64,000 nt of DNA from Leisingera sp. S132. GTDB taxonomy: Bacteria > Pseudomonadota > Alphaproteobacteria > Rhodobacterales > Rhodobacteraceae. Below, in pieces: positions 1 through 64,000 of the stretch (the first letter of the stretch is position 1; each line of letters starts with the position of its first letter). The position numbers and the translations under genes are program-made. Location: NCBI RefSeq assembly GCF_025144465.1, contig NZ_CP083553.1, positions 1,300,001-1,364,000 on the forward strand, in the 5' to 3' direction. The notes beneath the pieces were generated by a model. The model ran no database searches and was not told the DNA's origin. It saw nothing but the letters and a program-made list of their open reading frames with translations.

Positions 1-611
1 TGCAGGCTGCAAAATACGCCAAGGACGCAGGGTTCGACGGTGTCGAGCTGCATGCGGCCAACGGCTATCTGCTGGAGCAGTTTCTGAAGGACGGGGTGAA
101 CACCCGAACCGATGCCTATGGCGGGTCGCCGGAGAACCGCGCCCGGATCGTTTTCGAGGTTCTTGACGGGCTGCTGACGGTTTGGGAGGCTGGCCGCATT
201 GGGTTGCGTCTGTCGCCCTTTGCCACCTTCAACGACGTGTCCGACAGCGATCCCGTGGGCCTGTACACGCCGCTGATCCAGCGTCTGAACAGCTATGGCC
301 TGGCCTATTTGCACATGGTCGAAGGGGAAACCGGCGGTGCACGGGACGGCGATTTCGACGCCCTGCGCCAGCTTTACACCGGCACCTACATGGCCAACAA
401 TGGCTATGACCGTGAAACTGCGCTGGCGCGGACCGCATCTGGCCAGGCCGACCTCGTGGCCTTCGGGCGCCCCTTCATCGCCAACCCGGATCTGGCTGAG
501 CGGCTGGCAGCGGACGCGCCGCTGAACGAAGGCAATCCGGAAACCTACTATGGCGGCGGAGACGACGGCTATACCGATTACCCGGTGCTGGAGCAGGTGG
601 CGGCCGAGTAG
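1..611 (+). CDS. Old yellow enzyme family NADH:flavin oxidoreductase (3' part)
   Basis: The gene enters from the left edge; reading from base 3 gives an open frame to the TAG at 609-611. Family members are FMN-dependent ene-reductases that reduce activated C=C bonds with NAD(P)H in the cytosol. The visible part holds the family signature H-A-A-N-G-Y-L-L followed by N-T-R-T-D-A-Y-G-G and, near the C-terminus, V-A-F-G-R-P-F-I-A-N-P-D-L, the FMN-phosphate binding end of the TIM barrel. About half of a typical 360-residue protein is present (about 202 residues). The preferred substrate cannot be told from this part. Confidence 0.93.
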   Translation, partial: QAAKYAKDAGFDGVELHAANGYLLEQFLKDGVNTRTDAYGGSPENRARIVFEVLDGLLTVWEAGRIGLRLSPFATFNDVSDSDPVGLYTPLIQRLNSYGLAYLHMVEGETGGARDGDFDALRQLYTGTYMANNGYDRETALARTASGQADLVAFGRPFIANPDLAERLAADAPLNEGNPETYYGGGDDGYTDYPVLEQVAAE

Positions 612-744
612 CCAGCGGTCTTTCGGATTGGGGGTTTGCAGCCGGGCAGCACACGCCCGGCCGCAGATAGCGGGCCGTGCGCCCGCGTTCACCTGTTATG
701 AAGACCTGATCCGCTATCCTGCCGCCAAATTGCGGAGGATGGCG

Positions 745-1404
745 ATGACATTTTTGCGTGCGCTGGCTCTGGCCGCCCTGCTGGGCGGCTCTCCTGCAGC
801 CGAGGCGCAGACTGCACAAGGCAACACAGCGCCGGGTTCCCTTGCCGAAGCCTCAAGTTTTTTCAAGGCGCCGCCGCTGGATGGCTGCCGGATTTCCATT
901 GACGATTTGATCAAGGGCGGTTCGCAGGCTTTGCGCGGGCAATGGATCGTGCAGAAGGGCCCGGGCGAGATATCATTGAACACAGGCGGGCGCATCGAAA
1001 TGGTGCCGCTGCCGCAACGCACCGGCGACGTGTTGCGGCTGGGGTTCCGGGGCGGGCGGCTGGTGGCGGATTCCGCTGCCTTGGGGTTCCTGCCCGTCGG
1101 GGTCGAGGACAGGGCGCCGCTGAAGCCCGGCACGGGACTGAGAGCCGACAGTGCGGGCCGCGGCGATCTGGCGGAAGGGACGGAGGTTTTCCTGGATGAG
1201 CTGGCGCTGGGCGCGCTGCCCTGCGGCGCGGATCAGCTGCTGCGGCTGAACCTGCTCGCAGAGCGCGACAGCGGCACCGGAGAGGTGCTGCGGCAGGATA
1301 TCCGCCTGTTTCTGGTCGACCAGGGCCGGATGAGCGGCACCTACCGCGAAACCGGACCAGGCGGGCGGCTGGAGCGCGGGCTGATCACGCTCTTGCGGCG
1401 CTGA
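745..1404 (+). CDS. Predicted secreted protein of unknown function
   Basis: I do not recognise a family. The protein is about 219 residues and begins with a Sec-type signal peptide (M-T-F-L-R-A-L-A-L-A-A-L-L, then cleavage near A-E-A-Q), so it is probably periplasmic. Two ATGs lie in frame at 739 and 745; the GCGGAGG just upstream sits 6 bases before 745 and directly abuts 739, so 745 is chosen. It has two cysteines (in D-G-C-R and L-P-C-G-A), which could pair in the periplasm. It follows the OYE gene on the same strand after about 130 bases and no terminator is obvious between them. Confidence 0.6.
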   Translation: MTFLRALALAALLGGSPAAEAQTAQGNTAPGSLAEASSFFKAPPLDGCRISIDDLIKGGSQALRGQWIVQKGPGEISLNTGGRIEMVPLPQRTGDVLRLGFRGGRLVADSAALGFLPVGVEDRAPLKPGTGLRADSAGRGDLAEGTEVFLDELALGALPCGADQLLRLNLLAERDSGTGEVLRQDIRLFLVDQGRMSGTYRETGPGGRLERGLITLLRR

Positions 1405-1545
1405 TGGCCCCAATGGCGCAGCGTGTTCAGTTATTCACAAGCGCCTCTTGCGGGGCCTTCATCATTTGCTCACCCTTCCTGCATTTGCGCCCTTGTGGTC
1501 CCGGCGCGCAGCGGGCAAGGTGAGCCCCAGCCTTGAGGATGCGCG

Positions 1546-1571
1546 GTTGAAAACTCTTCGCCGCCCCACCA
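1546..1571 (+). promoter_or_regulatory. Candidate sigma-32 (RpoH) promoter of lon
   Basis: GTTGAAA at 1546-1552 and CCCCACCA at 1564-1571 are separated by 11 bases. This agrees with the RpoH pattern CTTGAAA-N11-16-CCCCATnT in 6 of 7 bases of the -35 and in CCCCA of the -10. It lies about 80 bases upstream of the lon start, and lon is a classical heat-shock gene. It is a match by eye, without transcript evidence. Confidence 0.5.
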
Positions 1572-1651
1572 AGTAAAGACATCCAATGAGGAGACGGGCC
1601 AAAGCTGCCAATACCGGGGCCGGGCCGTCTTGCCTAACCAAAGGACCGAGT

Positions 1652-4063
<2,412 letters not shown>

Positions 4064-4091
4064 TCCGCGGTTCACGCAAGCAGGTAAAAGG

Positions 4092-4123
4092 AAAGGGCGG
4101 TCCGAGGGGGCCGCCCTTTTCAG
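4092..4123 (+). terminator. Rho-independent terminator of lon
   Basis: AAAGGGCGG (4092-4100) pairs with CCGCCCTTT (4111-4119) around a 10-base loop and is followed by T-rich sequence (TTTTCAGTTTT). It starts 28 bases after the lon stop. Confidence 0.85.
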
Positions 4124-4237
4124 TTTTCTCTTCCGTTCCGGCCCTTCTTTCCGGGGCGTATGGTCCTGTGTGGCTGTGAGTGCGGGCACAGGTGCTCCCG
4201 CCCGCTGATGGCAGCGCTTTCAGCGCCGCCGCGCCGG

Positions 4238-4305
4238 TTGGGCATGGCGCCGCACCTGCGGTGCGGCGCGCGGCCTGCCCTGGAAGGGCAGGCCGCCGGG
4301 CCCAA
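4238..4305 (+). repeat. Structured palindromic repeat, copy 1 (three-way junction)
   Basis: The element is closed by TTGGGC (4238-4243) pairing with GCCCAA (4300-4305). Inside are two consecutive hairpins. Hairpin 1 is GCGCCGCAC/GTGCGGCGC (4247-4255 with 4261-4269). Hairpin 2 is CGGCCTGCCC/GGGCAGGCCG (4271-4280 with 4286-4295). It lies between the convergent lon and leucine dehydrogenase genes. The same plan recurs at 11374-11431 and 63463-63529 with different bases in the hairpin arms but intact pairing. Apart from this element and the lon terminator I see nothing in the 320-base gap 4064-4383. Confidence 0.75.
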
Positions 4306-4383
4306 TATCCGCATGGTGTCTGGCTCCAGGCCGGACACTTTGCGGGTGCGGGAGTGCATCCGCCGCGCCGCGGACGAGAGGGG

Positions 4384-5439
4384 TCAGGCGGCCTTGCTGG
4401 CCTGTTCCATCTTGGCCTGGACGGTGGCAATTGCCATTTCTGCCGGGCTGACGTCGGCCGCCTTGGCCTGGGTCAGGATTGCCGCCATGGTCTCATCCAG
4501 CGCCTGCAGCTTCTCCGCGACAAAGCCTTCGCGGTCCTTGATCTTCTGAATCTCGGTTGCAACGTTAATGATGCCGCCGCCGTTGGCCACGAAATCGGGC
4601 GCATAAAGAATGCCGCGGGCGTGCAGCGCCGCGCCGTCTTCACCCGTGGCCAGCTGGTTGTTGGCGCCGCCTGCAACGATATCCGCCTTCAGCTGCGGGA
4701 TGGTCTGGGCATTCAGGATGCCGCCGATGGCGCAGGGGGCAAACACGTCGGCCTCGGCGCTGTAGATCTCTGCCAGCGGCACCGCCTTGGCACCGAAGGC
4801 CTCAATGGCTTTCTCGACACGGTCCTCGTCGATGTCGGTGACAACCAGCTTGGCGCCGGCCTCGTGGAGGAACTGGCAGAGGTACCAGCCGACGTGGCCC
4901 AGGCCCTGCACCGATACGGTGACGCCGTCCAGATCGCGGCTGCCGTGCTTGTGGGCGCGGGTGGTGCGAATCGCGTTGAAAATGCCGCGTGCGGTGATCG
5001 GGGAGGGGTCGCCGCTGGCAAACTCGCCATCAGCAAGGCCGGCCGCGAACCGGGTTTCCTCCGCCAGGATGCCCATGTCGGCGGGGCTCATGCCCATGTC
5101 CTCGGCAGTGATGTAGCGGCCGTCCAGGCCCTCAATGGCGCGGGCAAAGGCGCGCAGCAGTTCCGGCGACTTGTCCTTGGCCGGATCGCCGATGATCACC
5201 GCCTTGCCGCCGCCCAGGGTCAGGCCCGCCGCCGCGTTCTTGTAGGTCATGCCTTCGCTCAGGCGTTTGACGTCGGTCAGCGCTTCGTCTTCGCTGGCAT
5301 AGGGGCGCATGCGCAAGCCGCCGGCCGCTGGTCCCAGATGGGTGGAATGCACGGCAATAAAGCCGAGGAGGCCAACAGAAGGCTCCTCGACGCGGTAAAT
5401 CTCTTCGTGGGTGCTGGACGCAACGGCGGTCACTGTCAT
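4384..5439 (-). CDS. ldh: Leucine dehydrogenase (Glu/Leu/Phe/Val dehydrogenase family)
   Basis: Catalyses NAD-dependent oxidative deamination of branched-chain amino acids to 2-oxo acids in the cytosol. The 351-residue length fits leucine dehydrogenases. The N-terminal domain carries G-G-G-K-A-V-I-I-G-D-P with the catalytic lysine, then T-A-E-D-M-G; the C-terminal Rossmann domain has V-Q-G-L-G-H-V-G and V-V-T-D-I-D-E-D, the acidic residues favouring NAD. The start at 5439 is placed by AGGAG 8-9 bases upstream; the frame extends to 5484 without a ribosome site. It is divergent from an Lrp/AsnC regulator 133 bases away, a likely local regulator. The exact substrate (Leu versus Val or Phe) is inferred. 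Confidence 0.88.
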   Translation of the reverse strand: MTVTAVASSTHEEIYRVEEPSVGLLGFIAVHSTHLGPAAGGLRMRPYASEDEALTDVKRLSEGMTYKNAAAGLTLGGGKAVIIGDPAKDKSPELLRAFARAIEGLDGRYITAEDMGMSPADMGILAEETRFAAGLADGEFASGDPSPITARGIFNAIRTTRAHKHGSRDLDGVTVSVQGLGHVGWYLCQFLHEAGAKLVVTDIDEDRVEKAIEAFGAKAVPLAEIYSAEADVFAPCAIGGILNAQTIPQLKADIVAGGANNQLATGEDGAALHARGILYAPDFVANGGGIINVATEIQKIKDREGFVAEKLQALDETMAAILTQAKAADVSPAEMAIATVQAKMEQASKAA

Positions 5440-5571
5440 CTGGATGGCTCCTGCAAAACTTTTCCCGATGATACCAGCGCGCAAACGCCGGTTTTCACCA
5501 AAAGGGCCTCTTTTGCCTGTAACTTTTGGCGGTACACGCCATAATTGGTGGGATTACTAGAGGAAACCTCC

Positions 5572-6027
5572 ATGGATTCGATTGACCGCAAGATTGTCGC
5601 CGCGCTTCAGCGCAACGGGCGGCTGAAGATTTCCGAATTGTCGGAGATGATCGGCCTGTCCCCGACACCCTGTGCCCGCAGGGTTGCAAATCTGGAAGCC
5701 AGCGGTGTGATCGCGGGTTATTCGGCGCGGGTGGACCAGGCCAAGCTGGGTCTGCCGGTCACGATTTTTGTGGCGGTGGAGCTGGAGCGGCAATCCACCG
5801 ATGCGCTGCTGGCTTTCGAGACTGCGGTACGCAAGTTCGACCAGGTGATGGAATGCTACCTGATGACCGGCACGCGGGACATCCTCTTGCGGGTGGTGGC
5901 GGAGGACCTGCCGGATTTCGACCGTTTCCTGGAGGACCGGCTGATGCGGGTGCCCGGGATCCGCAACACAAGGTCCAGCTTCACCCTGCGGACAATGATA
6001 CAACGCGACGCGCTGCCGTCCTGCTGA
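5572..6027 (+). CDS. Lrp/AsnC family transcriptional regulator
   Basis: A 151-residue feast/famine regulator. The N-terminal winged HTH starts M-D-S-I-D-R-K-I-V-A-A-L-Q and includes K-I-S-E-L-S-E-M-I-G-L-S-P-T-P-C; the C-terminal RAM (amino-acid-binding) domain includes V-A-V-E-L and V-M-E-C-Y-L-M-T-G-T-R-D. AGGAA at 5561-5565 supports the ATG at 5572. Being divergent from leucine dehydrogenase suggests it controls that gene in response to branched-chain amino acids, as BkdR and LdhR-type regulators do; this is inferred from position. Confidence 0.92.
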   Translation: MDSIDRKIVAALQRNGRLKISELSEMIGLSPTPCARRVANLEASGVIAGYSARVDQAKLGLPVTIFVAVELERQSTDALLAFETAVRKFDQVMECYLMTGTRDILLRVVAEDLPDFDRFLEDRLMRVPGIRNTRSSFTLRTMIQRDALPSC

Positions 6028-6222
6028 GCGGTTCATGGCGGCGGGAGCGGCGCGGGCTGAACCTGAGGCCCCGCGGCCAACCGCCTTTCAGCCGCAGCCG
6101 CCAGCGTGGCATCGGCAGGCTGTCCAGCTAAAGGCAGCAGCCGCGCTGGCCCTCTGCGAATGCCAAAGACAGCGCCGCGGAAGAAAATGCGCGGGAAGCG
6201 CAAAAATCTGCCAAGGACCCTC

Positions 6223-6251
6223 TTGCGGAGCCCGCACCGGACAGTTAAAAG
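6223..6251 (+). promoter_or_regulatory. Promoter of tRNA-Val(CAC)
   Basis: TTGCGG (6223-6228), a 17-base spacer and TAAAAG (6246-6251), placing transcription start a few bases before the tRNA at 6262. The context CCCTCTTGCG recurs upstream of the second tRNA-Val with the same spacing, which supports the call. The rest of 6028-6222 shows nothing I can name. Confidence 0.55.
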
Positions 6252-6261
6252 CCAGCCTCAC

Positions 6262-6336
6262 GGGTGATTAGCTCAGTGGTAGAGCGCTTCGTTCACATCG
6301 AAGATGTCAGGAGTTCAAATCTCTTATCACCCACCA
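6262..6336 (+). tRNA. tRNA-Val (anticodon CAC)
   Basis: Acceptor GGGTGAT (6262-6268) pairs with ATCACCC (6326-6332), followed by discriminator A and an encoded CCA. The anticodon stem CTTCG/CGAAG encloses TTCACAT, giving CAC, which reads GUG. The T arm carries GTTCAAAT. It is followed by an intrinsic terminator at 6364. Confidence 0.97.
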
Positions 6337-6363
6337 TTATTCAGTTCGTGTTTGCACGGATAA

Positions 6364-6397
6364 GGGCGCTCCCAGGTTTGGTTGAGCGCCCATTTTT
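6364..6397 (+). terminator. Rho-independent terminator after tRNA-Val(CAC)
   Basis: GGGCGCTC (6364-6371) pairs with GAGCGCCC (6384-6391) and runs into ATTTTTGT. It begins 28 bases after the tRNA 3' end. Confidence 0.85.
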
Positions 6398-6546
6398 GTC
6401 TGTTTGTCCGTGTGAGCTGTTGCCTGCAAGACAGGAGTTTTGAGCGGCCGCCGCTGAAAGGCGGCAGATGGCTGCGAGACTGAAGTTCTTGCAACCATCT
6501 GATTTGGAATCTTTCCTTTGGTGTCGGCGCGGATTTCTGGCGCGTA

Positions 6547-7980
6547 TCAGACTGTTGGTGTGAGGCCGAAGTAATCCTGGTAGGGCTCGGGAACGTCCAG
6601 GAACGAGTCGTACTCTGTCGTTGTGTTTCCGTCCGGGGAGAATTCCGTGATTCTCACGTTCCAGGGGTCGCTGCCGTCTCCGTCCACTTCGATTCTCGCG
6701 TGCTGTTCCTGGTTTTGAAACAGGATGATCAATTCATCACCATTGTCATAAGTGGTTTGACGGGCGAGGAGTTCACCGTCCTCGAAAACGGACCCCCTTA
6801 TCGTCCATTCAAAGGCATCTGCGTTATCCTCATGCAGGACTGCGGACAGAACACCGTTGTCGTAAGACGCCGTGGTGACGGTGCCATTGTCATTGGTGGT
6901 GACGCGTTCGGCCGGATTGCCATTCTCATCAACGGTCGTGATGATACTGTGCCAGTCTTTGACGTTCCCGAGGTCATAAAGGTGGACAGAGGTGCTGGTG
7001 CCATCCTCGAACAGTTCACCCTTTACGATGCCGTTGTCAAAATGGGTGAAACGCTTGGCCATCTCACCGGTGTGATCATAGAAGATGTGGATTTCGTCCC
7101 AGATTGCAGCGTTGTCACCGTCTTCCTTGCTGAGGCTGGCCCTGACGCCGTCCTCGAAGCTTTCAGTCATGACAACGCCGTTGTCGTAGCGGGTGAAACG
7201 CATCTCCAATTGGCCATTCTGGTCAAAGTAGGTATCGATTTCATCCCAGTCTACAGCGTTGTCGCAGTCGTTCTGACGAAGGCGGGTTCTGGTGCCTTCT
7301 TCGAACCCCTCGGTTTTGACTATGCCGTTGTCATAATGTGTGAAGCGCGTGTTCAAATCGCCGTAACGGTTGTAGAAGGCTTCAATCAGGTCCCAGTTCT
7401 CAGCGTTGTTGCCGTCGTTCTGACGGAGGCGGGTTCTGATGCCGTCCTCAAACTGTTCTGTTTTAACAATGCCGTTGTCATAGAAGGTGACGCGTTCGTC
7501 CAGTTCGCCGTTGAGGCCGTAAGCCGTGTCAATGCTTTCCCAGCTTGCTGCATTCCACGCGTCGTACTGGGTTGTTGCCAAGCGGGTGCCATGCTGGAAC
7601 TGCTCTTCTTTTATGATGCCGTTGTCGTAGAAGGTAACACGCTCGGCCAATTCGCCAGTGGGGCCGAAAAAAGTTGCAATACCGTCCCAGTCTGCCGCGT
7701 TTTCCGTGTCGTTCTGGATCGTTGCTGAGCGGACACCGTACTCGAACTGTTCTTCCTTGATGATGCCGTTGTCATAGAAGGTGACGCGTCCGGCCAGTTC
7801 GCTGTTCCGGTCATAGCGGGCTTCGATTTCCTCCCAGTTCAGGGCATCGTCCAGGTCCTCTTTCAGAAGCCGGATGAGGTTGCCGTTTTCAAACCACTCG
7901 GTCTGGACGACGCCATTGTCGAATTCAGTGACGCGTGAGACCAGCACTCCGTTGGTGTCGTATTCGGTTGAGGCAGACAT
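6547..7980 (-). CDS. Tandem 49-residue repeat protein of unknown function
   Basis: The 477-residue protein is made almost wholly of nine units of about 49 residues (147 bp). Their shared start reads R-V-T-F-Y-D-N-G-I-I-K-E-E-Q-F, and most continue N-A-x-x-W-D-x-I and end in G-E-L-x-x. It has no signal peptide or membrane segment and is very acidic. The D-N-G followed by an aromatic near each unit start resembles short beta-hairpin repeats (MORN or YwqK-like), but I cannot assign a family. The last 45 residues are non-repetitive. The gene lies alone between two tRNA-Val genes with lower GC than its neighbours, possibly acquired. AAGAGA precedes the ATG. A hairpin (CAGATGG...CCATCTG, 6466-6502) lies just beyond the stop. 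Confidence 0.75.
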   Translation of the reverse strand: MSASTEYDTNGVLVSRVTEFDNGVVQTEWFENGNLIRLLKEDLDDALNWEEIEARYDRNSELAGRVTFYDNGIIKEEQFEYGVRSATIQNDTENAADWDGIATFFGPTGELAERVTFYDNGIIKEEQFQHGTRLATTQYDAWNAASWESIDTAYGLNGELDERVTFYDNGIVKTEQFEDGIRTRLRQNDGNNAENWDLIEAFYNRYGDLNTRFTHYDNGIVKTEGFEEGTRTRLRQNDCDNAVDWDEIDTYFDQNGQLEMRFTRYDNGVVMTESFEDGVRASLSKEDGDNAAIWDEIHIFYDHTGEMAKRFTHFDNGIVKGELFEDGTSTSVHLYDLGNVKDWHSIITTVDENGNPAERVTTNDNGTVTTASYDNGVLSAVLHEDNADAFEWTIRGSVFEDGELLARQTTYDNGDELIILFQNQEQHARIEVDGDGSDPWNVRITEFSPDGNTTTEYDSFLDVPEPYQDYFGLTPTV

Positions 7981-8191
7981 GATAAATCTCTTTTAGATTG
8001 CAATGCGGGACCGCTGATGCGCGCTGAATCGGGCAGAAGTATGGCTGGGGCATCGTGCTTGGCTGCTGCCTGGAGAATTTCGGAATTTATTGTTTTGCTC
8101 CCCTGCAGCGCTGCCGGGAAAAGCGCTGGTTCGGGCTTCCGGTTCACCTGTTCATCAGCTACCAATTCAGCAGGCAGAGCAGGAGGTTGAC

Positions 8192-8761
8192 ATGCAGTTC
8201 CCAAAAATCTGGCTGCTGCGGCACGGGCAAACCGAATGGAACGCCGAGCGCCGCATTCAGGGGCAGCTGGAATCGCCGCTGAGCGCGCTGGGGGTGGAAC
8301 ACGCCAGGCGCCAGGCTGCACTTATGGTACCGGTCCTGATGCAGGGCCCGGCCTGTTATGCATCGCCCCTCGGACGGGCGCAGCAGACCGCGGATATTGC
8401 ACTGGGCGGTGCGCCGTTTGTGACCGATGCGCGGCTGGCAGAGGCTTATGCCGGGGCATTTCAGGGGATGACAATGGACGAGGTCGCGGCGGAGTACCCG
8501 GATATCCACGGCGCCAATCCGCACAATCTGGACCTGTTCTGCGAAGCGCCGGGCGGCGAGGGATACGGCAGTTTCCATGCCCGCATCCTCGACTTCATGC
8601 AGTCGCTGACCGGCCCGTCGGTGGTGGTGGCGCATGGGCTCTTGGGGCAGGTGATGCGCGGTATCGTCTGCGGGCTGAGCCGCGAGCGGATGGCGGCGCT
8701 GCCAAACGGGCAGGGCTGTGTTTATGTGCTGGAAAACGGAGCAGAAACGGTTTTGGAATAA
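8192..8761 (+). CDS. Histidine phosphatase family protein (phosphoglycerate mutase-like)
   Basis: A 189-residue member of the phosphohistidine-intermediate phosphatases. The N-terminal L-L-R-H-G-Q-T-E-W-N places the phosphorylated histidine at residue 11; later elements are the substrate-loop region A-S-P-L-G-R-A-Q-Q-T, L-A-E-A-Y-A-G, and the second histidine in V-V-A-H-G. AGGAGG at 8181-8186 sets the start at 8192, so the longer frame from 8090 is not used. The substrate (sugar phosphate, cobalamin precursor or other) cannot be told from sequence. It is transcribed toward the tRNA cluster. Confidence 0.92.
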   Translation: MQFPKIWLLRHGQTEWNAERRIQGQLESPLSALGVEHARRQAALMVPVLMQGPACYASPLGRAQQTADIALGGAPFVTDARLAEAYAGAFQGMTMDEVAAEYPDIHGANPHNLDLFCEAPGGEGYGSFHARILDFMQSLTGPSVVVAHGLLGQVMRGIVCGLSRERMAALPNGQGCVYVLENGAETVLE

Positions 8762-8796
8762 GCGGCCTGGATGGGCAAAAAAACTGCAAAGCCCTC

Positions 8797-8825
8797 TTGC
8801 GCTGCCCGGCGGCATTGTCTAAATC
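8797..8825 (+). promoter_or_regulatory. Promoter of tRNA-Val(TAC)
   Basis: TTGCGC (8797-8802), a 17-base spacer and TAAATC (8820-8825), 10 bases before the tRNA. It shares the CCCTCTTGCG context with the tRNA-Val(CAC) promoter. Confidence 0.5.
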
Positions 8826-8835
8826 CCCGCTCATC

Positions 8836-8911
<76 letters not shown>

Positions 8912-9044
8912 TCCCTTCTTGTTCAATCCGCGATGTTTGCCCGCACAAGTCTTTGTGGTAGCGGCGTTTTTCTTTACGTTTCAGCGCGTTGTCCGGGCCT
9001 GCGCATTTTTTTCGGGGAAAGTTCTGAAAAAGGCAAAACACCGC

Positions 9045-9073
9045 TTGACGGGTCAAGGGGTGGAGAATATTAC
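9045..9073 (+). promoter_or_regulatory. Promoter of the tRNA-Asp cluster
   Basis: TTGACG (9045-9050), a 17-base spacer and TATTAC (9068-9073), with the first tRNA-Asp starting at 9112. It is the only strong promoter pattern in the cluster, so the three tRNAs are probably one transcript. The remaining 8912-9044 shows no gene. Confidence 0.65.
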
Positions 9074-9111
9074 AGCCCAACATTCGGCAGCGATGCCTGA
9101 ATGTGCAGCGG

Positions 9112-9188
9112 GCGGTTGTAGCTCAGTTGGTTAGAGTACCGGCCTGTCACGCCGGGGGTCGCGGGTTCGAGCCCCGTCAACCGCGCCA
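9112..9188 (+). tRNA. tRNA-Asp (anticodon GTC), copy 1
   Basis: Acceptor GCGGTTG pairs with CAACCGC, then G and an encoded CCA. The anticodon stem CCGGC/GCCGG encloses CTGTCAC, giving GTC. It is identical to the two following copies. Confidence 0.97.
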
Positions 9189-9270
9189 CTGCTGCGCCCT
9201 TTCCCAGGGCTTAACAGGGACCGCCCCGGAGGGGAACAGGGCCGGAGACGGTCCGCCGCAAGGCGAAAAT

Positions 9271-9347
9271 GCGGTTGTAGCTCAGTTGGTTAGAGTACCG
9301 GCCTGTCACGCCGGGGGTCGCGGGTTCGAGCCCCGTCAACCGCGCCA
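9271..9347 (+). tRNA. tRNA-Asp (anticodon GTC), copy 2
   Basis: Same sequence as copy 1, with encoded CCA; the spacer before it contains CCGCCCCGGAGGGG, shared with the next spacer. Confidence 0.97.
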
Positions 9348-9428
9348 CTTTCGCCCGTTTCCCTGGCGTTTCAGGGACCGCCCCGGAGGGGATCAAAGGC
9401 CGGAAACGGCTAGCCGAAAGGCCCATGC

Positions 9429-9505
9429 GCGGTTGTAGCTCAGTTGGTTAGAGTACCGGCCTGTCACGCCGGGGGTCGCGGGTTCGAGCCCCGTCAACCG
9501 CGCCA
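9429..9505 (+). tRNA. tRNA-Asp (anticodon GTC), copy 3
   Basis: Same sequence as copies 1 and 2, with encoded CCA. No clear terminator follows in the 43 bases before the convergent DUF4440 gene. Confidence 0.97.
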
Positions 9506-9548
9506 CTTTCTCTTGGACAGTGATGTCACACCCCTCCAGAGTCAGGTG

Positions 9549-9950
9549 TCATTCGTGCATTCCGCGCCCGGTTTCCGGGGTGTCCTGGCTGAAGGTGTTC
9601 AGCCACTTCCCGTCTTCCTTTTCCCAGAGTGACGAGATCAGCATTGTTTTCCAGTCCGCTGAGCCGGATGACCGGAAGGTGGCGCGGTAGGAGAGCAGCG
9701 CAGCGGCGTTGCCGATGCAGCGCAGACGGGCACTGCTCAGCCTGTACTCGGCGACTACTGGCCCGTCTTGGAGCTGCCCGCAATGATCGGCCTTGCCTGC
9801 AAAGCCGCTGGGATACACGCCCAGAAAACTGTCACAGAGCACTTTCTCGTCTGAGTGCCGGTCGCCGAGGGCCATGGCCTGCCAGACGCTGGTCTCCAGG
9901 GAGAGGATTTCGTCCAGTCGCGGGCCGTCTGTCAGAATCGATCGTATCAT
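9549..9950 (-). CDS. DUF4440 / NTF2-like (SnoaL) domain protein
   Basis: A 133-residue protein with the cystatin-like NTF2 fold pattern of DUF4440: L-E-T-S-V-W-Q-A-M near the start, V-L-C-D-S-F-L-G-V-Y-P-S-G-F, L-L-S-Y-R-A-T-F and S-S-L-W-E-K-E-D-G-K-W-L-N-T-F-S-Q-D-T-P near the end. Such proteins are small cytosolic binding or enzymatic folds with no single known reaction. It has no strong ribosome site, and the start at 9950 is the first in-frame ATG and fits the family N-terminus. Confidence 0.8.
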   Translation of the reverse strand: MIRSILTDGPRLDEILSLETSVWQAMALGDRHSDEKVLCDSFLGVYPSGFAGKADHCGQLQDGPVVAEYRLSSARLRCIGNAAALLSYRATFRSSGSADWKTMLISSLWEKEDGKWLNTFSQDTPETGRGMHE

Positions 9951-10009
9951 GACGCCAGCCTGACTGCCGCAGGCGGGTCAGGCAAGCGGCCGGTATGCCG
10001 CAGCGGACG

Positions 10010-10231
10010 TCAGAGGGCAGGCGGGGCCGGGGCAGCCTCCGTGTCGTGGCGCCAGCCGGTCAGTTCCGCATCCACCCATTTCTTGAGCCGGTCCAGGTCG
10101 GGGTTGGGGGTGGATTCCAGATAACGCAGCAGCACCCTTGTGCCGTGCTGATAGCCGGCACGGTAGCTTTCCTCCGGGTCTGTCTGGTTGCCCTCGAATC
10201 CTGGCGGGCGGTTGAACCTGCTTTGCGTCAT
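10010..10231 (-). CDS. Small conserved-type hypothetical protein
   Basis: A 73-residue acidic and Arg-rich protein (M-T-Q-S-R-F-N-R-P-P-G-F-E-G-N-Q, then R-A-G-Y-Q-H-G-T-R and L-K-K-W-V-D-A-E-L). GGAG six bases upstream selects the ATG at 10231; the frame continues to 10294 without support. No motif with known function is visible. It has no signal or membrane segment and stands alone between a DUF4440 gene and a hydrolase, all on the minus strand. Confidence 0.6.
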   Translation of the reverse strand: MTQSRFNRPPGFEGNQTDPEESYRAGYQHGTRVLLRYLESTPNPDLDRLKKWVDAELTGWRHDTEAAPAPPAL

Positions 10232-10358
10232 TTTGATCTCCGTCTTCAGTGGGCTTGCGCGTGGTGCCAAGGGTAAGGCAAGAGCGATAAGCAAGTCTTA
10301 ACCGGAGTGCGTAAAGCGAACATAAAAGCTGGGCTCATTCATCCTGCGCGTCTGCGGC

Positions 10359-11237
10359 TCAGGGCGGCGGCAGCGGCACAAGGAAATCCAGCAGGGCTGC
10401 AGCGGTCTCATGCGGCGCGCTGTCGATGAAGAAATGACCGCCGGGCACGCTGCGCGCTGTCAGGTGCTGCAGGCGGGGCGTCCAGGCGCCGGCCACATCA
10501 TAGGCCCGGGCCATGGCGCCATCGGCGCCGTATAGCACGAGGGCCGGGCAGTGCAGCTGACGGTCCAAGTCGCGGGCGTCGTCGTGGAAGTCCACTTCTA
10601 TTGCCGCCCGGTAGTCGTTGCACATGGCGTGCACGCAGGCCGGGTCCGCCCAGGCGCGCCGGTAGGCGGCCAGCGCATCAGGCGGGAAATCGGACAGCGC
10701 CGCGCCGCCCCAGCCCAGCAGGCAGCTTTCGAAATAGGCTTGCGGACCGGCGCTGATCATCCGCTCCGGCAGCGGCGCGGGCTGGGCCAGGAAGAACCAG
10801 TGGTAATAGGCGCGGGCGACCTGCTGTGTCAGCTGATCCAGCAGAAGGTGGGTCGGGATGATGTCCATCACGGTGAGGCTGGCGACGGCTTCGGGGGCGT
10901 CCAGCGCCAGCCGGTGCGCGGTGCGGCCGCCGCGGTCATGGCCCGCGAGGTGACAACGCGGATATCCCAGCGCCTGCATCAGTGACAGCTGGTCGGCAGC
11001 CATGTTGCGAAAGCTCATGGCCTCCACGCCTTCCGGTTTGGAGCTGGCGCCATAGCCGCGCAGATCGGCTGTCACTACGGTGAAATGACGGGCAAGAAGC
11101 GGGGCGGTGTCTTCCCACATCTCTTTGGTTTGGGGAAACCCGTGCAGCAGCAGAAGCGGCGGGCCATTGCCGCGGCGGGTATAGGCGATCTGCTGGCCGT
11201 TCACCTGATGAATGCCGGTCTCAATGGCAGCTGGCAT
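10359..11237 (-). CDS. Alpha/beta hydrolase, fluoroacetate (haloacetate) dehalogenase type
   Basis: The 292-residue protein has the hydrolase fold with oxyanion motif H-G-F-P-Q. The nucleophile elbow is G-H-D-R-G-G-R, with Asp101 in place of Ser, as in epoxide hydrolases and haloacetate dehalogenases. The fluoroacetate dehalogenase set is present: Arg102 and Arg105 (carboxylate binding), His146-Trp147 and Tyr209 (halide pocket), Asp125 and His268 (charge relay). The spacing agrees with the characterised Rhodopseudomonas enzyme (Asp110, His155, Trp156, Tyr219, His280). GGGAG six bases upstream sets the start at 11237. The natural substrate is unknown. Confidence 0.85.
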   Translation of the reverse strand: MPAAIETGIHQVNGQQIAYTRRGNGPPLLLLHGFPQTKEMWEDTAPLLARHFTVVTADLRGYGASSKPEGVEAMSFRNMAADQLSLMQALGYPRCHLAGHDRGGRTAHRLALDAPEAVASLTVMDIIPTHLLLDQLTQQVARAYYHWFFLAQPAPLPERMISAGPQAYFESCLLGWGGAALSDFPPDALAAYRRAWADPACVHAMCNDYRAAIEVDFHDDARDLDRQLHCPALVLYGADGAMARAYDVAGAWTPRLQHLTARSVPGGHFFIDSAPHETAAALLDFLVPLPPP

Positions 11238-11373
11238 ATGTGTCTCCCTTGGCTGACGGACGCGCGCGTATTGGAGCCAGAGCCGCGGTCCGAAGCAAGC
11301 CTGCCGCTGCGTTTCGGTAAGGGGGAGTGCTCCCGCGGCTTGGGGCGGCATCAAAGATGCCGCGCAGCAAGCC

Positions 11374-11431
11374 TTGGGCCCGGCGCCGTGCGGGGCACGG
11401 CGCGCGCCGCCTGCGGCGGCGCCAGGCCCAA
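11374..11431 (+). repeat. Structured palindromic repeat, copy 2 (three-way junction)
   Basis: TTGGGCC (11374-11380) pairs with GGCCCAA (11425-11431). Hairpin 1 is GCGCCGTGC/GCACGGCGC (11383-11391 with 11395-11403) with loop GGG. Hairpin 2 is GCGCCGCC/GGCGGCGC (11404-11411 with 11415-11422). It lies in the 287-base gap between the hydrolase and dipeptidase genes; nothing else is evident there. Confidence 0.75.
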
Positions 11432-11524
11432 CGGGAAGTGGGGTTCGTCAGAGCACCGGTGACGGGCGGGAGTTCGCCCCTTTCTGCAGAAGCGGGGCGG
11501 ATGTTTTGACCGCCCCGCTGTTGC

Positions 11525-12916
11525 TTACTTCTGCGTCAGCGCATCCAGAATGCGGGCCCAGGACCGGATGCCCTTGTGGAAGCTCTTCAGGTCATACTTT
11601 TCGTTCGGGGAGTGAATGGCGTCATCATCGTTGGCAAAGCCTGCCAGCATCGATTCCATGCCCAGGATCGACTTGAAGAAACCCGCGATCGGGATCGAGC
11701 CGCCCATGCCGCAGAACACCGCTTCGCGCTGCCATTCGTCCGAGAGTGCGGCGCGGGCGGCAGTGAATTCGGGGCGGGTGATGTCCATGACAGAGGCCCT
11801 GGAACCTTCGAGATCATTGTCCCAGACCACCTTGCAGTCGGGTTTCAGCTGCGCCGCCACATGGTTGCGGATCTTCACCCGCAGCGCGTCCGGGTCCATG
11901 TCGCCGACCAGGCGGCAGGTGATCTTGCAGTGTGCCTCTGACGGGATCACGGTCTTGGAGCCGGCGCCGTTGTAGCCGCCCCAGAGGCCGTTCACTTCCA
12001 GCGTCGGGCGGGCCCATTGCTGTTCCAGCACCGAGCGGTCCTTCTCGCCATGCGCCTGAGTGTAGCCGGCATTGTCGAGGTAGTCCTTCTCGTCGAAACC
12101 GCAGCCTTCCCACTGGCGCAGCTGGTCCCCGGGCACCTCATGCACGCCTTCATAGAAGCCGTCGACAGCAACCTTGCCGGTCTCTTCGTCATAGAAGGAG
12201 GCGACGATGCGGCTGAGCTCGCGCAGGGGATTGAGGCCGGGGCCGCCGTAGTGGCCGGAATGCAGGTCGATGCGGGGGCCGATGAGGGTGAACTCATCCT
12301 TCAGCATGCCCCGCAGCTGCGAGGAGATCGACGGCACCCCGCGCGACACCATGGAGGTGTCGCAGATCAGGGCGATGTCGGCTTTCAGCTCTTCGGCGTT
12401 GGCCTCCATGAAGGGGATAAGCGAGGGGGAGCCGCTTTCCTCTTCGCCTTCGAAGAAGAAGGTGATGCGGCAGGGCAGGGAGCCGTTGACGGCCTTCCAG
12501 GCGCGGCACGCCTCAACAAAGGTCATCAGCTGGCCCTTGTCGTCCGAAGAGCCGCGGCCGCGGATCACGGTGCCGTTCGGGGTTTCCTCCAGTTGCGGTT
12601 CAAACGGCGGCGTTTGCCACAGGTTCAGAGGGTCGACCGGCTGCACATCATAATGGCCATAAAACAGCACATGCGGCGCATCCGTGTTTTCCTCGCCGAC
12701 GTGTCCGACCACCATCGGGTGGCCAGGGGTCACCCGCTTTTCCGCCTTGATACCGATGGAGTTCAGGTCGGCGACCAGCCAGTCGGCGGCCTTGTCGCAT
12801 TCCGCCTTGTAGGCCGGGTCGGTGGAAACCGACTGAATCCGCAGCAGCTCCATCAGCCGTTCGGTTGCGGCGTCCAGCTCTGCGTCGATCCGGTCCAGAA
12901 CATCATTCAGTGCCAT
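11525..12916 (-). CDS. M20 family metallopeptidase (dipeptidase)
   Basis: A 463-residue cytosolic zinc exopeptidase of the M20/M25/M40 class, hydrolysing dipeptides or related amide bonds. Metal and catalytic motifs are visible in order: F-Y-G-H-Y-D-V (His88, Asp90), R-G-S-S-D-D-K-G-Q (bridging Asp near 125), E-G-E-E-E-S-G-S (general-base and ligand Glu near 157-160), and a distal histidine in H-S-P-N-E-K-Y. A dimerisation lid domain sits between about 210 and 370. AGGAGA precedes the ATG. The substrate is not predictable. Confidence 0.93.
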   Translation of the reverse strand: MALNDVLDRIDAELDAATERLMELLRIQSVSTDPAYKAECDKAADWLVADLNSIGIKAEKRVTPGHPMVVGHVGEENTDAPHVLFYGHYDVQPVDPLNLWQTPPFEPQLEETPNGTVIRGRGSSDDKGQLMTFVEACRAWKAVNGSLPCRITFFFEGEEESGSPSLIPFMEANAEELKADIALICDTSMVSRGVPSISSQLRGMLKDEFTLIGPRIDLHSGHYGGPGLNPLRELSRIVASFYDEETGKVAVDGFYEGVHEVPGDQLRQWEGCGFDEKDYLDNAGYTQAHGEKDRSVLEQQWARPTLEVNGLWGGYNGAGSKTVIPSEAHCKITCRLVGDMDPDALRVKIRNHVAAQLKPDCKVVWDNDLEGSRASVMDITRPEFTAARAALSDEWQREAVFCGMGGSIPIAGFFKSILGMESMLAGFANDDDAIHSPNEKYDLKSFHKGIRSWARILDALTQK

Positions 12917-13314
12917 CTCATGCTCTCCTGTTTTCGGGGGAAGCCCCGGGAAAGGGCCAATTTGCCGCGGACCCTAGCAGCGCGTTTGAGGAGGGGCCAG
13001 AGGCCACAGCGCCGGAGATCCCTGGCATTTTCCGCTGCTGGTGTTTCCGATCCTGCGCATTATTCGGAATTCCGGGAAACAGATACGACGCAAACGGCCA
13101 AAGGTTGGCCGCAGCTGTCCTTGCCCGGCCCCTGTTTAAGTTTTATTTGACCTGCATCAATGTTGCGCACCCTTGGCGGCGCGTATTCAGTTGATCGAAG
13201 GGACTGCCTCAGGTAACCAGTCGTGAACGTGATTGTGGCCTAATCGTCAGAAGACCCGAGCCCTTTACAAAGCCCGCGTGCTCTGCAGGAGCACAATTAG
13301 CTATGGAGATGCCG
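12917..13314. other. Intergenic region between the dipeptidase and hemA
   Basis: Nearly 400 bases between divergent genes. It holds the FNR-type box at 13147-13160 and a likely -10 (TATTCA, 13184-13189) for hemA. I see no gene or other repeat in it. Confidence 0.5.
13147..13160 (+). promoter_or_regulatory. FnrL-type box upstream of hemA
   Basis: TTGACCTGCATCAA fits the FNR/FnrL pattern TTGAT-N4-ATCAA with one mismatch. A TATTCA at 13184-13189 would put transcription start near 13195, with the box centred about 41.5 bases upstream, the class II activation position. FnrL control of hemA is known in Rhodobacter; here it is inferred. Confidence 0.7.
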
Positions 13315-14538
13315 GTGGACTATACCGCGAAACTGGACGCAGCGATTGCCAGCCTTCACGAAGAGGGCCGCTACCGGACCTTCATCGACATCGAGCGCAA
13401 GAAAGGCCATTTCCCGCACGCGGTGTGGAACCGGCCTGATGGCAGCAAGCAGGACATCACCGTCTGGTGCGGCAACGATTATCTGGGCATGGGCCAGAAC
13501 CCGGTGGTGCTGGATGCGATGCATGACGCCATCGACGCTACTGGCGCAGGCTCCGGCGGCACCCGCAACATCTCTGGCACCACGATCTATCACAAGCAGC
13601 TGGAGGCTGAACTGGCCGACCTGCACGGCAAGGAAGCCTCGCTTCTGTTCACCTCGGCCTATATCGCAAATGACGCGACGCTGAGCACTCTGCCCAGGCT
13701 GTTCCCGGGGCTGATCATTTATTCCGACGCGCTGAACCACGCCTCGATGATCGAGGGCGTGCGCCGCAATGGCGGTGCCAAGCGCATCTTCCGCCACAAC
13801 GATGTGGCCCACCTGCGCGAGCTTCTGGAAGCCGACGATCCCAAGGCGCCCAAGCTGATTGCCTTCGAATCGGTTTATTCGATGGACGGCGACTTCGGCC
13901 CGATTGCGGAAATCTGCGACCTTGCGGATGAATTCGGCGCATTGACCTATATCGACGAGGTGCACGCGGTTGGCATGTACGGCCCCCGCGGCGGCGGCGT
14001 CACGGAGCGCGACCGCCTGGCGCACCGCATTGACATCATCAACGGCACCCTGGCCAAGGCCTATGGTGTGATGGGCGGCTATATCGCCGCTTCGGCCAAG
14101 ATGTGCGACGCCATCCGCTCCTATGCGCCGGGCTTTATCTTTACCACCTCGCTGGCGCCAACAGTGGCGGCAGGGGCGGCGGCCTCGGTTGCCTATCTGA
14201 AAGGCGCTCAGGACCTGCGCGACAAGCATCAGGACCAGGCCAAGGTGCTGAAGCTGCGGCTGAAAGGGCTGGGCCTGCCGATCATCGATCACGGCAGCCA
14301 TATCGTGCCGGTGATCGTTGGCAATCCGGTCCATACCAAGGTACTGTCCGACCACCTGCTGGAGGACTATGGCATCTACGTGCAGCCGATCAATTTCCCC
14401 ACTGTGCCGCGCGGCACCGAGCGCCTGCGGTTCACGCCCTCGCCGGTGCACGGGCCCAAGGAGATCGACGCGCTGGTCCATGCAATGGACGCATTGTGGT
14501 CGCATTGTGCGCTGAATCGTGCCGAACTTGCCGGGTAA
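13315..14538 (+). CDS. hemA: 5-aminolevulinate synthase
   Basis: The PLP enzyme condenses glycine and succinyl-CoA to 5-aminolevulinate, the first step of the C4 heme pathway. The start is taken as GTG 13315 (reading M-D-Y-T-A-K-L-D), six bases after GGAG, because it matches the Rhodobacter N-terminus and gives the usual 407 residues; in-frame ATGs at 13303 and 13309 would add four or two residues. The PLP lysine in T-L-A-K-A-Y-G falls at residue 248, as in Rhodobacter. Other marks are [21 protein letters not shown] and Y-I-D-E-V-H-A-V-G. An FNR box upstream implies induction at low oxygen. Confidence 0.97.
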
Positions 14539-14547
14539 CTTACTGAT

Positions 14548-14565
14548 CAGTGTAAATTAACACTG
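14548..14565. repeat. Perfect inverted repeat after hemA
   Basis: CAGTGT-AAATTA-ACACTG, 10 bases past the hemA stop and about 100 bases before the RodZ-like gene. There is no T tract, so it could be a weak terminator or an operator; no assignment is possible. Confidence 0.4.
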
Positions 14566-14668
14566 AGTGTGTTACGCTGTTGCTAATCAATCAACGGATC
14601 TGAGTCGCAGATGTGATTCTTTCACCGTTTAGAAACGATGGCGGCAGGCATAGTATGGGACGGCAGGC

Positions 14669-15898
14669 ATGATCGGGCGCTTCACCCAGCGCAAGCAAGA
14701 TGAGCATGGCGGAACGTCAGAGCCGAAGGGTTTTGACGATTTCGAGCTGAAGCTTGGCGACGTGATGCGCGGCGAGCGGGCGACGATGGGCAAATCGCTG
14801 CTCGACGTCCAGCGCGAGCTGCGGATCAAGGCCTCTTATATCGCTGCCATCGAAAACTCTGATCCTTCCGCCTTTGACACGCCCGGCTTCATCGCCGGTT
14901 ACGTGCGGTCTTATGCGCGCTATCTGAACATGGATGCCGAACAGGCGTTTCAGGACTTCTGCAAGGAAAGCGGCTTCTCCGTGGCCCACGGCATGTCGGC
15001 AGAGGCCTCCAGCCGCAACAAGTCCGGCAATGCGCCGGTTGTTTCATCCAAGGGTCTCGGCGGTGATGCCTTTGCCTCTCCCAATACCCCGTTCGTTCCT
15101 GCGCCCAGCAGCATCCTGAGCCGGATCGAACTGCGTGCCGTTGGCTCGCTGATGGTGCTGGCCGGCCTGATCGGCGGCATCACCTATGGCGGCTGGGCTG
15201 TCCTGAAAGAGGTGCAGCAGGTGCAGTTCGCGCCGGTGGATCAGACCCCGGCAGTGCTGGCGGATCTTGACCCGCTGAATGGCGCGGTGCTGGCCGTTGC
15301 AGAGGGTGCCCAGGATCCCGCCGCGGAAGCACTGGACCGCCTTTACCGTCCGCAGGCGCTGGATGTGCCTGTGCTGGTGGCGCGTGACGCGCCGATCTCC
15401 ACTCTTGACCCCTCGGCGCTGGGAAATTTTGCCGCGCCGGATGTGCCGACGATCAGCCTGGCCGAAGCCAGCCTGCCGTTTGACGGCGCCGGGCCGCTGC
15501 AGCAGGGGGAACAGGGGCCGCAAGTGCCTCAGGTCCTGGCCGCGGTTACGCCAGGTGTCGAAATGGTTGCGGTTCGCCCCTCCTGGGTGCAGGTCACCGC
15601 GGCGGATGGCAGCGTGATCCTGGAAACCATCATGGACGCGGGCCAGCGCTTCCAGGTGCCGGCGACTGAGGATGCGCCGAAATTGCGCACCGGCGAAAGC
15701 AGCGCAATTTATTTTGCCGTCAACGGCCAGCATTTCGGCCCGGTCGGCGAACGCGGTCAGGTCACCAAGAATGTCGAGCTGTCGATGGATGCGATCACTG
15801 GCCGGTTTGAACTGGCGGATCTGCAGGACGGCAGCAACAAGGCGCTGGCGACGCTGGTCGCTCAACTGCAGACAGGCGTGCAGCAGCCTTCCGAGTAA
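14669..15898 (+). CDS. RodZ-like protein: HTH, single membrane segment, DUF4115
   Basis: The 409-residue protein has an N-terminal Cro-like HTH about 27-95 (L-G-D-V-M-R-G-E-R then [11 protein letters not shown] and [10 protein letters not shown]). One membrane helix lies near 152-174 ([11 protein letters not shown]), then a periplasmic Pro/Ala-rich linker and a C-terminal DUF4115 domain ([11 protein letters not shown], then G-Q-R-F-Q-V-P). This is the RodZ architecture, a link between MreB and the rod-shape wall machinery. The adjacent ispG downstream is the common neighbour in bacteria. A strong hairpin lies between the two. Confidence 0.85.
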
Positions 15899-15921
15899 TC
15901 CCGGAACAGGAATTCTTAGCG

Positions 15922-15955
15922 GACGCCCGGTGCTGCCATTGCAGCGCCGGGCGTC
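15922..15955 (+). terminator. Hairpin between the RodZ-like gene and ispG
   Basis: GACGCCCGG (15922-15930) pairs with CCGGGCGTC (15947-15955), continued inward by a T-G wobble and GCTGC/GCAGC with loop CATT: about 15 pairs. There is no T tract, so it may be a processing or attenuation hairpin rather than a full terminator. Confidence 0.55.
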
Positions 15956-16002
15956 TGCACGTATCTAATCCCCAACAGGATCCAGCCGGGACACCAGCCG
16001 TA

Positions 16003-17124
16003 ATGTCGATCAATCACATCCGCCCGTGGCGCCATATCGAACGCCGCAAAAGCCGCCAGATCCATGTAGGCAGCGTGCCTGTCGGCGGCGATGCCCCGAT
16101 TGCCGTGCAGACCATGACCAACACGCTGACCACCGATGTGGCTGCCACGGTCGCGCAGGTTCAGGCCGCGGCTGAGGCGGGCGCGGATCTGGTGCGGATC
16201 TCGGTCCCGGATGAGGCCTCCTCCAAGGCGCTGAAGGAGATCGTGCGTGAAAGCCCGGTGCCGATCGTTGCCGACATCCATTTCCACTACAAGCGCGGCA
16301 TCGAGGCCGCCGAGGCCGGCGCCGCCTGCCTGCGCATCAACCCGGGCAATATCGGCGACGAAAAGCGCGTGGCTGAGGTGATCCGCGCGGCGCGCGACCA
16401 CAATTGCTCAATCCGCATCGGGGTTAACGCCGGCAGTCTGGAAAAGCATCTCTTGGACAAATACGGCGAACCCTGCCCGGAGGCGATGGTGGAGAGCGGT
16501 CTCGACCATATCCGCATCCTGCAGGATCATGACTTCCACGAATTCAAGATCTCTGTGAAAGCCTCCGATGTCTTCATGACCGCCGCCGCCTATCAGCAGC
16601 TGGCGGAGGCGACCGACGCACCCATTCATCTTGGCGTGACAGAAGCAGGCGGTTTTGTCTCCGGCACCATCAAATCGGCGATTGGCCTGGGCCAGCTGCT
16701 GTGGATGGGCATTGGCGACACCCTGCGCGTCAGCTTGTCTGCCGATCCGGTGGAGGAGGTGAAGGTAGGCTTCGAGATCCTCAAATCCCTTGGCCTGCGC
16801 CACCGCGGCGTCAACATCATCTCCTGCCCCAGCTGCGCGCGGCAGGGGTTTGACGTCATCAAGACGGTGGAGACGCTGGAGGAGCGGCTGGCCCATATCC
16901 ACACGCCGATGAGCCTGTCGATCATTGGTTGCGTGGTGAATGGCCCCGGCGAGGCACTTATGACGGATGTGGGCTTTACCGGCGGCGGTGCGGGCTCCGG
17001 CATGGTCTACCTGGCGGGCAAGGCCAGCCACAAGATGTCCAACGAACAGATGGTTGACCACATCGTCGAGGAGGTCGAAAAAAAGGCCGCCCAAATCGAG
17101 GCGGCCCAGGAGGCGGCGGAGTAA
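16003..17124 (+). CDS. ispG: 4-hydroxy-3-methylbut-2-enyl diphosphate synthase
   Basis: The [4Fe-4S] enzyme of the MEP isoprenoid pathway converts MEcPP to HMBPP with flavodoxin or ferredoxin as donor. The 373-residue product has the TIM-barrel start ([11 protein letters not shown]), [10 protein letters not shown], and the C-terminal cluster domain with C-P-S-C-A-R-Q-G and [10 protein letters not shown] supplying three cysteines. It is the direct-type bacterial enzyme without the plant insertion. The last codons form a GGCCGCC/GGCGGCC inverted repeat inside the gene. Confidence 0.97.
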
Positions 17125-17135
17125 TCCTCCAGCCG

Positions 17136-17215
17136 TTTCATCTTTCCAGAAATACTCCGGGGCTGCCGTTGGTGCGCCATTGGTTCAAGCCCAATGGCGG
17201 CGGGCAGAGCCCCGG
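17136..17215 (+). repeat. AATACTCCGG element with hairpin, copy 1
   Basis: TTTCATCTTTCCAGAAATAC and then TCCGGGG begin 11 bases after ispG. The hairpin that follows has CCGGGGC (17157-17163) pairing with GCCCCGG (17209-17215), and inside it CGCCATTGG/CCAATGGCG (17075+100 to 17083+100, that is 17175-17183, with 17191-17199). It lies between convergent ispG and dsbA-like genes and probably ends transcription from one or both sides. The same leader sequence is at 46553-46580 on the other strand and in shorter form at 55610. Confidence 0.65.
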
Positions 17216-17237
17216 TTTCACCGGGTGAGATTGCAGC

Positions 17238-18002
17238 TCAGCTCTGCTGCTCGCGGATTTCAGCCACCATCAGCTCCATCTGATCGGCGGGCAGGTAGCC
17301 GCGCAGGAGTTCGGTGCCCAGAACAAACGTCGGGGTGCCCGAAATCGCCATCCGCTGTGCCAGCGCCCGGGTCTGGCGCAGCTCTGCGGTCACGTCCTCG
17401 CTGTCCATCTTTGCGAAAATCGCCTCTGCATCCAGCGACAGCCCTTCGGCCAGTCGGCGCAGGGCGACCTCGTTCGGCTCGCCGCCAAACTCGATCAGGG
17501 CGTCATGCACATCCTTGTAGGCGTCATCGCCGGCCACCTGCTTGGTGGCGACAGCAAAGCGCGCCGACAGCACAGAGGCGTCGCCCAGGATCGGGAATTC
17601 CTTGATCACCAGGCGGATATTACCGTCGCTTTCCAGGAGCTTGGCCACCTCGGGCGCCGCGCGCCGGCAGTAGCCGCAGCGGTAGTCCATGAACTCAACA
17701 AGGGTGATGTCGCCTTCGGGATTGCCGCCGACCCAGGAATAGCCGTCGTTGACCAGTTCCTCCAGATTGTCAGAAACAAGCGCGTCATCGCGTACAGCTT
17801 CGGCCTGCTGCTGGCGCTGCTCCAGAAGGTCAACTGCCTCCAGGATCAGTTCCGGGTTTGCCAGGATGTAGCTGCGCACTTCCTTGCCAAAGGCCTCGCG
17901 CTCAGCCTCCGACATCGCGCTGATATCAAAAGCCTGCGCCGGGGCACCCAGCAGGGCGAAGGCAGTGGCCGCGGCAGTGGCGGTGCGGGTGAAAAGGGTC
18001 AT
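17238..18002 (-). CDS. DsbA family thioredoxin-fold protein
   Basis: A 254-residue periplasmic thiol-disulfide protein. A Sec signal peptide (F-A-L-L-G-A-P-A-Q-A) is followed by a helical N-terminal segment rich in Gln and Glu (about 25-75, Com1/ScsC-like). The DsbA core has the active site C-G-Y-C in D-Y-R-C-G-Y-C-R-R, and the cis-proline loop S-G-T-P-T-F-V. The N-terminal helix suggests a trimerising disulfide isomerase like ScsC rather than a plain oxidase; this is inferred. Its ATG overlaps the stop of the upstream M48 gene (ATGA), so the two are translationally coupled. Confidence 0.9.
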   Translation of the reverse strand: MTLFTRTATAAATAFALLGAPAQAFDISAMSEAEREAFGKEVRSYILANPELILEAVDLLEQRQQQAEAVRDDALVSDNLEELVNDGYSWVGGNPEGDITLVEFMDYRCGYCRRAAPEVAKLLESDGNIRLVIKEFPILGDASVLSARFAVATKQVAGDDAYKDVHDALIEFGGEPNEVALRRLAEGLSLDAEAIFAKMDSEDVTAELRQTRALAQRMAISGTPTFVLGTELLRGYLPADQMELMVAEIREQQS

Positions 18003-19354
18003 TTCCGTCTCTTTCTCTTCTGAGCTTGTTCATAGGCCACCAGCACATCGGTTGCCCGCCGGGCGGCGGGGGATCCTGCTGGCAGCTGGGCCACGGCCCG
18101 TTTGGCGTGAATGCCGGCGTCATTCAGACGCCCTTGCAACGCATAGCGTTCGGCGGTGACCAAGGCGGCCATGCCGTTTTGTCCGGTCTTGGCATAAGCC
18201 AGCGACATGTCGCGCAGCAGCACGGTATTGCGGAAGTCGATGGCACGGGCGCGCTCCATGGATTTGAGCGCCGCCTTGGGCTGGCCAGCGGCCAGCTGGG
18301 CGCGGCCGTATCCGGTCAGGATCAGCGGATCCTTGGGGGCAAGGCTGACGGCCTTGCCATAGGCGGCAAGCGCGGCTGACCACTGGCGGTTCTCGATCAG
18401 GATCTGCCCCTTCAGCTCATGATAGAACGGGTCGGAGGGCCGGGCCGCCAGCGCGCCGTTCACCGCCTTCAGCGCCTTCTGCAGGCTGTTCTGCCGGTGA
18501 TAGGCCGCGGCTTCGCGCATCAGGCGGACGTCCTTGTACTGCTCCTCGCGCACCCGGCGCAGGGTCCATTTCGGGGCGCGGGTGAAGGCAGACAGCTTGC
18601 CGCGGACGCGGGCAAACCAGTATTGCGCCTCTGCGTTGCTCTGCCCCTTGTCGCCATAAGCCGCCAGATAGGCCTGCGCGGCGCGGATACGGTCGCGGCT
18701 CAAGGGATGCGAGCGGGTATAAGGGTCCTGGGTGCCGGCGCTGAGAACTTCCTGGCCGGCAAAGGCGCGATGAAGATCAACCAGACCCTGCGGGCTGATG
18801 CCTGCCCGGTTCAGATATTCGGCGGCAGAGCGGTCGGCGCTGCTTTCCTCGGCCCTTGTATGGGCCAGGAAGCTGCGGAAGGCCGAGCTTTGCGTGCCTA
18901 TGGCAATGCCGGCCGCGGCATCCCCGCCGCCAGCTGCCGCCGCCAAGGCAGCTAAGGCCAGGCCAAGCCCGGCAGCACTGTTGGCAGAGCGCAGGTTCTG
19001 CATCCGCCGGGACAGGTGCCCATTGGTTATATGGGCGGCTTCATGGGCCAGCACGGCCTGCAGCATCTCCGGCGAGGTGACCTTAAGGATCAGTCCGTAA
19101 TTCACGAAAATCGTTCGGGAATCCAGAACGAAAGCGTTGAAGGAACTGTCGTTGACCAGGAGGATGCGAACCCGGTTCGCATTCAATCCTGCCGCGCGCA
19201 GCACCGGCGCCGCCAGCTTGTTCAGCCCGTGTTCGACATCCGGGTCGCGCAACAGCGAGATCGACGCAGCCTGCGCCGCTGCTGCAAATTGAACAAGCGC
19301 GCAAACCAGAAGAGCCGGGATTGACGCCAGCCGGAAGAAACGGTCAAAACTCAT
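17999..19354 (-). CDS. M48 family metalloprotease with TPR-like C-terminus (BepA-like)
   Basis: A 451-residue periplasmic zinc protease resembling BepA (YfgC), which helps assemble or degrade outer-membrane proteins. A signal peptide precedes the mature start near A-A-Q-A-A; the zinc site is H-E-A-A-H (His104, His108) with the later Glu in R-A-E-E-S-S-A-D. The C-terminal half has helical TPR-type repeats (A-L-A-A-R-P-S-D-P-F-Y-H-E-L-K-G-Q). The start at 19354 is chosen because the longer frame overlaps the divergent aminotransferase gene; only 22 bases separate the two starts. It is coupled to the downstream dsbA-like gene. Confidence 0.88.
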   Translation of the reverse strand: MSFDRFFRLASIPALLVCALVQFAAAAQAASISLLRDPDVEHGLNKLAAPVLRAAGLNANRVRILLVNDSSFNAFVLDSRTIFVNYGLILKVTSPEMLQAVLAHEAAHITNGHLSRRMQNLRSANSAAGLGLALAALAAAAGGGDAAAGIAIGTQSSAFRSFLAHTRAEESSADRSAAEYLNRAGISPQGLVDLHRAFAGQEVLSAGTQDPYTRSHPLSRDRIRAAQAYLAAYGDKGQSNAEAQYWFARVRGKLSAFTRAPKWTLRRVREEQYKDVRLMREAAAYHRQNSLQKALKAVNGALAARPSDPFYHELKGQILIENRQWSAALAAYGKAVSLAPKDPLILTGYGRAQLAAGQPKAALKSMERARAIDFRNTVLLRDMSLAYAKTGQNGMAALVTAERYALQGRLNDAGIHAKRAVAQLPAGSPAARRATDVLVAYEQAQKRKRRK

Positions 19355-19376
19355 GCGCGCACATTGGGAGATTAGC

Positions 19377-20522
19377 ATGCGAAACTCAACCCGGTCCGAG
19401 GTCGATCCCTTCATTGTGATGGATGTGATGGAGGCTGCCCGCAAGGCTGAGGAGGCAGGCCGCCACATCATCCACATGGAGGTTGGCCAGCCCTCGACCG
19501 GGGCGCCGGCCGGTGCGCTGAAGGCGCTGGGGAATGCGCTGGAAAACAATGCCTTGGGTTATACGGTTGCCCTGGGGCTGCCAGCCCTGCGCAAGCGGAT
19601 CGCGCAGCTCTATGGGGAGTGGTACAACGTCGATCTGAACCCGGAGCGGGTGATTGTGACGCCGGGCTCCTCCGGCGCCTTTCTGCTCAGCTTCACCGCA
19701 TTGTTCGACAGCGGCGACCGGGTCGGCATCGGCGCGCCGGGCTATCCCTCCTACCGGCAGATCCTGAAGGCGCTGGGGCTGGTGCCGGTGGACATTCAGA
19801 CCGCGCCGGAAAACCGGCTGCAGCCGGTCGCGGCGGACCTCAAAGGGCAGGATTTGGCCGGGCTGATGGTGGCGTCGCCCGCCAACCCGACCGGCACCAT
19901 GCTGGACCGCGCGGCAATGGGCGCGCTGATTGATGCAGCAAAGGGTGAAGGCGCCAGCTTCATTTCTGACGAGATCTATCACGGGCTGGAATACGAGGCG
20001 AAGGCCGTCACGGCGCTGGAGCTGACCGACGAATGCTACGTCATCAACTCCTTCTCCAAGTTCTTCTCGATGACCGGCTGGCGGGTCGGCTGGATGGTGG
20101 TGCCGGAGGATCATGTGCGTGTGGTCGAACGCATCGCCCAGAACATGTTCATCTGCGCGCCGCACGCCAGCCAAGTCGCGGCGCTGGCGGCGCTAGACTG
20201 CGAAGACGAGATGCGGGAGAATCTGGCTGTTTACGCCAAGAACCGCCAGTTGATGCTGGACGGGCTGCCCAAGGCCGGGTTTACCAAAATCGCACCGCCG
20301 GACGGGGCGTTCTATGTTTATGCCGATGTATCGGACCTGACGGATGACAGCCGCAGCTTTGCCGCTGAAATCCTTGATAACGCTGGTGTTGCGGTGACCC
20401 CGGGCCTGGACTTCGATCCGGTGCGCGGCGCCACCACGCTGCGCTTTTCCTATGCGCGCTCCACCCAGGATATCGAGGAAGGCCTGGCGCGGCTGGCACT
20501 GTTCATGGCGGGTCGCGGCTGA
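19377..20522 (+). CDS. Class I/II PLP-dependent aminotransferase
   Basis: A 381-residue fold-type I aminotransferase, cytosolic. Motifs: G-Q-P-S-T-G-A-P, Y-T-V-A-L-G-L-P-A-L-R, N-P-T-G-T-M-L, S-D-E-I-Y-H-G-L and the PLP lysine in S-F-S-K-F-F-S-M-T-G-W-R-V-G-W, ending with the carboxylate-binding Arg in T-T-L-R-F-S-Y-A-R. GGGAG six bases upstream chooses 19377 rather than 19353. The donor and acceptor amino acids are not predictable; aspartate- or alanine-type subgroups are both possible. Confidence 0.92.
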   Translation: MRNSTRSEVDPFIVMDVMEAARKAEEAGRHIIHMEVGQPSTGAPAGALKALGNALENNALGYTVALGLPALRKRIAQLYGEWYNVDLNPERVIVTPGSSGAFLLSFTALFDSGDRVGIGAPGYPSYRQILKALGLVPVDIQTAPENRLQPVAADLKGQDLAGLMVASPANPTGTMLDRAAMGALIDAAKGEGASFISDEIYHGLEYEAKAVTALELTDECYVINSFSKFFSMTGWRVGWMVVPEDHVRVVERIAQNMFICAPHASQVAALAALDCEDEMRENLAVYAKNRQLMLDGLPKAGFTKIAPPDGAFYVYADVSDLTDDSRSFAAEILDNAGVAVTPGLDFDPVRGATTLRFSYARSTQDIEEGLARLALFMAGRG

Positions 20523-20592
20523 GCGCAAAAGGCGGATTTTCAATCCCAGCGGAATTGCCTAGTCTGCCCGCCAAAAGACCAAGAGGCGTGGC

Positions 20593-21810
20593 ATGGGCAG
20601 ACTGTTCAAACTTACTGCATTGATCTGGATGCTGGCCGCGGGCGCCTGGGCGCAGGGGTTCAGCGGCCTGGCTCGTATTCACCCGGAGACCAGCGGTGCC
20701 GTGGACACCCGCTCAGGGGGCGGGGTCACGCTGAGCCTTAGCCAGGGGGTGCCGTACCGGCTGTTTACCTTGGACAATCCGCCTAGGCTGGTCCTTGATT
20801 TCCAGGAGGTTGACTGGACCGGCCTGAAACCTGACGCGTTTCTGGAGGATGGGCAGTTCACCAACGTGCAATTTGGCACCTATGTCCCTGGCTGGTCGCG
20901 GCTGGTGCTGGAGCTGCGAGAACCAATGGCAGTGGACACTGCGGCAATGCGCATTGATCAATTTACTGCGGCGACTCGGCTGCATGTGTTGCTGAAACCG
21001 GTTTCGGCGGAAGAGTTTGCTGCCAAGGTCGGCGCTCCGACAGACCCGCGCTGGGACTTGCCCGCACCGGAAGCCATGGAGGCCAAGGCTGCGCGGGATG
21101 AGAACGCGCCGCTCTTGGTGATGCTGGACCCGGGCCATGGCGGCATTGATCCGGGTGCCGAGACCGAGATCGTCATCGAAAAGCACCTGATGCTGCAATT
21201 CGCCCGCGAGCTGGGCGAGGCGCTGGTGCGGTCCGGCCAGTTCACCGTGCAGTTGACCCGCGACGATGACTATTTTGTCTCGCTGGAGCGCCGTATCGCG
21301 CTGGCGCATCAAGCAGGGGCGGATGTGTTCATTTCGCTGCATGCGGACACGATCTCCGAGGGCCGCGCGCATGGCTCAACGGTTTATACCCTGTCCAGGG
21401 AAGCCTCGGACGCGGCCTCTGCCAAGCTGGCGGAACGTCATCTGCGCGGTGATCTTTTGTCCGGCACCGACCTCAGCCAGGCAGACGACGGCGTGACGGC
21501 TGTGATGCTGGATCTGGCCCGCCAGGAAACCCAGCCGCGCAGTGACGCGCTTGCGGCGGCGCTGATTGACGGGCTTCGGGCGCAGGGGCAGCCGATCAAC
21601 AACCGGCCGCTGCGCTCAGCCGGGTTTTCGGTGCTGAAGTCGGCCGATATACCCTCGGTGCTGGTGGAGATCGGCTTTCTCTCCAGCAAGCGCGACCTTA
21701 AGAATCTGGTGGACGCCCAGTGGCGGGCCAAGGCGGCGCGCGGCATTCTGAACGGGCTGATCGCCTGGCGCATCGAAGATGACGCCCGCCGGTCACTGGT
21801 GCGGCAGTAG
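20593..21810 (+). CDS. amiC: N-acetylmuramoyl-L-alanine amidase
   Basis: The zinc amidase cleaves the MurNAc-L-Ala bond, separating daughter cells at division. The 405-residue product has a signal peptide (L-A-A-G-A-W-A-Q), an AMIN domain about 25-140 (targets septal wall) and an Amidase_3 domain about 173-395. Zinc-site elements are L-D-P-G-H-G-G-I-D-P-G-A-E (His182, Glu190), F-I-S-L-H-A-D-T and the catalytic Glu in L-V-E-I-G-F-L-S-S. This is the AmiA/B/C domain order. PBP1A lies a little downstream on the same strand with an effector-like gene between them on the other. Confidence 0.93.
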   Translation: MGRLFKLTALIWMLAAGAWAQGFSGLARIHPETSGAVDTRSGGGVTLSLSQGVPYRLFTLDNPPRLVLDFQEVDWTGLKPDAFLEDGQFTNVQFGTYVPGWSRLVLELREPMAVDTAAMRIDQFTAATRLHVLLKPVSAEEFAAKVGAPTDPRWDLPAPEAMEAKAARDENAPLLVMLDPGHGGIDPGAETEIVIEKHLMLQFARELGEALVRSGQFTVQLTRDDDYFVSLERRIALAHQAGADVFISLHADTISEGRAHGSTVYTLSREASDAASAKLAERHLRGDLLSGTDLSQADDGVTAVMLDLARQETQPRSDALAAALIDGLRAQGQPINNRPLRSAGFSVLKSADIPSVLVEIGFLSSKRDLKNLVDAQWRAKAARGILNGLIAWRIEDDARRSLVRQ

Positions 21811-21855
21811 CACCCTGCGGCGCCTTTCGGGGCAGGGCTCCTTTTGGGGTCCCGG

Positions 21856-23259
21856 CTATCCGGCCTTTGCCTCTGCCTTGGCCAGCGCCCTGTCGATCCC
21901 GCGTTCGAGCGCCTGCTTGTTTGGCACCAGTATGTCATCGGCGATCTTTGCCATCAGCCCCTGCTTTTCCACTTTGGCAGCGATGCAGTCCATGAGCTGC
22001 TCTTCGGCCTTGCTCTTCTCCATGCAGGAGCTGACGATTTTCTCCAAAGCGTTCATACGATTGGTCAAAGCTTTGGAAAGGGCGCGCCCGGTGAAGAATT
22101 TATGCGCCATCCGCACCACAGTCTGGATGGCGATTTCCCCGCCCGCCTTGCGCGTCAGACCCGGGTAGCGCCCGATTATCGCCCCGATCTCTTTACCGCC
22201 CCAGCGCGCTGCCGTGCTCCACAGGTGCTTGCCGATCCAGCGGTTGGTGACCATGCGGGTGGCAAGTCTTTCACCGACCCCTTTCATGATGAACTGGCCG
22301 GCCTTAGCACCGATCCAGCCGGAAAATCCGCCCGCTATCCCGGCAAAGGCGACCCGTTTGAAGGAGCCGGCCACGCCGCCTTCCTTGACCCATTGACCTC
22401 TGAGAATCCAGCCGTTGGCGATTTCCTGAACGGCGTTCTTGCTTGCGGCGACCACAGCACCAGCGGCGGCCGGGTTCACTCCGTTGGTGACCAGGATCAG
22501 CTGCACGATGTCGGCCGAAGCGTCGCGCAGGTCCACTGAGATCTCCTCGCAGATTCTGGCGCTTTGCCCCAGTTCCTTGGACAGCGTGTTCAGATCCATC
22601 GCCACCGCGTCGAGCAGGATCTTGGTCTGTTTCATCTGCTTGAAGGAGGCCAGCAGGCTCTTCTTGTTTTTGCCATAGGTCATGTTCACCAGCCTGCTCA
22701 CCGCGGCGTCGGCTTTTTTCAGCGATCTTGCCGGACGCTCGATGTCGGCATCGGGGGTCACCATCTTCACGAAAAAGGTCCAGAACCCCTTTTGCATCTC
22801 ACGGTATTGGCTGCGGTAATTGTTCTGCGTGCTCATGAAAGCCATGGTCTCGACATGCAGGCGGCTTTGGATCGCTTCCATGGCGGTGCTCATGTCGTCC
22901 TCGGTGAACCAGTGGGTTTTGCCCCGCCATTTCACCTCATAGACTTTGCCTTTGGCAGGCAGCGGCCTGCCGCCCTGCGCCTTGGCGAATTTCCCGGCGA
23001 CCTTGACCGGGGAGCTGTCCAGCATCTTGAAGGTCTTGGAGCCGGGTTCGACCAGGCTGGTCACCTTGGTCTTCACCACCTGCTGCTGGAACTGGCCAAT
23101 GGCCAGTATTGTCGGCTGGCCCACCTTGCCGTTGGTCGGCACCCGCTTGTAGCCGACGGTGTTCGCGTGTTCGTTGAGCAGCTTCTGGACTAGAAACACG
23201 TCCTTGGGGTCGTTCACGGCTGTTTTTCCGCCGCCTACCGGGGCTCCGAGTTTGGCCAT
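21856..23259 (-). CDS. Peptidoglycan-binding-like N-terminus with long helical C-terminus; effector-like
   Basis: A 467-residue protein without a signal peptide. Residues about 3-75 resemble the peptidoglycan-binding module seen in type VI secretion cargo (P-V-G-G-G-K-T-A-V-N-D-P-K-D-V-F, then L-L-N, then T-N-G-K-V-G). A helical, lysine-rich middle follows, then a Gly/Ala-rich hydrophobic stretch about 255-330 (A-A-A-G-A-V-V-A and A-F-A-G-I-A-G-G-F-S-G-W-I-G-A) that could insert in membranes. The plan suits a secreted pore-forming effector, but no secretion genes or obvious immunity gene are in the window, so this is inference. GGAGGAG upstream supports 23259. Confidence 0.65.
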   Translation of the reverse strand: MAKLGAPVGGGKTAVNDPKDVFLVQKLLNEHANTVGYKRVPTNGKVGQPTILAIGQFQQQVVKTKVTSLVEPGSKTFKMLDSSPVKVAGKFAKAQGGRPLPAKGKVYEVKWRGKTHWFTEDDMSTAMEAIQSRLHVETMAFMSTQNNYRSQYREMQKGFWTFFVKMVTPDADIERPARSLKKADAAVSRLVNMTYGKNKKSLLASFKQMKQTKILLDAVAMDLNTLSKELGQSARICEEISVDLRDASADIVQLILVTNGVNPAAAGAVVAASKNAVQEIANGWILRGQWVKEGGVAGSFKRVAFAGIAGGFSGWIGAKAGQFIMKGVGERLATRMVTNRWIGKHLWSTAARWGGKEIGAIIGRYPGLTRKAGGEIAIQTVVRMAHKFFTGRALSKALTNRMNALEKIVSSCMEKSKAEEQLMDCIAAKVEKQGLMAKIADDILVPNKQALERGIDRALAKAEAKAG

Positions 23260-23528
23260 AGCAGTCTCCTCCACCGTTCGGACTGCCGGGTGAAACATGT
23301 TTCGGGCATGCGCCGCGGCCGGCAGGCGGGGGCGGGAGGCAGGTCAGGACGGCGAAGGCGTGCACACGCCTTCAGCCTGCCTGCCGCATGCGCCCAAAAC
23401 CGCGGCAAGCATTGGGAGTTTGGGGCAGCCGCTGTTAGTATTGCCCGGACAGGATACATCACAGGCGGCTCAAAACCAATTCTTCGGACCGCGGGATTGA
23501 AGGCAGCGCTAATTCGCCGTTGCATGCT
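23260..23528. other. Intergenic region upstream of the effector-like gene and PBP1A
   Basis: Together with the PBP1A promoter this is a 328-base divergent gap. A perfect 12-bp palindrome GAAACATGTTTC lies at 23292-23303, 33 bases before the effector-like start, and may be an operator. I see nothing else in it. Confidence 0.35.
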
Positions 23529-23557
23529 TTGACCCCGGCAGCCGCCGCGCCTATATA
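23529..23557 (+). promoter_or_regulatory. Sigma-70 promoter of the PBP1A gene
   Basis: TTGACC (23529-23534), a 17-base spacer and TATATA (23552-23557), 30 bases before the GTG start. It is one of the best housekeeping promoter matches in the window. Confidence 0.7.
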
Positions 23558-23587
23558 GGCGGCACCCCGCGTGAAAGGCTAACATCC

Positions 23588-26089
23588 GTGCTCAGGTTCA
23601 TATTTTCTTTCTTCGGCTCCATCTTCAGCACCATTACCCTTGGCGTGGCAATGGTGGCGCTGACCATCGGGGCGGTGTTCTGGATCTACGGGCGCGACCT
23701 GCCGAGCCATGAATCGCTGGCACAGTACCAGCCGCCGACGATCAGCCGGATCTATTCGGGCGAGGGGCATCTGATCGACGAATTCGCCAAGGAGCGCCGG
23801 CTGTTCACGCCGTCGGCGGAAATCCCGGATCTGGTGAAACAGGCCTTCATCTCGGCCGAAGACAAGAATTTCTACAGCCACGCAGGCTATGACGCCCGCG
23901 GCATTGCCGCGGCAGCGGTTGAGGCGGTGCGCTCGCGCGGGCAGAACGTGCGCGGCGCCTCCACCATCACCCAGCAGGTGATGAAGAACTTCCTCTTGTC
24001 CGGCGACCGCCGGGCGGAGCGTAAGATCAAGGAGATCATCCTCGCCACACGGCTGGAGGAAACGCTCGACAAGGAACGCATTCTGGAACTGTACCTGAAC
24101 GAGATCTTCCTCGGCCAGAACTCCTATGGCGTGACCGCCGCCGCGCAGACCTATTTCAACAAGACCCTGGGCGAGCTGGAACCGCATGAGGCGGCGACCT
24201 TGGCCTCGATGCCCAAGGCACCGTCGGATTATCACCCCGTCCGCCAGAAGGAGCGCCTGCTGGCGCGGCGCAACTATGTGCTGCGCGAGATGCGCGAGAA
24301 CGGCTATATCTCCAAGGATGTCTTTGACGTGGAAGTGGCGCAGCCGCTGCGCTCGGTACAGAATGGCGATTTCGAGGGCTTCCGCACCACGCTGCCGCCG
24401 CGCGACTACTTTACCGATGAAATCCGCCGCCAGCTGACAGAGGATTTTGGCGAGGGCGAGTTCTTCACCGGCGGCTTTACGGTGCGCGCGACCATTGACC
24501 ACGACATGCAGGCCGAGGCGGCGCTGGCGATGCGCGGCGGGCTGGAAAAATACGACCGCTCCCGCGGGATCTGGCGCGGCACCGGCATCAAGCTGGAAGA
24601 GGAACAGCTGAAGGACGAGGCCACCTGGCGTGCGGCGCTGGAAAACACCGAAGTGTCGCGCGACATCGTGCTCGGCGGCCGCTGGTATCCGGCGGTGGTG
24701 CTGGAGGTTGGCGGCGAGCGCCTGACCATCGGGGTGGAGCAGAGCGAGGGCACCGGGACCGTGCCGCGTTCTGACATCAAGTGGATGAAGGGCAGCTTTG
24801 CCGACAACTTTGCACGCGGCGACGTGGTGCTGGTCCGGGCCGAGAAGAAGGACGATGCCTTCAGCCACTGGTCGCTGCGGCAGGTGCCGGAGGTGCAGGG
24901 CGGCTTTGTTGCGATGGACGTGAACTCGGGCCGGGTTCTGGCGATGCAGGGCGGATTCTCCTACCAGCATTCGGTGTTCAACCGCGCGACCCAGGCGATG
25001 CGGCAGCCGGGTTCCAGCTTCAAACCCTTTGTCTATGCGGCTGCGCTGGACAGCGGCTACAGCCCGGCGACCATCGTGGTTGACGCCCCGATCGAGATCA
25101 ATACGCCGCAGGGCCTGTGGCGGCCCAAGAACTCCACCAACAAGTTCTACGGTCCGACGCCCTTGCGCACCGGCATCGAGATGAGCCGGAACCTGATGAC
25201 CATCCGCCTGGCGCAGGAGGTCGGGATGCCGGTGGTCGCGGGCTACGCTGAACGATTCGGCGTCTACGACAACATGGGCCCGTTCCTTGCCAACTCGCTG
25301 GGGGCAGAGGAAACCACGCTTTATAAGATGGTGGCGGCCTATGCGATGTTCGCCAACGGCGGCGAGCGGGTGCAGCCGACGCTGGTGGACCGGGTGCAGG
25401 ACCGTTTCGGCAAGACTATCTACCGTCACGATGACCGTGACTGCGTCGACTGCTCCGATCCCACGCTGGCACCCGGTCAGGCGCCGCGCATTGTCACCGA
25501 CCGCGAACAGGTGATGGACCCGATCACCGCCTATCAGCTGACCTCGATGATGAAGGGCGTGGTTGACCGCGGCACCGCGTCAAGCGTGATCAACCTGCCG
25601 GTGCCCACCGCGGGCAAGACCGGCACCACCAACGATTCCCGCGATGTCTGGTTTGTAGGGTTCACCTCCAACATCGTGGCCGGCTGCTATATGGGCTTTG
25701 ACCAGCCTCGCCCGATGGGCCGCGGCGCCTATGGCGGCACCATGTGTGGCCCGGTGTTCCAGCAGTTCATGAAGAAGGCGACCGAGAAGTTCGGCGGCGG
25801 TCCGTTCGAAGTGCCGGAAGGCGGCCATTTCATCAAGATCGACCGCTACACCGGCGCGCGGCTGCCGGATGGTGCGTCGGGCGCTTATGTGGTGGCGGAG
25901 TATTTCCGCGACGGCGCTGAGCCGATCTTCGGCCTGACCTATGACGGCGGTTTTGCGATGGGGTCGAACCTGCCGCTGATCGAGGAAGTGCAGCAGTCCG
26001 GCCGTCAGGTGACCACCTCCAGCGGCGGCACGGCTGTGCTGGGGCCAAAGGCGACCTTTGGCACCGTCAGTTCCGGCGGGCTTTACTGA
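23588..26089 (+). CDS. mrcA: Penicillin-binding protein 1A
   Basis: The bifunctional class A PBP polymerises and cross-links peptidoglycan at the inner membrane. The 833-residue protein begins at GTG 23588 after AAAGG. It has a membrane anchor about 5-35, a glycosyltransferase domain with catalytic Glu91 in S-A-E-D-K-N-F-Y and G-A-S-T-I-T-Q-Q, an OB-like region near 330-410, and a transpeptidase with Ser476 in S-S-F-K, S-R-N and K-T-G-T-T. It has a strong promoter. Its last bases overlap the end of the convergent RTX/Hint gene by 7. Confidence 0.96.
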   Translation: MLRFIFSFFGSIFSTITLGVAMVALTIGAVFWIYGRDLPSHESLAQYQPPTISRIYSGEGHLIDEFAKERRLFTPSAEIPDLVKQAFISAEDKNFYSHAGYDARGIAAAAVEAVRSRGQNVRGASTITQQVMKNFLLSGDRRAERKIKEIILATRLEETLDKERILELYLNEIFLGQNSYGVTAAAQTYFNKTLGELEPHEAATLASMPKAPSDYHPVRQKERLLARRNYVLREMRENGYISKDVFDVEVAQPLRSVQNGDFEGFRTTLPPRDYFTDEIRRQLTEDFGEGEFFTGGFTVRATIDHDMQAEAALAMRGGLEKYDRSRGIWRGTGIKLEEEQLKDEATWRAALENTEVSRDIVLGGRWYPAVVLEVGGERLTIGVEQSEGTGTVPRSDIKWMKGSFADNFARGDVVLVRAEKKDDAFSHWSLRQVPEVQGGFVAMDVNSGRVLAMQGGFSYQHSVFNRATQAMRQPGSSFKPFVYAAALDSGYSPATIVVDAPIEINTPQGLWRPKNSTNKFYGPTPLRTGIEMSRNLMTIRLAQEVGMPVVAGYAERFGVYDNMGPFLANSLGAEETTLYKMVAAYAMFANGGERVQPTLVDRVQDRFGKTIYRHDDRDCVDCSDPTLAPGQAPRIVTDREQVMDPITAYQLTSMMKGVVDRGTASSVINLPVPTAGKTGTTNDSRDVWFVGFTSNIVAGCYMGFDQPRPMGRGAYGGTMCGPVFQQFMKKATEKFGGGPFEVPEGGHFIKIDRYTGARLPDGASGAYVVAEYFRDGAEPIFGLTYDGGFAMGSNLPLIEEVQQSGRQVTTSSGGTAVLGPKATFGTVSSGGLY

Positions 26090-28563
26090 TCCTGCGAGGG
26101 GCGCGGCAGCAGCAGCGCGGCCTCGTGGCGCGAGGCGCAGAGGCGGGCGGTGCGCCCGCCTTCGCCGTTGTGCCATCGCAGGTCCGGCATGATGCGGAAC
26201 AGCTCTTCGCGCACCGGCTCCTCCAGCGCTGAGACCGCTTGAACCCCCGGGTGGAAGCTCTCGGAGGCGGCGCCTTCGGCATAGATGATCTCATGCTGGC
26301 CAAACAGCACATGCACATATGTGACGCTGCCGCCCGGTTCGCGCCGGATGGAGCGGTCGTTCAGCATATGGACGGCGGAGACCAGCACCTCGCTTTCGCC
26401 AAACAGCAGGCTTGCCTGGGAGCCGGAGAACAGCATCCGGTGCTGCGGTGAGACCAAGAGGTCGCGTTCCGCCCCGAACTGGCCCGCCTTGATGCGGATC
26501 GGGGCCAGGTTGCCCGTCGCCGGGACCGTTGACTGGCTGATCCAGCGCACCGGCTGCAGGCCGTTGTCGCGGGTCATCACCAGATCGCCCGTGCGCAGGG
26601 TTTCGATGCAGCGCAGGCCCGCGGAAGTGGCGATGCGGGTGCCTGCAGTAAAGCAGATGATGTTTTCGATGCCGGAGAAATGGACCGTGCTGCCGTCCAG
26701 CAAGGTGGCTGTCCCTGTCAGGCTGCCGCCGGTGTTGTCGGTGATGTTGACCGATCCCAGCACGAGCTGGCCGTTGAAATCCAGCGTGTCACCGGTGGTT
26801 TGACCTGTATCGCCGCCGGTCACATAAATGTCGTTGCTGCCGGTATCTCCAGTGTCTTCCACCGTGAAGTAGTCGTCGCCATCGCCGCCCGTGGCGGTAT
26901 CGCCTTCGCCGATGATCAGGCTGTCATCACCGGACCCGCCGTCCAGCGAGTCCGCCCCGGCATTGCCGCGCAGGGTATCGCTGCCTCCCCCTCCGAGCAG
27001 CGTGTCATTGCCGCTGCCGCCGGTGAAGACATTGTTGCCGCCCAAGCCCTGGACCCAGATGTCCGAGGTGCCGATGGACGCATCCAGCGTGTCATCGCCG
27101 GAATGCAAGTAATAGCGTTCAAACTCCGAAAAGGTGACGGTATCGGCACCGACCGTAAAGGTGCCGGCTTCGTCGCTGGTGAAGGTGATGTTGATGCTGG
27201 AGCCGTCGCCGTAAAGCTCCAGCATGTCCCCCAGTGTTTCATCGGTTTCGCCGCCGACCAGCGTTTCGCCGTCGGGGTTGGACCAGACCGCAACCCAATC
27301 GTCGCCGCCTTCGCCATAGAAGGTGTCATTGCCTTCATCGGTATCATAAAGGTCATCCCCGTCGCCGCCGTAGACCAGATCGTCGCCGGTTCCAGCCCAC
27401 AGCGTATCATCGCCGGTGCCGCCATAAAGCGTGTCATTGCCGCTTTGACCGGAGATGGTGTCATTGCCGCCCTGGCCGTAGATGAGGTCGTTCCCGGTTC
27501 CGCCGTCGATGCTGTCATTACCGTCCGCGGGTACCTCCGCCGGCACCGTGAAGGTGATGTCGGTGACCATGTAGTCGGAACCGTCGGTGCCATCGGTCTG
27601 AAGATTGGCGGACAGCACCAGCTGGTCGAAATCGCCGTAGCCGCTGATGTTGATTGTTCCGGTGCCGGAACCGGCGACGTCCTCCGTAAAATCCCCCTCG
27701 GCAATCAGGACGCCGTCCTTGTAGATGGCCCAGTGGCCCTCTTCGCCGAAGGAATCGGTATAGAGGTGCTTGAAGGAAAAACTGACATCGTCAGTGTCCT
27801 GATCGAAGTCGACGATGATCTCTTCGGATATTCCCGAAGCCTTGTCGTAGCCGACCTGCGCATCCACCGAACTGTCGGAATCGGAGATCGCGCCGGCGAC
27901 ACCAAAGCCGCCGTCGTAATAGTCGATATTGGCGGCGCTTGCGGTGCCCGACAAATCCCGGGCGGTGACGGTGAAGCCGCTGCTGGTGTCGGTGACGTTG
28001 GCGTTTGTGATGCTTTGATCGGAGTCCGTCAGGCCCGCTTCGCTGCTGCTGTCGCCATAGATCGTGTCATCGCCGCTGCCGCCTGCCAGGCTGTCGCCGC
28101 CGCTGCCGCCGAACACCATGTCGTTGTCGGCGCCCGCGTTGACCGTGTCGTCGCCTGCACCGGCCTCCACCGTGTCCTGGTTGCCGGACGCGCCGCCGCC
28201 GCTGCCGTTGTCGATCTGGTCGCCGTCGGCGTCGGTATAGCTGCTGTCGATGTTGTCGGCGCCGCTGGTGCCCTCCACCGGACCGTCACTGTCTGTATAG
28301 GCTGGCGGGCTGTCGGCGGTTGCTGAACTGAAAGTGTCGGGCGGCCCAAAATCCGGCACAAAGTAGACGTTGCCGTCGGTGGCCAGATAGTAGACGCCCG
28401 GTTCCACCTCGTTGGTGTATGGGGTGCCGCCGTGCGAGCCGGTCCAGCTCCAGTTGCCCGCGCCCAGGTTCTGGTCGGTGGTAAAGGAGGAATAGGTAGA
28501 CGTGATCGTATCGCCGTGATCAAGCGATCCGTCTCCAAGCTGGACAAGATATCCGCTGGGCAT
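26083..28563 (-). CDS. RTX calcium-binding protein with C-terminal Hint domain
   Basis: An 826-residue protein with a dense field of RTX nonapeptides (G-G-x-G-x-D-x-L/I-x): one block near 100-150 (G-A-G-D-D-T-V-N-A-G-A-D-N-D) and a second about 345-590. A Hint (hedgehog/intein) domain about 635-775 starts I-C-F-T-A-G-T-R-I-A-T with the nucleophile Cys and has V-S-P-Q-H-R-M-L. Proteins of this plan are common in Rhodobacteraceae and are exported by type I systems; the Hint part may self-cleave. No exporter genes are adjacent. The start at 28563 follows a weak ribosome site; a frame to 28671 exists without support. Confidence 0.85.
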   Translation of the reverse strand: MPSGYLVQLGDGSLDHGDTITSTYSSFTTDQNLGAGNWSWTGSHGGTPYTNEVEPGVYYLATDGNVYFVPDFGPPDTFSSATADSPPAYTDSDGPVEGTSGADNIDSSYTDADGDQIDNGSGGGASGNQDTVEAGAGDDTVNAGADNDMVFGGSGGDSLAGGSGDDTIYGDSSSEAGLTDSDQSITNANVTDTSSGFTVTARDLSGTASAANIDYYDGGFGVAGAISDSDSSVDAQVGYDKASGISEEIIVDFDQDTDDVSFSFKHLYTDSFGEEGHWAIYKDGVLIAEGDFTEDVAGSGTGTINISGYGDFDQLVLSANLQTDGTDGSDYMVTDITFTVPAEVPADGNDSIDGGTGNDLIYGQGGNDTISGQSGNDTLYGGTGDDTLWAGTGDDLVYGGDGDDLYDTDEGNDTFYGEGGDDWVAVWSNPDGETLVGGETDETLGDMLELYGDGSSINITFTSDEAGTFTVGADTVTFSEFERYYLHSGDDTLDASIGTSDIWVQGLGGNNVFTGGSGNDTLLGGGGSDTLRGNAGADSLDGGSGDDSLIIGEGDTATGGDGDDYFTVEDTGDTGSNDIYVTGGDTGQTTGDTLDFNGQLVLGSVNITDNTGGSLTGTATLLDGSTVHFSGIENIICFTAGTRIATSAGLRCIETLRTGDLVMTRDNGLQPVRWISQSTVPATGNLAPIRIKAGQFGAERDLLVSPQHRMLFSGSQASLLFGESEVLVSAVHMLNDRSIRREPGGSVTYVHVLFGQHEIIYAEGAASESFHPGVQAVSALEEPVREELFRIMPDLRWHNGEGGRTARLCASRHEAALLLPRPSQDQ

Positions 28564-28788
28564 AGTCCCAATTCCCCAAATACACGGCAGCGCAGGCTGC
28601 CCGCGCGTTTCAGTTGTCAGGTTTTGGCAGGCCGCGTTAATTCCGCGTATTTCCCGGATCAGATAGCGCACAGCATTTAAGGTGCATTTTCTGTATCACC
28701 CGGCGCCCGCCGGGCAATGCTGGCCGCTTGCCCGCGGCGCAAGGGTGGTTTATCACGCAGGCCTGATCTCAGATTGCAAGGACCTCCC

Positions 28789-29916
28789 ATGCGTGCGGAA
28801 ACCCAGAATATCGTCGCAGACATCGAGAAATCGCTGGAACTGCTGGCCCAGCGGTTGAACTGGGAAACCGCCGAATACCGGCTGGAAGAGTTTAACGCGC
28901 GCGTCGAAGACCCCAATCTTTGGGACGATCCGGAGGCGGCACAAAAACTGATGCGCGAGCGCCAGGCGCTGGTGGATTCCATTGATACCTACAAGGGCAT
29001 CAAGCAGGATCTGTCGGATAACATCGAACTGATAGAGCTGGGTGAAATGGAAGACGACGCCGAGGTGGTCAAGGACGCCGAGGCGGCGCTGGCGGCGCTC
29101 AAGGAGAAGGCGGCCGAAAAAGAGCTGGAGGCGCTGCTGGATGGCGAGGCGGATGCCAATGACACCTTTCTGGAAATCAACGCAGGTGCCGGCGGCACCG
29201 AGAGCTGCGACTGGGCCTCGATGCTGGCGCGGATGTATGTGCGCTGGGCTGAAAAGAAGGGCTACAAGGTCGAGCTGCAGTCCGAAAGCGCGGGCGATGA
29301 AGCGGGTATTAAATCCGCCGCCTACAAGATTTCCGGACACAACGCCTATGGCTGGCTGAAATCCGAAAGCGGCGTGCACCGGCTGGTGCGCATTTCGCCC
29401 TATGACTCGGCGGCAAAGCGGCACACCTCGTTCAGCTCCGTCTGGGTCTATCCGGTGGTGGACGACAATATCGAGATCGAGGTGAACCCTTCCGATATCC
29501 GCGTTGACACCTACCGTTCCTCGGGCGCGGGCGGCCAGCACGTGAACACCACCGACTCGGCGGTGCGGATCACCCACATCCCGACCGGCATCGTGGTGAC
29601 CTCGTCGGAGAAATCCCAGCACCAGAACCGCGACATCGCCATGAAGGCGCTGAAATCGCGACTCTACCAGCAGGAACTGGACCGCCGCAACGCCGCCATC
29701 AACGAGGCGCATGAGGCCAAGGGCGATGCCGGCTGGGGCAACCAGATCCGCTCTTATGTTCTGCAGCCCTACCAGATGGTGAAGGACCTGCGCACCCAGC
29801 ATGAGACCTCTGACACCAAAGGCGTGCTGGACGGAGATCTGGATGGCTTCATGGCCGCAACTCTTGCGCTGAACGTGTCCGGCAAGAGCCGCGCTGACGC
29901 GCAGGCTGAGGGCTGA
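28789..29916 (+). CDS. prfB: Peptide chain release factor 2
   Basis: RF2 recognises UGA and UAA stop codons and triggers peptide release. The 375-residue protein carries G-A-G-G-Q-H-V-N near 250 (the GGQ catalytic loop). The stop-recognition tripeptide region reads I-S-P-Y-D-S where E. coli has S-P-F, which identifies RF2 rather than RF1 but with Tyr for Phe. The frame is continuous: the programmed +1 frameshift of many prfB genes is absent. AAGGA at 28778-28782 gives the start at 28789. An intrinsic terminator follows. Confidence 0.96.
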
Positions 29917-29956
29917 TCTATTTTTGACGCCGCTTTGGGTGTCTTTCAGAACCGGA

Positions 29957-29993
29957 AGGGGGGCGGCCTGCGCGGGCTGCCCCTTTGTTTTTT
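29957..29993 (+). terminator. Rho-independent terminator of prfB
   Basis: GGGCGGCC and GGCTGCCC form an 8-pair stem (one G-T pair) around a short GC loop and run into CTTTGTTTTTT. It starts about 40 bases after the stop. Confidence 0.8.
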
Positions 29994-30077
29994 GGGCTGG
30001 CCTGCCAGGGCCGGGACCGCAGCATGAATCATGCATCCGCAAAGCATTTTATTCTGCGGGTTTCGCGGCTAGGTTCA

Positions 30078-30102
30078 AATGAAGCATTTCTGATGCTTCA
30101 TT
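30078..30102. repeat. AT-rich inverted repeat
   Basis: AATGAAGCAT-TTCTG-ATGCTTCATT, a perfect 10-bp inverted repeat followed by CAAAAA, 67 bases before the DUF2189 gene. It could be an operator or a weak terminator. Confidence 0.4.
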
Positions 30103-30168
30103 CAAAAAGACGCAGGCCATCCGCAACAGGACAGAAGACAGGGCCTGCCTGAGGGGAGGAGTAGCGTC

Positions 30169-30939
30169 ATGACACCTGAAAAGCCCTTTGGCGTGCCGCC
30201 GCTGCAGCCGGTCACGACGCAGATGCTGTTCGAGGCACTGCGCCGGGGCTGGGCGGATTACCGCAGGATGCCGCTTTACGGGCTGTTCTTTGCTGCCGTC
30301 TATGTGCTGGCAGGCTGGGTGATGGCCTGGATCACCGTGCGCACCGGCACCACCTACTGGCTGGTGCTGGCGGCCATCGGTTTCCCGCTGATCGGTCCCT
30401 TTGCCGCGGTTGGCCTTTATGAGGTGTCGCACCGGCTGGAACAGGGCAGGGGGATTGCGGTCGGACGGATCCTGGGCGTGGTTCTGCAGCAAAGCCGCCG
30501 ACAGCTGCCGTCGATCTGCGCCATCATCGTGGTGGTGTTCCTGTTCTGGTTCTTCCTCGGCCACATGATCTTTGCCCTCTTCCTAGGGCATGCGACGATG
30601 ACCAATATTTCCACCTCGGCAGAGGTGTTCCTGACCGCAAACGGGCTGACCATGCTGGCAGTCGGCACCGTGGCGGGGGCACTGTTTGCCTTGCTTCTCT
30701 ACATGATCACGGTGATTGCCTTGCCGCTGCTCCTGGACCGGGAGGTGGACTTTGTCACCGCCATGATCACCAGCTTCCAGTATGTGCAGCAAAACTTCGT
30801 GGTGATGATGATCTGGGCCGGAATGATTGCGGTCCTGACCTTTGCGGCGCTGCTGCCATGGTTCCTGGGGCTGTTCCTGGTGCTGCCCCTCTTGGGCCAC
30901 GCCACTTGGCACATCTACAGGCTGGCTGACGCGAGTTAG
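30169..30939 (+). CDS. DUF2189 integral membrane protein
   Basis: A 256-residue inner-membrane protein with about six helices, for example [17 protein letters not shown] and [13 protein letters not shown]. The DUF2189 marks are [20 protein letters not shown] near 80-100 and [12 protein letters not shown] at the C-terminus. The family is often near cytochrome oxidase genes in Rhodobacteraceae, but none is here; function unknown. GGGGAGGAG precedes the ATG. Its stop is 2 bases from the stop of the convergent HTH gene. Confidence 0.88.
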
Positions 30940-30941
30940 CG

Positions 30942-31739
30942 TCAGTGGAAGGGCTGGGCCGTGTCCAAAAGACGCCGGTGGAAGGGCAACAGGGCGTCCT
31001 CGTCGGCAAAGCCCGCGCTTCGGGCGGCCGCCAGAACCTGGGACGTGTCGCGGCCAAGATGTTCATAGACCATTCGTGTAACCCGCTCCCCGGTACCGCT
31101 TTCCCGGACGGTGCGGGCGACATATCCCGACCAGAAGTTGTTCTGCAGGGATGCCACCCGCGCCAGGTAGTTGAACGAGTAGGTCATCGCCTTGCGCCGG
31201 GCGATAACAAAGGCCACGCCGTCCTCGTGGCCACTGATATAGCCGCGGAACTCCCGGACGTCCGGGCTGGATGGGAGGCCTTGGCTCAGCATCGCCTCTT
31301 TGGCCTCGAACCCCTTGATATAGGTGACGCCAGCCTCGCGGAACACATAGACAAGGCCAATTACGAATTTATCTTCATTGATAAAACTGCGGCGTGTGAA
31401 CCGGTAAAACCCAGAAGGGAAAAACTCCTCGGTCAGCTGTTGAACGCCATGGCCAAGGAAATCAGCCAGAAATGCGCCGTTTACAACCTGACCCGCCTTT
31501 GAAAGCGTCTCAACCGGGTCCAGCAGGATACGCGCATCCACGTCAAAGAAACGGCAAATACGGTCCAGAATATCCGGGCGCGGAAAGCTCTCGCCGGAGA
31601 GGTAGCGGTTGAATTGCGTGCGGTTGATGCCCAGCTGGCGCGACAGCTCTGAAATCGACCGGTACTGCCGCGCCAATTGACGCAAGTTCGCGCCAAACAT
31701 GTTCCTCAGGTCAGCTGGAGAGCGGTTCTGGCTGTTCAT
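30942..31739 (-). CDS. HTH (XRE-type) transcriptional regulator
   Basis: A 265-residue protein with a Cro/CI-type HTH at about 12-70 (A-N-L-R-Q-L-A-R-Q-Y, S-E-L-S-R-Q-L-G-I-N-R-T-Q-F-N-R-Y-L-S-G). The C-terminal 190 residues contain F-Y-R-F-T-R-R-S-F and F-R-G-Y-I-S-G-H-E-D-G and match no sensor domain I recognise. CGTCAG repeats in the upstream gap (31818, 31841, 31863, 31926) could be binding sites. It probably controls itself and the divergent small gene; this is inferred from layout. Confidence 0.8.
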   Translation of the reverse strand: MNSQNRSPADLRNMFGANLRQLARQYRSISELSRQLGINRTQFNRYLSGESFPRPDILDRICRFFDVDARILLDPVETLSKAGQVVNGAFLADFLGHGVQQLTEEFFPSGFYRFTRRSFINEDKFVIGLVYVFREAGVTYIKGFEAKEAMLSQGLPSSPDVREFRGYISGHEDGVAFVIARRKAMTYSFNYLARVASLQNNFWSGYVARTVRESGTGERVTRMVYEHLGRDTSQVLAAARSAGFADEDALLPFHRRLLDTAQPFH

Positions 31740-31817
31740 TCGGGGTCCTGACGGTTCGGCATTTACGTAGAATTTTCCCTTTTTGCCGGTAGGTTATGCC
31801 AGTAGTGGGCATCGGCA

Positions 31818-31931
31818 CGTCAGCCTGTGAGACCAATTGGCGTCAGGGGTGTCTCTACTTCACGTCAGGAGGCTAGCCGAACTGACACAAAATGCAATAG
31901 CAGGACTCGTTTTTTGTCATGTTGGCGTCAG
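31818..31931 (+). repeat. Four CGTCAG direct repeats between divergent genes
   Basis: CGTCAG occurs at 31818-31823, 31841-31846, 31863-31868 and 31926-31931; the first three are spaced 23 and 22 bases, about two helical turns, and each is preceded by a purine-rich CA or GG. This region separates the HTH regulator from the small gene at 31975. Confidence 0.35.
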
Positions 31932-31974
31932 CTCAATTGCTTCAGAATTGATGGGCGGCAATATGAGGACTGGT

Positions 31975-32325
31975 ATGATTGGAGTCATTTTATGGAGTGA
32001 CGCTCCCCTGACCAAAGCCGTGATCTGGTGCGATGACCAGGGGGACCTTGCTTTTTACACAAATAAGCATGGGGCGGAGTGTGCTGAACTTAATCCGGGG
32101 GACTGGGTTGAGTTTGATGTAACCCTGAGTGGCAATGTCAGGGTTGCCGAAAATCTCGCGATTGTTCTGGAGCAGGGCAGCCCGGATCTCGCGGACCGGC
32201 TGAGTGCAACGGCGGAGTGCAAGGCGGCGGATGCCGGCAGCCAGGAGCAGAAGGTTATTCCTTTCCCGCTGCAGGCAGCAGAAAAGCGGCGCGTTGCCGC
32301 ACCGCTTCAAACCGTTCAGCGATAG
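31975..32325 (+). CDS. Small hypothetical protein
   Basis: A 116-residue cytosolic protein. The start at 31975 (M-I-G-V-I-L-W-S-D-A-P) is chosen because AGGA sits five bases upstream and the tryptophan-rich N-terminus (V-I-W-C-D-D-Q-G-D-L-A-F-Y) looks like a folded small beta domain; earlier ATGs at 31951 and 31963 are also in frame. N-P-G-D-W-V-E-F-D-V resembles an OB/cold-shock-like strand pair but this is weak. The last 40 residues are low-complexity and charged. It is divergent from the HTH regulator. Confidence 0.6.
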   Translation: MIGVILWSDAPLTKAVIWCDDQGDLAFYTNKHGAECAELNPGDWVEFDVTLSGNVRVAENLAIVLEQGSPDLADRLSATAECKAADAGSQEQKVIPFPLQAAEKRRVAAPLQTVQR

Positions 32326-32352
32326 CACGGCCCGCTCAGGGCCGGGCCAGGG

Positions 32353-32913
32353 TCAGTTGCCGCGCAGCAGGGCGGCGACACCGGTGCGGGCAATCTCAGC
32401 CAGACCCAGCGGGCGCATCAGATCGGCAAAGGCATCGATCTTGTCCGGTGCGCCAGTGATTTCAAACACAAAGCTGTTCAGGGTGCTGTCAACCACATTG
32501 GCGCGGAAGATATCCGCCAGCCGCAGCGCTTCGACGCGCTTGTCGCCTTCGCCGGCCACCTTCAGGATTGCCAGTTCCCGCTCCACCGCGGCGCCTTCAA
32601 CCGTCAGGTCATGCACGTCACGGACTGACACGATCCGGCCCAGCTGTGCCTTGATCTGCTCGATCACCTGCGGGGTGCCGGTGGTGACGATGGTGATGCG
32701 CGACAGATGGCCGGTATGGTCCACCTCCGCCACGGTAAGGCTTTCGATGTTGTAGCCGCGGCCCGAAAACAGGCCGATCACCCGGGCTAGAACGCCGGGT
32801 TCGTTTTCCACCAGAACCGCAATGGTATGGCGTTCCTGCACGTCCGAAAACGTCGGGCGCAGGTTGTAGGCAGAATGGCGGTTGGAGCCTTTTTTGATAT
32901 GCAGGGCAGACAT
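32353..32913 (-). CDS. ilvN: Acetolactate synthase small (regulatory) subunit
   Basis: The 186-residue regulatory partner of acetolactate synthase, which gives the enzyme full activity and valine feedback inhibition. It has an N-terminal ACT domain about 28-100 (H-T-I-A-V-L-V-E-N-E-P-G-V-L-A-R-V-I-G-L-F-S-G-R-G-Y, abbreviated: V-E-N-E-P-G-V-L and G-R-G-Y-N-I-E-S-L) and a C-terminal ALS_ss_C domain (I-F-R-A-N-V-V-D). It lies 89 bases downstream of ilvB in the same operon, with two AT-rich hairpins between them. Confidence 0.96.
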   Translation of the reverse strand: MSALHIKKGSNRHSAYNLRPTFSDVQERHTIAVLVENEPGVLARVIGLFSGRGYNIESLTVAEVDHTGHLSRITIVTTGTPQVIEQIKAQLGRIVSVRDVHDLTVEGAAVERELAILKVAGEGDKRVEALRLADIFRANVVDSTLNSFVFEITGAPDKIDAFADLMRPLGLAEIARTGVAALLRGN

Positions 32914-32939
32914 CAGTCGCCGTCCTTTCGTTTGTCGCT

Positions 32940-32988
32940 GCCAAAAGTTTTCAGAAAACTTTTGGCAAAATTCTTCACAAGAATTTTG
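32940..32988. repeat. Paired AT-rich hairpins between ilvB and ilvN
   Basis: GCCAAAAGTTTTC-A-GAAAACTTTTGGC (32940-32966) is followed at once by CAAAATTCTT-CAC-AAGAATTTTG (32966-32988). Both stems are perfect and AT-rich against a GC-rich background. They may protect or partially terminate the ilvB message before ilvN. Confidence 0.6.
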
Positions 32989-33002
32989 CGGCGCGGCCGC
33001 GG

Positions 33003-34754
33003 TTACACCAGCACTGCGCCGCCGGCCTGGATAACGCCCTGCGTCTCCGCCTCGCCCAGCAGCATCTCGTTATGCGCCTTGCCCGACGGGATCATCGGGA
33101 AGCAGTTCTCGTGCTTCTCGACCAAGCAGTCGAAGATCACCGGACCGTCATATTCGATCATCTCCATGATCGCATCATCCAGGTCCTTGGGATCGCTGAC
33201 GCAGATGCCCTTGCAGCCGAAGGCCTCGGCAAGTTTCACAAAATCGGGCAGCGCCTCGGACCAGCTGTGGCTGTAACGCTCGCCGTGCAGCAGCTCCTGC
33301 CACTGGCGCACCATGCCCAGGCGCTCATTGTTGAGGATGAATTGCTTTACCGGCAGGCGGAACTGCACCGCAGTTCCCATTTCCTGCATGTTCATCAGCC
33401 AGGATGCTTCGCCCGCGACGTTGATCACCAGCGCGTCCGGGTGCGCCATCTGGGCACCGATCGAGGCCGGGAAACCATAGCCCATGGTGCCGAGGCCGCC
33501 AGAGGTCATCCAGCGGTTCGGATCCTCAAAACCCAGGTACTGCGCCGCCCACATCTGGTGCTGGCCGACCTCGGTGGTGACATAGCGGTCGCGGCCCTTG
33601 GTCAGCGCCTCCAGACGCTGCAGCGCATACTGCGGCTTGATGGTCTTTTCCGAGTTCTTGAAGGACAGGCAGTTCACGGCACGCCATTCGTTGATCTGCT
33701 TGTGCCACTTGTCCAGCGCCTCTCGGTTCACCTTGCGGCCGCGCGATTTCCAGATCTTCAGCAGGTCCTCCAGCACATGGGCGACGTCACCGACAATCGG
33801 GATATCGACCCGGATCACCTTGTTGATCGAGGAGGGGTCGATGTCGATGTGGGCCTTCTTCGATTTCGGGCTGAAGGCGTCGATACGGCCGGTGATCCGG
33901 TCATCGAAGCGGGCGCCGATGTTGATCATCAGGTCGCAGCCGTGCATCGCCATGTTGGCCTCGTAAAGCCCGTGCATCCCCAGCATCCCCAGCCAGTTAT
34001 TGCCGGAGGCCGGATAGGCGCCAAGCCCCATCAGGGTCGAGGTGACCGGAATGCCGGTGGCATCCACCAGTTCGCGCAGCAGCTGGCTGGCTGCGGTGCC
34101 GGAGTTGATGACGCCGCCGCCGGTATAGAACACCGGGCGCTTGGCCTTCTCGATGGCCTCGACCAGCTCGGTGATCTCCTCCATATCACCTTTGACTTGC
34201 GGCTGGTAATGCGAGGCCGATGGTTTCGGCCCCTGATACTTGCCGTTGGCGAACTGCACGTCCTTGGGAATGTCGACGAGAACCGGGCCGGGACGGCCGG
34301 ACTTGGCGACGTGGAACGCCTCGTGCAGAGTACCGGCCAAAGCATCAGTATCCTTGACCAGCCAGTTGTGCTTGGTGCAGGGGCGGGTGATGCCGACGGT
34401 ATCGGCCTCCTGGAAGGCGTCGGAGCCGATCATGAAGGTCGGAACCTGTCCGGTCAGAACCACGATCGGGATCGAGTCCAAGAGCGCATCTGTGAGGCCG
34501 GTCACCGCATTGGTGGCACCGGGACCGGAGGTCACCAGCACGACACCGGGCTTGCCGGTGGAGCGGGCATAGCCCTCAGCGGCGTGCACCGCGCCTTGCT
34601 CATGGCGGACCAGCACGTGACGGATATCATTCTGCAGAAAGATCTCGTCATAGATCGGCAGCACGGCGCCGCCTGGGTATCCGAAGACTACGTCCACACC
34701 CTGGTCCTTCAGGGCTTGGACAACCATCTTTGCGCCGGTCATTTCACGTGTCAT
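33003..34754 (-). CDS. ilvB: Acetolactate synthase large (catalytic) subunit
   Basis: The 583-residue TPP/FAD enzyme makes acetolactate or acetohydroxybutyrate in valine, leucine and isoleucine synthesis. The N-terminal TPP-binding domain has F-G-Y-P-G-G-A-V-L-P and the activating Glu in V-R-H-E-Q-G-A-V-H-A-A-E-G; then the middle FAD domain; then the C-terminal domain with G-D-x-x-F-like region A-G-E-A-S-W-L-M and the Mg-binding N-N-E-R-L-G-M. The start at 34754 fits the family. A leader attenuator lies 40 bases upstream, so expression is set by charged branched-chain tRNAs. Confidence 0.96.
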   Translation of the reverse strand: MTREMTGAKMVVQALKDQGVDVVFGYPGGAVLPIYDEIFLQNDIRHVLVRHEQGAVHAAEGYARSTGKPGVVLVTSGPGATNAVTGLTDALLDSIPIVVLTGQVPTFMIGSDAFQEADTVGITRPCTKHNWLVKDTDALAGTLHEAFHVAKSGRPGPVLVDIPKDVQFANGKYQGPKPSASHYQPQVKGDMEEITELVEAIEKAKRPVFYTGGGVINSGTAASQLLRELVDATGIPVTSTLMGLGAYPASGNNWLGMLGMHGLYEANMAMHGCDLMINIGARFDDRITGRIDAFSPKSKKAHIDIDPSSINKVIRVDIPIVGDVAHVLEDLLKIWKSRGRKVNREALDKWHKQINEWRAVNCLSFKNSEKTIKPQYALQRLEALTKGRDRYVTTEVGQHQMWAAQYLGFEDPNRWMTSGGLGTMGYGFPASIGAQMAHPDALVINVAGEASWLMNMQEMGTAVQFRLPVKQFILNNERLGMVRQWQELLHGERYSHSWSEALPDFVKLAEAFGCKGICVSDPKDLDDAIMEMIEYDGPVIFDCLVEKHENCFPMIPSGKAHNEMLLGEAETQGVIQAGGAVLV

Positions 34755-34794
34755 CTGCTTTTTGCTCCAATTGGCGGCATCGTCCGTTACGCAT

Positions 34795-34824
34795 AAAAAA
34801 AGCCCCCGATTTCTGATCGGAGGC
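34795..34824 (-). terminator. Attenuator terminator of the ilv operon
   Basis: On the minus strand GCCTCCGAT pairs with ATCGGGGGC (with a T-G pair) around CAGAA and is followed by seven T (34795-34801). The GCC start overlaps the 3' arm CCCATGCGC of the competing antiterminator, so the two structures exclude one another. Confidence 0.85.
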
Positions 34825-34869
34825 GCATGGGTTCGATTATGGTCTACCGTTACCGGCCCATGCGCTTGG
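34804..34869 (-). promoter_or_regulatory. Antiterminator pairing of the ilv attenuator
   Basis: GCGCATGGG in the leader codons (about 34858-34866) is complementary over nine bases to CCCATGCGC (34823-34831). The second arm overlaps the 5' arm of the terminator stem, giving mutually exclusive folds. Confidence 0.75.
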
Positions 34870-34903
34870 TTCCTACGATTACGACTAGGGTGGTCACTGC
34901 CAC
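34850..34903 (-). CDS. ilv leader peptide
   Basis: A short frame starting at GTG (34903) encodes M-A-V-T-T-L-V-V-I-V-G-T-K-R-M-G-R and ends in TAA at 34850; a second GTG (34897) gives the 15-residue M-T-T-L-V-V-I-V-G-T-K-R-M-G-R and has better spacing from GAGGAG (about 9 versus 3 bases). Valine, isoleucine and leucine codons (L-V-V-I-V) occur in a row, and the R-M-G codons form the GCGCATGGG arm of the antiterminator. Ribosomes slowed at these codons would favour the antiterminator; completion would favour termination. Known as the ilv attenuation principle; here read from sequence. Confidence 0.85.
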   Translation of the reverse strand: MAVTTLVVIVGTKRMGR

Positions 34904-34929
34904 AGGCTCCTCTTTGCGTTGCGGGCGAC

Positions 34930-34956
34930 ATTATGTCTGCCGGGCAGGGGCGTCAA
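34930..34956 (-). promoter_or_regulatory. Candidate promoter of the ilv leader
   Basis: On the minus strand TTGACG (34951-34956) and CATAAT (34930-34935), spacer 15 bases, which is short. Transcription would start near 34923, just before the ribosome site of the leader. Confidence 0.4.
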
Positions 34957-35158
34957 CCGCGAAAGCTGTCAAAAAACACCTGTTCAGGGACATTTTCTTG
35001 CTCACACCCTGGGGTGCGGCGAAATTTCCGCGAAAATGACGGGGTGTGCCGGTGCGGATTCGTTCAAAACCGGCACTCTCATGTCCCGTTTGTGCCAGAT
35101 CAGCCAATCCGCAGCGGGCAAGCTCACCCTTAGAGAGGCGACAGGGAAGGACATAAAC

Positions 35159-36010
35159 ATGGCTGAACTTGCGGAACTGGTGGACCTGGGGCGCTATCCG
35201 ATCGACAGGCCTGGCTCGCCCGCCTATGCGCGGATGATGGCGGACGTGCAAAGCGAACTGGAAGCTGACGGCTGCGCAGTGCTGCCGGGCTTTGTGCATC
35301 CGGACGGCATCGCAAGGCTGGCAGCCGAAGCTGATACCGTTGCGGATCAGGGGCACAAGTCGTTCAGCCGCACCAACGCATACTTCTCCAAGGACGATCC
35401 GTCGCTGCCGGAAGACCACCCGGTGCGCCAGTTCTATGACCGTTCCAACGCCTTTATTCCCGCCGACAATTTCAGCGCCGCCAGCCCGCTGCGGACAATC
35501 TACGAATTTCGCGGCTTCATGCCCTTCATCCGCGAGGCGCTGGGAGAGCCGGAGAACCGTTTCTTCCGTTATGATGACCCTTTGGCGGATGTGATCATCA
35601 ACATGGTTGAGGAGGGCGACGGCTTCCCCTGGCATTTTGATACCAACAACTACACGGTGACGCTGGCGATCCAGAACGGCGAGGCAGGCGGCGATTTCGA
35701 ATACGCTCCGATGCTGCGCACGCCCACGGATGAAAACTACGACGGCGTTGCGCGGGTGCTGGCGGGCGGCTCGCCCCTGGTGCGCAGGCTGGTGCTGCAG
35801 CCGGGCGATCTGCAGATCTTCCGCGGCCGCTATTCATTGCACAGGGTAGCCCCGGTCGAAGGCCCGAGCAGGCGGTATGTCGGTATCTTCTCCTTTGTCG
35901 AGACTGAGGGCATGTGCGGCGGGGTGGAGCGCACCCGGCAGCTTTATGGCCGCGTCCTGCCGCACCACTACGAACGTGAAGGCCTGCGCGCGGACGCGCT
36001 GCGCGACTGA
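35159..36010 (+). CDS. 2-oxoglutarate/Fe(II)-dependent oxygenase of the HalD/BesD/ArpA type
   Basis: A 283-residue cytosolic non-heme iron oxygenase. The facial-triad motif is W-H-F-D-T-N-N-Y-T (His159, Asp161) and the distal histidine is in Y-S-L-H-R-V-A-P (His228), with R238 or R239 for 2-oxoglutarate. BesD-type halogenases have Gly in place of the Asp, so this copy should hydroxylate or desaturate rather than halogenate; that is inferred. AAGGA at 35147-35151 selects 35159. The likely substrate is a free amino acid or arginine-like metabolite. It is divergent from the ilv operon. Confidence 0.82.
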   Translation: MAELAELVDLGRYPIDRPGSPAYARMMADVQSELEADGCAVLPGFVHPDGIARLAAEADTVADQGHKSFSRTNAYFSKDDPSLPEDHPVRQFYDRSNAFIPADNFSAASPLRTIYEFRGFMPFIREALGEPENRFFRYDDPLADVIINMVEEGDGFPWHFDTNNYTVTLAIQNGEAGGDFEYAPMLRTPTDENYDGVARVLAGGSPLVRRLVLQPGDLQIFRGRYSLHRVAPVEGPSRRYVGIFSFVETEGMCGGVERTRQLYGRVLPHHYEREGLRADALRD

Positions 36011-36076
36011 AAAAAACTGGCGCCCCGGGGGGAGGGCGCCCGGACGGGCACAACAATGTCGCGGCAATGCCGGGGA

Positions 36077-37066
36077 TTACTCCGTCAGCGCGTTATGCCC
36101 GAAATAGAGGAACTCCTTGTCCATTCCCTGCACATCCGCCGCCGCCAGCGACAGGGAGGCCCTATCCAGCATCTTGAAGCTTTTCTGGTCCTTCACCCAG
36201 GTGTCGGCGGGCTGCAGTGTCGACAGCGTATAGGTGGTGGTTTCCGACAGGTAGTGGGTGGGGATCACCACCTTGGGCTGGATCCGTTCCACCAGCGCGT
36301 TGGCCTGCTCATAGGACAGGATGTGCTCAGAGCCGTCCACCGGCAGGGTCAGCACGTCGATGCGCCCGATGGCGTCCCAGAACCCGTCTGCCGGGTCGGG
36401 CCGGTTGTCTCCCCAGATCAGAGTGCGGATGCCGCCGGTCTCCACCACATATGTCACCATATCCATGTGGCCCGGGTTGTTGGGCGGGCAGGCCTCGACC
36501 CCGAACTCGGCCAGGGCGTTGGTCCAGGGGTACCAGCCCGGCGCGACGCAGGCGTGCTTGTCGGCATAACCAGTAATTTTTAAGTCCGCGAACTCGAACG
36601 TGCCCACCATCCGGTCCAGCACCATTGTCGATTGCGGGCGGTCGATGGCGTCATGGTCGAAATGGGTGTGGGTGGACATGGTGATATCCACCAGCGTTTC
36701 CGGGAATTTCTGCTTGAACCACAAGCCCCAGGCGCCGGAGGGATCGTCCCGCCACGGATCAAAAAGGATCGAGGCACCGCCGGGCGAGGTGATCTTGAGG
36801 GCGCAATGGCCGTAGAAATCGATCTTCACTTCGCCATCCGCAAAGGCCGACATGTTCTGCAGATCGATCACATGGTTGTTGTTGCCGGGCTGCAGCCAGT
36901 CGGTTGATTGCGCCTGTGCGCTGGTGCTGCCCAGCAGGCTGGCGGCTGTTCCGACGCCTGCCGCGCCTGCGGCTGCAAAGAAGCTGCGCCGGGACAGGCC
37001 GGGCGCCAGTTCATCCTTGCGGCCGTCGAGCCTGGCCGGTTTCAGGTCCTTCTTTTGCTCATCCAT
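36077..37066 (-). CDS. Tat-exported metallo-beta-lactamase-fold hydrolase
   Basis: A 329-residue periplasmic protein. A Tat signal (S-R-R-S-F-F-A-A-A-G at about 25-34, cleavage near A-Q-A-Q-S) precedes an MBL domain with T-H-T-H-F-D-H-D, the H-x-H-x-D-H metal motif, and later I-W-G-D-N-R-P and P-T-H-Y-L-S. The pattern suits the UlaG/ N-acyl phosphatidylethanolamine phospholipase-like branch of the MBL superfamily; the substrate is unknown. Tat export suggests the metals are loaded in the cytosol. Confidence 0.85.
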   Translation of the reverse strand: MDEQKKDLKPARLDGRKDELAPGLSRRSFFAAAGAAGVGTAASLLGSTSAQAQSTDWLQPGNNNHVIDLQNMSAFADGEVKIDFYGHCALKITSPGGASILFDPWRDDPSGAWGLWFKQKFPETLVDITMSTHTHFDHDAIDRPQSTMVLDRMVGTFEFADLKITGYADKHACVAPGWYPWTNALAEFGVEACPPNNPGHMDMVTYVVETGGIRTLIWGDNRPDPADGFWDAIGRIDVLTLPVDGSEHILSYEQANALVERIQPKVVIPTHYLSETTTYTLSTLQPADTWVKDQKSFKMLDRASLSLAAADVQGMDKEFLYFGHNALTE

Positions 37067-37171
37067 TGGTTCCGTCTCCCTGTTGTTGTCCAGCCGCCGC
37101 CTTGGCGCAGCGATGCAAACAGGCTAGGCGCCGGCAGCCCCCAGGGGTGCCCCGAAAGATTATGGGGGAAA

Positions 37172-37190
37172 TATGGGGGCAATCCCCATA
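37172..37190 (+). repeat. TATGGGG hairpin
   Basis: TATGGGG-GCAAT-CCCCATA, with the same TATGGGGG also at 37161-37168 as a direct repeat. It lies between the divergent MBL and lytic transglycosylase genes. Function unknown. Confidence 0.4.
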
Positions 37191-37331
37191 GTGGCGACGC
37201 ACGCGCCAGCGGCGGGTCCTTGCTGTGCAGGAAATCCGGGCCTTGGCGCTCCTCCCGGTTTCTGGCAGCCTGTTCTGAAAGGATCCGGACGGAGCCGGGC
37301 AGCAAAACACCTCTTGGAGCGGGCAGAGAGC

Positions 37332-38480
37332 ATGAACATCACACGGCGTCATTTCGGATTTGGCCTTGCAGCCTTGGGGCTGAGCGCCTGCAGCAGCACG
37401 GTACCCGCAGGCAGTGGCCCCAGCGGCACATCCGGCCTGCCAGCAGACCTGCGGCCCGTGCCGAATGCGGGCTATGACGCTTGGGTTGCCGCCTTCCGCA
37501 CTCGGGCAGAGGCCCGCGGCATTTCCCAGTCCACCTTGCGCGCCGCCTTCCGCGGGGCAGGGTATCTGCCCGGCGTGGTCAAACGCGACCGCAATCAGAC
37601 CGAATTCAAGCGCTCGCTGGAGGATTACCTCTCCATCGCCGTCTCGGACGAGCGTCTGACCAAAGGCCGCGCCGCCTTTGCCCGCCACCAGTCCACCCTG
37701 CGCACATTGGAGCGCAGCTATGGCGTTGATGCGGAGATCATCTGCGCGATCTGGGGGCTGGAGAGCTTCTTTGGCGAGCGCCGCGGCAACGTGCCGGTGA
37801 TTTCCGCCACCTCGACGCTGGCCTATGACGGGCGGCGCGGAGCGTTCTTTGAAAAACAGCTGCTGGCGGCGCTGAAGATCCTGCAGAACGGCGACATCAC
37901 GCCCGCCCGCATGACCGGCAGCTGGGCCGGCGCCATGGGGCATACCCAGTTCATCCCGACCTCTTATCAGGCCTTTGCGGTGGATTTCACCGGCGATGGC
38001 CGCCGCGACATCTGGTCGGAGGACCCGACCGACGCGCTTGCCTCCACTGCCGCGTATCTGCAACGGAACGGCTGGACCCGCGGCCTGAAGTGGGGCGGTG
38101 AGGCCGGTGCGCCGGGCACGCCATCGGGGCGCAGCCTGCAGCCGCAGCCGGGCGGGCCGGTGTTCACCGTCACCAGCAACTTCAACGTGATCAAGCGCTA
38201 CAACAATTCAGATGCTTATGCGATCGGCGTGGGCCATCTGGCCGACCGCATCGCCGGCGGCGCCCCTTTGCGCGCCAGCTTTCCGCCGGACAAATACGGG
38301 CTGACCAAAGATGACCGCATTCTGCTGCAGAAACGCCTGACCGCGCGCGGCTTTGACACCGGCGGCGCCGACGGGGTGCTGGGACCGAAAAGCCGCGCGG
38401 CGATCAGCGCCTACCAGTCGAGCCGCGGCCTGCCGGCAACCGGCGACCCGTCTCAGGCACTGCTCAGCAGTCTGAACTAG
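37332..38480 (+). CDS. Lytic murein transglycosylase (MltB family lipoprotein)
   Basis: A 382-residue outer-membrane or periplasmic wall hydrolase that makes 1,6-anhydromuramic ends. The N-terminus has a lipobox L-S-A-C at Cys20 (after R-R-H-F), then an SLT_2 domain about 45-310 with catalytic Glu in W-G-L-E-S-F-F-G and a second motif G-A-M-G-H-T-Q-F-I-P-T-S-Y. A peptidoglycan-binding PG_binding_1 domain about 320-380 (L-L-Q-K-R-L-T-A-R-G-F-D-T-G-G-A-D-G-V-L-G, abbreviated) closes it. The start at 37332 follows AGAG. A frame from 37173 exists but has no support. Confidence 0.92.
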   Translation: MNITRRHFGFGLAALGLSACSSTVPAGSGPSGTSGLPADLRPVPNAGYDAWVAAFRTRAEARGISQSTLRAAFRGAGYLPGVVKRDRNQTEFKRSLEDYLSIAVSDERLTKGRAAFARHQSTLRTLERSYGVDAEIICAIWGLESFFGERRGNVPVISATSTLAYDGRRGAFFEKQLLAALKILQNGDITPARMTGSWAGAMGHTQFIPTSYQAFAVDFTGDGRRDIWSEDPTDALASTAAYLQRNGWTRGLKWGGEAGAPGTPSGRSLQPQPGGPVFTVTSNFNVIKRYNNSDAYAIGVGHLADRIAGGAPLRASFPPDKYGLTKDDRILLQKRLTARGFDTGGADGVLGPKSRAAISAYQSSRGLPATGDPSQALLSSLN

Positions 38481-38483
38481 CGG

Positions 38484-39452
38484 CTACTCCGCCGAACTCA
38501 GCGCAATCAGATGCTGGCGCAGGTTTTCGCGCCGGCTGAGGCCCAGTTTCTGGCGGATGTTGTTGCGGTGGAAATCGATGGTGCTGGTCTCGCGCCCCAG
38601 GGTGGCGGCGATCTCTTTGGTGGTGCGGCCCATCATGATCAGCTGCATGATCTCTGTTTCCGCTGGCGTCAGCTGCTCCAGCGTCTGTGCCAGCTTGGAC
38701 GAGAGCGCTGAGGTGATGTTCTTCAGATTGTCCTCGATCATCATCAGATAGGCGCTCTGCAGCTCGCGCCCGGCATCCAAATGCCTGAGTTTGGCCACAT
38801 AGGGCAGCACCATGCCCTTGATCTGCTGCACGATCTGCTGTTCGCTTTCGTGGCGCGATGCCTCCACGTTGTCGATCAGCACCCGCAGTGCGGTGTTGGC
38901 CTCTTCCAGCGCCTTGGTGCGGCGCTTGATGGTGTCCTCCCGCGCCCGCACCGTCTCGCGCAGTTCCGCTTGCGCCTGCTTGCGCTGGGCCACCTCCAGC
39001 AGCAGTGCCAGATCGCCCTCGACCACCCGGCAGAACTCCTGCAGTCCCTTGCGGAACATCAGCGCGCGCTTGTTGCGCCGGGTGTCGAGCACGCAGATGG
39101 TGCCGTAAACCTCGCCATCCGGCCATTTGATCGGATAGCCGATATAAAAGGACATGGCGTGCTCCATATCCTCGTTGTCCTGCCAGCGCGGTTCGCACTG
39201 CGCGTCCTCGACCATCAGTTCGCCGTCGTTTTCAAAGACACCGAAGCAATAGAGCTTTTCGTTCAGATGGTACTTGCGGCCCGGGTAATAGGGATTGTTC
39301 TCTGAAGTGTTGGAAACCTTGACCCGGTGGTCCAGATCGACCGTTGCCATGATCAGCGCCGCGGGAACATCGGTCAGCTCGGCCACCAGATCCACCACCC
39401 GCTGCCATTTGGCCTGGGTCTGCGGGGGGATCGCGGGCTTGTCTGTGGTCAT
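38484..39452 (-). CDS. GAF-domain LuxR-type transcriptional regulator
   Basis: A 322-residue protein with an N-terminal GAF domain about 15-150 (A-A-L-I-M-A-T-V-D and C-V-L-D-T-R-R-N-K), a coiled coil about 155-225 rich in Arg and Glu, and a C-terminal LuxR HTH (L-T-P-A-E-T-E-I-M-Q and T-I-D-F-H-R-N-N-I-R-Q-K-L-G-L). The GAF probably binds a small molecule. It has no receiver domain. Sitting just downstream of the NarL-type two-component pair on the same strand, it may join their control of the TRAP transporter; this is inferred. Confidence 0.88.
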   Translation of the reverse strand: MTTDKPAIPPQTQAKWQRVVDLVAELTDVPAALIMATVDLDHRVKVSNTSENNPYYPGRKYHLNEKLYCFGVFENDGELMVEDAQCEPRWQDNEDMEHAMSFYIGYPIKWPDGEVYGTICVLDTRRNKRALMFRKGLQEFCRVVEGDLALLLEVAQRKQAQAELRETVRAREDTIKRRTKALEEANTALRVLIDNVEASRHESEQQIVQQIKGMVLPYVAKLRHLDAGRELQSAYLMMIEDNLKNITSALSSKLAQTLEQLTPAETEIMQLIMMGRTTKEIAATLGRETSTIDFHRNNIRQKLGLSRRENLRQHLIALSSAE

Positions 39453-39519
39453 GGCGCAGCTCCTTGACGCGCAAGGCTAGGGCAGGGGCTGCGGATCACA
39501 AAGAAAAATCTGGAAGCGG

Positions 39520-40164
39520 TCAGAAACCGGCGCCGGTTCCCTGCAGCACCCCATGCTCCAGCGCATAGCGGGTGAGGCCAGCGGTGGAGGAAATGCCCAG
39601 TTTGCGCTTGATGTTCTTACGATGGGTCTCGACTGTTCTGACAGAAATATCAAGCGTTTGCGCGACTTCCTTGTTGGATTTTCCTTGCGCTAGTTCCAAG
39701 AGGATTGTCTGCTCGCGCCCCGTGAGCGCCTCGCGGATATCGCCGTCCTTGGGCTTTAGCGAGCCTGCGGCGCCGGTGCAGAGATAGGTCTTGCCCTGCA
39801 TCACCGCATCGATGGCCTGTTTGATCTCGTCTGTCGGCACATCCTTCAGCACATAACCCATGGCCCCGTGGCTGAGCGCGGTGGAGATATATTCGGCGCT
39901 GTCATGCATCGACAGGATCAGGATCCGGGTGCCGGGGTGCTGTTCCAGGATGATCTCGGTGGCGCTGAGGCCGCCGAGCTTGGGCATGTTAAGGTCCATC
40001 AGCACCACGTCAGGCGCCAAAAGGCCCATCTGGTCCACCGCAACCTGACCATCTGTCAGGGAGCCGACAACTTCGATGTCATCATAGCTTTCCAGGATCG
40101 ACTGGATGCCTTCAGCGACCATCGGGTGGTCATCCACGATCAGAACTTTCACCGGATCCGCCAT
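39520..40164 (-). CDS. NarL/FixJ family response regulator
   Basis: A 214-residue regulator. The receiver domain (V-L-I-V-D-D-H-P-M-V-A-E-G) has the phosphorylation Asp57 in L-M-D-L-N-M-P, Ser/Thr in I-L-S-M-H-D and Lys in V-L-K-D-V; the HTH is L-T-G-R-E-Q-T-I-L-L and T-V-E-T-H-R-K-N-I-K-R-K-L-G. Two adjacent ATGs (40164, 40167) follow a GGGGGG; 40164 gives M-A-D-P. It is paired with the Cache-domain kinase upstream and most likely activates or represses the divergent TRAP operon. Confidence 0.93.
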   Translation of the reverse strand: MADPVKVLIVDDHPMVAEGIQSILESYDDIEVVGSLTDGQVAVDQMGLLAPDVVLMDLNMPKLGGLSATEIILEQHPGTRILILSMHDSAEYISTALSHGAMGYVLKDVPTDEIKQAIDAVMQGKTYLCTGAAGSLKPKDGDIREALTGREQTILLELAQGKSNKEVAQTLDISVRTVETHRKNIKRKLGISSTAGLTRYALEHGVLQGTGAGF

Positions 40165-40228
40165 CATCCCCCCAACGGCAGTTGTCGAACTATGCAAAGG
40201 CCGCGCAGGGCACCGTATCCTCCCCAGG

Positions 40229-41656
40229 CTACGGTAATTGCGCTGGTGTGCCTTCCTCGCCCGGCGGCAGCAGGTGGCTCAGGGGCAGGCTTGCCTCGAT
40301 CACGGTGCCTCTCTGGGTGCCCCGTGATGACAGAATGCGCAAGGTGCCGTCAAGCTGCTCAATCCGTTCCTGCATGTTGCGCAGGCCGATCCCAGGCCCG
40401 GTGCGGGCGTCGCGCGGCGGCAGCCCGCGGCCGTTGTCGGAGATCCGCATGGTGGCGCCGCGGGTGTGGCCGCGCAGGTCGATGCTGACCTTGGTGGCCT
40501 CTGCATGGCGCTCGATATTGGTCAGCGCCTCTTGGGCAATGCGGTAGAGAGCGATCTTGGAGTCCTGGTCCAGGCGGTTGCGGAACACCACGGTGGAAAA
40601 CTCTGTCTCGATGCCGGTGCGTGCGGCGAAATCGTCTGTCAGCGCCTTCAGCGCCGGCCCCAGACCCAGATCGTCCAGCACGCCTGGGCGCAGGTCGCGG
40701 CTGATCCGGCGCACCTCCGTGATGGCGGTCAGCAGGTTTTCTGCGCCTTTCTCCAGCGGCGCCGCCGCGCCCTCTCCATCGCCGCGCGACAAGCGGCGGC
40801 GGGTGTTGTCCAGGGCATAGCGCACCCCGACCAAGAGCTGGCTGATGCCGTCATGCAGCTCCCGCGCAACCCGTCCGCGTTCCTCTTCCTGGGCGTCGAA
40901 CACCCGCTGGGTCAGTTCCTTCAGCTTGGCATCCGCCAGCCTCCGCTCGCGGATGTTCAGGAACATGCCGGAGGCAAAGACCAGCGCCAGCGAAATCAGC
41001 GTGATCGCACCGATGTACAAGAACGTGCGCCGCACCCGCGCCTCCACCTCTGCCCGCGAGGCGGCGACCGTGGCCAGCACATCGTCGATGAAGACGCCGG
41101 TGCCGATTGCCCATTGCCAGTCCTGCAGGCCCAACACATAGGCGATCATCTGCGCCTCTTCGCCGGTGGAGGGCTTCTCCCAGGTGAAACTGTGCCAGCC
41201 GGCGCCGTCGCGGGCGAGGCGGATGAACTCATCCACCACCGGCACGCCTGCGCTGTCCCGCAGCCCGGCCCAATTGCGGTTGATGTACTCGGTCTGCCGC
41301 GGGCTCACCAGGTTGGTGCCGTCATAGTCGTAGACAAAGAAGAACCCGTCTTTGCCGTAGATCATCGCGCTGAGGATTTGGGTGACCCGCTCCTTTGCGG
41401 CCGCATCATCGGGTGCCGCCAAGCCATAGATATGCGCAAAGCCGTTGCGCGCCTGGGTCACGTAATTACGCAGCTCCGCCTTCTTGGCTTCCAGCAGCTG
41501 CATTTCCAGCGCCTGGATCTCGCGTTCGGCCAGAGCGCGGGACTGATAGCCCACCACCAGCGCAATCGCAGTGCCCGCCACGATCAGCGGCAGGGTCATC
41601 AGCAGCGACAGTTTCTGCGCGTAATCGGGGCGCAGCAGGGAACGGAACAGGCGCAT
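40229..41656 (-). CDS. Sensor histidine kinase with extracytoplasmic Cache domain (NarX-like output)
   Basis: A 475-residue membrane kinase. Helices at about 20-38 and 213-235 bound a Cache_2-type periplasmic domain (D-G-F-F-F-V-Y-D-Y-D-G-T-N-L-V, I-G-T-G-V-F-I-D-D-V). The cytosolic part has HisKA_3 with phospho-acceptor His268 in A-R-E-L-H-D-G-I-S, and an HATPase domain (N-I-E-R-H-A-E-A, D-N-G-R-G-L-P). GCGGAG five bases upstream fixes 41656. Cache_2 sensors often bind short organic acids, and the kinase is divergent from a TRAP transporter, so it probably senses that transporter's substrate. Confidence 0.93.
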   Translation of the reverse strand: MRLFRSLLRPDYAQKLSLLMTLPLIVAGTAIALVVGYQSRALAEREIQALEMQLLEAKKAELRNYVTQARNGFAHIYGLAAPDDAAAKERVTQILSAMIYGKDGFFFVYDYDGTNLVSPRQTEYINRNWAGLRDSAGVPVVDEFIRLARDGAGWHSFTWEKPSTGEEAQMIAYVLGLQDWQWAIGTGVFIDDVLATVAASRAEVEARVRRTFLYIGAITLISLALVFASGMFLNIRERRLADAKLKELTQRVFDAQEEERGRVARELHDGISQLLVGVRYALDNTRRRLSRGDGEGAAAPLEKGAENLLTAITEVRRISRDLRPGVLDDLGLGPALKALTDDFAARTGIETEFSTVVFRNRLDQDSKIALYRIAQEALTNIERHAEATKVSIDLRGHTRGATMRISDNGRGLPPRDARTGPGIGLRNMQERIEQLDGTLRILSSRGTQRGTVIEASLPLSHLLPPGEEGTPAQLP

Positions 41657-41824
41657 GAGCACTCCGCGGGAATGGGTCAGAATCGTGTACCGAATCATTG
41701 CGCAGCCGCCCAGCGGAATCAAAGGGGCAGGGGCGGTTTGCACTTAATGCGGGAGATTTCGGTTTTCTCATCGCGTGTGAAATGCATGCGATGTGCTGCA
41801 ATTACCGGCAAAAACGTTCCGTTC

Positions 41825-41840
41825 TACGCAGTACTAGGTA
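41825..41840. promoter_or_regulatory. 16-bp dyad, candidate response-regulator site
   Basis: TACGCAGTACTAGGTA has the symmetry TAC-NN-AGTACT-NN-GTA (12 of 16 bases symmetric), the form recognised by NarL-type regulators. It lies in the 282-base gap between the kinase gene and dctP, 99 bases upstream of dctP. Confidence 0.5.
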
Positions 41841-41938
41841 TTCACATAAAATTCATCGCCGCTAGGCTGACCGCACTCGAACCGATCCGCCTTGGGGGGA
41901 CCTGGGGCAATCCGAATTGATAATGGGAGGAATAATTA

Positions 41939-43021
41939 ATGGATCGCCGTTCTTTCTTGAAAACATCCGCGCTGGGCGGGTCCGCAGCAGCAGCCAGCAC
42001 CCTGGCGGCACCGGCCTATGCCCAGGGCAACCGCACCCTGACCATGGTCACCACCTGGGGCCGCGGTCTGGCAGGCGTGCATGACTCGGCGCAGTTTGTG
42101 GCCGACACCATCACCGCCATGTCCGACGGCACCCTGACCGTTGACGTCAAAGCCGCAGGCGAGCTGGTTGGCGCGTTCGAAGTGTTCGACGCCGTGACCG
42201 CAGGCCAGGCCGACATGTACCACGCCGCTGACTATTACTTCGTCAGCCAGCATCCGGGCTATGCTTACTTCACCGCCGTGCCCTTCGGCATGACCCCGCA
42301 GGAACTGGTCAACTGGTACTACCACGGCGACGGCCATGCGCTGCATGACGAGCTGGGCCAGATCTTCGGCCTGAAGTCCTTCATCGGCGGCAACACCGGC
42401 CCGCAGGCCGGCGGCTGGTTCAACAAGGAAATCAACGGCCCCGAGGACTTCAACGGCCTCAAGTTCCGGATGCCGGGCCTGGGCGGCAAGGCGCTTGGCA
42501 AGCTTGGCGCCTCCGTGCAGAACATCCCGGGCTCCGAAGTGTATCAGGCCCTGTCCTCCGGCGCCATCGACGGCACCGAGTGGATCGGCCCCTGGGCGGA
42601 CGAAAAGGCGGGTTTCCAGGAAATCACCAAGACCTACTACACCGCCGGCTTCCACGAGCCGGGCGCGGCGCTGTCGGTTGCCACCAACCGCGACGTGTTC
42701 GAAGGCCTGTCGCCTGCCCATCAGAAGATCATCGAGATGGCATCGGCTGCCGGCCACCAGTGGAGCCTGGCGCAGTTCATGAACAACAACGGTGCAGCGC
42801 TTCAGCGCCTGCAGTCCGGCGGCGTGAAAACCCTGGAATTCCCCGACAGCGTCTGGGATGCCTTCGGTGCAGCGACCAAGGAAACCTTGGACGAGTTCAT
42901 GGGCGACGAGCTGTTTGCGAAAATCCGCGGCAGCGTCGAAGCGTCGATGAAGGCCTCCTCCGGCTGGATCACCAAATCCGAAGGCGCCTACCGCGTTCAG
43001 CGCGACCGCGTCCTCGGCTGA
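41939..43021 (+). CDS. dctP: TRAP transporter substrate-binding protein (DctP, TakP type)
   Basis: A 360-residue periplasmic binding protein delivering carboxylates to the DctQM permease. A Tat-type signal (M-D-R-R-S-F-L-K-T-S, cleavage near Y-A-Q) is followed by the DctP domain; marks include A-G-E-L-V-G-A-F-E-V-F, K-F-R-M-P-G-L-G-G-K and G-T-E-W-I-G-P-W. The Trp/Glu pocket around G-T-E-W resembles the 2-oxo acid binder TakP of Rhodobacter. GGGAGGAA upstream supports the start. The ligand is probably a 2-oxo acid or similar monocarboxylate. Confidence 0.92.
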   Translation: MDRRSFLKTSALGGSAAAASTLAAPAYAQGNRTLTMVTTWGRGLAGVHDSAQFVADTITAMSDGTLTVDVKAAGELVGAFEVFDAVTAGQADMYHAADYYFVSQHPGYAYFTAVPFGMTPQELVNWYYHGDGHALHDELGQIFGLKSFIGGNTGPQAGGWFNKEINGPEDFNGLKFRMPGLGGKALGKLGASVQNIPGSEVYQALSSGAIDGTEWIGPWADEKAGFQEITKTYYTAGFHEPGAALSVATNRDVFEGLSPAHQKIIEMASAAGHQWSLAQFMNNNGAALQRLQSGGVKTLEFPDSVWDAFGAATKETLDEFMGDELFAKIRGSVEASMKASSGWITKSEGAYRVQRDRVLG

Positions 43022-43042
43022 TCTGCCTGACCGGCATCAACC

Positions 43043-43075
43043 GGATCCTCCGCGCACGCCGCGGGGGATCCCTTT
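43043..43075 (+). terminator. Intercistronic hairpin after dctP
   Basis: GGATCCTCCGCG (43043-43054) pairs with CGCGGGGGATCC (43060-43071), with one T-G pair and loop CACGC, followed by CTTT. It lies 21 bases after dctP and likely lets the binding protein be made in excess of the permeases. Confidence 0.6.
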
Positions 43076-43156
43076 CCAGTTGCGTGACGCGGGGCCAAAA
43101 GGCCGGCCGACTGGCCGCGCGCCTGACCCGCCGCAGCAAAGACCCCCGGGGGAAAC

Positions 43157-44083
43157 ATGCAGGAAGAGAGTGGCCTCACCTTCTTCGGCGCCATAGCGGG
43201 CGGATTGCTCTGGCTGGTCCAGAACATCGCCGGCGCCTTTTACAATTTCGGCTATGCCATCACCCATCCGCAGCTCTGGCTCGACTGGTCCGACAAGGCC
43301 TCGATCATGCGCTTCGTCTACTACGGCGGCTCTGTCGAGTTTTTCTTTGTCGTCTTCACCGCCTTCCTGGTGCTGACCGCCATCGGAATTTACTTCCGCG
43401 GCTTCATGTGGGGCATGGTCCGCGGGCTGGAGGGGATGGCCAACACCGTGGGCCGCTTCTTTGCCTGGGCGGGCCTACTGATGGTTTTGCAGCAAATCAT
43501 CATCGTCTTCATGCAGCGGGTGTTCGCACGGCCTGACATCAGCTTTGGCTTTGGCATTCCATTCAGCCAGGACATCAGCTGGTTTGCCGAAGAGTTGAAG
43601 TTTTACAACGCCTTGGTGGTCTGTCTTTGTGTGACCTACACCTTCGTGCAGGGCGGGCATGTGCGGGTGGATCTGATCTATTCAGGCATCAGCTTCCGCG
43701 CCAAAAAGGTCGTCGACATGCTCGGCTCATTGCTGTTCATGATGCCCGCCGCGGTGCTCACATGGATGTACGGATGGTTCTTCCTCTGGCGCCACCTGAT
43801 CGTGCCGAAACCTTCGGCCTCTGACACGCTGGACAGGCTGGTGATGAAATCCCGCGCCCTGCGCTGGAACGTGGAGACCATCGGCTTCAGCCCCAACGGG
43901 TTCAACGCCTACTTCCTGTTCAAAATCCTGCTGATCGCCTTTGCAGGCCTGGTGTTCCTGCACGCCATCGCCTTCTTCTACCGCTCCTTCCTGGAGTTCG
44001 TCGAAGGCCAGGGCAGTGAAAACAAATACCTCGACAAGGACAGCCTTGGAGAGGGTGAAGAAGCCTACGAAGGCACGCATTAA
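43157..44083 (+). CDS. dctQ: TRAP transporter small permease (DctQ), enlarged
   Basis: At 308 residues it is well above the usual 160-230 of DctQ. The four-helix core lies about 97-290 (F-A-W-A-G-L-L-M-V-L, L-V-V-C-L-C-V-T-Y-T-F-V-Q-G-G-H-V-R-V-D-L with the conserved H-V-R-V-D, F-M-M-P-A-A-V-L, L-L-I-A-F-A-G-L). The extra part is an N-terminal extension with two hydrophobic helices and a soluble loop. It is 14 bases before the similarly enlarged dctM, with which it must pair. Confidence 0.88.
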   Translation: MQEESGLTFFGAIAGGLLWLVQNIAGAFYNFGYAITHPQLWLDWSDKASIMRFVYYGGSVEFFFVVFTAFLVLTAIGIYFRGFMWGMVRGLEGMANTVGRFFAWAGLLMVLQQIIIVFMQRVFARPDISFGFGIPFSQDISWFAEELKFYNALVVCLCVTYTFVQGGHVRVDLIYSGISFRAKKVVDMLGSLLFMMPAAVLTWMYGWFFLWRHLIVPKPSASDTLDRLVMKSRALRWNVETIGFSPNGFNAYFLFKILLIAFAGLVFLHAIAFFYRSFLEFVEGQGSENKYLDKDSLGEGEEAYEGTH

Positions 44084-44097
44084 GGGACGTCGGAAAC

Positions 44098-46452
44098 ATG
44101 CTATTTGGACTTGATGGCGTCGAAATCGGCCTGCTCATCGTATTCTTCTGCCTCTTCGGGGGCATTCTCTCCGGCTTTCCGGTGGCCTTTGCCATCGGCG
44201 GCGCCGGGATCATCTCCTTCGGGATCATCGCCGCGCTGGACAGCGCCGGCATCCTGATCCACCAGGCCATCGACACCTCGTCGCAGGCCTACCGCGATCT
44301 GGTGGGATCGGGCATCAGGCCCGACAAGATATCCGTCTTCCGCTACCCGGACCTGCCGCGCATGGCGGAGCCGGTGTTTGCTCAGGGCTGGGAAGTGGCG
44401 CTGGACCGCAACGTGTCCTTCATCGTCAACCGGATGAACGAGCGGGTGCTGGCGGGCGCGTCGATTGAAACCCTGCTGGCGGTTCTAATGTTCGTTCTGA
44501 TGGGTATCACCCTGGAACGCTCCAAGATCGCCAACGACCTGCTGACCACCATGGCGCGCGTCTTTGGCCCGCTGCCTGGCGGTCTGGCGGTGTCGATTGT
44601 GGTTGTGGGCGCGTTCCTCGCAGCCTCCACCGGCATCGTTGGCGCCACCGTGGTGACCATGGGCCTCTTGGCCCTGCCCACCATGCTGCGCAACAACTAC
44701 TCGCCGGAGCTGGCGACCGGCGTGATCGCCGCCTCCGGCACCCTTGGCCAGATCATTCCGCCGTCCATCGTGATCGTTCTTCTTGGCACGCTGGCGGGCG
44801 ACCTCTACTCCACCGCGCAGGAAACCCGCGCGATGGAGGCAGGCTGTTCCGACGCGCTCACCTATCTGGGGGAGCCGGCGGTGGTTTCGGTCGGCACGTT
44901 GTTCCAGGCGGCGCTGCTGCCGGGTATCATGCTGGCGATCCTCTATGCCACCTACGCCTTCGGCTACGCGCTGCTGAACCCGCATAAGGCGCCGGCTGTC
45001 AATATCGAAGGCGGCACTGGCGAGGTGATCACCCGCAACGAAGGGCTGATCTGGTTCCTGGGCGTGCCTGCGGCGCTGATCGGCGGTGCGGTCCTGCTCT
45101 CCAGCTTCAACGTGATCGGCAGCCAGAACATCACTGTCTCCACCTTCTCGGATGCTGGTGAGACCGCGTCCCTGCGCACCAGCGTCGGCGCGGAATGCAA
45201 GGCGTCCATGATTGAGCTGCACGGGCAGGACGCCTGGGATGCCGCGGTGGAAGAGCAGAAGGTGATCAACGAGGCGGGCGGTGTGACCCTCGCCGAGCGG
45301 CTGAGCGAAGAGGAAATCGCCGCTGCCCGCGAAGCCAAGATCGGCGGCGCTGCACCCATCGGCACCGGTATCACTGTGATCATGGTCCTTCTGGGTTTGG
45401 TGCTGGCCTTTGGCCGCGGTGTTGCGCCGTCGCGCGATGCCAAGCCGCTGATCCTGGGGTCTATCGGCATCCTGCTGATTGCGCTGGTGGATCTGGTGGC
45501 AATTGCGCCGACGACCTCTGCCGGGGTGACAGTGCTGTGGATCGCGCTGCCGCTGCTGCTGGCGCTTTATGGCTGCCGCGAGGCGGCTGCCCGCTGTGCC
45601 AAAAACGATCTGATCCGGGTGGTGTTCCCGCCGCTGGTGCTGATCGTCGCGGTGCTGGGTTCGATCCTGGGCGGCATCACCAACCCGACGCCGGCTGCGG
45701 CGCTGGGGGCAGGTGGTGCCATCATGCTGGCGGCCTACCGCAAGCTGCAGGATGAGGGCAAATCGGGCAAGATCATCATCTGGTCCACCTTTGCCGTCAT
45801 GCTCTGCATCCTGATCGGCATGAACTTCGACCTGCGGGTGAACCAGGGCGGCGTCAGCGTCGAAAGCTGGATCGCCTTCATTGCGGCCTATGCGATGTAC
45901 CTCTATGCGCTGTTCGGGCTGCTTTATGGCTGCTGGGTGCTGTTCAAGTCCGGCGTGCTGACCCCAGTGGTGCGGGAAACCGCCAAGGTGACCTCGATGG
46001 TCTTCACCATCCTGATCGGCTCTCAGCTGCTCAATCTCGTGGTGATCTCCTTTGGCGGTGAGCACTACATCCAGCAGTTCCTCAAGAGCTTTGACAACGA
46101 GATGACGGTCTTCCTGATCGTGATGCTGGTCTTGTTCTTCCTGGGCTTCGTGCTCGACTTCCTGGAGATCATCTACATCGTGATCCCCATCGTCGGCCCG
46201 GTGATCTATGGCGGCTCGTTCGACCCGAAATGGGTGACCATCATGGTGGCGGTGAACCTGCAAACGTCGTTCCTCACCCCGCCCTTCGGCTTTGCGCTGT
46301 TCTACCTGCGCGGGGTGGCACCCAAGGAGGTCACGACGGCCCATATCTACCGCGGGATCGTGCCGTTTGTGCTGATCCAGGTCGTCGGCATCGGCATTCT
46401 GTGGATGTTCCCGTCGATCGTCACCATCGTTCCGGCGCTGATCCCGAACTGA
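44098..46452 (+). CDS. dctM: TRAP transporter large permease (DctM), with large insertions
   Basis: A 784-residue permease where about 430 is usual. The transport core is recognisable at both ends: G-F-P-V-A-F-A-I near 20-27, A-S-T-G-I-V-G-A-T-V near 180, S-G-T-L-G-Q-I-I-P-P-S near 217, and C-terminal T-P-P-F-G-F-A-L-F-Y-L. A soluble insert lies about 65-115 and a long stretch of about 300 residues (about 300-600) adds hydrophilic and hydrophobic segments in the middle. This is seen in a subgroup of alphaproteobacterial TRAP systems. A terminator follows. Confidence 0.9.
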   Translation: MLFGLDGVEIGLLIVFFCLFGGILSGFPVAFAIGGAGIISFGIIAALDSAGILIHQAIDTSSQAYRDLVGSGIRPDKISVFRYPDLPRMAEPVFAQGWEVALDRNVSFIVNRMNERVLAGASIETLLAVLMFVLMGITLERSKIANDLLTTMARVFGPLPGGLAVSIVVVGAFLAASTGIVGATVVTMGLLALPTMLRNNYSPELATGVIAASGTLGQIIPPSIVIVLLGTLAGDLYSTAQETRAMEAGCSDALTYLGEPAVVSVGTLFQAALLPGIMLAILYATYAFGYALLNPHKAPAVNIEGGTGEVITRNEGLIWFLGVPAALIGGAVLLSSFNVIGSQNITVSTFSDAGETASLRTSVGAECKASMIELHGQDAWDAAVEEQKVINEAGGVTLAERLSEEEIAAAREAKIGGAAPIGTGITVIMVLLGLVLAFGRGVAPSRDAKPLILGSIGILLIALVDLVAIAPTTSAGVTVLWIALPLLLALYGCREAAARCAKNDLIRVVFPPLVLIVAVLGSILGGITNPTPAAALGAGGAIMLAAYRKLQDEGKSGKIIIWSTFAVMLCILIGMNFDLRVNQGGVSVESWIAFIAAYAMYLYALFGLLYGCWVLFKSGVLTPVVRETAKVTSMVFTILIGSQLLNLVVISFGGEHYIQQFLKSFDNEMTVFLIVMLVLFFLGFVLDFLEIIYIVIPIVGPVIYGGSFDPKWVTIMVAVNLQTSFLTPPFGFALFYLRGVAPKEVTTAHIYRGIVPFVLIQVVGIGILWMFPSIVTIVPALIPN

Positions 46453-46477
46453 TCTGGGCGGCAGGCAAGAAACGGAG

Positions 46478-46503
46478 AAGGGGCCCCATGCGGGCCCCTT
46501 TGC
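46478..46503 (+). terminator. Rho-independent terminator of dctPQM
   Basis: AAGGGGCCC (46478-46486) pairs with GGGCCCCTT (46492-46500), loop CATGC, with only three T after, so it is a moderate terminator 25 bases past the dctM stop. Confidence 0.7.
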
Positions 46504-46552
46504 ATGCCTGGAACCGGCAGGGGCGCTGCCCCTCTGCGCCGCTGGCGCATTC

Positions 46553-46580
46553 ACCCCGGAGTATTTGCGGAAAGATGAAA
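46553..46580 (-). repeat. AATACTCCGG element, copy 2
   Basis: On the minus strand TTTCATCTTTCCGCAAATAC and then TCCGGGGT. It is followed on that strand by GCGCC/GGCGC and GGGGC/GCCCC hairpins (46515-46548). It follows the minus-strand VOC gene end, as copy 1 follows ispG. Confidence 0.65.
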
Positions 46581-46596
46581 GGAGGCGGCGCGGGCC

Positions 46597-46980
46597 TCAG
46601 GTGAACTGGATCAGGTCCCAGCGGTTGCCAAAGGGGTCGCGCCAGACCGCAACGGTGCCATAGGGTTCATGCCGCGGCTCTTCCTCAAAGACCACGTCCT
46701 TGGCCAGCATTGCCGCATGGTCGCGGGCAAAATCATCGGTGGCCAGGAACAGCCCGACGCGGCCGCCGAACTGGTTGCCAATGGCGGCCTCCTGCACGGG
46801 TCCTTCGGCGCGGGCCAGGATCAGGCTGCCCTGTTCGGCCCCGGGCGGCAGGATCCGCACCCAGCGCTTGCGGCCCTGATCGATATCCTCCGCCAGCTGC
46901 CAGCCCAGATGGCCGCAGTAAAAGGCAATCGCAGCGTCGTAGTCCGGCACTACCAGCGAAACGGCATGGAGAAATTGCAT
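46597..46980 (-). CDS. VOC family (glyoxalase/bleomycin resistance) protein
   Basis: A 127-residue protein of the vicinal-oxygen-chelate fold: repeated beta-alpha-beta-beta-beta units, with F-L-H-A-V-S-L-V-V-P-D-Y, a metal-type Glu in L-I-L-A-R-A, and W-R-D-P-F-G-N-R-W-D-L-I near the C-terminus. The H-x-x-S and terminal E/D suggest a metal site but no substrate. Its ATG overlaps the stop of the upstream transferase (T-G-A-T-G), so the two are translationally coupled. Confidence 0.85.
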   Translation of the reverse strand: MQFLHAVSLVVPDYDAAIAFYCGHLGWQLAEDIDQGRKRWVRILPPGAEQGSLILARAEGPVQEAAIGNQFGGRVGLFLATDDFARDHAAMLAKDVVFEEEPRHEPYGTVAVWRDPFGNRWDLIQFT

Positions 46981-47804
46981 CAGCGTTCGCGGTGAATCGG
47001 CTGCTCGGGCAGCTGGATATTGGCGACCTGTTCGGCAATCGGGTCGGTCGACAGCGGGTGGCTGGCGGTCTCGAACTGGGCCGGATCCGCCATCTTCTTC
47101 CATTCGCTTTGGTGATAGATTTCCAGTCCGGAAAACTTGGCCTTATATCCCATCTTCTGGCTGCCGGGCACCCAGTAGCCGAGGTAGACATAGGGCAGCC
47201 CCGCCTCCTGCGCGATCTTGATGTGATCCAGGATCATGAAGGTGCCGAGGGAGTCCTGAGGCCGGTCCGGGGCATAGAAGGAATAAACCATGCTGAGGCC
47301 ATCCTCCAGCACATCGGTCAGCGACACCGCGGTCAGTTCGCGGCTGCCCGGTGCCGCATATTCCACCACCCGGCTGCGCACCGGGGTTTCCTCGATCATT
47401 GCGGCGTATTCGAAGACGTCCATATCGGCCATGCCGCCATCGGCGTGGCGGCTGTCCAGGTAATTGCGGAACAGGGAAAACTGATCCTCCGTCGCCCAGG
47501 GCGAGGTCGCCCGCCGCTCCAGATGCGCGTTGCGTTTCAGGGTGCGCTTCTGGCTGCGGGTGGGGCTGAAGGCCGCCACGTCGATCCGTGCCGACAGGCA
47601 GGCGGAACATTCCGAGCAGGACGGGCGGTACAGCACATTCTGCGAGCGGCGGAACCCCTGCTGGCTGAGGCTGTTGTTCAGCTGGTCCACCCCGTCGCCT
47701 TGCAGCGCGGTGAACAGCTTGCGCTCCATCCGTCCCTCCAGATAGGGGCAGGGCTGCGGAGCCGTCACATAGAATTGCGGCGCAATGGGAAGAGTATGGC
47801 GCAT
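46980..47804 (-). CDS. bpt: Aspartate/glutamate leucyltransferase (Bpt-type arginyltransferase family)
   Basis: A 274-residue aminoacyl-tRNA-protein transferase that adds leucine to N-terminal Asp or Glu, sending proteins to the ClpAP N-end-rule pathway. Marks: [12 protein letters not shown] near 18-29, the N-terminal ATE Cys cluster [11 protein letters not shown] near 58-68, and the C-terminal [17 protein letters not shown]. The C-terminal ATE domain has D-H-I-K. The start fits the family; it is followed by a coupled VOC gene. Confidence 0.93.
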
Positions 47805-47934
47805 CGGATCCCGTCGGCAGTTTCGCGGAACAGGCGGAACAGATCGCCTGCGGTCCCAAAGATGATAGCAACGCGGTTCCAGTGCGCCAAGCGCTGTTAT
47901 GGAAAATGGTTTAACGCTGTCTTGCCGGTTTCAT

Positions 47935-48366
47935 TCAAACACGCCGGTTCAGCATCACGGTACCGAGGAAATGGTCCGTCAGCCCCTGGCTGCGCGATGA
48001 GGTGAGCATCAGGATCACCGAGATCACCTGCAAAACCGGCAGCGCCAGCGACAGGCTGTAGCCTGCCGTATGCAGCGCAGCCATGCCGCTGTCCATCCGG
48101 CGGCCTTCGCCGTCGCGCAGCTCAATACCCGCAAAGCGCATGCCCCATGTGGCAGACCCGTTGGCGATGGTCACGGTCCGGTAGGCAAAGCCGACCGCCA
48201 GGTACAGGAGCGGCCAGATGAACAGGCCGGTAAAGGCGGTTAGAACCACCGCTCCGGCGCTGAGTCCAAAGATCAGGATGCTGTCGACGATCCAGGCGAT
48301 CAGCCGCTTGGCGGGCACAGACGCATAGAATTCTGCCTGGTAGTCGGGATCGGGCAGGGCGGTCAT
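47935..48366 (-). CDS. RDD family membrane protein
   Basis: A 143-residue inner-membrane protein with an RDD domain: R-L-I-A-W-I-V-D-S-I near 20-29 carrying the Arg-Asp pair, helices about 28-48 and 52-70, then G-S-A-T-W-G-M-R-F-A-G and a third hydrophobic helix. The function of RDD proteins is unsettled (some are Na+/H+ related). It lies upstream of an unlinked DUF2852 gene terminator, on the same strand. Confidence 0.85.
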   Translation of the reverse strand: MTALPDPDYQAEFYASVPAKRLIAWIVDSILIFGLSAGAVVLTAFTGLFIWPLLYLAVGFAYRTVTIANGSATWGMRFAGIELRDGEGRRMDSGMAALHTAGYSLSLALPVLQVISVILMLTSSRSQGLTDHFLGTVMLNRRV

Positions 48367-48398
48367 GAAACAATGTCCTTTTCAGCAGGTGCAACGGG

Positions 48399-48426
48399 AA
48401 AACCCCGCCCGGACGGATGGGCGGGG
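48399..48426 (-). terminator. Rho-independent terminator of the DUF2852 gene
   Basis: On the minus strand CCCCGCCC and GGGCGGGG (48403-48410, 48419-48426) form an 8-bp stem with loop ATCCGTCC and are followed by TTTTCCC. Confidence 0.75.
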
Positions 48427-48443
48427 CAGCCGGAGGGGCAGGA

Positions 48444-48899
48444 TCAGTGGCGCTTGGGTTCGCCCTGGTCTTCGCCGTCGTCCTCCAGGTCTTCGCTGGA
48501 CGCGGTGCGGGCGCGCTCGTCCATGAACTCATCGAACTCCGCCTTGTCCTTGGCTTCGCGCAGGCGCTGCAGGAAGGCCTCAAAGTCATGCTGTTCCTGT
48601 TCCAGACGGTGCAGCGTGTCGGCCTTGTAGGCGTCAAAGGCGCTGTTGCCCGAGGGTTTCATCGCCGAGTAGCCATGGCGGGCCCAGGACTTGCGGTGGC
48701 GGCAGGAGGATTTGCTGAACATGCGTTTGCTCCAGATCATGTAGAAGAGAAGGGCCAGGCCAACCGGCCAGAAAAACACGAAACCCAGCACCATGGCGGC
48801 GATCCATGCGCCTTTGCCCTTGCTGTCCAGCCAGGCTTCGCTGCGGGAAAACCAGCCCTGTACCGGGGCGGCAGGGGCGGTCGGGGTGAAACTCGTCAT
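48444..48899 (-). CDS. DUF2852 small membrane protein
   Basis: A 151-residue protein with a single membrane helix about 35-55 (W-I-A-A-M-V-L-G-F-V-F-F-W-P-V-G-L-A-L-L) and a cytosolic coiled coil about 90-130 (L-H-R-L-E-Q-E-Q-H-D-F-E-A-F-L-Q-R-L). R-H-R-K-S-W-A-R near 68 is the DUF2852 mark; the C-terminus is acidic. GGAGG seven bases upstream fixes 48899. Two copies of a TGT-N11-ACA site lie upstream, so the gene is probably regulated. No function is known. Confidence 0.85.
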   Translation of the reverse strand: MTSFTPTAPAAPVQGWFSRSEAWLDSKGKGAWIAAMVLGFVFFWPVGLALLFYMIWSKRMFSKSSCRHRKSWARHGYSAMKPSGNSAFDAYKADTLHRLEQEQHDFEAFLQRLREAKDKAEFDEFMDERARTASSEDLEDDGEDQGEPKRH

Positions 48900-48923
48900 C
48901 GGGGTCCTCCAGGTTGCGGGTGA

Positions 48924-48942
48924 ATGTAAATCCCTTTCACAT
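48924..48942. promoter_or_regulatory. TGT-N11-ACA site, copy 1
   Basis: ATGTAAATCCCTTTCACAT; the dyad TGTrAA-N5-TTyACA centres 34 bases upstream of the DUF2852 start. It is repeated at 48983. Confidence 0.55.
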
Positions 48943-49363
48943 GACTGCATATCGGAAGCCGCCAGCAGGCTTTCAAGGCCTGATGTAAATCTTTTTCACA
49001 TTTTGATGCTGAACAGCGCTGCAACGGCGGTCTGGCGCGAAAACCACGCATACAGGAAGCTGCGGAAAGGCAGGGAGAAGAGGGTGCGCGGTTATGCTCC
49101 GGTTACAAGGCCGGATGCGGGGAAACACTGCAAAACAGCTGCGAGAACCAGTCAGAAATCACGGACAGATCCAAGCGCCCCCTGAAAACAAAACACTCTT
49201 TACTTCGAAAAGGCTCCGTAACGGGAGCATAACCGTAACGTTAACATTACCTTAAAATTCAATCTTAACCTATTCGGGTATTCCAGACCTCTGCGTAAAC
49301 CTATGCGGCAGCGCGGCAATTCACCCATTGACGCCATCCTGCCTGCGGAACAGTGTCGTTTCC
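48943..49363. other. Long intergenic region upstream of glnE and the DUF2852 gene
   Basis: With the flanking sites this is a gap of about 460 bases between divergent genes. It holds the second TGT-N11-ACA site, then GC-rich sequence, and near glnE an AT-rich stretch (49231-49280) with TTAA-CATTACC-TTAA (49241-49255), close to the CtrA pattern TTAA-N7-TTAAC. No gene is visible. Confidence 0.45.
48983..49001. promoter_or_regulatory. TGT-N11-ACA site, copy 2
   Basis: ATGTAAATCTTTTTCACAT, 59 bases from copy 1 and differing from it at two bases. Confidence 0.55.
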
Positions 49364-52171
49364 ATGACGACTGAGCTGACAATTTCCCGCATTCCCCGCC
49401 CGTTTGACCCGGATCTCGGCGCAGAGGCGCGGGCACTGGTGCCAGAGCTGTCGGGCGGTCTGGCAGACCTGGTGGCGGGGGCCTGCGGGTCCAGCCCGTA
49501 TCTGAAGGAGCTGACGGACCGGGAGGCAGGCTGGCTGCCTCAGGCGCTGCACGATCCGGAAGCCGCGGTACAGCAGGTCTTTGCGGACTGCCGCGCGCTG
49601 GAAGCGGCGCAGCTGAAACCGGGCCTGCGCCAGGCCAAGCGGCGGCTGGCGCTGCTGACTGCGCTTTGCGACCTCTCGGGCGGCTGGTGCCTGGAGCAGG
49701 TGACCGGGGCGCTCACCGGTTTCGGGGCGCTGTGTGCAGACGTTGCGATCAAGGCGGAGATCGCCAATCTGATCCGCCGCAAGAAACTGCCCGGCCTGAC
49801 AGAAGACGACGTGGAAACCGCGGGCGGCCTCACTATCCTGGCGATGGGCAAGATGGGCGCGCATGAGCTGAACTACAGTTCCGACATCGACTTGATCTGC
49901 CTGTTCGACGAAACCCGGTTTGACCCGGATGATTTCTACGAGGCGCGCCAGGGCATGGTGCGCGCGACCAAGAACATGTGCGCGGCACTCAGCGACCGCA
50001 CCGGCGACGGCTATGTGTTCCGCACCGACCTGCGGCTGCGCCCGGACCCGGCCGTCACCCCTGTCTGCCTGGCGATGGAAGCGGCGGAGCGCTATTATGA
50101 AAGCCTCGGCCGCACCTGGGAACGCGCCGCCTATATCAAGGCGCGCCCCTGCGCCGGCGACATCGCGGCGGGGGAGCGGTTCCTGAACACCTTGCGCCCC
50201 TTCGTCTGGCGGCGGCATCTGGACTTTGCCGCAATCCAGGACGCCCATGACATCCGCCTGCGCATCCGAGAGAACAAGGGCACCGGCGGCGCACTCCACG
50301 TGCCGGGCCACGACATGAAGCTGGGCCGCGGCGGCATCCGCGAAATCGAGTTTTTCACCCAGACCCGCCAGCTGATCGCCGGCGGGCGTGACGAGTCCCT
50401 GCGCCTGCGCGGCACGGTGGAGGGGCTGGCAGCGCTGGCCGGCAAGGGCTGGGTGCCGCCGGAGGTGGCAGAGACCCTGACAGCCCACTACCGTGCCCAC
50501 CGCGAGGTCGAGCACCGTATCCAGATGGTGCATGACGCCCAGACCCACCGGATGCCGAAATCCGAGGACGGCATTGCCCGCATTGCCTGCCTGATGGACC
50601 GCGACCCGGCAGAGCTGCAGGCCGAAATCAAGATCCGCCTGGAAGAGGTGCATGAGCTGACCGAGGGGTTCTTTTCTCCCGGTGCAGCTCCGGCGCCTGC
50701 GCCTTTGGCAGCGGAGTCGGCGGAACTGGACGGCGCCATCATTGCCCGATGGCCCACCTATCCGGCGCTGCGCTCATCACGCGGCGCGCGGATCTTTGAA
50801 GGGTTGAAGCCAGAGCTTCTGGCCCGCGTGGCCAAGACCGCAAAGCCGGCTGAAACCCTGCTGGCGCTCGACGGCTTCCTGGCCGGGCTGCCCGCCGGCG
50901 TGCAGCTGTTCTCGCTCCTGGGCGCCAATCCGCAGCTCATCGACCTGCTGGTCGATATCGCGGGCACCTCACGCGATCTGGCCGCCTTCCTGTCGCGCAA
51001 CTCCGCCGTTTTCGATGCGGTGATCGGGGGCTCTTTCTTCGACCCCTGGCCGGGGGCGGACAGGCTGCGGGCGGAGCTGAAAACGCGTCTGGAGCAGGAA
51101 GAGGATTATGAAACCCGCCTCGACGCCACCCGGCGCTGGTGCAAGGAATGGCATTTCCGGATCGGCGTGCATCACCTGCGCGGGCTGATCGATGGCCATC
51201 AGGCGGGCACCCAGTATGCCGAGCTGGCCGAAGTGGTGATTGCAGGCATCGCGCCGGAAGTGGTTGCGCAGTTTTCGAAAAAACACGGACCCCCGCCGGG
51301 CCGCGGCGCCGCGGTGCTGGCAATGGGCTCGATGGGGGCAGGGCAGATCAATGCGCAGTCCGACCTCGATCTGATCGTGATCTACGACCCGGCGGGAGTG
51401 GAAATGTCCGATGGCAAGCGCCCGCTGGCCACGCGCCCCTATTTCGCGCGCCTGACCCAGGCCTTTGTCACAGCTTTGTCAGCGCCGATGGCGCAGGGCC
51501 GGCTGTATGAGGTCGACATGCGCCTGCGCCCGTCTGGCACACAAGGTCCCGTCGCCGTCAGCTTTGCAGGTTTCACCCTGTATCAGCAGAACGAGGCCTG
51601 GGTGTGGGAGCATCTGGCCCTCACCCGCGCCCGAACCATCGCGGGCGACCGCAGCCTGACCGGCGAAATCGAGGACTTCCGCACTGGCTTCCTGTCAGAG
51701 CCTCGTGACAGCGGCAAGGTGCTGCGCGAAGTGGCGCAGATGCGGGAACGCCTCGCTGCCGCCAAGACACCGGCAGGCGTCTGGGACGCCAAGAACGGCC
51801 CCGGGCGGATGATGGACATCGAGCTGCTGTCGCAGGCAGGCACGCTCACCTCTGCCTCTGCCGCCCGCGATGTGGCCTCCGGTCTTCGCGGCGCTGTCGC
51901 TGCCGGATGGCTGAATGACGCGGATGCGGAATACCTGACGGCCGGATACCGTCTATTCTGGTCCGTGCAATGCGCAGCGCGGCTGCTCTCTGGCAAGGCG
52001 CTCGACGCCGAAAAGATGGGAGAGGGCGGGGCGCAGTTCCTCGGCCGCACCACCGGGTTCGACCGGCTGGAAATGCTGGAGCAGGAACTGCAGGACCGCT
52101 ACGGACGCTGTGCTGCGCTGATTGGCGAAACCTTGGAAAGGGAAGCAGCGGATGAAGACGGGCAGCACTGA
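49364..52171 (+). CDS. glnE: Bifunctional glutamine synthetase adenylyltransferase/adenylyl-removing enzyme
   Basis: The 935-residue protein controls glutamine synthetase by adding or removing AMP, in response to PII. Two nucleotidyltransferase domains are seen: N-terminal (removing) with Y-S-S-D-I-D-L-I near 165-172 and C-terminal (adding) with Q-S-D-L-D-L-I near 665, each with the GlnE/PII-uridylyl region after it (L-G-R-G-G-I-R-E-I-E, R-M-M-D-I-E). The start is the second in-frame ATG (49364). A candidate CtrA-like site lies upstream. A small gene overlaps its 3' end. Confidence 0.95.
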   Translation: MTTELTISRIPRPFDPDLGAEARALVPELSGGLADLVAGACGSSPYLKELTDREAGWLPQALHDPEAAVQQVFADCRALEAAQLKPGLRQAKRRLALLTALCDLSGGWCLEQVTGALTGFGALCADVAIKAEIANLIRRKKLPGLTEDDVETAGGLTILAMGKMGAHELNYSSDIDLICLFDETRFDPDDFYEARQGMVRATKNMCAALSDRTGDGYVFRTDLRLRPDPAVTPVCLAMEAAERYYESLGRTWERAAYIKARPCAGDIAAGERFLNTLRPFVWRRHLDFAAIQDAHDIRLRIRENKGTGGALHVPGHDMKLGRGGIREIEFFTQTRQLIAGGRDESLRLRGTVEGLAALAGKGWVPPEVAETLTAHYRAHREVEHRIQMVHDAQTHRMPKSEDGIARIACLMDRDPAELQAEIKIRLEEVHELTEGFFSPGAAPAPAPLAAESAELDGAIIARWPTYPALRSSRGARIFEGLKPELLARVAKTAKPAETLLALDGFLAGLPAGVQLFSLLGANPQLIDLLVDIAGTSRDLAAFLSRNSAVFDAVIGGSFFDPWPGADRLRAELKTRLEQEEDYETRLDATRRWCKEWHFRIGVHHLRGLIDGHQAGTQYAELAEVVIAGIAPEVVAQFSKKHGPPPGRGAAVLAMGSMGAGQINAQSDLDLIVIYDPAGVEMSDGKRPLATRPYFARLTQAFVTALSAPMAQGRLYEVDMRLRPSGTQGPVAVSFAGFTLYQQNEAWVWEHLALTRARTIAGDRSLTGEIEDFRTGFLSEPRDSGKVLREVAQMRERLAAAKTPAGVWDAKNGPGRMMDIELLSQAGTLTSASAARDVASGLRGAVAAGWLNDADAEYLTAGYRLFWSVQCAARLLSGKALDAEKMGEGGAQFLGRTTGFDRLEMLEQELQDRYGRCAALIGETLEREAADEDGQH

Positions 52172-52424
52172 ACAGGACCCGCGCGGGCTGATCTACGAAT
52201 CCTACCGGATCGAGGGCATCACCGATGCCCAGTGCCGCAGCATCTTCTTTGACTGGGCGCTGGGCATGGACGCCGCGCGCGACAGCCGCGCCGACATTCA
52301 GGCGCTGCTGGACATCTATGGCGATGGCCAGCCGGAACATCCGATGACGGCGGTGCTGCGCGACGGGCTGCAAGGCGCCGAAAAACCGCGCCGCCGCGGC
52401 GGCTGGCGCTCACGCGAACGCTAG
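52152..52424 (+). CDS. Small conserved-type protein overlapping glnE
   Basis: A 90-residue cytosolic protein (M-K-T-G-S-T-E-Q-D-P-R-G-L-I-Y-E-S-Y-R, later L-G-M-D-A-A-R-D, and a basic end R-R-R-G-G-W-R-S-R). It overlaps the glnE end by 20 bases in another frame and likely depends on glnE translation. AGCGG sits just before the ATG. I do not recognise the family. Confidence 0.65.
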   Translation: MKTGSTEQDPRGLIYESYRIEGITDAQCRSIFFDWALGMDAARDSRADIQALLDIYGDGQPEHPMTAVLRDGLQGAEKPRRRGGWRSRER

Positions 52425-52535
52425 ATCCCTGAAACCACAAGCTTAACTTCTTTCGCCGCCTTGCGTCGCCAGCGTCGCGTGGCGGCCCTGTACGGCAGCT
52501 GGACGGCGCGCGCAGAATCCATTGTGTTCGGGATC

Positions 52536-52564
52536 TTGATAATACCCCTAGTTAGGGATATATA
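52536..52564 (+). promoter_or_regulatory. MarR operon promoter with operator in the spacer
   Basis: TTGATA (52536-52541), a 17-base spacer and TATATA (52559-52564). A near-perfect 20-bp inverted repeat ATACCCCTAGTTAGGGATAT (52542-52561, 8 of 9 arm pairs) fills the spacer and overlaps the -10. Transcription would start near 52571, one base before the ATG at 52572. Confidence 0.75.
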
Positions 52565-52571
52565 CGGCTGC

Positions 52572-53030
52572 ATGACACAGAAAAACCGCAACCGGGAAAA
52601 CCAGGCACTTGTGCTGGCGCTGCTGCGCAGCCACCAGCTGTTTATGCGCTCGATGGGGCCGGTGTTCCGCTCGGCAGGCTTGACTGCGCCGCAATGGGAC
52701 GTGCTGGAAACACTCAGCACAAAAGGTGCGCTTTCGGTCAATCAGCTGATGCAGCTCACACTGGCGACTTCGGGCAATCTGGATGTGGTGGTCAAGAACC
52801 TGATCCAGGCCGGATTTGCCGAGAAGACGATTGATGACAAGGACAGGCGGGCGCGGGTGCTGCGCCTGACCCGGGCGGGACGCGCCAAGGTGGCGGAGTT
52901 CATGCCGGTGCACAACCTGGCGCTGGAGCAGATGTTCGCAGGCATCAGCCCGCAACAGCAGCGAGAGGCAATCACAACACTCAACCAGCTTCGCAGGAAG
53001 CTGCCCCAGTCGCAGAAAGACCGAACATGA
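52572..53030 (+). CDS. MarR family transcriptional regulator
   Basis: A 152-residue winged-helix repressor: L-T-A-P-Q-W-D-V-L-E-T-L-S, L-M-Q-L-T-L-A-T-S-G-N-L-D-V-V-V-K, and the wing D-D-K-D-R-R-A-R-V-L-R-L-T. No Shine-Dalgarno is seen and the -10 ends only 7 bases before the ATG, so the message is probably leaderless. The operator in the promoter points to autorepression relieved by a ligand. Its stop overlaps the next ATG (ATGA). Confidence 0.9.
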   Translation: MTQKNRNRENQALVLALLRSHQLFMRSMGPVFRSAGLTAPQWDVLETLSTKGALSVNQLMQLTLATSGNLDVVVKNLIQAGFAEKTIDDKDRRARVLRLTRAGRAKVAEFMPVHNLALEQMFAGISPQQQREAITTLNQLRRKLPQSQKDRT

Positions 53031-53404
53031 CCAGCAGGACCTTCCTTACCGCCCATGGTGCGATCTACATGTTTTTTGCCCTCGCGCTTTTCCTTGTGCC
53101 GCAGGTCCTCTGGCCGCAGTACGGGATGCAAGTGAATGACCGCTATGCGGTGTTTCTCTCCCAGCACAATTCGATCTTTCTGGGCGGGATCGGGATCATC
53201 AGCTTCCTGTTCCGCACCGCGGAACCGGGAAGCGCTGCCGCCCGTAATATCCTGACGGGCCTTCTGTGGACAAATGTTCTGGGCGCCGCTGTCACGCTGT
53301 ACGCCTGCATCGTGGGCCTCTTTACCGGCTTTGGCTGGTCCGACCCGGCCTTCTTTGCGCTGCTTGCGGGTCTATGCGCTGCGCAACTTCGCAAAGACAT
53401 TTGA
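53027..53404 (+). CDS. Four-helix membrane protein in the MarR operon
   Basis: A 125-residue inner-membrane protein with hydrophobic helices about 8-28, 45-62, 73-98 and 104-120 (for example Y-M-F-F-A-L-A-L-F-L-V-P and L-L-W-T-N-V-L-G-A-A-V-T-L). It overlaps the MarR stop by 4 bases. No known family is recognised. It is likely part of the process regulated by the MarR protein. Confidence 0.75.
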   Translation: MTSRTFLTAHGAIYMFFALALFLVPQVLWPQYGMQVNDRYAVFLSQHNSIFLGGIGIISFLFRTAEPGSAAARNILTGLLWTNVLGAAVTLYACIVGLFTGFGWSDPAFFALLAGLCAAQLRKDI

Positions 53405-53435
53405 AACCCTCTCGCCTTCCCGCAGGAGAACGAAC

Positions 53436-53750
53436 ATGAGCACACAGAAAATCTGGGACCTGCATATGACCTATGACGGCCCCGTTACCGAAGAGTTCCT
53501 GGAAGGGACCAAGGAACTCGCCCGGAGCATCGCGGGAGAACCTGGGATCCTCTGGAAAATCTGGACCATTGAAGAGGGCACCTCCCGCTTTGGCTCCACC
53601 TATCTGTTCCGCAGCCGGGAGGATCTCGACACCTACCGGGAGATGCACCTGAAACGCCTGGCGTCCATTGGCATAACGGTGGCGTCGGACCACATCTTCG
53701 ACATCATGGAGGAGGTGAGCGCGATCACCCGCGCTCCGCTGTCGGCTTAA
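53436..53750 (+). CDS. YdhR-like putative monooxygenase
   Basis: A 104-residue ferredoxin-like (dimeric alpha-beta barrel) protein. YdhR marks: L-H-M-T-Y-D-G-P-V-T near 9-18, G-E-P-G-I-L-W-K-I-W-T near 35-45, and S-T-Y-L-F-R-S-R-E-D-L-D-T-Y near 54-67. YdhR proteins resemble antibiotic monooxygenases but their reaction is unproven. AGGAGAA upstream fixes 53436. It completes a MarR-led operon with the membrane protein. Confidence 0.88.
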   Translation: MSTQKIWDLHMTYDGPVTEEFLEGTKELARSIAGEPGILWKIWTIEEGTSRFGSTYLFRSREDLDTYREMHLKRLASIGITVASDHIFDIMEEVSAITRAPLSA

Positions 53751-53840
53751 GGTTCCGGCCCTGGCAGTACAGCACCGGGCAGCCGCGCCGCCGCGTGGCT
53801 GCCTCTTCCCCTGCGCAGCACTTGCGGCTAAGAGGGCCTC

Positions 53841-55055
53841 ATGACAGCCTCCCCTGATGCGCTCCAGCGCCCCCGCGTGAAAATGAAGCCCAAGTCCAAC
53901 GCCCGCGCCATCCGGCACGGGTTTCCCTGGGTTTATGCGAATGAACTGGTGACCGACCGCCGCACCCGCAAGCTGACGCCCGGCACCCTGGCAGTGCTGG
54001 AGGATGAGACGCAGCGCCCGCTGGGGCTGGTCTCGGTCAATCCCGAAAGCAAAATCATCGCCCGGATGCTGGACCGCGATCCGGAGGCGGTGATTGATCA
54101 GGCGTGGTTCGCGGCCCGCCTGTCGCGTGCGCTGGAAATGCGCGAGCGCCTGTATGATGCGCCGTTCTACCGGCTGGTCCACGCGGAATCCGACGGGCTG
54201 CCCGGCGTGGTGATCGACCGTTTCGGCGCAGCTTGCGTGGTGCAGCCCAACGCCGCCTGGGCCGAGGCGCATCTGGATATGCTGTCTGCCGCTCTGGCCG
54301 AGGTAACCGGCGCAGAGGTGATCCTGAAAAACGCGTCGGGCCGCACCCGCGGGCTGGAAGGCCTGGATGACGTGAACCAGACCCTGCTGGGCGAGGCCCC
54401 CGCCGCGCCGCTTCCGGTGCAGATGAACGGTGCCACCTATATGGCCGACCTCACCGGCGGCCAGAAAACCGGGCTGTTCTTTGATCAGCGCGAAAACCAC
54501 GCCTTTGCCGCGCGCCTCACTGCGCCGGGTGCCAAGGTGCTGGATGTGTTCTCCCACGTCGGCGGCTTTGGCCTGGCGATGCTGGCAGGCGGGGCAGGGC
54601 AGGCCACTTGCGTCGACGGCTCCGCCGCCGCGCTGGAGCTGGCCGCGCAAGGCGCCGAGGCCGCTGGTTTCAAAGACAAATTCACCGCCCGCCAGGGTGA
54701 CGCCTTCGATGTGCTGACTGCGCTGGGGGAGGAGGGCGAGACCTTCGACGTGGTGATCTGCGACCCGCCCGCATTCGCCCCCTCGAAACAGGCGCTGGAG
54801 GCCGGGCTGCGCGCCTATGAGCGCGTGGCAAAACTGGCAGCCCCGCTGGTGAAGCCAGGCGGCTACCTTGGGCTCTGCTCCTGCTCCCACGCCGCTGACC
54901 TCACCCGCTTCCGCAATTCATCGGCCCGCGGCATCGGCAAGGGCGGGCGCCGGGCGGCGCTCATTCATACCGGATACGCAGGCCCCGACCACCCGCAACT
55001 GCCGCAACTGGCCGAAAGCGGTTATCTGAAGGCCGTGTTCTTCCGGCTGGGCTGA
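53841..55055 (+). CDS. rlmI: 23S rRNA (cytosine-C5) methyltransferase, RlmI-like
   Basis: A 404-residue protein with an N-terminal PUA domain about 10-80 (R-H-G-F-P-W-V-Y-A-N-E-L) and a C-terminal Rossmann SAM domain: G-Q-K-T-G-L-F-F-D-Q-R-E-N, D-V-F-S-H-V-G-G-F-G, and the catalytic motif C-D-P-P-A-F-A-P-S-K. RlmI methylates C1962 of 23S rRNA in E. coli; that target is inferred here. It runs 4 bases before the GTG of a PIN protein gene. Confidence 0.85.
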   Translation: MTASPDALQRPRVKMKPKSNARAIRHGFPWVYANELVTDRRTRKLTPGTLAVLEDETQRPLGLVSVNPESKIIARMLDRDPEAVIDQAWFAARLSRALEMRERLYDAPFYRLVHAESDGLPGVVIDRFGAACVVQPNAAWAEAHLDMLSAALAEVTGAEVILKNASGRTRGLEGLDDVNQTLLGEAPAAPLPVQMNGATYMADLTGGQKTGLFFDQRENHAFAARLTAPGAKVLDVFSHVGGFGLAMLAGGAGQATCVDGSAAALELAAQGAEAAGFKDKFTARQGDAFDVLTALGEEGETFDVVICDPPAFAPSKQALEAGLRAYERVAKLAAPLVKPGGYLGLCSCSHAADLTRFRNSSARGIGKGGRRAALIHTGYAGPDHPQLPQLAESGYLKAVFFRLG

Positions 55056-55059
55056 CGGG

Positions 55060-55608
55060 GTGAAGCTGCTCCTCGACACTTGCGTCCTCTACCCGACGGT
55101 GATGCGGGAGATGCTGCTGGGCGCGGCGCGCCTTGGCCATTTCACCCCGCTTTGGTCCGCTCGGATCCTGGGCGAATGGGAACGGGCGGCGGTGAAACTC
55201 GGCCCCGCGGGCGCGGCGCAGGCCAAGGCGGAGATTGCCCTGATCCGCGCGGGCTGGCCCAAGGCTGAGATCGCCCCGGCGCCGGGCATCGAATCCCGCC
55301 TCTGGCTGCCTGACAGCGCCGACACCCATGTGCTGGCCGCCGCCATTGCTGGCCACGCCGACGCCATCGTCACCGTTAACAACAAGGACTTTCCGCGCCA
55401 CACGCTGGCTGAGGAAGGACTGGAGCGCCTCGGTCCGGATGAGCTGCTCTATGGCATCTGGCTGCAGGACAATGCTGGCATGGAGGCGCTGGGGGCAGAG
55501 GTTCTGGCCGAGGCCAACCGCCTCTCCGGCGGCAGCTGGGAGATCCGCCCGCTGCTCAAGAAAGCCCGGCTGCCGCGGCTGGCCAAGGCTCTCTCGTCTT
55601 CTTTGTAG
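55060..55608 (+). CDS. PIN domain protein (RSP_2648 type)
   Basis: A 182-residue putative Mg-dependent RNase with acidic PIN residues: L-L-L-D-T-C-V-L-Y-P near 3-12, Glu in G-E-W-E-R near 41, D-S-A-D-T-H-V-L near 86 and T-V-N-N-K-D-F near 108. PIN proteins are often toxins, but no small antitoxin gene accompanies it; it follows the rRNA methyltransferase by 4 bases. It may act in RNA processing. The start is GTG 55060. Confidence 0.8.
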   Translation: MKLLLDTCVLYPTVMREMLLGAARLGHFTPLWSARILGEWERAAVKLGPAGAAQAKAEIALIRAGWPKAEIAPAPGIESRLWLPDSADTHVLAAAIAGHADAIVTVNNKDFPRHTLAEEGLERLGPDELLYGIWLQDNAGMEALGAEVLAEANRLSGGSWEIRPLLKKARLPRLAKALSSSL

Positions 55609-55609
55609 C

Positions 55610-55644
55610 AATACTCCGGGAAGTTTGAGGGGCCGGCCCCTCAA
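55610..55644 (+). repeat. AATACTCCGG element with palindrome, copy 3 (short)
   Basis: AATACTCCGGG (55610-55620) starts 2 bases after the PIN gene stop and is followed by the 20-bp perfect palindrome TTGAGGGGCCGGCCCCTCAA (55625-55644). It lies between the convergent PIN and M48 genes. The TTTCATC leader seen in copies 1 and 2 is missing. Confidence 0.55.
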
Positions 55645-55657
55645 CTCTGCTGCTGGC

Positions 55658-56344
55658 TCAGCCCTTGGCCCATTTGTCTTCCAGCCGTTCCAGTGCGGCG
55701 ATGCGCTCTTCGGTCTTGGGATGGCTCATCAGCCAGGCCGGTGCCATGCCCGCCCGCTGCTGGGTCAGCGCTTCCAGCTTGGTGAACAGGCTTTTCTGCG
55801 GTGCCAGGCCGATGCCTGCCTTGGTCAGCAGCGCGGCGGCGTATTCATCGGCCTCATATTCATCGCCGCGCGACAGCCGCGCTGCCAGCAGCGATGTCAG
55901 CACCCCGGCGATCCACGGCCCGACAAAGGGGATGTAGCGTCCCAGGATTATCATCAGCGCGGTGCGCAGCGCGTTTTGGCCGGAGAAGTCGATCATCCGC
56001 TTGCGCGCATGCCCCAGCGCCACATGGCCCAGCTCATGCGCGATCACCGTGGCCATCTCCTCGGCGCTCACCTCGCCGTTCTGGTACTTGCGGTAGAAAC
56101 CGCGGGTGATGAAGATCCGCCCGTCCGGCGCCGCCAGCCCGTTGACCGGGTCAACCTCGTAAATATGGACCGGGATGCGGGCCACGTTCAGCGCTGCCGC
56201 CAGCCGGTCCGTCAGCTGCTTCAGCCTTGGGTCCGCCAGTTCGGTTGAGCGCTGGTCCAGCTCGCGGTGGGTGCGCCAGACGGAAATCCGGTACATCACG
56301 AGGCCATAGGCAACGGCCAGCAGAATGGGCAGAAGGCGCAGCAT
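55658..56344 (-). CDS. M48 family membrane-anchored metalloprotease
   Basis: A 228-residue zinc protease of the HtpX/Ste24 branch. An N-terminal helix (L-R-L-L-P-I-L-L-A-V-A-Y-G-L-V) anchors it; the zinc site is I-A-H-E-L-G-H-V (His103, His107) with the third ligand Glu in E-Y-E-A-D-E-Y-A. It ends M-S-H-P-K-T-E-E-R-I-A-A-L, the usual M48 tail. The start at 56344 follows from the helix; a frame to 56476 exists without support. It is divergent from a ThrE-type exporter. Confidence 0.88.
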   Translation of the reverse strand: MLRLLPILLAVAYGLVMYRISVWRTHRELDQRSTELADPRLKQLTDRLAAALNVARIPVHIYEVDPVNGLAAPDGRIFITRGFYRKYQNGEVSAEEMATVIAHELGHVALGHARKRMIDFSGQNALRTALMIILGRYIPFVGPWIAGVLTSLLAARLSRGDEYEADEYAAALLTKAGIGLAPQKSLFTKLEALTQQRAGMAPAWLMSHPKTEERIAALERLEDKWAKG

Positions 56345-56505
56345 GGCACAGATATGGGCGGAAACCCCGGCGGCAGCAAGGGCCCGCAACCGGGAAGCCT
56401 TGCATTCTGCGCAGGCCGCCATGCAAAATCCGCACTCGCCGCGGCACATCGCATCCTGTAAGGGGGGGCTTCCCAAAGGCTCCAGTTAACAACGGTTTCC
56501 GGCTC

Positions 56506-57678
56506 ATGGCACCGCTTTCACAGCTCCGCAACATCGCCGACACCGGCGAAACCCTGCACCGCAGCGGCTGTGCGCCCTACAAGATCGAGAAATACCTGCA
56601 GTTCTATGCCCGCAAGCAGGGCATCAATGTGATCGTGCAGGCCACGCCCACCTCGATCTCCTGCCAGTTCCCGGATGAGGACAACCAGTTCATCATCCGC
56701 CGGCTGGAGCCTGCGCAGATCAATCTCAGCCTGCTGGCGCGCACCATCATCCGCATCAACGCAGTGGAGGATCCGGGGATCGAGGAGCCGGGGCGCTATC
56801 CCGGCTGGCTGATCATGCTGGCAAATATCGCCATCCCGCCCGCCTTCCTGACCCTGATCGGCAGCGCGCTCACCACCATTGCGCTCTCGGCAGTGCTGGG
56901 CTTCCTGGTCTGGCTCTGCCAGCTGTTCTGCCGCGGCGACCGGGTGATCCTGGTCGAATTCCTGTCTGCGCTGGTCGCGGGGCTGACTGTATCGCTGGTC
57001 AGCAGCATGGGGGTGGAGGTGCCGGTCTGGGGCACCTGCATCGCTGCTATCGTGCTGTTTGTGCCGGGACTGTCGATTGCCAACTCCTTGGAATGCCTTG
57101 CCTTCAATGACGTGATTTCCGGCTCCAGCCTTTTTGCCCAGTCGATCTTTGTGCTGATGAAACTGTTCATCGGAATCTACATCGGCGTCAGCATCGGTGC
57201 GGCACTGTGGGGGGCAACGCCGCATGTGGAGAATGTGAACGGCGTCCTGTGGTGGATGCCCTACCTGGCACTGCCGGCGCTGTCGTTCTCGATCGGGGTG
57301 ATCTTCAACGCACGGCTGGCCGACATCCTGCGGGCGCTGCCGGTCACCGTGCTGGGCATGTGGGGGCCGCTGTACCTGGGCTTTGGCGGCGGCTGGATCG
57401 TCGGCACCTGGGTCACCGCGATGTGCATCACGCTTTACGGCACCTGGCTCGCCAAGACGCTGAACCTGACCGGCGCCATCTATATCGTGCAGGGCATTCT
57501 GATCCTGGTCCCCGGCAGCCGGGTGCTGATGAGCGCAACCCAGTCGCTGTTCAACGAGACCCTGATGGCGGATGCCAGCATCGGCCTGTCGGCGCTCTTG
57601 ATGTTCTCGGCCATCGTGGCGGGGCAGGTGACGGCGCTGGCGCTTTATGCGCAGAAGAACCGCAACCTCGCCAGTTAG
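56506..57678 (+). CDS. Threonine/serine exporter family protein (ThrE)
   Basis: A 390-residue membrane protein of the ThrE (DUF1212/DUF3815) type. The cytosolic N-terminus (L-H-R-S-G-C-A-P-Y-K-I-E-K-Y near 17-30; T-P-T-S-I-S-C-Q-F) precedes about ten membrane helices, including P-P-A-F-L-T-L-I-G-S-A-L-T and F-V-P-G-L-S-I-A-N-S. ThrE exports threonine and serine in Corynebacterium; the substrate here is inferred. A frame to 56227 exists, but 56506 is the family start. Its 3' end overlaps a convergent HD-GYP gene by 4 bases. Confidence 0.87.
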   Translation: MAPLSQLRNIADTGETLHRSGCAPYKIEKYLQFYARKQGINVIVQATPTSISCQFPDEDNQFIIRRLEPAQINLSLLARTIIRINAVEDPGIEEPGRYPGWLIMLANIAIPPAFLTLIGSALTTIALSAVLGFLVWLCQLFCRGDRVILVEFLSALVAGLTVSLVSSMGVEVPVWGTCIAAIVLFVPGLSIANSLECLAFNDVISGSSLFAQSIFVLMKLFIGIYIGVSIGAALWGATPHVENVNGVLWWMPYLALPALSFSIGVIFNARLADILRALPVTVLGMWGPLYLGFGGGWIVGTWVTAMCITLYGTWLAKTLNLTGAIYIVQGILILVPGSRVLMSATQSLFNETLMADASIGLSALLMFSAIVAGQVTALALYAQKNRNLAS

Positions 57679-59126
57679 GCGCTGCGTTCTGCGGCGGGCA
57701 GGTCCCAATCCCCGCCGGTCAGGGCCGCGTCCGAGGCGGCGGGCCAGCCGCTGGCCGTCACCGCATCCTGCAGCGCGGCATAACACGCGGGATCAATGCC
57801 GGAACCAGCCAGATCATCCATGATGGCATAGGTCTTCTCCAGCGGCAGCGCCGCGCGGTAGGGGCGTTCGGCGGTCAGCGCGTCAAAAATATCCGCCACC
57901 GCCATCACCCGCATCTCCTGGGTCAGCTGGCTGGCATCCATCCCGTAGGGATAGCCCTTGCCGTCCAGCCGCTCATGATGCGCGGCGCTGACATCCGCCA
58001 GGTCCCGGAAGGCGTGGATCCGGCTCAGCACCTCATGGCCCAGTATTGGGTGCTGTTTCATCAGGGCAAACTCCTCCTCTGTCAGCTTGCCGGGCTTGTC
58101 CAGGATGGTGTTTGAGATCCCCAGCTTGCCAATGTCATGCAACAGCGCCCCGCGCACCATCCAGCGGCGGCGCCCGGGGGCGTAGCCCAGCTGGTCGCAG
58201 ATCAGCCCGGTATAGCGCGCCACCCGCTGCGAATGGCCGTGGGTAAACGGGCTCTTGGCGTCGATCACCAGCGAGAACGCCCGGGCGATCTCATCCAGAT
58301 ATTCCTCGTCGACGGCATGGATATGCTGTGCCTGCGGAGTGGCAAAGACCTCTGCTTCCAGCCCGGGATCCTGCAGATCCGCCAGAAACCGCGGCCGCCG
58401 GATGACCGCGGTGAAGACCGGCACCAGATTCGGATCGAACCAGGTTCCTGCGCGCCGCTCCAGCTCCTCCGCCGCGGCCTCAGCGCCCAGGTCGGTGGCA
58501 AAGACATCCGTCACCTGCGCCATCAGAGCGATGCGTGCAAACAGCGGGATCGCATCGCCCGTCAGCCCCAGCGGCTGGCCGCCGCCGTCCCAATGCTCAT
58601 CCAGGCAGGCAATGCCCTCTGCCACATCGTCCGAAAACCGCATCTGCCGGGCAATCGCCGCACCGCGGTTGCAGCGGGTTTCGATCAGCTCACCGGAGAT
58701 TTTGCCGTTTCTGGCCAGCACGTGCCTCAGCGTCTTCAGCCGGGTCCAAGGTGCAGCCGCGGCGGCGGTGTTGCGCCACAGGAAGCCAAGCCCCTGGCGC
58801 AGGCCGCTGACGGTCTTGAAGCTGCGTTTAAAGGCCAGGTCATCGGTCATGTACAGCTGGCAGATCCGCGCCGCGTTGGAACTGCAGCCCAGATCTTTCA
58901 TCAGCAGCGTGAAATAGAGGTCCGAGCGCGCCTGCGGCGCCAGTCCAAGTTCGGCTGCCACCTGCATGCCGATCCAGCAGCAGCGGACACAATGGCCTTC
59001 GGGCTGGCCTTCGGTCAGATCCAGCGCATGGCTGAGCGCACCCAGCAGCTCGCCAAGGCGCAAGGTATCCTGCGGCGCGGCATCCGCGGCCTGACCGGGA
59101 CTGAATGGGGATACGTAATGTGTCAT
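57675..59126 (-). CDS. HD-GYP domain cyclic-di-GMP phosphodiesterase
   Basis: A 483-residue protein. The C-terminal HD-GYP domain about 290-450 has L-L-H-D-I-G-K-L-G-I, K-Q-H-P-I-L-G-H, A-A-H-H-E-R-L-D-G-K-G-Y-P-Y-G and the following D-I-F-D-A-L-T. The N-terminal half appears to be a second, degenerate HD-GYP copy (D-E-H-W-D-G-G-G-Q-P-L-G), which has lost its HD pair and has E-G-H-C-V-R-C-C-W. HD-GYP enzymes hydrolyse c-di-GMP and favour motility. No sensor domain is seen other than this. Confidence 0.9.
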   Translation of the reverse strand: MTHYVSPFSPGQAADAAPQDTLRLGELLGALSHALDLTEGQPEGHCVRCCWIGMQVAAELGLAPQARSDLYFTLLMKDLGCSSNAARICQLYMTDDLAFKRSFKTVSGLRQGLGFLWRNTAAAAAPWTRLKTLRHVLARNGKISGELIETRCNRGAAIARQMRFSDDVAEGIACLDEHWDGGGQPLGLTGDAIPLFARIALMAQVTDVFATDLGAEAAAEELERRAGTWFDPNLVPVFTAVIRRPRFLADLQDPGLEAEVFATPQAQHIHAVDEEYLDEIARAFSLVIDAKSPFTHGHSQRVARYTGLICDQLGYAPGRRRWMVRGALLHDIGKLGISNTILDKPGKLTEEEFALMKQHPILGHEVLSRIHAFRDLADVSAAHHERLDGKGYPYGMDASQLTQEMRVMAVADIFDALTAERPYRAALPLEKTYAIMDDLAGSGIDPACYAALQDAVTASGWPAASDAALTGGDWDLPAAERSA

Positions 59127-59239
59127 GGGCCTTCGGCAGGGAAAATGCGGAAGGCCCATGACAGCACGGACAGGATTAACCTGCCCTTACCCGGCGCAGG
59201 ATAGGGGTGGGGACTCTGCGCCGGATTTTCTTAAAATGT

Positions 59240-59300
59240 CCGGGGCCGCCGGATGGCAGCCCCTTGCTCAGCAGTGGGGGCCGCCTGCAGGCCGCCCCGG
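59240..59300. terminator. GC-rich structured region after minE
   Basis: CCGGGGC (59240-59246) pairs with GCCCCGG (59294-59300), enclosing CCCC/GGGG and CCTGCAGG stems. On the minus strand it is followed by ACATTTTAAGAAAAT. It most likely ends the minCDE operon. Confidence 0.45.
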
Positions 59301-59312
59301 GGCACCCCGGCC

Positions 59313-59576
59313 CTAATTCACACCCAGCTTGCCTGGGAATTCGATATTGATCTCCAGGCTCGACAGCTCGTCGCCGCGCTCCATGCGGATGTCGATCGCC
59401 TCGTCGCCGATCTGCATGTGGCGGCGGATCACGTCCAGGATCTCGCGCTGCAGCTGCGGCAGGCAGTCCGGGCGGGCACCGCCGCTGCCGCTGCGCTCAT
59501 GCGCCAGCAGGATCTGCAGCCGTTCCTTGGCGGTGCTGGCCGAGGCCTTGCGGGGGCGGAGGGAAAATCCGAACAT
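59313..59576 (-). CDS. minE: Cell division topological specificity factor MinE
   Basis: An 87-residue protein that makes MinCD oscillate to keep FtsZ at mid-cell. Marks: the amphipathic N-terminus (M-F-G-F-S-L-R-P-R-K-A-S-A-S), the anti-MinCD segment A-K-E-R-L-Q-I-L-L-A-H-E-R and the C-terminal dimer domain (L-Q-R-E-I-L-D-V-I-R-R-H). It lies 3 bases after minD in the minCDE operon. Confidence 0.95.
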   Translation of the reverse strand: MFGFSLRPRKASASTAKERLQILLAHERSGSGGARPDCLPQLQREILDVIRRHMQIGDEAIDIRMERGDELSSLEINIEFPGKLGVN

Positions 59577-59579
59577 CGC

Positions 59580-60428
59580 TTACACCGCCCGCCGGAACAG
59601 CCGCTGCAGCAAGCCGCGGCGCGGGTCGGCGGCAATCCGCATTTCGATCTGCTCACCGATCAAACGGCCCACCGCGTCCTCATAGGCGGCAGCAGCTGCG
59701 GACGGGTCATCCAGCACCACCGGCACGCCGAGATTGGAGGCGCGCAGTACCGCCTTGCTCTCAGGGATGATCCCCAAGAGCGGCACCGCCAGCACCTCCA
59801 GCACGTCCTCCACCGTCATCATTTCGCCACTGTCGACGCGGGCCTTGTCATGGCGGGTGATCAGCACCTGCGCCTTCACCGGCTCTGCGCCGGTCTTGCC
59901 GGCCCGGTCGGTGATGCTGTTCAAGAGCCCCAGCACCCGGTCGCTGTCGCGCACCGAGGACACCTCGGGGTTGGTGACCACGATGGCCTCATCGGCGAAA
60001 TGCATCGCCATCTGGGCGCCGCGCTCGATCCCTGCCGGGCTGTCGCAGATGATGTAGTCGAACTCTTTGCGCAGTTCATCCAGCACCTTTTCGACCCCCG
60101 CCTTGGTCAGTGCGTCCTTGTCGCGGGTCTGCGAGGTCGGCAGCACCGCCAGGTTCTCCAGCCGCCGGTCGCGGATCAGCGCCTGCTTCAGCTTGGCATC
60201 GCCCTGAATCACGTTGATGAAGTCAAAGACCACCCGGCGCTCGCATCCCATGATCATGTCCAGGTTGCGCAATCCGACGTCGAAATCGATCACCACCGTC
60301 TTGTGCCCGCGCCGCGCCAGCTCAGCGCCCACCGCCGCCGAAGTTGTGGTCTTGCCCACGCCGCCCTTGCCCGAGGTGACAACGATCACCCGGCCCATCG
60401 GTTCTTCCAAAGTCAGGTCCTTGCTCAT
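59580..60428 (-). CDS. minD: Septum site-determining ATPase MinD
   Basis: A 282-residue deviant-Walker-A ATPase that recruits MinC to the membrane. Marks: V-V-T-S-G-K-G-G-V-G-K-T-T-T near 18-31, I-D-F-D-V-G-L-R-N-L-D, C-D-S-P-A-G-I-E-R-G, and the amphipathic C-terminal membrane helix (L-L-Q-R-L-F-R-R-A-V). The minC stop and minD ATG overlap by one base (TAATG). Confidence 0.96.
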   Translation of the reverse strand: MSKDLTLEEPMGRVIVVTSGKGGVGKTTTSAAVGAELARRGHKTVVIDFDVGLRNLDMIMGCERRVVFDFINVIQGDAKLKQALIRDRRLENLAVLPTSQTRDKDALTKAGVEKVLDELRKEFDYIICDSPAGIERGAQMAMHFADEAIVVTNPEVSSVRDSDRVLGLLNSITDRAGKTGAEPVKAQVLITRHDKARVDSGEMMTVEDVLEVLAVPLLGIIPESKAVLRASNLGVPVVLDDPSAAAAAYEDAVGRLIGEQIEMRIAADPRRGLLQRLFRRAV

Positions 60429-61177
60429 TAAAGTGCCTCCACACACAGCCGGCCGTCGCGCAGGAATACCTGTGCTGCGCGGTTCAAAAGCTCCGGCTCC
60501 AAATTCTCGTTTGTCCGGTATAAGCCCGCCACCGCCAGCAGCTCCGCATCCAGCCGCTGGCAGAAGATGCGGGCGCTCTCGTCGCCCTCGGCGCCGGCCA
60601 TGGCACGGCCGCGCAGCAGGCCGTAGACATGGATGTTGCCGCGCGCGATCAGCTCCGCGCCGGAGCTGACAGGCCCGACCACCACCAGGTCGCCGCCCTC
60701 CGCCACCACGGTCTGGCCGGAGCGCACCGGCCGGGTGATCACAACGTTCTGGGGCGGGCGCAATTTCTTGGGGATTTCCCGGCGGGTACCGGGGCCGGTG
60801 TTCAGCGGCGCGTCCTTGCCGCTCGCCAGCGTGATCAGCCCGGCGTCCTCTGCTGCCGCGGCCTGCGCGGGGGTGGCGTTCTGCACCCCGAAGACCGCCA
60901 GATCGCGGCTGCGCAGGCTGTCGGCCAGCGCCCGGATCTCGGCAGGGCGGCTCAGCCCCGGGGCCTGCGCCAGGTCCAGGATCAGCGGCGCGCCGTCAAA
61001 GAAATGCGGGCTCCAGCGCAGCTGCGCGTCCAGCGCGGCATAGAACGCCTGGTCCAGCGGCCCGTCTTCGGGGCGCAAGGCGACAGCGGTGAAATACCGC
61101 CCGCGGATCTGGAACGGCTTCACGCTTGCGGCAGGCGCTCTGCCACGCGGTTTGATGTCTTGATGCGGCACGCTCAC
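60428..61177 (-). CDS. minC: Septum site-determining protein MinC
   Basis: A 249-residue FtsZ inhibitor. The N-terminal FtsZ-binding domain lies about 18-120 (P-F-Q-I-R-G-R-Y-F-T-A-V-A-L) and the C-terminal beta-helix that binds MinD about 145-249 (V-V-A-E-G-G-D-L-V-V-V-G-P-V-S-S-G-A-E and G-N-I-H-V-Y-G-L-L-R-G). It is the first gene of minCDE. Confidence 0.93.
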   Translation of the reverse strand: MSVPHQDIKPRGRAPAASVKPFQIRGRYFTAVALRPEDGPLDQAFYAALDAQLRWSPHFFDGAPLILDLAQAPGLSRPAEIRALADSLRSRDLAVFGVQNATPAQAAAAEDAGLITLASGKDAPLNTGPGTRREIPKKLRPPQNVVITRPVRSGQTVVAEGGDLVVVGPVSSGAELIARGNIHVYGLLRGRAMAGAEGDESARIFCQRLDAELLAVAGLYRTNENLEPELLNRAAQVFLRDGRLCVEAL

Positions 61178-61378
61178 GCGATGCTCCTGCTCGGAAATGG
61201 CGGCCTTGTTTTGCCGCGGCTTTTTCTCTTGGGTAGCGTCAGGCGGGCAGGCCGTTCAACCGCAGCCGGTCAGGGTCGGCGGACATGCGCCTGCCGCCGT
61301 GCCTGGTGGCGGATTTCCGCAGATGATCTGCCGGGGGTTGCGCAGAAAACGGTTGCCGTCCTGGCGGTGGCGCGGCGC

Positions 61379-62845
61379 CTAGAGCGCCAGGGGCGCAGAC
61401 CGGCCGGAGGTTTCCAGCTCCCAGGCGGCTGACCAGCTTTCACCGTTGCGCTCCAGAACCAGATAGTTCCGCTCGGCGGCATAGCGCCCGGTCTGGCCGG
61501 GGATCCTGCGGATGCGGATGGGGTGGCCGGGCAGAGGCGCGTCGCCCAGCCGCGACAGCATCCCCAGCACCCTGGCCCAGGCCCGCGGCGGCGCCCGGTG
61601 GGAAATGCCCGAGGCCACCAGCTGGTGCAGCAGCTTGCCGCCGCCAAGCGTCATCTCGCCGCGCGTGGCCAGGTGGATCTCGCCGGAAAGGGCTGTCACC
61701 TGCTGGCCGTCCTGCGCCGCCATGTCCCGTACCAGCCGCAGCATCCGCCGCCAGGAGGCCCGGTGCGCCCGGCTCTGCCATTGATCGCGCAGGTCGTCCT
61801 CGTATTTCTGCATCCGGGGGGTCAGCACCATCAGCAGCTCCAGCAGCGACAGCCGCGGCCCCAGCAGCGGCACGCTCGACAGGATCAGGCTGCGCCCGGC
61901 AAAGCTCTGTTTTGCCGCTGCCTTCATCATCCGCCAGCCGCCCCGCGCCATCACCCGGCGCCGGCTGCGTTCAGAGCGCAGGTCGGGGGCCAGCAGCCGC
62001 AGACCCGGCGCTTCGATGCGCCAGCCCAGGTGGCTGCCTGCGGGATCGGCAAAACGGCCAGGCAGGTCCCCATCGCAGCAGCCGTGCTGAAACAGCAGCG
62101 CCGCCTCCCGCGCAGCGGCAAACAGTGTCTGTCCGACCAGGGAATAGGTGCGCGAACGGCGCAGGGATCCCCAGCCGTCGCAGATGTCGTGGTCGTCCCA
62201 TTGCATCAGCGACGGCACCCGGGCGGCGATCCAGGCAAATTCCGGCGCGGCATAAACCGCCAGATAACGCTGCAGGAACCCCTCCCGCAGGTGGCGGCGC
62301 AGATCGTCCAGCTCTTCGGGTGCAGGATCGCGGGGGAGGCGGTCCGGCCAGTCTTCGCTCAGGGGGTGGCCGTGTGTCACCTCATCCGCATAGACCTGAT
62401 CACCGCCATGCAGCAGCAGCGAGAAGGGCTGTTCCGCGTGTTCCGCACCCATCCGCGCCCACATCGCGTTGCGTTCGGCACCGTCGCGGTCCAGGTCGCC
62501 ATGCTCCTCTCCGTTGCAGGAGGCATAGGCGATCCGCAGGCCGCCGCCAAAACCGCCTGCCAGCGCATAGCGCATGCCGTTCCACTGATAGGCAGAGGGC
62601 TGGTCGGCAGGCAGGCTGAACCGCGCCCTGAGCACCGTGCACGCGCTGTAGTCCGCCAGCGGCTCGGGCTGCGCCGCGCCATCGTCCAGCAGCAGCGGCG
62701 GCAGGGTGGCGCCTTTCGGGGCAATGAACAGGGCCGCCAGAAACATCCGGCCATCACGCAGATCATCGAGGATCAGGATGGGGCCGGTGATTGCGTTTAC
62801 GGCGGGTCCGCCGGCGGGGCCTGTTGTCCGGGTTCTGCTGCTCAT
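61379..62845 (-). CDS. PhoD-like metallophosphatase
   Basis: A 488-residue protein of the alkaline phosphatase D fold: I-A-Y-A-S-C-N-G-E near 105, L-H-G-G-D-Q-V-Y-A-D near 140, M-Q-W-D-D-H-D-I-C-D-G-W-G-S near 215 and A-L-S-G-E-I-H-L near 405 form the dimetal site. No signal peptide is visible, so it may be cytosolic. The start at 62845 (M-S-S-R-T-R-T-T-G) is chosen because the longer frame to 63274 overlaps a divergent gene region. Substrate unknown. Confidence 0.82.
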   Translation of the reverse strand: MSSRTRTTGPAGGPAVNAITGPILILDDLRDGRMFLAALFIAPKGATLPPLLLDDGAAQPEPLADYSACTVLRARFSLPADQPSAYQWNGMRYALAGGFGGGLRIAYASCNGEEHGDLDRDGAERNAMWARMGAEHAEQPFSLLLHGGDQVYADEVTHGHPLSEDWPDRLPRDPAPEELDDLRRHLREGFLQRYLAVYAAPEFAWIAARVPSLMQWDDHDICDGWGSLRRSRTYSLVGQTLFAAAREAALLFQHGCCDGDLPGRFADPAGSHLGWRIEAPGLRLLAPDLRSERSRRRVMARGGWRMMKAAAKQSFAGRSLILSSVPLLGPRLSLLELLMVLTPRMQKYEDDLRDQWQSRAHRASWRRMLRLVRDMAAQDGQQVTALSGEIHLATRGEMTLGGGKLLHQLVASGISHRAPPRAWARVLGMLSRLGDAPLPGHPIRIRRIPGQTGRYAAERNYLVLERNGESWSAAWELETSGRSAPLAL

Positions 62846-63035
62846 ACCGTCCCAGCACCTAGGTGCGCCTTGCACAGCATTCAACCGCCGGGCGCATTGA
62901 GCCGGGTCATGGCCCGCGACTGCGGCAGAATTGCCAGTGGCCCTTCCGCGGCCGCCGTGGTCTGAGTGGCCGCGCGTGATTTCCCTGCCGCCTTCGGTCC
63001 GGCCGCGGCGGCTGAATTTTTTAAGGAGTTTCGAT

Positions 63036-63404
63036 ATGCAATGGAGCCTTCTTGCCGCTGCGGTGCTGGCCGCCCTATGGATGCTGGTGCATGCATTTGC
63101 GGGCGGGCGCGAATGCGCCCGGCCGCTGGCGCAGGACCGGCAGCTGCCCGACGCAGCGCGCGAAACAATGCTGCTCTGCTGGCACATGGTCACCGGCTTT
63201 CTTGGCCTGATGGCCCTGTTCCTGTTCCTCGGCGCCCGCGGGGCAGCCGGGATGGCGCTGGCGGGGACGGCCATGGCGGCGGTGGCAGCGCTGGTGGGCC
63301 TGCTGCTGCCGCTGCTGCGCCGGGCAGGTTACCGCCTGCTGCCCCAGGGCTGGCTGTTCGTGCCGGTTGCCGGCTTGGGTGCCTGGGGTCTTTGGGGCGG
63401 CTGA
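63036..63404 (+). CDS. Small four-helix membrane protein
   Basis: A 122-residue hydrophobic protein starting M-Q-W-S-L-L-A-A-A-V-L-A-A-L-W with AAGGAG seven bases upstream. Helices are near 3-20, 50-68, 70-90 and 103-118; the first loop holds G-G-R-E-C-A-R-P-L. I do not recognise the family. It is divergent from the PhoD-like gene and convergent with the phzF-like gene. Confidence 0.72.
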   Translation: MQWSLLAAAVLAALWMLVHAFAGGRECARPLAQDRQLPDAARETMLLCWHMVTGFLGLMALFLFLGARGAAGMALAGTAMAAVAALVGLLLPLLRRAGYRLLPQGWLFVPVAGLGAWGLWGG

Positions 63405-63462
63405 GGACAGCAAAGGCGCCCTCCCGCCCGTCCGGCCAGCATTGTAAATGCCAGCCTGCCGG

Positions 63463-63529
63463 TTGGGCCCGGCGCCGGAGCAAGAGCTCCGGCGCGCATC
63501 CTGCCCGGCGGGCAGGATGCCAGGCCCAA
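63463..63529 (+). repeat. Structured palindromic repeat, copy 3 (three-way junction)
   Basis: TTGGGCC (63463-63469) pairs with GGCCCAA (63523-63529). Hairpin 1 is GCGCCGGAGC/GCTCCGGCGC (63472-63481 with 63486-63495). Hairpin 2 is GCATCCTGCCC/GGGCAGGATGC (63496-63506 with 63510-63520). It lies between a small membrane-protein gene and the convergent phzF-like gene. Confidence 0.78.
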
Positions 63530-63615
63530 GGCTGCCAAGGGGGGCGGCGCCAGCCGCTGCACCTGCAGGCGCGGGAGGGATGCTGTGCCACCGGCAAACC
63601 ATCCCTTGACCGCGG

Positions 63616-64000
63616 TTAGAGGCTGTCGGGGCGGTCCGCCGGGTACGTTAAGGTGCCGGCTTCCGCCGCGTGGCCGGAAACCCGGACCACTAGGCTGCTG
63701 CCGGTCTGATCCAGCGTCACAAAGACTGTGCCCGGCCGCCCGATGGCGCGGCCCTGATGCCCGGCGTAGGTCTGCAGCGGCACATCCGGCAGCAGCCCTT
63801 GGGCCAGCAGATAGGCGTCGGCCGGGCCGTTGGCGTTACCCGTCACCGGGTCCTCTGCGATGCCAATGGCCGGAGCGAACATGCGGTCGTGGGTTTCCAG
63901 GCGTCCCTCCATCTGCACCGCGGCAAATAGAAAATAGCCGTTGCAGCCGATCCGCGTGCTCAAGGCTGCCAGCCAGGGCAAGTCGGGTTCCAGCCTGTCC
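63616..64000 (-). CDS. PhzF-like isomerase family protein (3' part)
   Basis: The gene runs off the right edge; reading to 64000 stays open. Marks of the PhzF/diaminopimelate-epimerase-like fold are F-A-P-A-I-G-I-A-E-D-P-V-T-G-N-A-N-G (abbreviated: E-D-P-V-T-G-N-A), Q-T-Y-A-G-H-Q-G-R-A-I-G-R-P-G and L-V-V-R-V-S-G-H-A. About 128 residues, the C-terminal half, are present. PhzF relatives isomerise small molecules; the substrate here is unknown. Confidence 0.9.
   Translation of the reverse strand, partial: DRLEPDLPWLAALSTRIGCNGYFLFAAVQMEGRLETHDRMFAPAIGIAEDPVTGNANGPADAYLLAQGLLPDVPLQTYAGHQGRAIGRPGTVFVTLDQTGSSLVVRVSGHAAEAGTLTYPADRPDSL

What the first reader, a model, noticed from the sequence alone, without database searches (positions are those of the whole stretch)
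4238..63529. Dispersed three-way-junction element with covarying hairpins (three copies)
Copies at 4238-4305, 11374-11431 and 63463-63529 share closing bases TTGGGC...GCCCAA and internal GGCGCC and GGCGCGC blocks, but the two inner hairpins have different sequences and lengths (9-11 bp) while staying fully paired. All are intergenic, after gene ends, in the same orientation. Preserved pairing with changing bases is the mark of selection on structure, as in REP/BIME-type elements or a structured RNA. I do not know a described family with this exact plan.
Basis: partly seen in the sequence, partly recalled or inferred. Interest (0 to 1): 0.72.

Follow-up and report, generated by a model that had tools for sequence, protein, structure and literature searches.

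The report
Paired two-hairpin repeats at gene ends
Between many genes of this marine bacterium sits a short repeated stretch that folds into several hairpins whose letters differ from copy to copy while the folding stays intact, which suggests that the fold itself does a job at the ends of genes.

Summary
The three copies are real, but each is only the middle of a larger element of 143-160 bp bounded by CTCCCGC...GCGGGAG. Each element is two inverted units of about 70-85 bp: an outer arm hairpin, the word TTGGGC, then an inner hairpin. A unit model gives 94 hits in the genome (related plasmids: Leisingera) and 51-138 in each of 21 genomes of the genus; elements are single units or inverted pairs, mostly after gene ends. 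The outer arm recurs in 33 of 295 family genomes with changing, compensated stems. No Rfam family matches at its curated score, no RAYT gene was found in the own genome, and elements 1 and 2 sit at orthologous places in most genomes of the genus examined. Mismatches in the arm stems are strand-asymmetric (A.C against G.T), so one strand probably acts single-stranded; terminator-like hairpins used as a control behave as expected. Most likely it is a structured RNA signal at gene ends (transcript barrier or 3'-end protection); this step is inferred. It resembles BIMEs built from REPs, but tested defining features of CGTC-REPs are not met. A new variant of a known kind.

The parts
4195..4354 (.). 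Element 1, complete: CTCCCGC ... GCGGGAG, two inverted units
4195..4269 (-). Element 1, left unit (alpha-like arm), given on the strand of model R2
   Evidence: R2 hit 60.4 bits
4270..4354 (+). Element 1, right unit (beta-like arm)
   Evidence: R2 hit 29.8 bits
4238..4305 (.).
11330..11472 (.). Element 2, complete
11330..11403 (-). Element 2, left unit (beta-like arm)
   Evidence: R2 hit 53.4 bits
11404..11472 (+). Element 2, right unit (alpha arm)
   Evidence: R2 hit 60.4 bits
11374..11431 (.). Element 2, middle
63421..63577 (.). Element 3, complete
63421..63495 (-). Element 3, left unit (alpha arm)
   Evidence: R2 hit 61.9 bits
63496..63577 (+). Element 3, right unit (beta arm)
   Evidence: R2 hit 28.0 bits
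63463..63529 (.). Element 3, middle
1586..4063 (+). lon protease gene left of element 1; followed by its own intrinsic-terminator-like hairpin before the element
   Evidence: Pfam Lon_C
4384..5484 (-). Glu/Leu/Phe/Val dehydrogenase gene, convergent with lon
   Evidence: Pfam
10359..11354 (-). alpha/beta hydrolase reading frame (longest frame; its first bases overlap element 2, true start probably further in)
   Evidence: Pfam
11525..12916 (-). M20 peptidase gene upstream of element 2 on its strand
   Evidence: Pfam
62931..63404 (+). reading frame of a possible small membrane protein ending before element 3 (no Pfam match)
63616..63999 (-). PhzF-like gene (cut by the window end) ending after element 3
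   Evidence: Pfam PhzC-PhzF

Best explanation
It is a dispersed, vertically kept family of two-hairpin units, CTCCCGCC - arm hairpin - TTGGGC - NN - inner hairpin, present singly or as inverted pairs at gene ends. Shown: the architecture, the copy number, compensatory change, orthologous occupancy in the genus, preference for convergent gene ends, and a strand bias in tolerated arm mismatches. Inferred: the unit acts as RNA read on the strand inner hairpin - GCCCAAC - arm - GGCGGGAG, where the arm stays folded through G.U pairs. I think it ends or blocks transcripts that run towards the 3' end of a neighbouring gene, or protects the 3' end that forms there. An inverted pair would do this for both directions.
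For: R2 finds both halves of each window element in inverted orientation, 94 unit hits in the own genome and 51-138 in each of the 21 genomes of the genus. Covariation: 66 and 90 cells changed on both sides against 16 and 25 in shuffles; the outermost arm pair is Watson-Crick in 141 of 145 arms against 68 expected. Strand test: isolated arm mismatches on the CTCCCGCC strand are 33 A.C to 4 G.T in 132 arms of other genomes and 31 to 11 in 90 own arms; 375 terminator-like hairpins used as control give 90 G.T to 33 A.C on the RNA strand. The opposite strand of the arm folds better in 126 of 132 arms. Context: of 57 elements with both neighbours called, 32 convergent, 23 codirectional, 2 divergent; 48 gene neighbours in the window give 11, 27, 10. 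Element 1: both units at the orthologous place in 14 of 20 lon loci, with 13 of 69 pairs changed on both sides.
Against: No RNA data. T runs are rare: 4 T within 8 nt after the inner hairpin in 2 of 32 single units, and within 12 nt after GCGGGAG in 4 of 90 units. lon has a terminator-like hairpin of its own. Gene context does not favour the better-folding strand: a gene ends towards the CTCCCGC end in 25 of 29 single units with that neighbour called, towards the inner hairpin in 24 of 31; of 8 codirectional single units 5 put the CTCCCGCC strand on the mRNA. The inner hairpin gives no strand signal (911 Watson-Crick, 0 G.T, 1 A.C, 9 other) and folds slightly better on the CTCCCGCC strand. At the third arm position mismatches lean the other way, 14 G.T to 7 A.C, and own alpha-like arms alone are not significant, 9 to 18. 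ssDNA or a strand-biased mutation process could give the same bias.
Confidence: 0.45

Rival explanations
1. REP/BIME-type mobile DNA: the unit is (or was) the single-stranded hairpin substrate of a transposase, spread as inverted pairs, and is now left without its enzyme.
For: Inverted pairs, single units, two arm types with 22 of 29 pairs mixed and none of two beta arms, and intergenic location resemble REP dimers (PMC3733652, sections 14 and 15 read). One strand acting as ssDNA would explain the strand bias as well as RNA does.
Against: No Y1 transposase match in the own genome and none in 15 of 21 genomes of the genus; other transposase families were not searched. No target duplication seen by eye at the ends. 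Elements 1 and 2 are orthologous in most genomes of the genus examined. The losses seen look like internal deletions that leave remnants. The one near-identical pair of copies lies in a duplication of at least 1.5 kb.
Confidence: 0.3
2. DNA-level element: cruciform or protein-binding site (gyrase, nucleoid protein) between convergent genes.
For: The inner hairpins are almost perfectly Watson-Crick paired with no G.T in 921 positions, as expected if duplex palindromes matter.
Against: The isolated arm mismatches are strand-asymmetric, which a double-stranded or cruciform DNA reading does not predict.
Confidence: 0.12
3. Ordinary bidirectional intrinsic terminators of a G+C-rich genome.
For: Position: 23 of the 25 single units with a gene ending towards their CTCCCGC end lie within 40 nt of its stop codon, and many elements lie between convergent genes.
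Against: T runs are rare; a fixed multi-hairpin plan is not needed for that; lon has a separate terminator-like hairpin.
Confidence: 0.1
4. Chance G+C-rich palindromes.
For: The genome is G+C-rich (window 63%), and the bare word pair TTGGGC...GCCCAA is no more frequent than its reversed control.
Against: Reversed control of the longer pattern 0, shuffle z-scores, covariation controls.
Confidence: 0.01

Closest known systems
CGTC-tagged REPs (Di Nocera et al. 2013, PMC3733652; abstract, sections 6, 14, 15 and found passages read)
   Same: Alphaproteobacterial, no dedicated transposase, inverted dimers often of unlike partners, between convergent or codirectional genes and close after stop codons; a part of the alpha arms carries CGTC before the hairpin; some dimers there have stem-loops in the spacer.
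   Different: REPs are given there as 20-40 bp, CGTC ones with an 8-9 bp stem starting in A/T pairs, a 4-5 nt loop and mostly a CCA tail. Here the unit is about 70-85 bp with two hairpins, the arm stem is interrupted and of free sequence, and many arms lack CGTC.
GTAG-REPs, BIMEs and REPINs with RAYTs
   Same: Palindromic units in inverted pairs, intergenic.
   Different: No RAYT match in the own genome; stems vary freely between places. A GTAG tag was not searched for separately.
ERIC/IRU, RIME, BOX, RUP (recalled)
   Same: Palindromic or modular repeats in intergenic DNA.
   Different: As I recall they are recognised by conserved primary sequence; not tested here.
Integron attC sites (recalled)
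   Same: Single-stranded hairpins with variable paired stems; GTTGGGC and GCCCAAC fit the core-site words of attC as I recall them.
   Different: The words face the other way round, beta arms mostly do not have the full word, and elements are dispersed at gene ends, not in cassette arrays.

Membership tests
CGTC-REP | unpaired CGTC tag at one end of the stem | tested here: not met
   CGTC is present in a part of the alpha arms and not in the usual beta arm
CGTC-REP | 8-9 bp stem with A/T in the first two pairs and a CCA tail | tested here: not met
   In arms that do carry CGTC the first pair is any Watson-Crick pair and the second is mostly a mismatch; the arm is followed by TCCCGTTGGGC, which the pattern required
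CGTC-REP | inverted dimers between convergent or codirectional genes | tested here: met
   29 pairs; 55 of 57 elements with both neighbours called are not divergent
GTAG-REP/BIME with RAYT | a RAYT (Y1 transposase) in the genome | tested here: not met
   No Y1_Tnp match in the own genome, 6 of 21 genomes of the genus have one
GTAG-REP/BIME with RAYT | GTAG tag beside the hairpin | not tested
   No separate search made; the units were found by other words
MITE/transposon | terminal inverted repeats with target duplication and empty sites | tested here: inconclusive
   Inverted ends yes; no target duplication seen by eye in the 30 rows; losses seen leave remnants; no strain-level comparison made
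Rfam RNA family | match at the curated score | tested here: not met
   Only tRNAs in the window; in 8 element loci with E up to 5 only a sub-threshold sot2652 match touches the edge of one element (L005)
intrinsic terminator | G+C-rich hairpin followed by a T run | tested here: not met
   Four T within 8 nt after the inner hairpin in 2 of 32 single units; within 12 nt after GCGGGAG in 4 of 90 units
structured RNA | transcription of the folding strand | not testable with these tools
   no RNA-seq

The most novel reading that the evidence does not exclude
A class of structured RNA gate at gene ends, spread over many genera of the Rhodobacteraceae: short joining words are fixed and read by a protein or by RNA polymerase/Rho, while both hairpins only need to be paired. 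It stops transcripts from one gene running into the 3' end of the next, and the inverted pair is a two-way gate whose two units can fold apart or join into one four-way structure through CTCCCGC/GCGGGAG and TTGGGC/GCCCAA.
Probability: 0.25. Interest if true: 0.78.

Novelty: new variant of a known kind. Interest (0 to 1): 0.56.

Why it matters
If the strand test is right, an intergenic repeat family that would be filed as a REP or a MITE is under selection as a single strand with free stem sequence. That gives about 100 natural, varied copies per genome on which to test how convergent genes in G+C-rich bacteria keep their transcripts apart. The G.T/A.C strand test itself can be applied to REPs in general.

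Tried and rejected
Rfam at curated and loose thresholds gave nothing over the elements apart from one sub-threshold edge overlap. RAYT as mobiliser: no match in the own genome. The 80 named loci fetched by Lon held no middle and no CTCCCGCC...TTGGGC unit by these exact patterns; some loci are short. The bare pattern TTGGGC...GCCCAA was no better than its reversed control (39 rows a strand against 47), so the closing word alone means little; only the longer plan does. Class-wide R2 search: 1 of 240 genomes, the own one; with so many genomes only 20 candidates each are scored, and even the own genome drops from 94 hits to 20, so this is weak evidence of absence. The same holds for R1 in 120 family genomes (25 own hits instead of 88). 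A kink-turn or tandem G.A reading of the arm's inner loop was considered from the letters and not tested. Seven literature searches with Rhodobacteraceae, Roseobacter, Rhodobacterales, Dinoroseobacter, Leisingera or Phaeobacter, and general REP terms (listings seen) found no description of this element; subscription papers and figures are not held, and the species list of the REP paper is a figure I could not see (its text names no Rhodobacter, Roseobacter, Ruegeria, Rhodobacterales, Silicibacter, Jannaschia, Paracoccus or Phaeobacter). PMC12306157: passages only.

On checking this report against the calls I corrected: the per-genome tally of the strand test (12 of 14, not 14 of 18), the claim that no T run follows the inner hairpins (2 of 32), and the status of the MITE and GTAG rows.

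Full report
Observation. In the 4.69 Mb genome the strict pattern TTGGGCNNGGCGCCN{34,50}GCCCAA gives 9 places and none for its reversed control. In the 61 genomes (own included) it matches in all 21 of the genus and in none of 16 other genomes of the family and 24 of other families. The bare closing word with an open spacer is not above its control.

Anatomy. Of the 19 middles printed with their flanks, all but one (L107) have an outer arm on each side and CTCCCGC or a close variant on the left and GCGGGAG on the right. One search lists complete elements of 125-185 bp (30 rows, some the same element twice). Some middles hold a single perfect hairpin of about 39 bp and some hold two hairpins with a spacer of some 15-30 bp. 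Searches show many half elements. The repeating unit is therefore CTCCCGCC - arm - TTGGGC - NN - inner hairpin, and the three-way junction is two units meeting head to head. A covariance model of the unit (R2, 45 own units) applied to the window finds the six halves of the three elements (E 9.7e-10 to 0.0018), then two matches at E above 0.5, one of them inside element 1. Caution: I collected units by these words and the family arms by a pattern holding them, so the constancy of the words in those sets is partly by construction; the stems were not constrained.

Number and spread. From model R1 and patterns I extracted 90 units in the own genome, grouped by script as 29 inverted pairs and 32 single units; some 'single' ones have a partner that my filter missed (L101, L104 and L105). 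R2 gives 94 hits at E up to 0.001 in the own genome and 51-138 in each of the 21 genomes of the genus; only 150 candidates a genome are scored. In 120 genomes of the family R1 hits 5, own included (strict filters). The alpha-arm pattern (21 fixed bases) hits 33 of 295 family genomes, own included, with 87 places in one genome; the reversed control hits once in all. In 32 loci, most from other genera, the layout looks the same by eye and the inner hairpins have other letters (not scored). R2 over 240 genomes of the class hits only the own one, with weak sensitivity. The genus is probably Leisingera: 16 of 24 plasmid records matching an own plasmid stretch bear that name, at about 84% identity.

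Covariation. On 23 middles: 96.2% of cells paired, 66 cells changed on both sides against 16.3 in shuffles; the closing stem is invariant there because the pattern asked for it. On 45 own alpha units: 93.8% paired, 90 double-changed cells against 25.1, covariation score 0.303 against 0.084, no shuffle as high. In 145 distinct arms from the family search the outermost arm pair, next to CGTC, is Watson-Crick in 141 (G-C 93, T-A 22, A-T 20, C-G 6) against 67.9 expected; the second position pairs in 48 (28.7 expected) and the third in 27 (27.1 expected), so those two form a mismatched loop (the list was cut by the tool). At one orthologous place (element 1, 14 complete copies) 13 of 69 pairs show changes on both sides, ten in the two arms and three in the middle, whose letters change little between orthologues.

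Orthology. In 20 lon loci of the genus (a 21st genome has only the start of lon at a contig end) a script finds both units of element 1 in 14, one unit in 2 and none in 4; two of these 4 keep visible remnants. In 21 M20 peptidase loci both units of a pair lie within 1.5 kb of the gene in 11, one in 5, none in 5; of these 5 one is cut by a contig end, one is an internal deletion that left both outer ends and one is a degenerate copy. For element 3, of 8 regions picked by their similar middles, 6 align in the flank too. This looks like vertical inheritance with decay, not recent insertion. The one near-identical pair of copies noticed lies in a duplication of at least 1.5 kb.

Which strand. If a stem is selected as single-stranded RNA or DNA, G.U (G.T) mismatches are tolerated on that strand and appear as A.C on the other. 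Isolated mismatches flanked by Watson-Crick pairs, counted on the CTCCCGCC strand, are 4 G.T to 33 A.C (30 other) in 132 arms outside the own genome; A.C is in excess in 12 of the 14 genomes that have either kind, G.T in 2. In 90 own arms they are 11 to 31 (50 other); beta arms alone 2 to 13, alpha-like arms alone 9 to 18, which is not significant. An earlier count with other settings gave 1 to 25 inside the stems, but 14 G.T to 7 A.C at the third arm position, inside the mismatched loop. As a control, 375 distinct terminator-like hairpins of the fetched DNA give 90 G.T to 33 A.C on the RNA strand. The arm folds better on the opposite strand in 126 of 132 arms and in all 30 genome means; with the arm interior alone in 108 (worse in 15) and 26 of 30. 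The acting strand is therefore likely inner hairpin - GCCCAAC - arm - GACGGGCGGGAG. Copies are related, so p-values (1e-6 and 0.003) are too small. The inner hairpins give no signal (911 Watson-Crick, 0 G.T, 1 A.C, 9 other) and fold slightly better on the CTCCCGCC strand (55 of 90, worse in 32).

Context. With an ORF caller trained on the window, 57 of 61 elements have both neighbours called: 32 convergent, 23 codirectional, 2 divergent; the window's 48 neighbouring pairs, whatever their gap, are 11, 27, 10 (Fisher p 0.0007 for convergent, 0.011 for divergent). The caller misses small genes; it put element 3 among the codirectional ones. Of 29 single units whose CTCCCGC-side neighbour was called, 25 have a gene ending towards that side, 23 of them within 40 nt; on the inner-hairpin side 24 of 31 have a gene ending towards the unit. 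Many single units thus fill a short gap between two stop codons, and context does not tell which strand acts. Of 29 pairs, 22 join an alpha and a beta arm, 7 two alpha arms, none two beta arms (arm type by a simple rule on the letters).

Mechanism. Shown: a plan with free stems, strand asymmetry of the arms, vertical persistence and gene-end location. Inferred: an RNA element at transcript ends, ending or blocking transcripts or protecting 3' ends, two-way when paired. Against it stand the rarity of T runs (2 of 32 single units after the inner hairpin, 4 of 90 units after GCGGGAG) and the separate lon terminator-like hairpin, 5 of 8 codirectional single units with the other strand on the mRNA, and the lack of RNA data. 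A stranded mobile element acting as ssDNA remains a serious rival.

Known families. Rfam has no match at curated score (loose search). CGTC-REPs (PMC3733652: abstract, sections 6, 14, 15 and passages read) share location, inverted dimers and the lack of a transposase, but their short stem with A/T pairs and CCA tail is not met. Seven literature searches listed no description of this element.

Noticed in passing
window 17137-17158 (-) and 46558-46579 (+); similar letters beside units in L186, L190, L193, L213, L216, L251, L263, L266: A second repeated motif near gene ends, GGAGTATTT..GGAAAGATGAA; 2 matches in the window against 0.01 expected, and close to the inner hairpin of several single units, also in other genera.
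   Followed up: partly
G000:C1:2131344 and 3176911 (L005, L008): A duplicated stretch of at least 1.5 kb at 99.7% identity in inverted orientation carries one element in each copy.
   Followed up: partly
window 9112-9502: Three tRNA genes with equal scores about 160 bp apart, with a fourth at 8836-8908.
   Followed up: no
L009 2513-2585 (-): A strong SorX sRNA match (84.1 bits) about 1 kb from an element.
   Followed up: no
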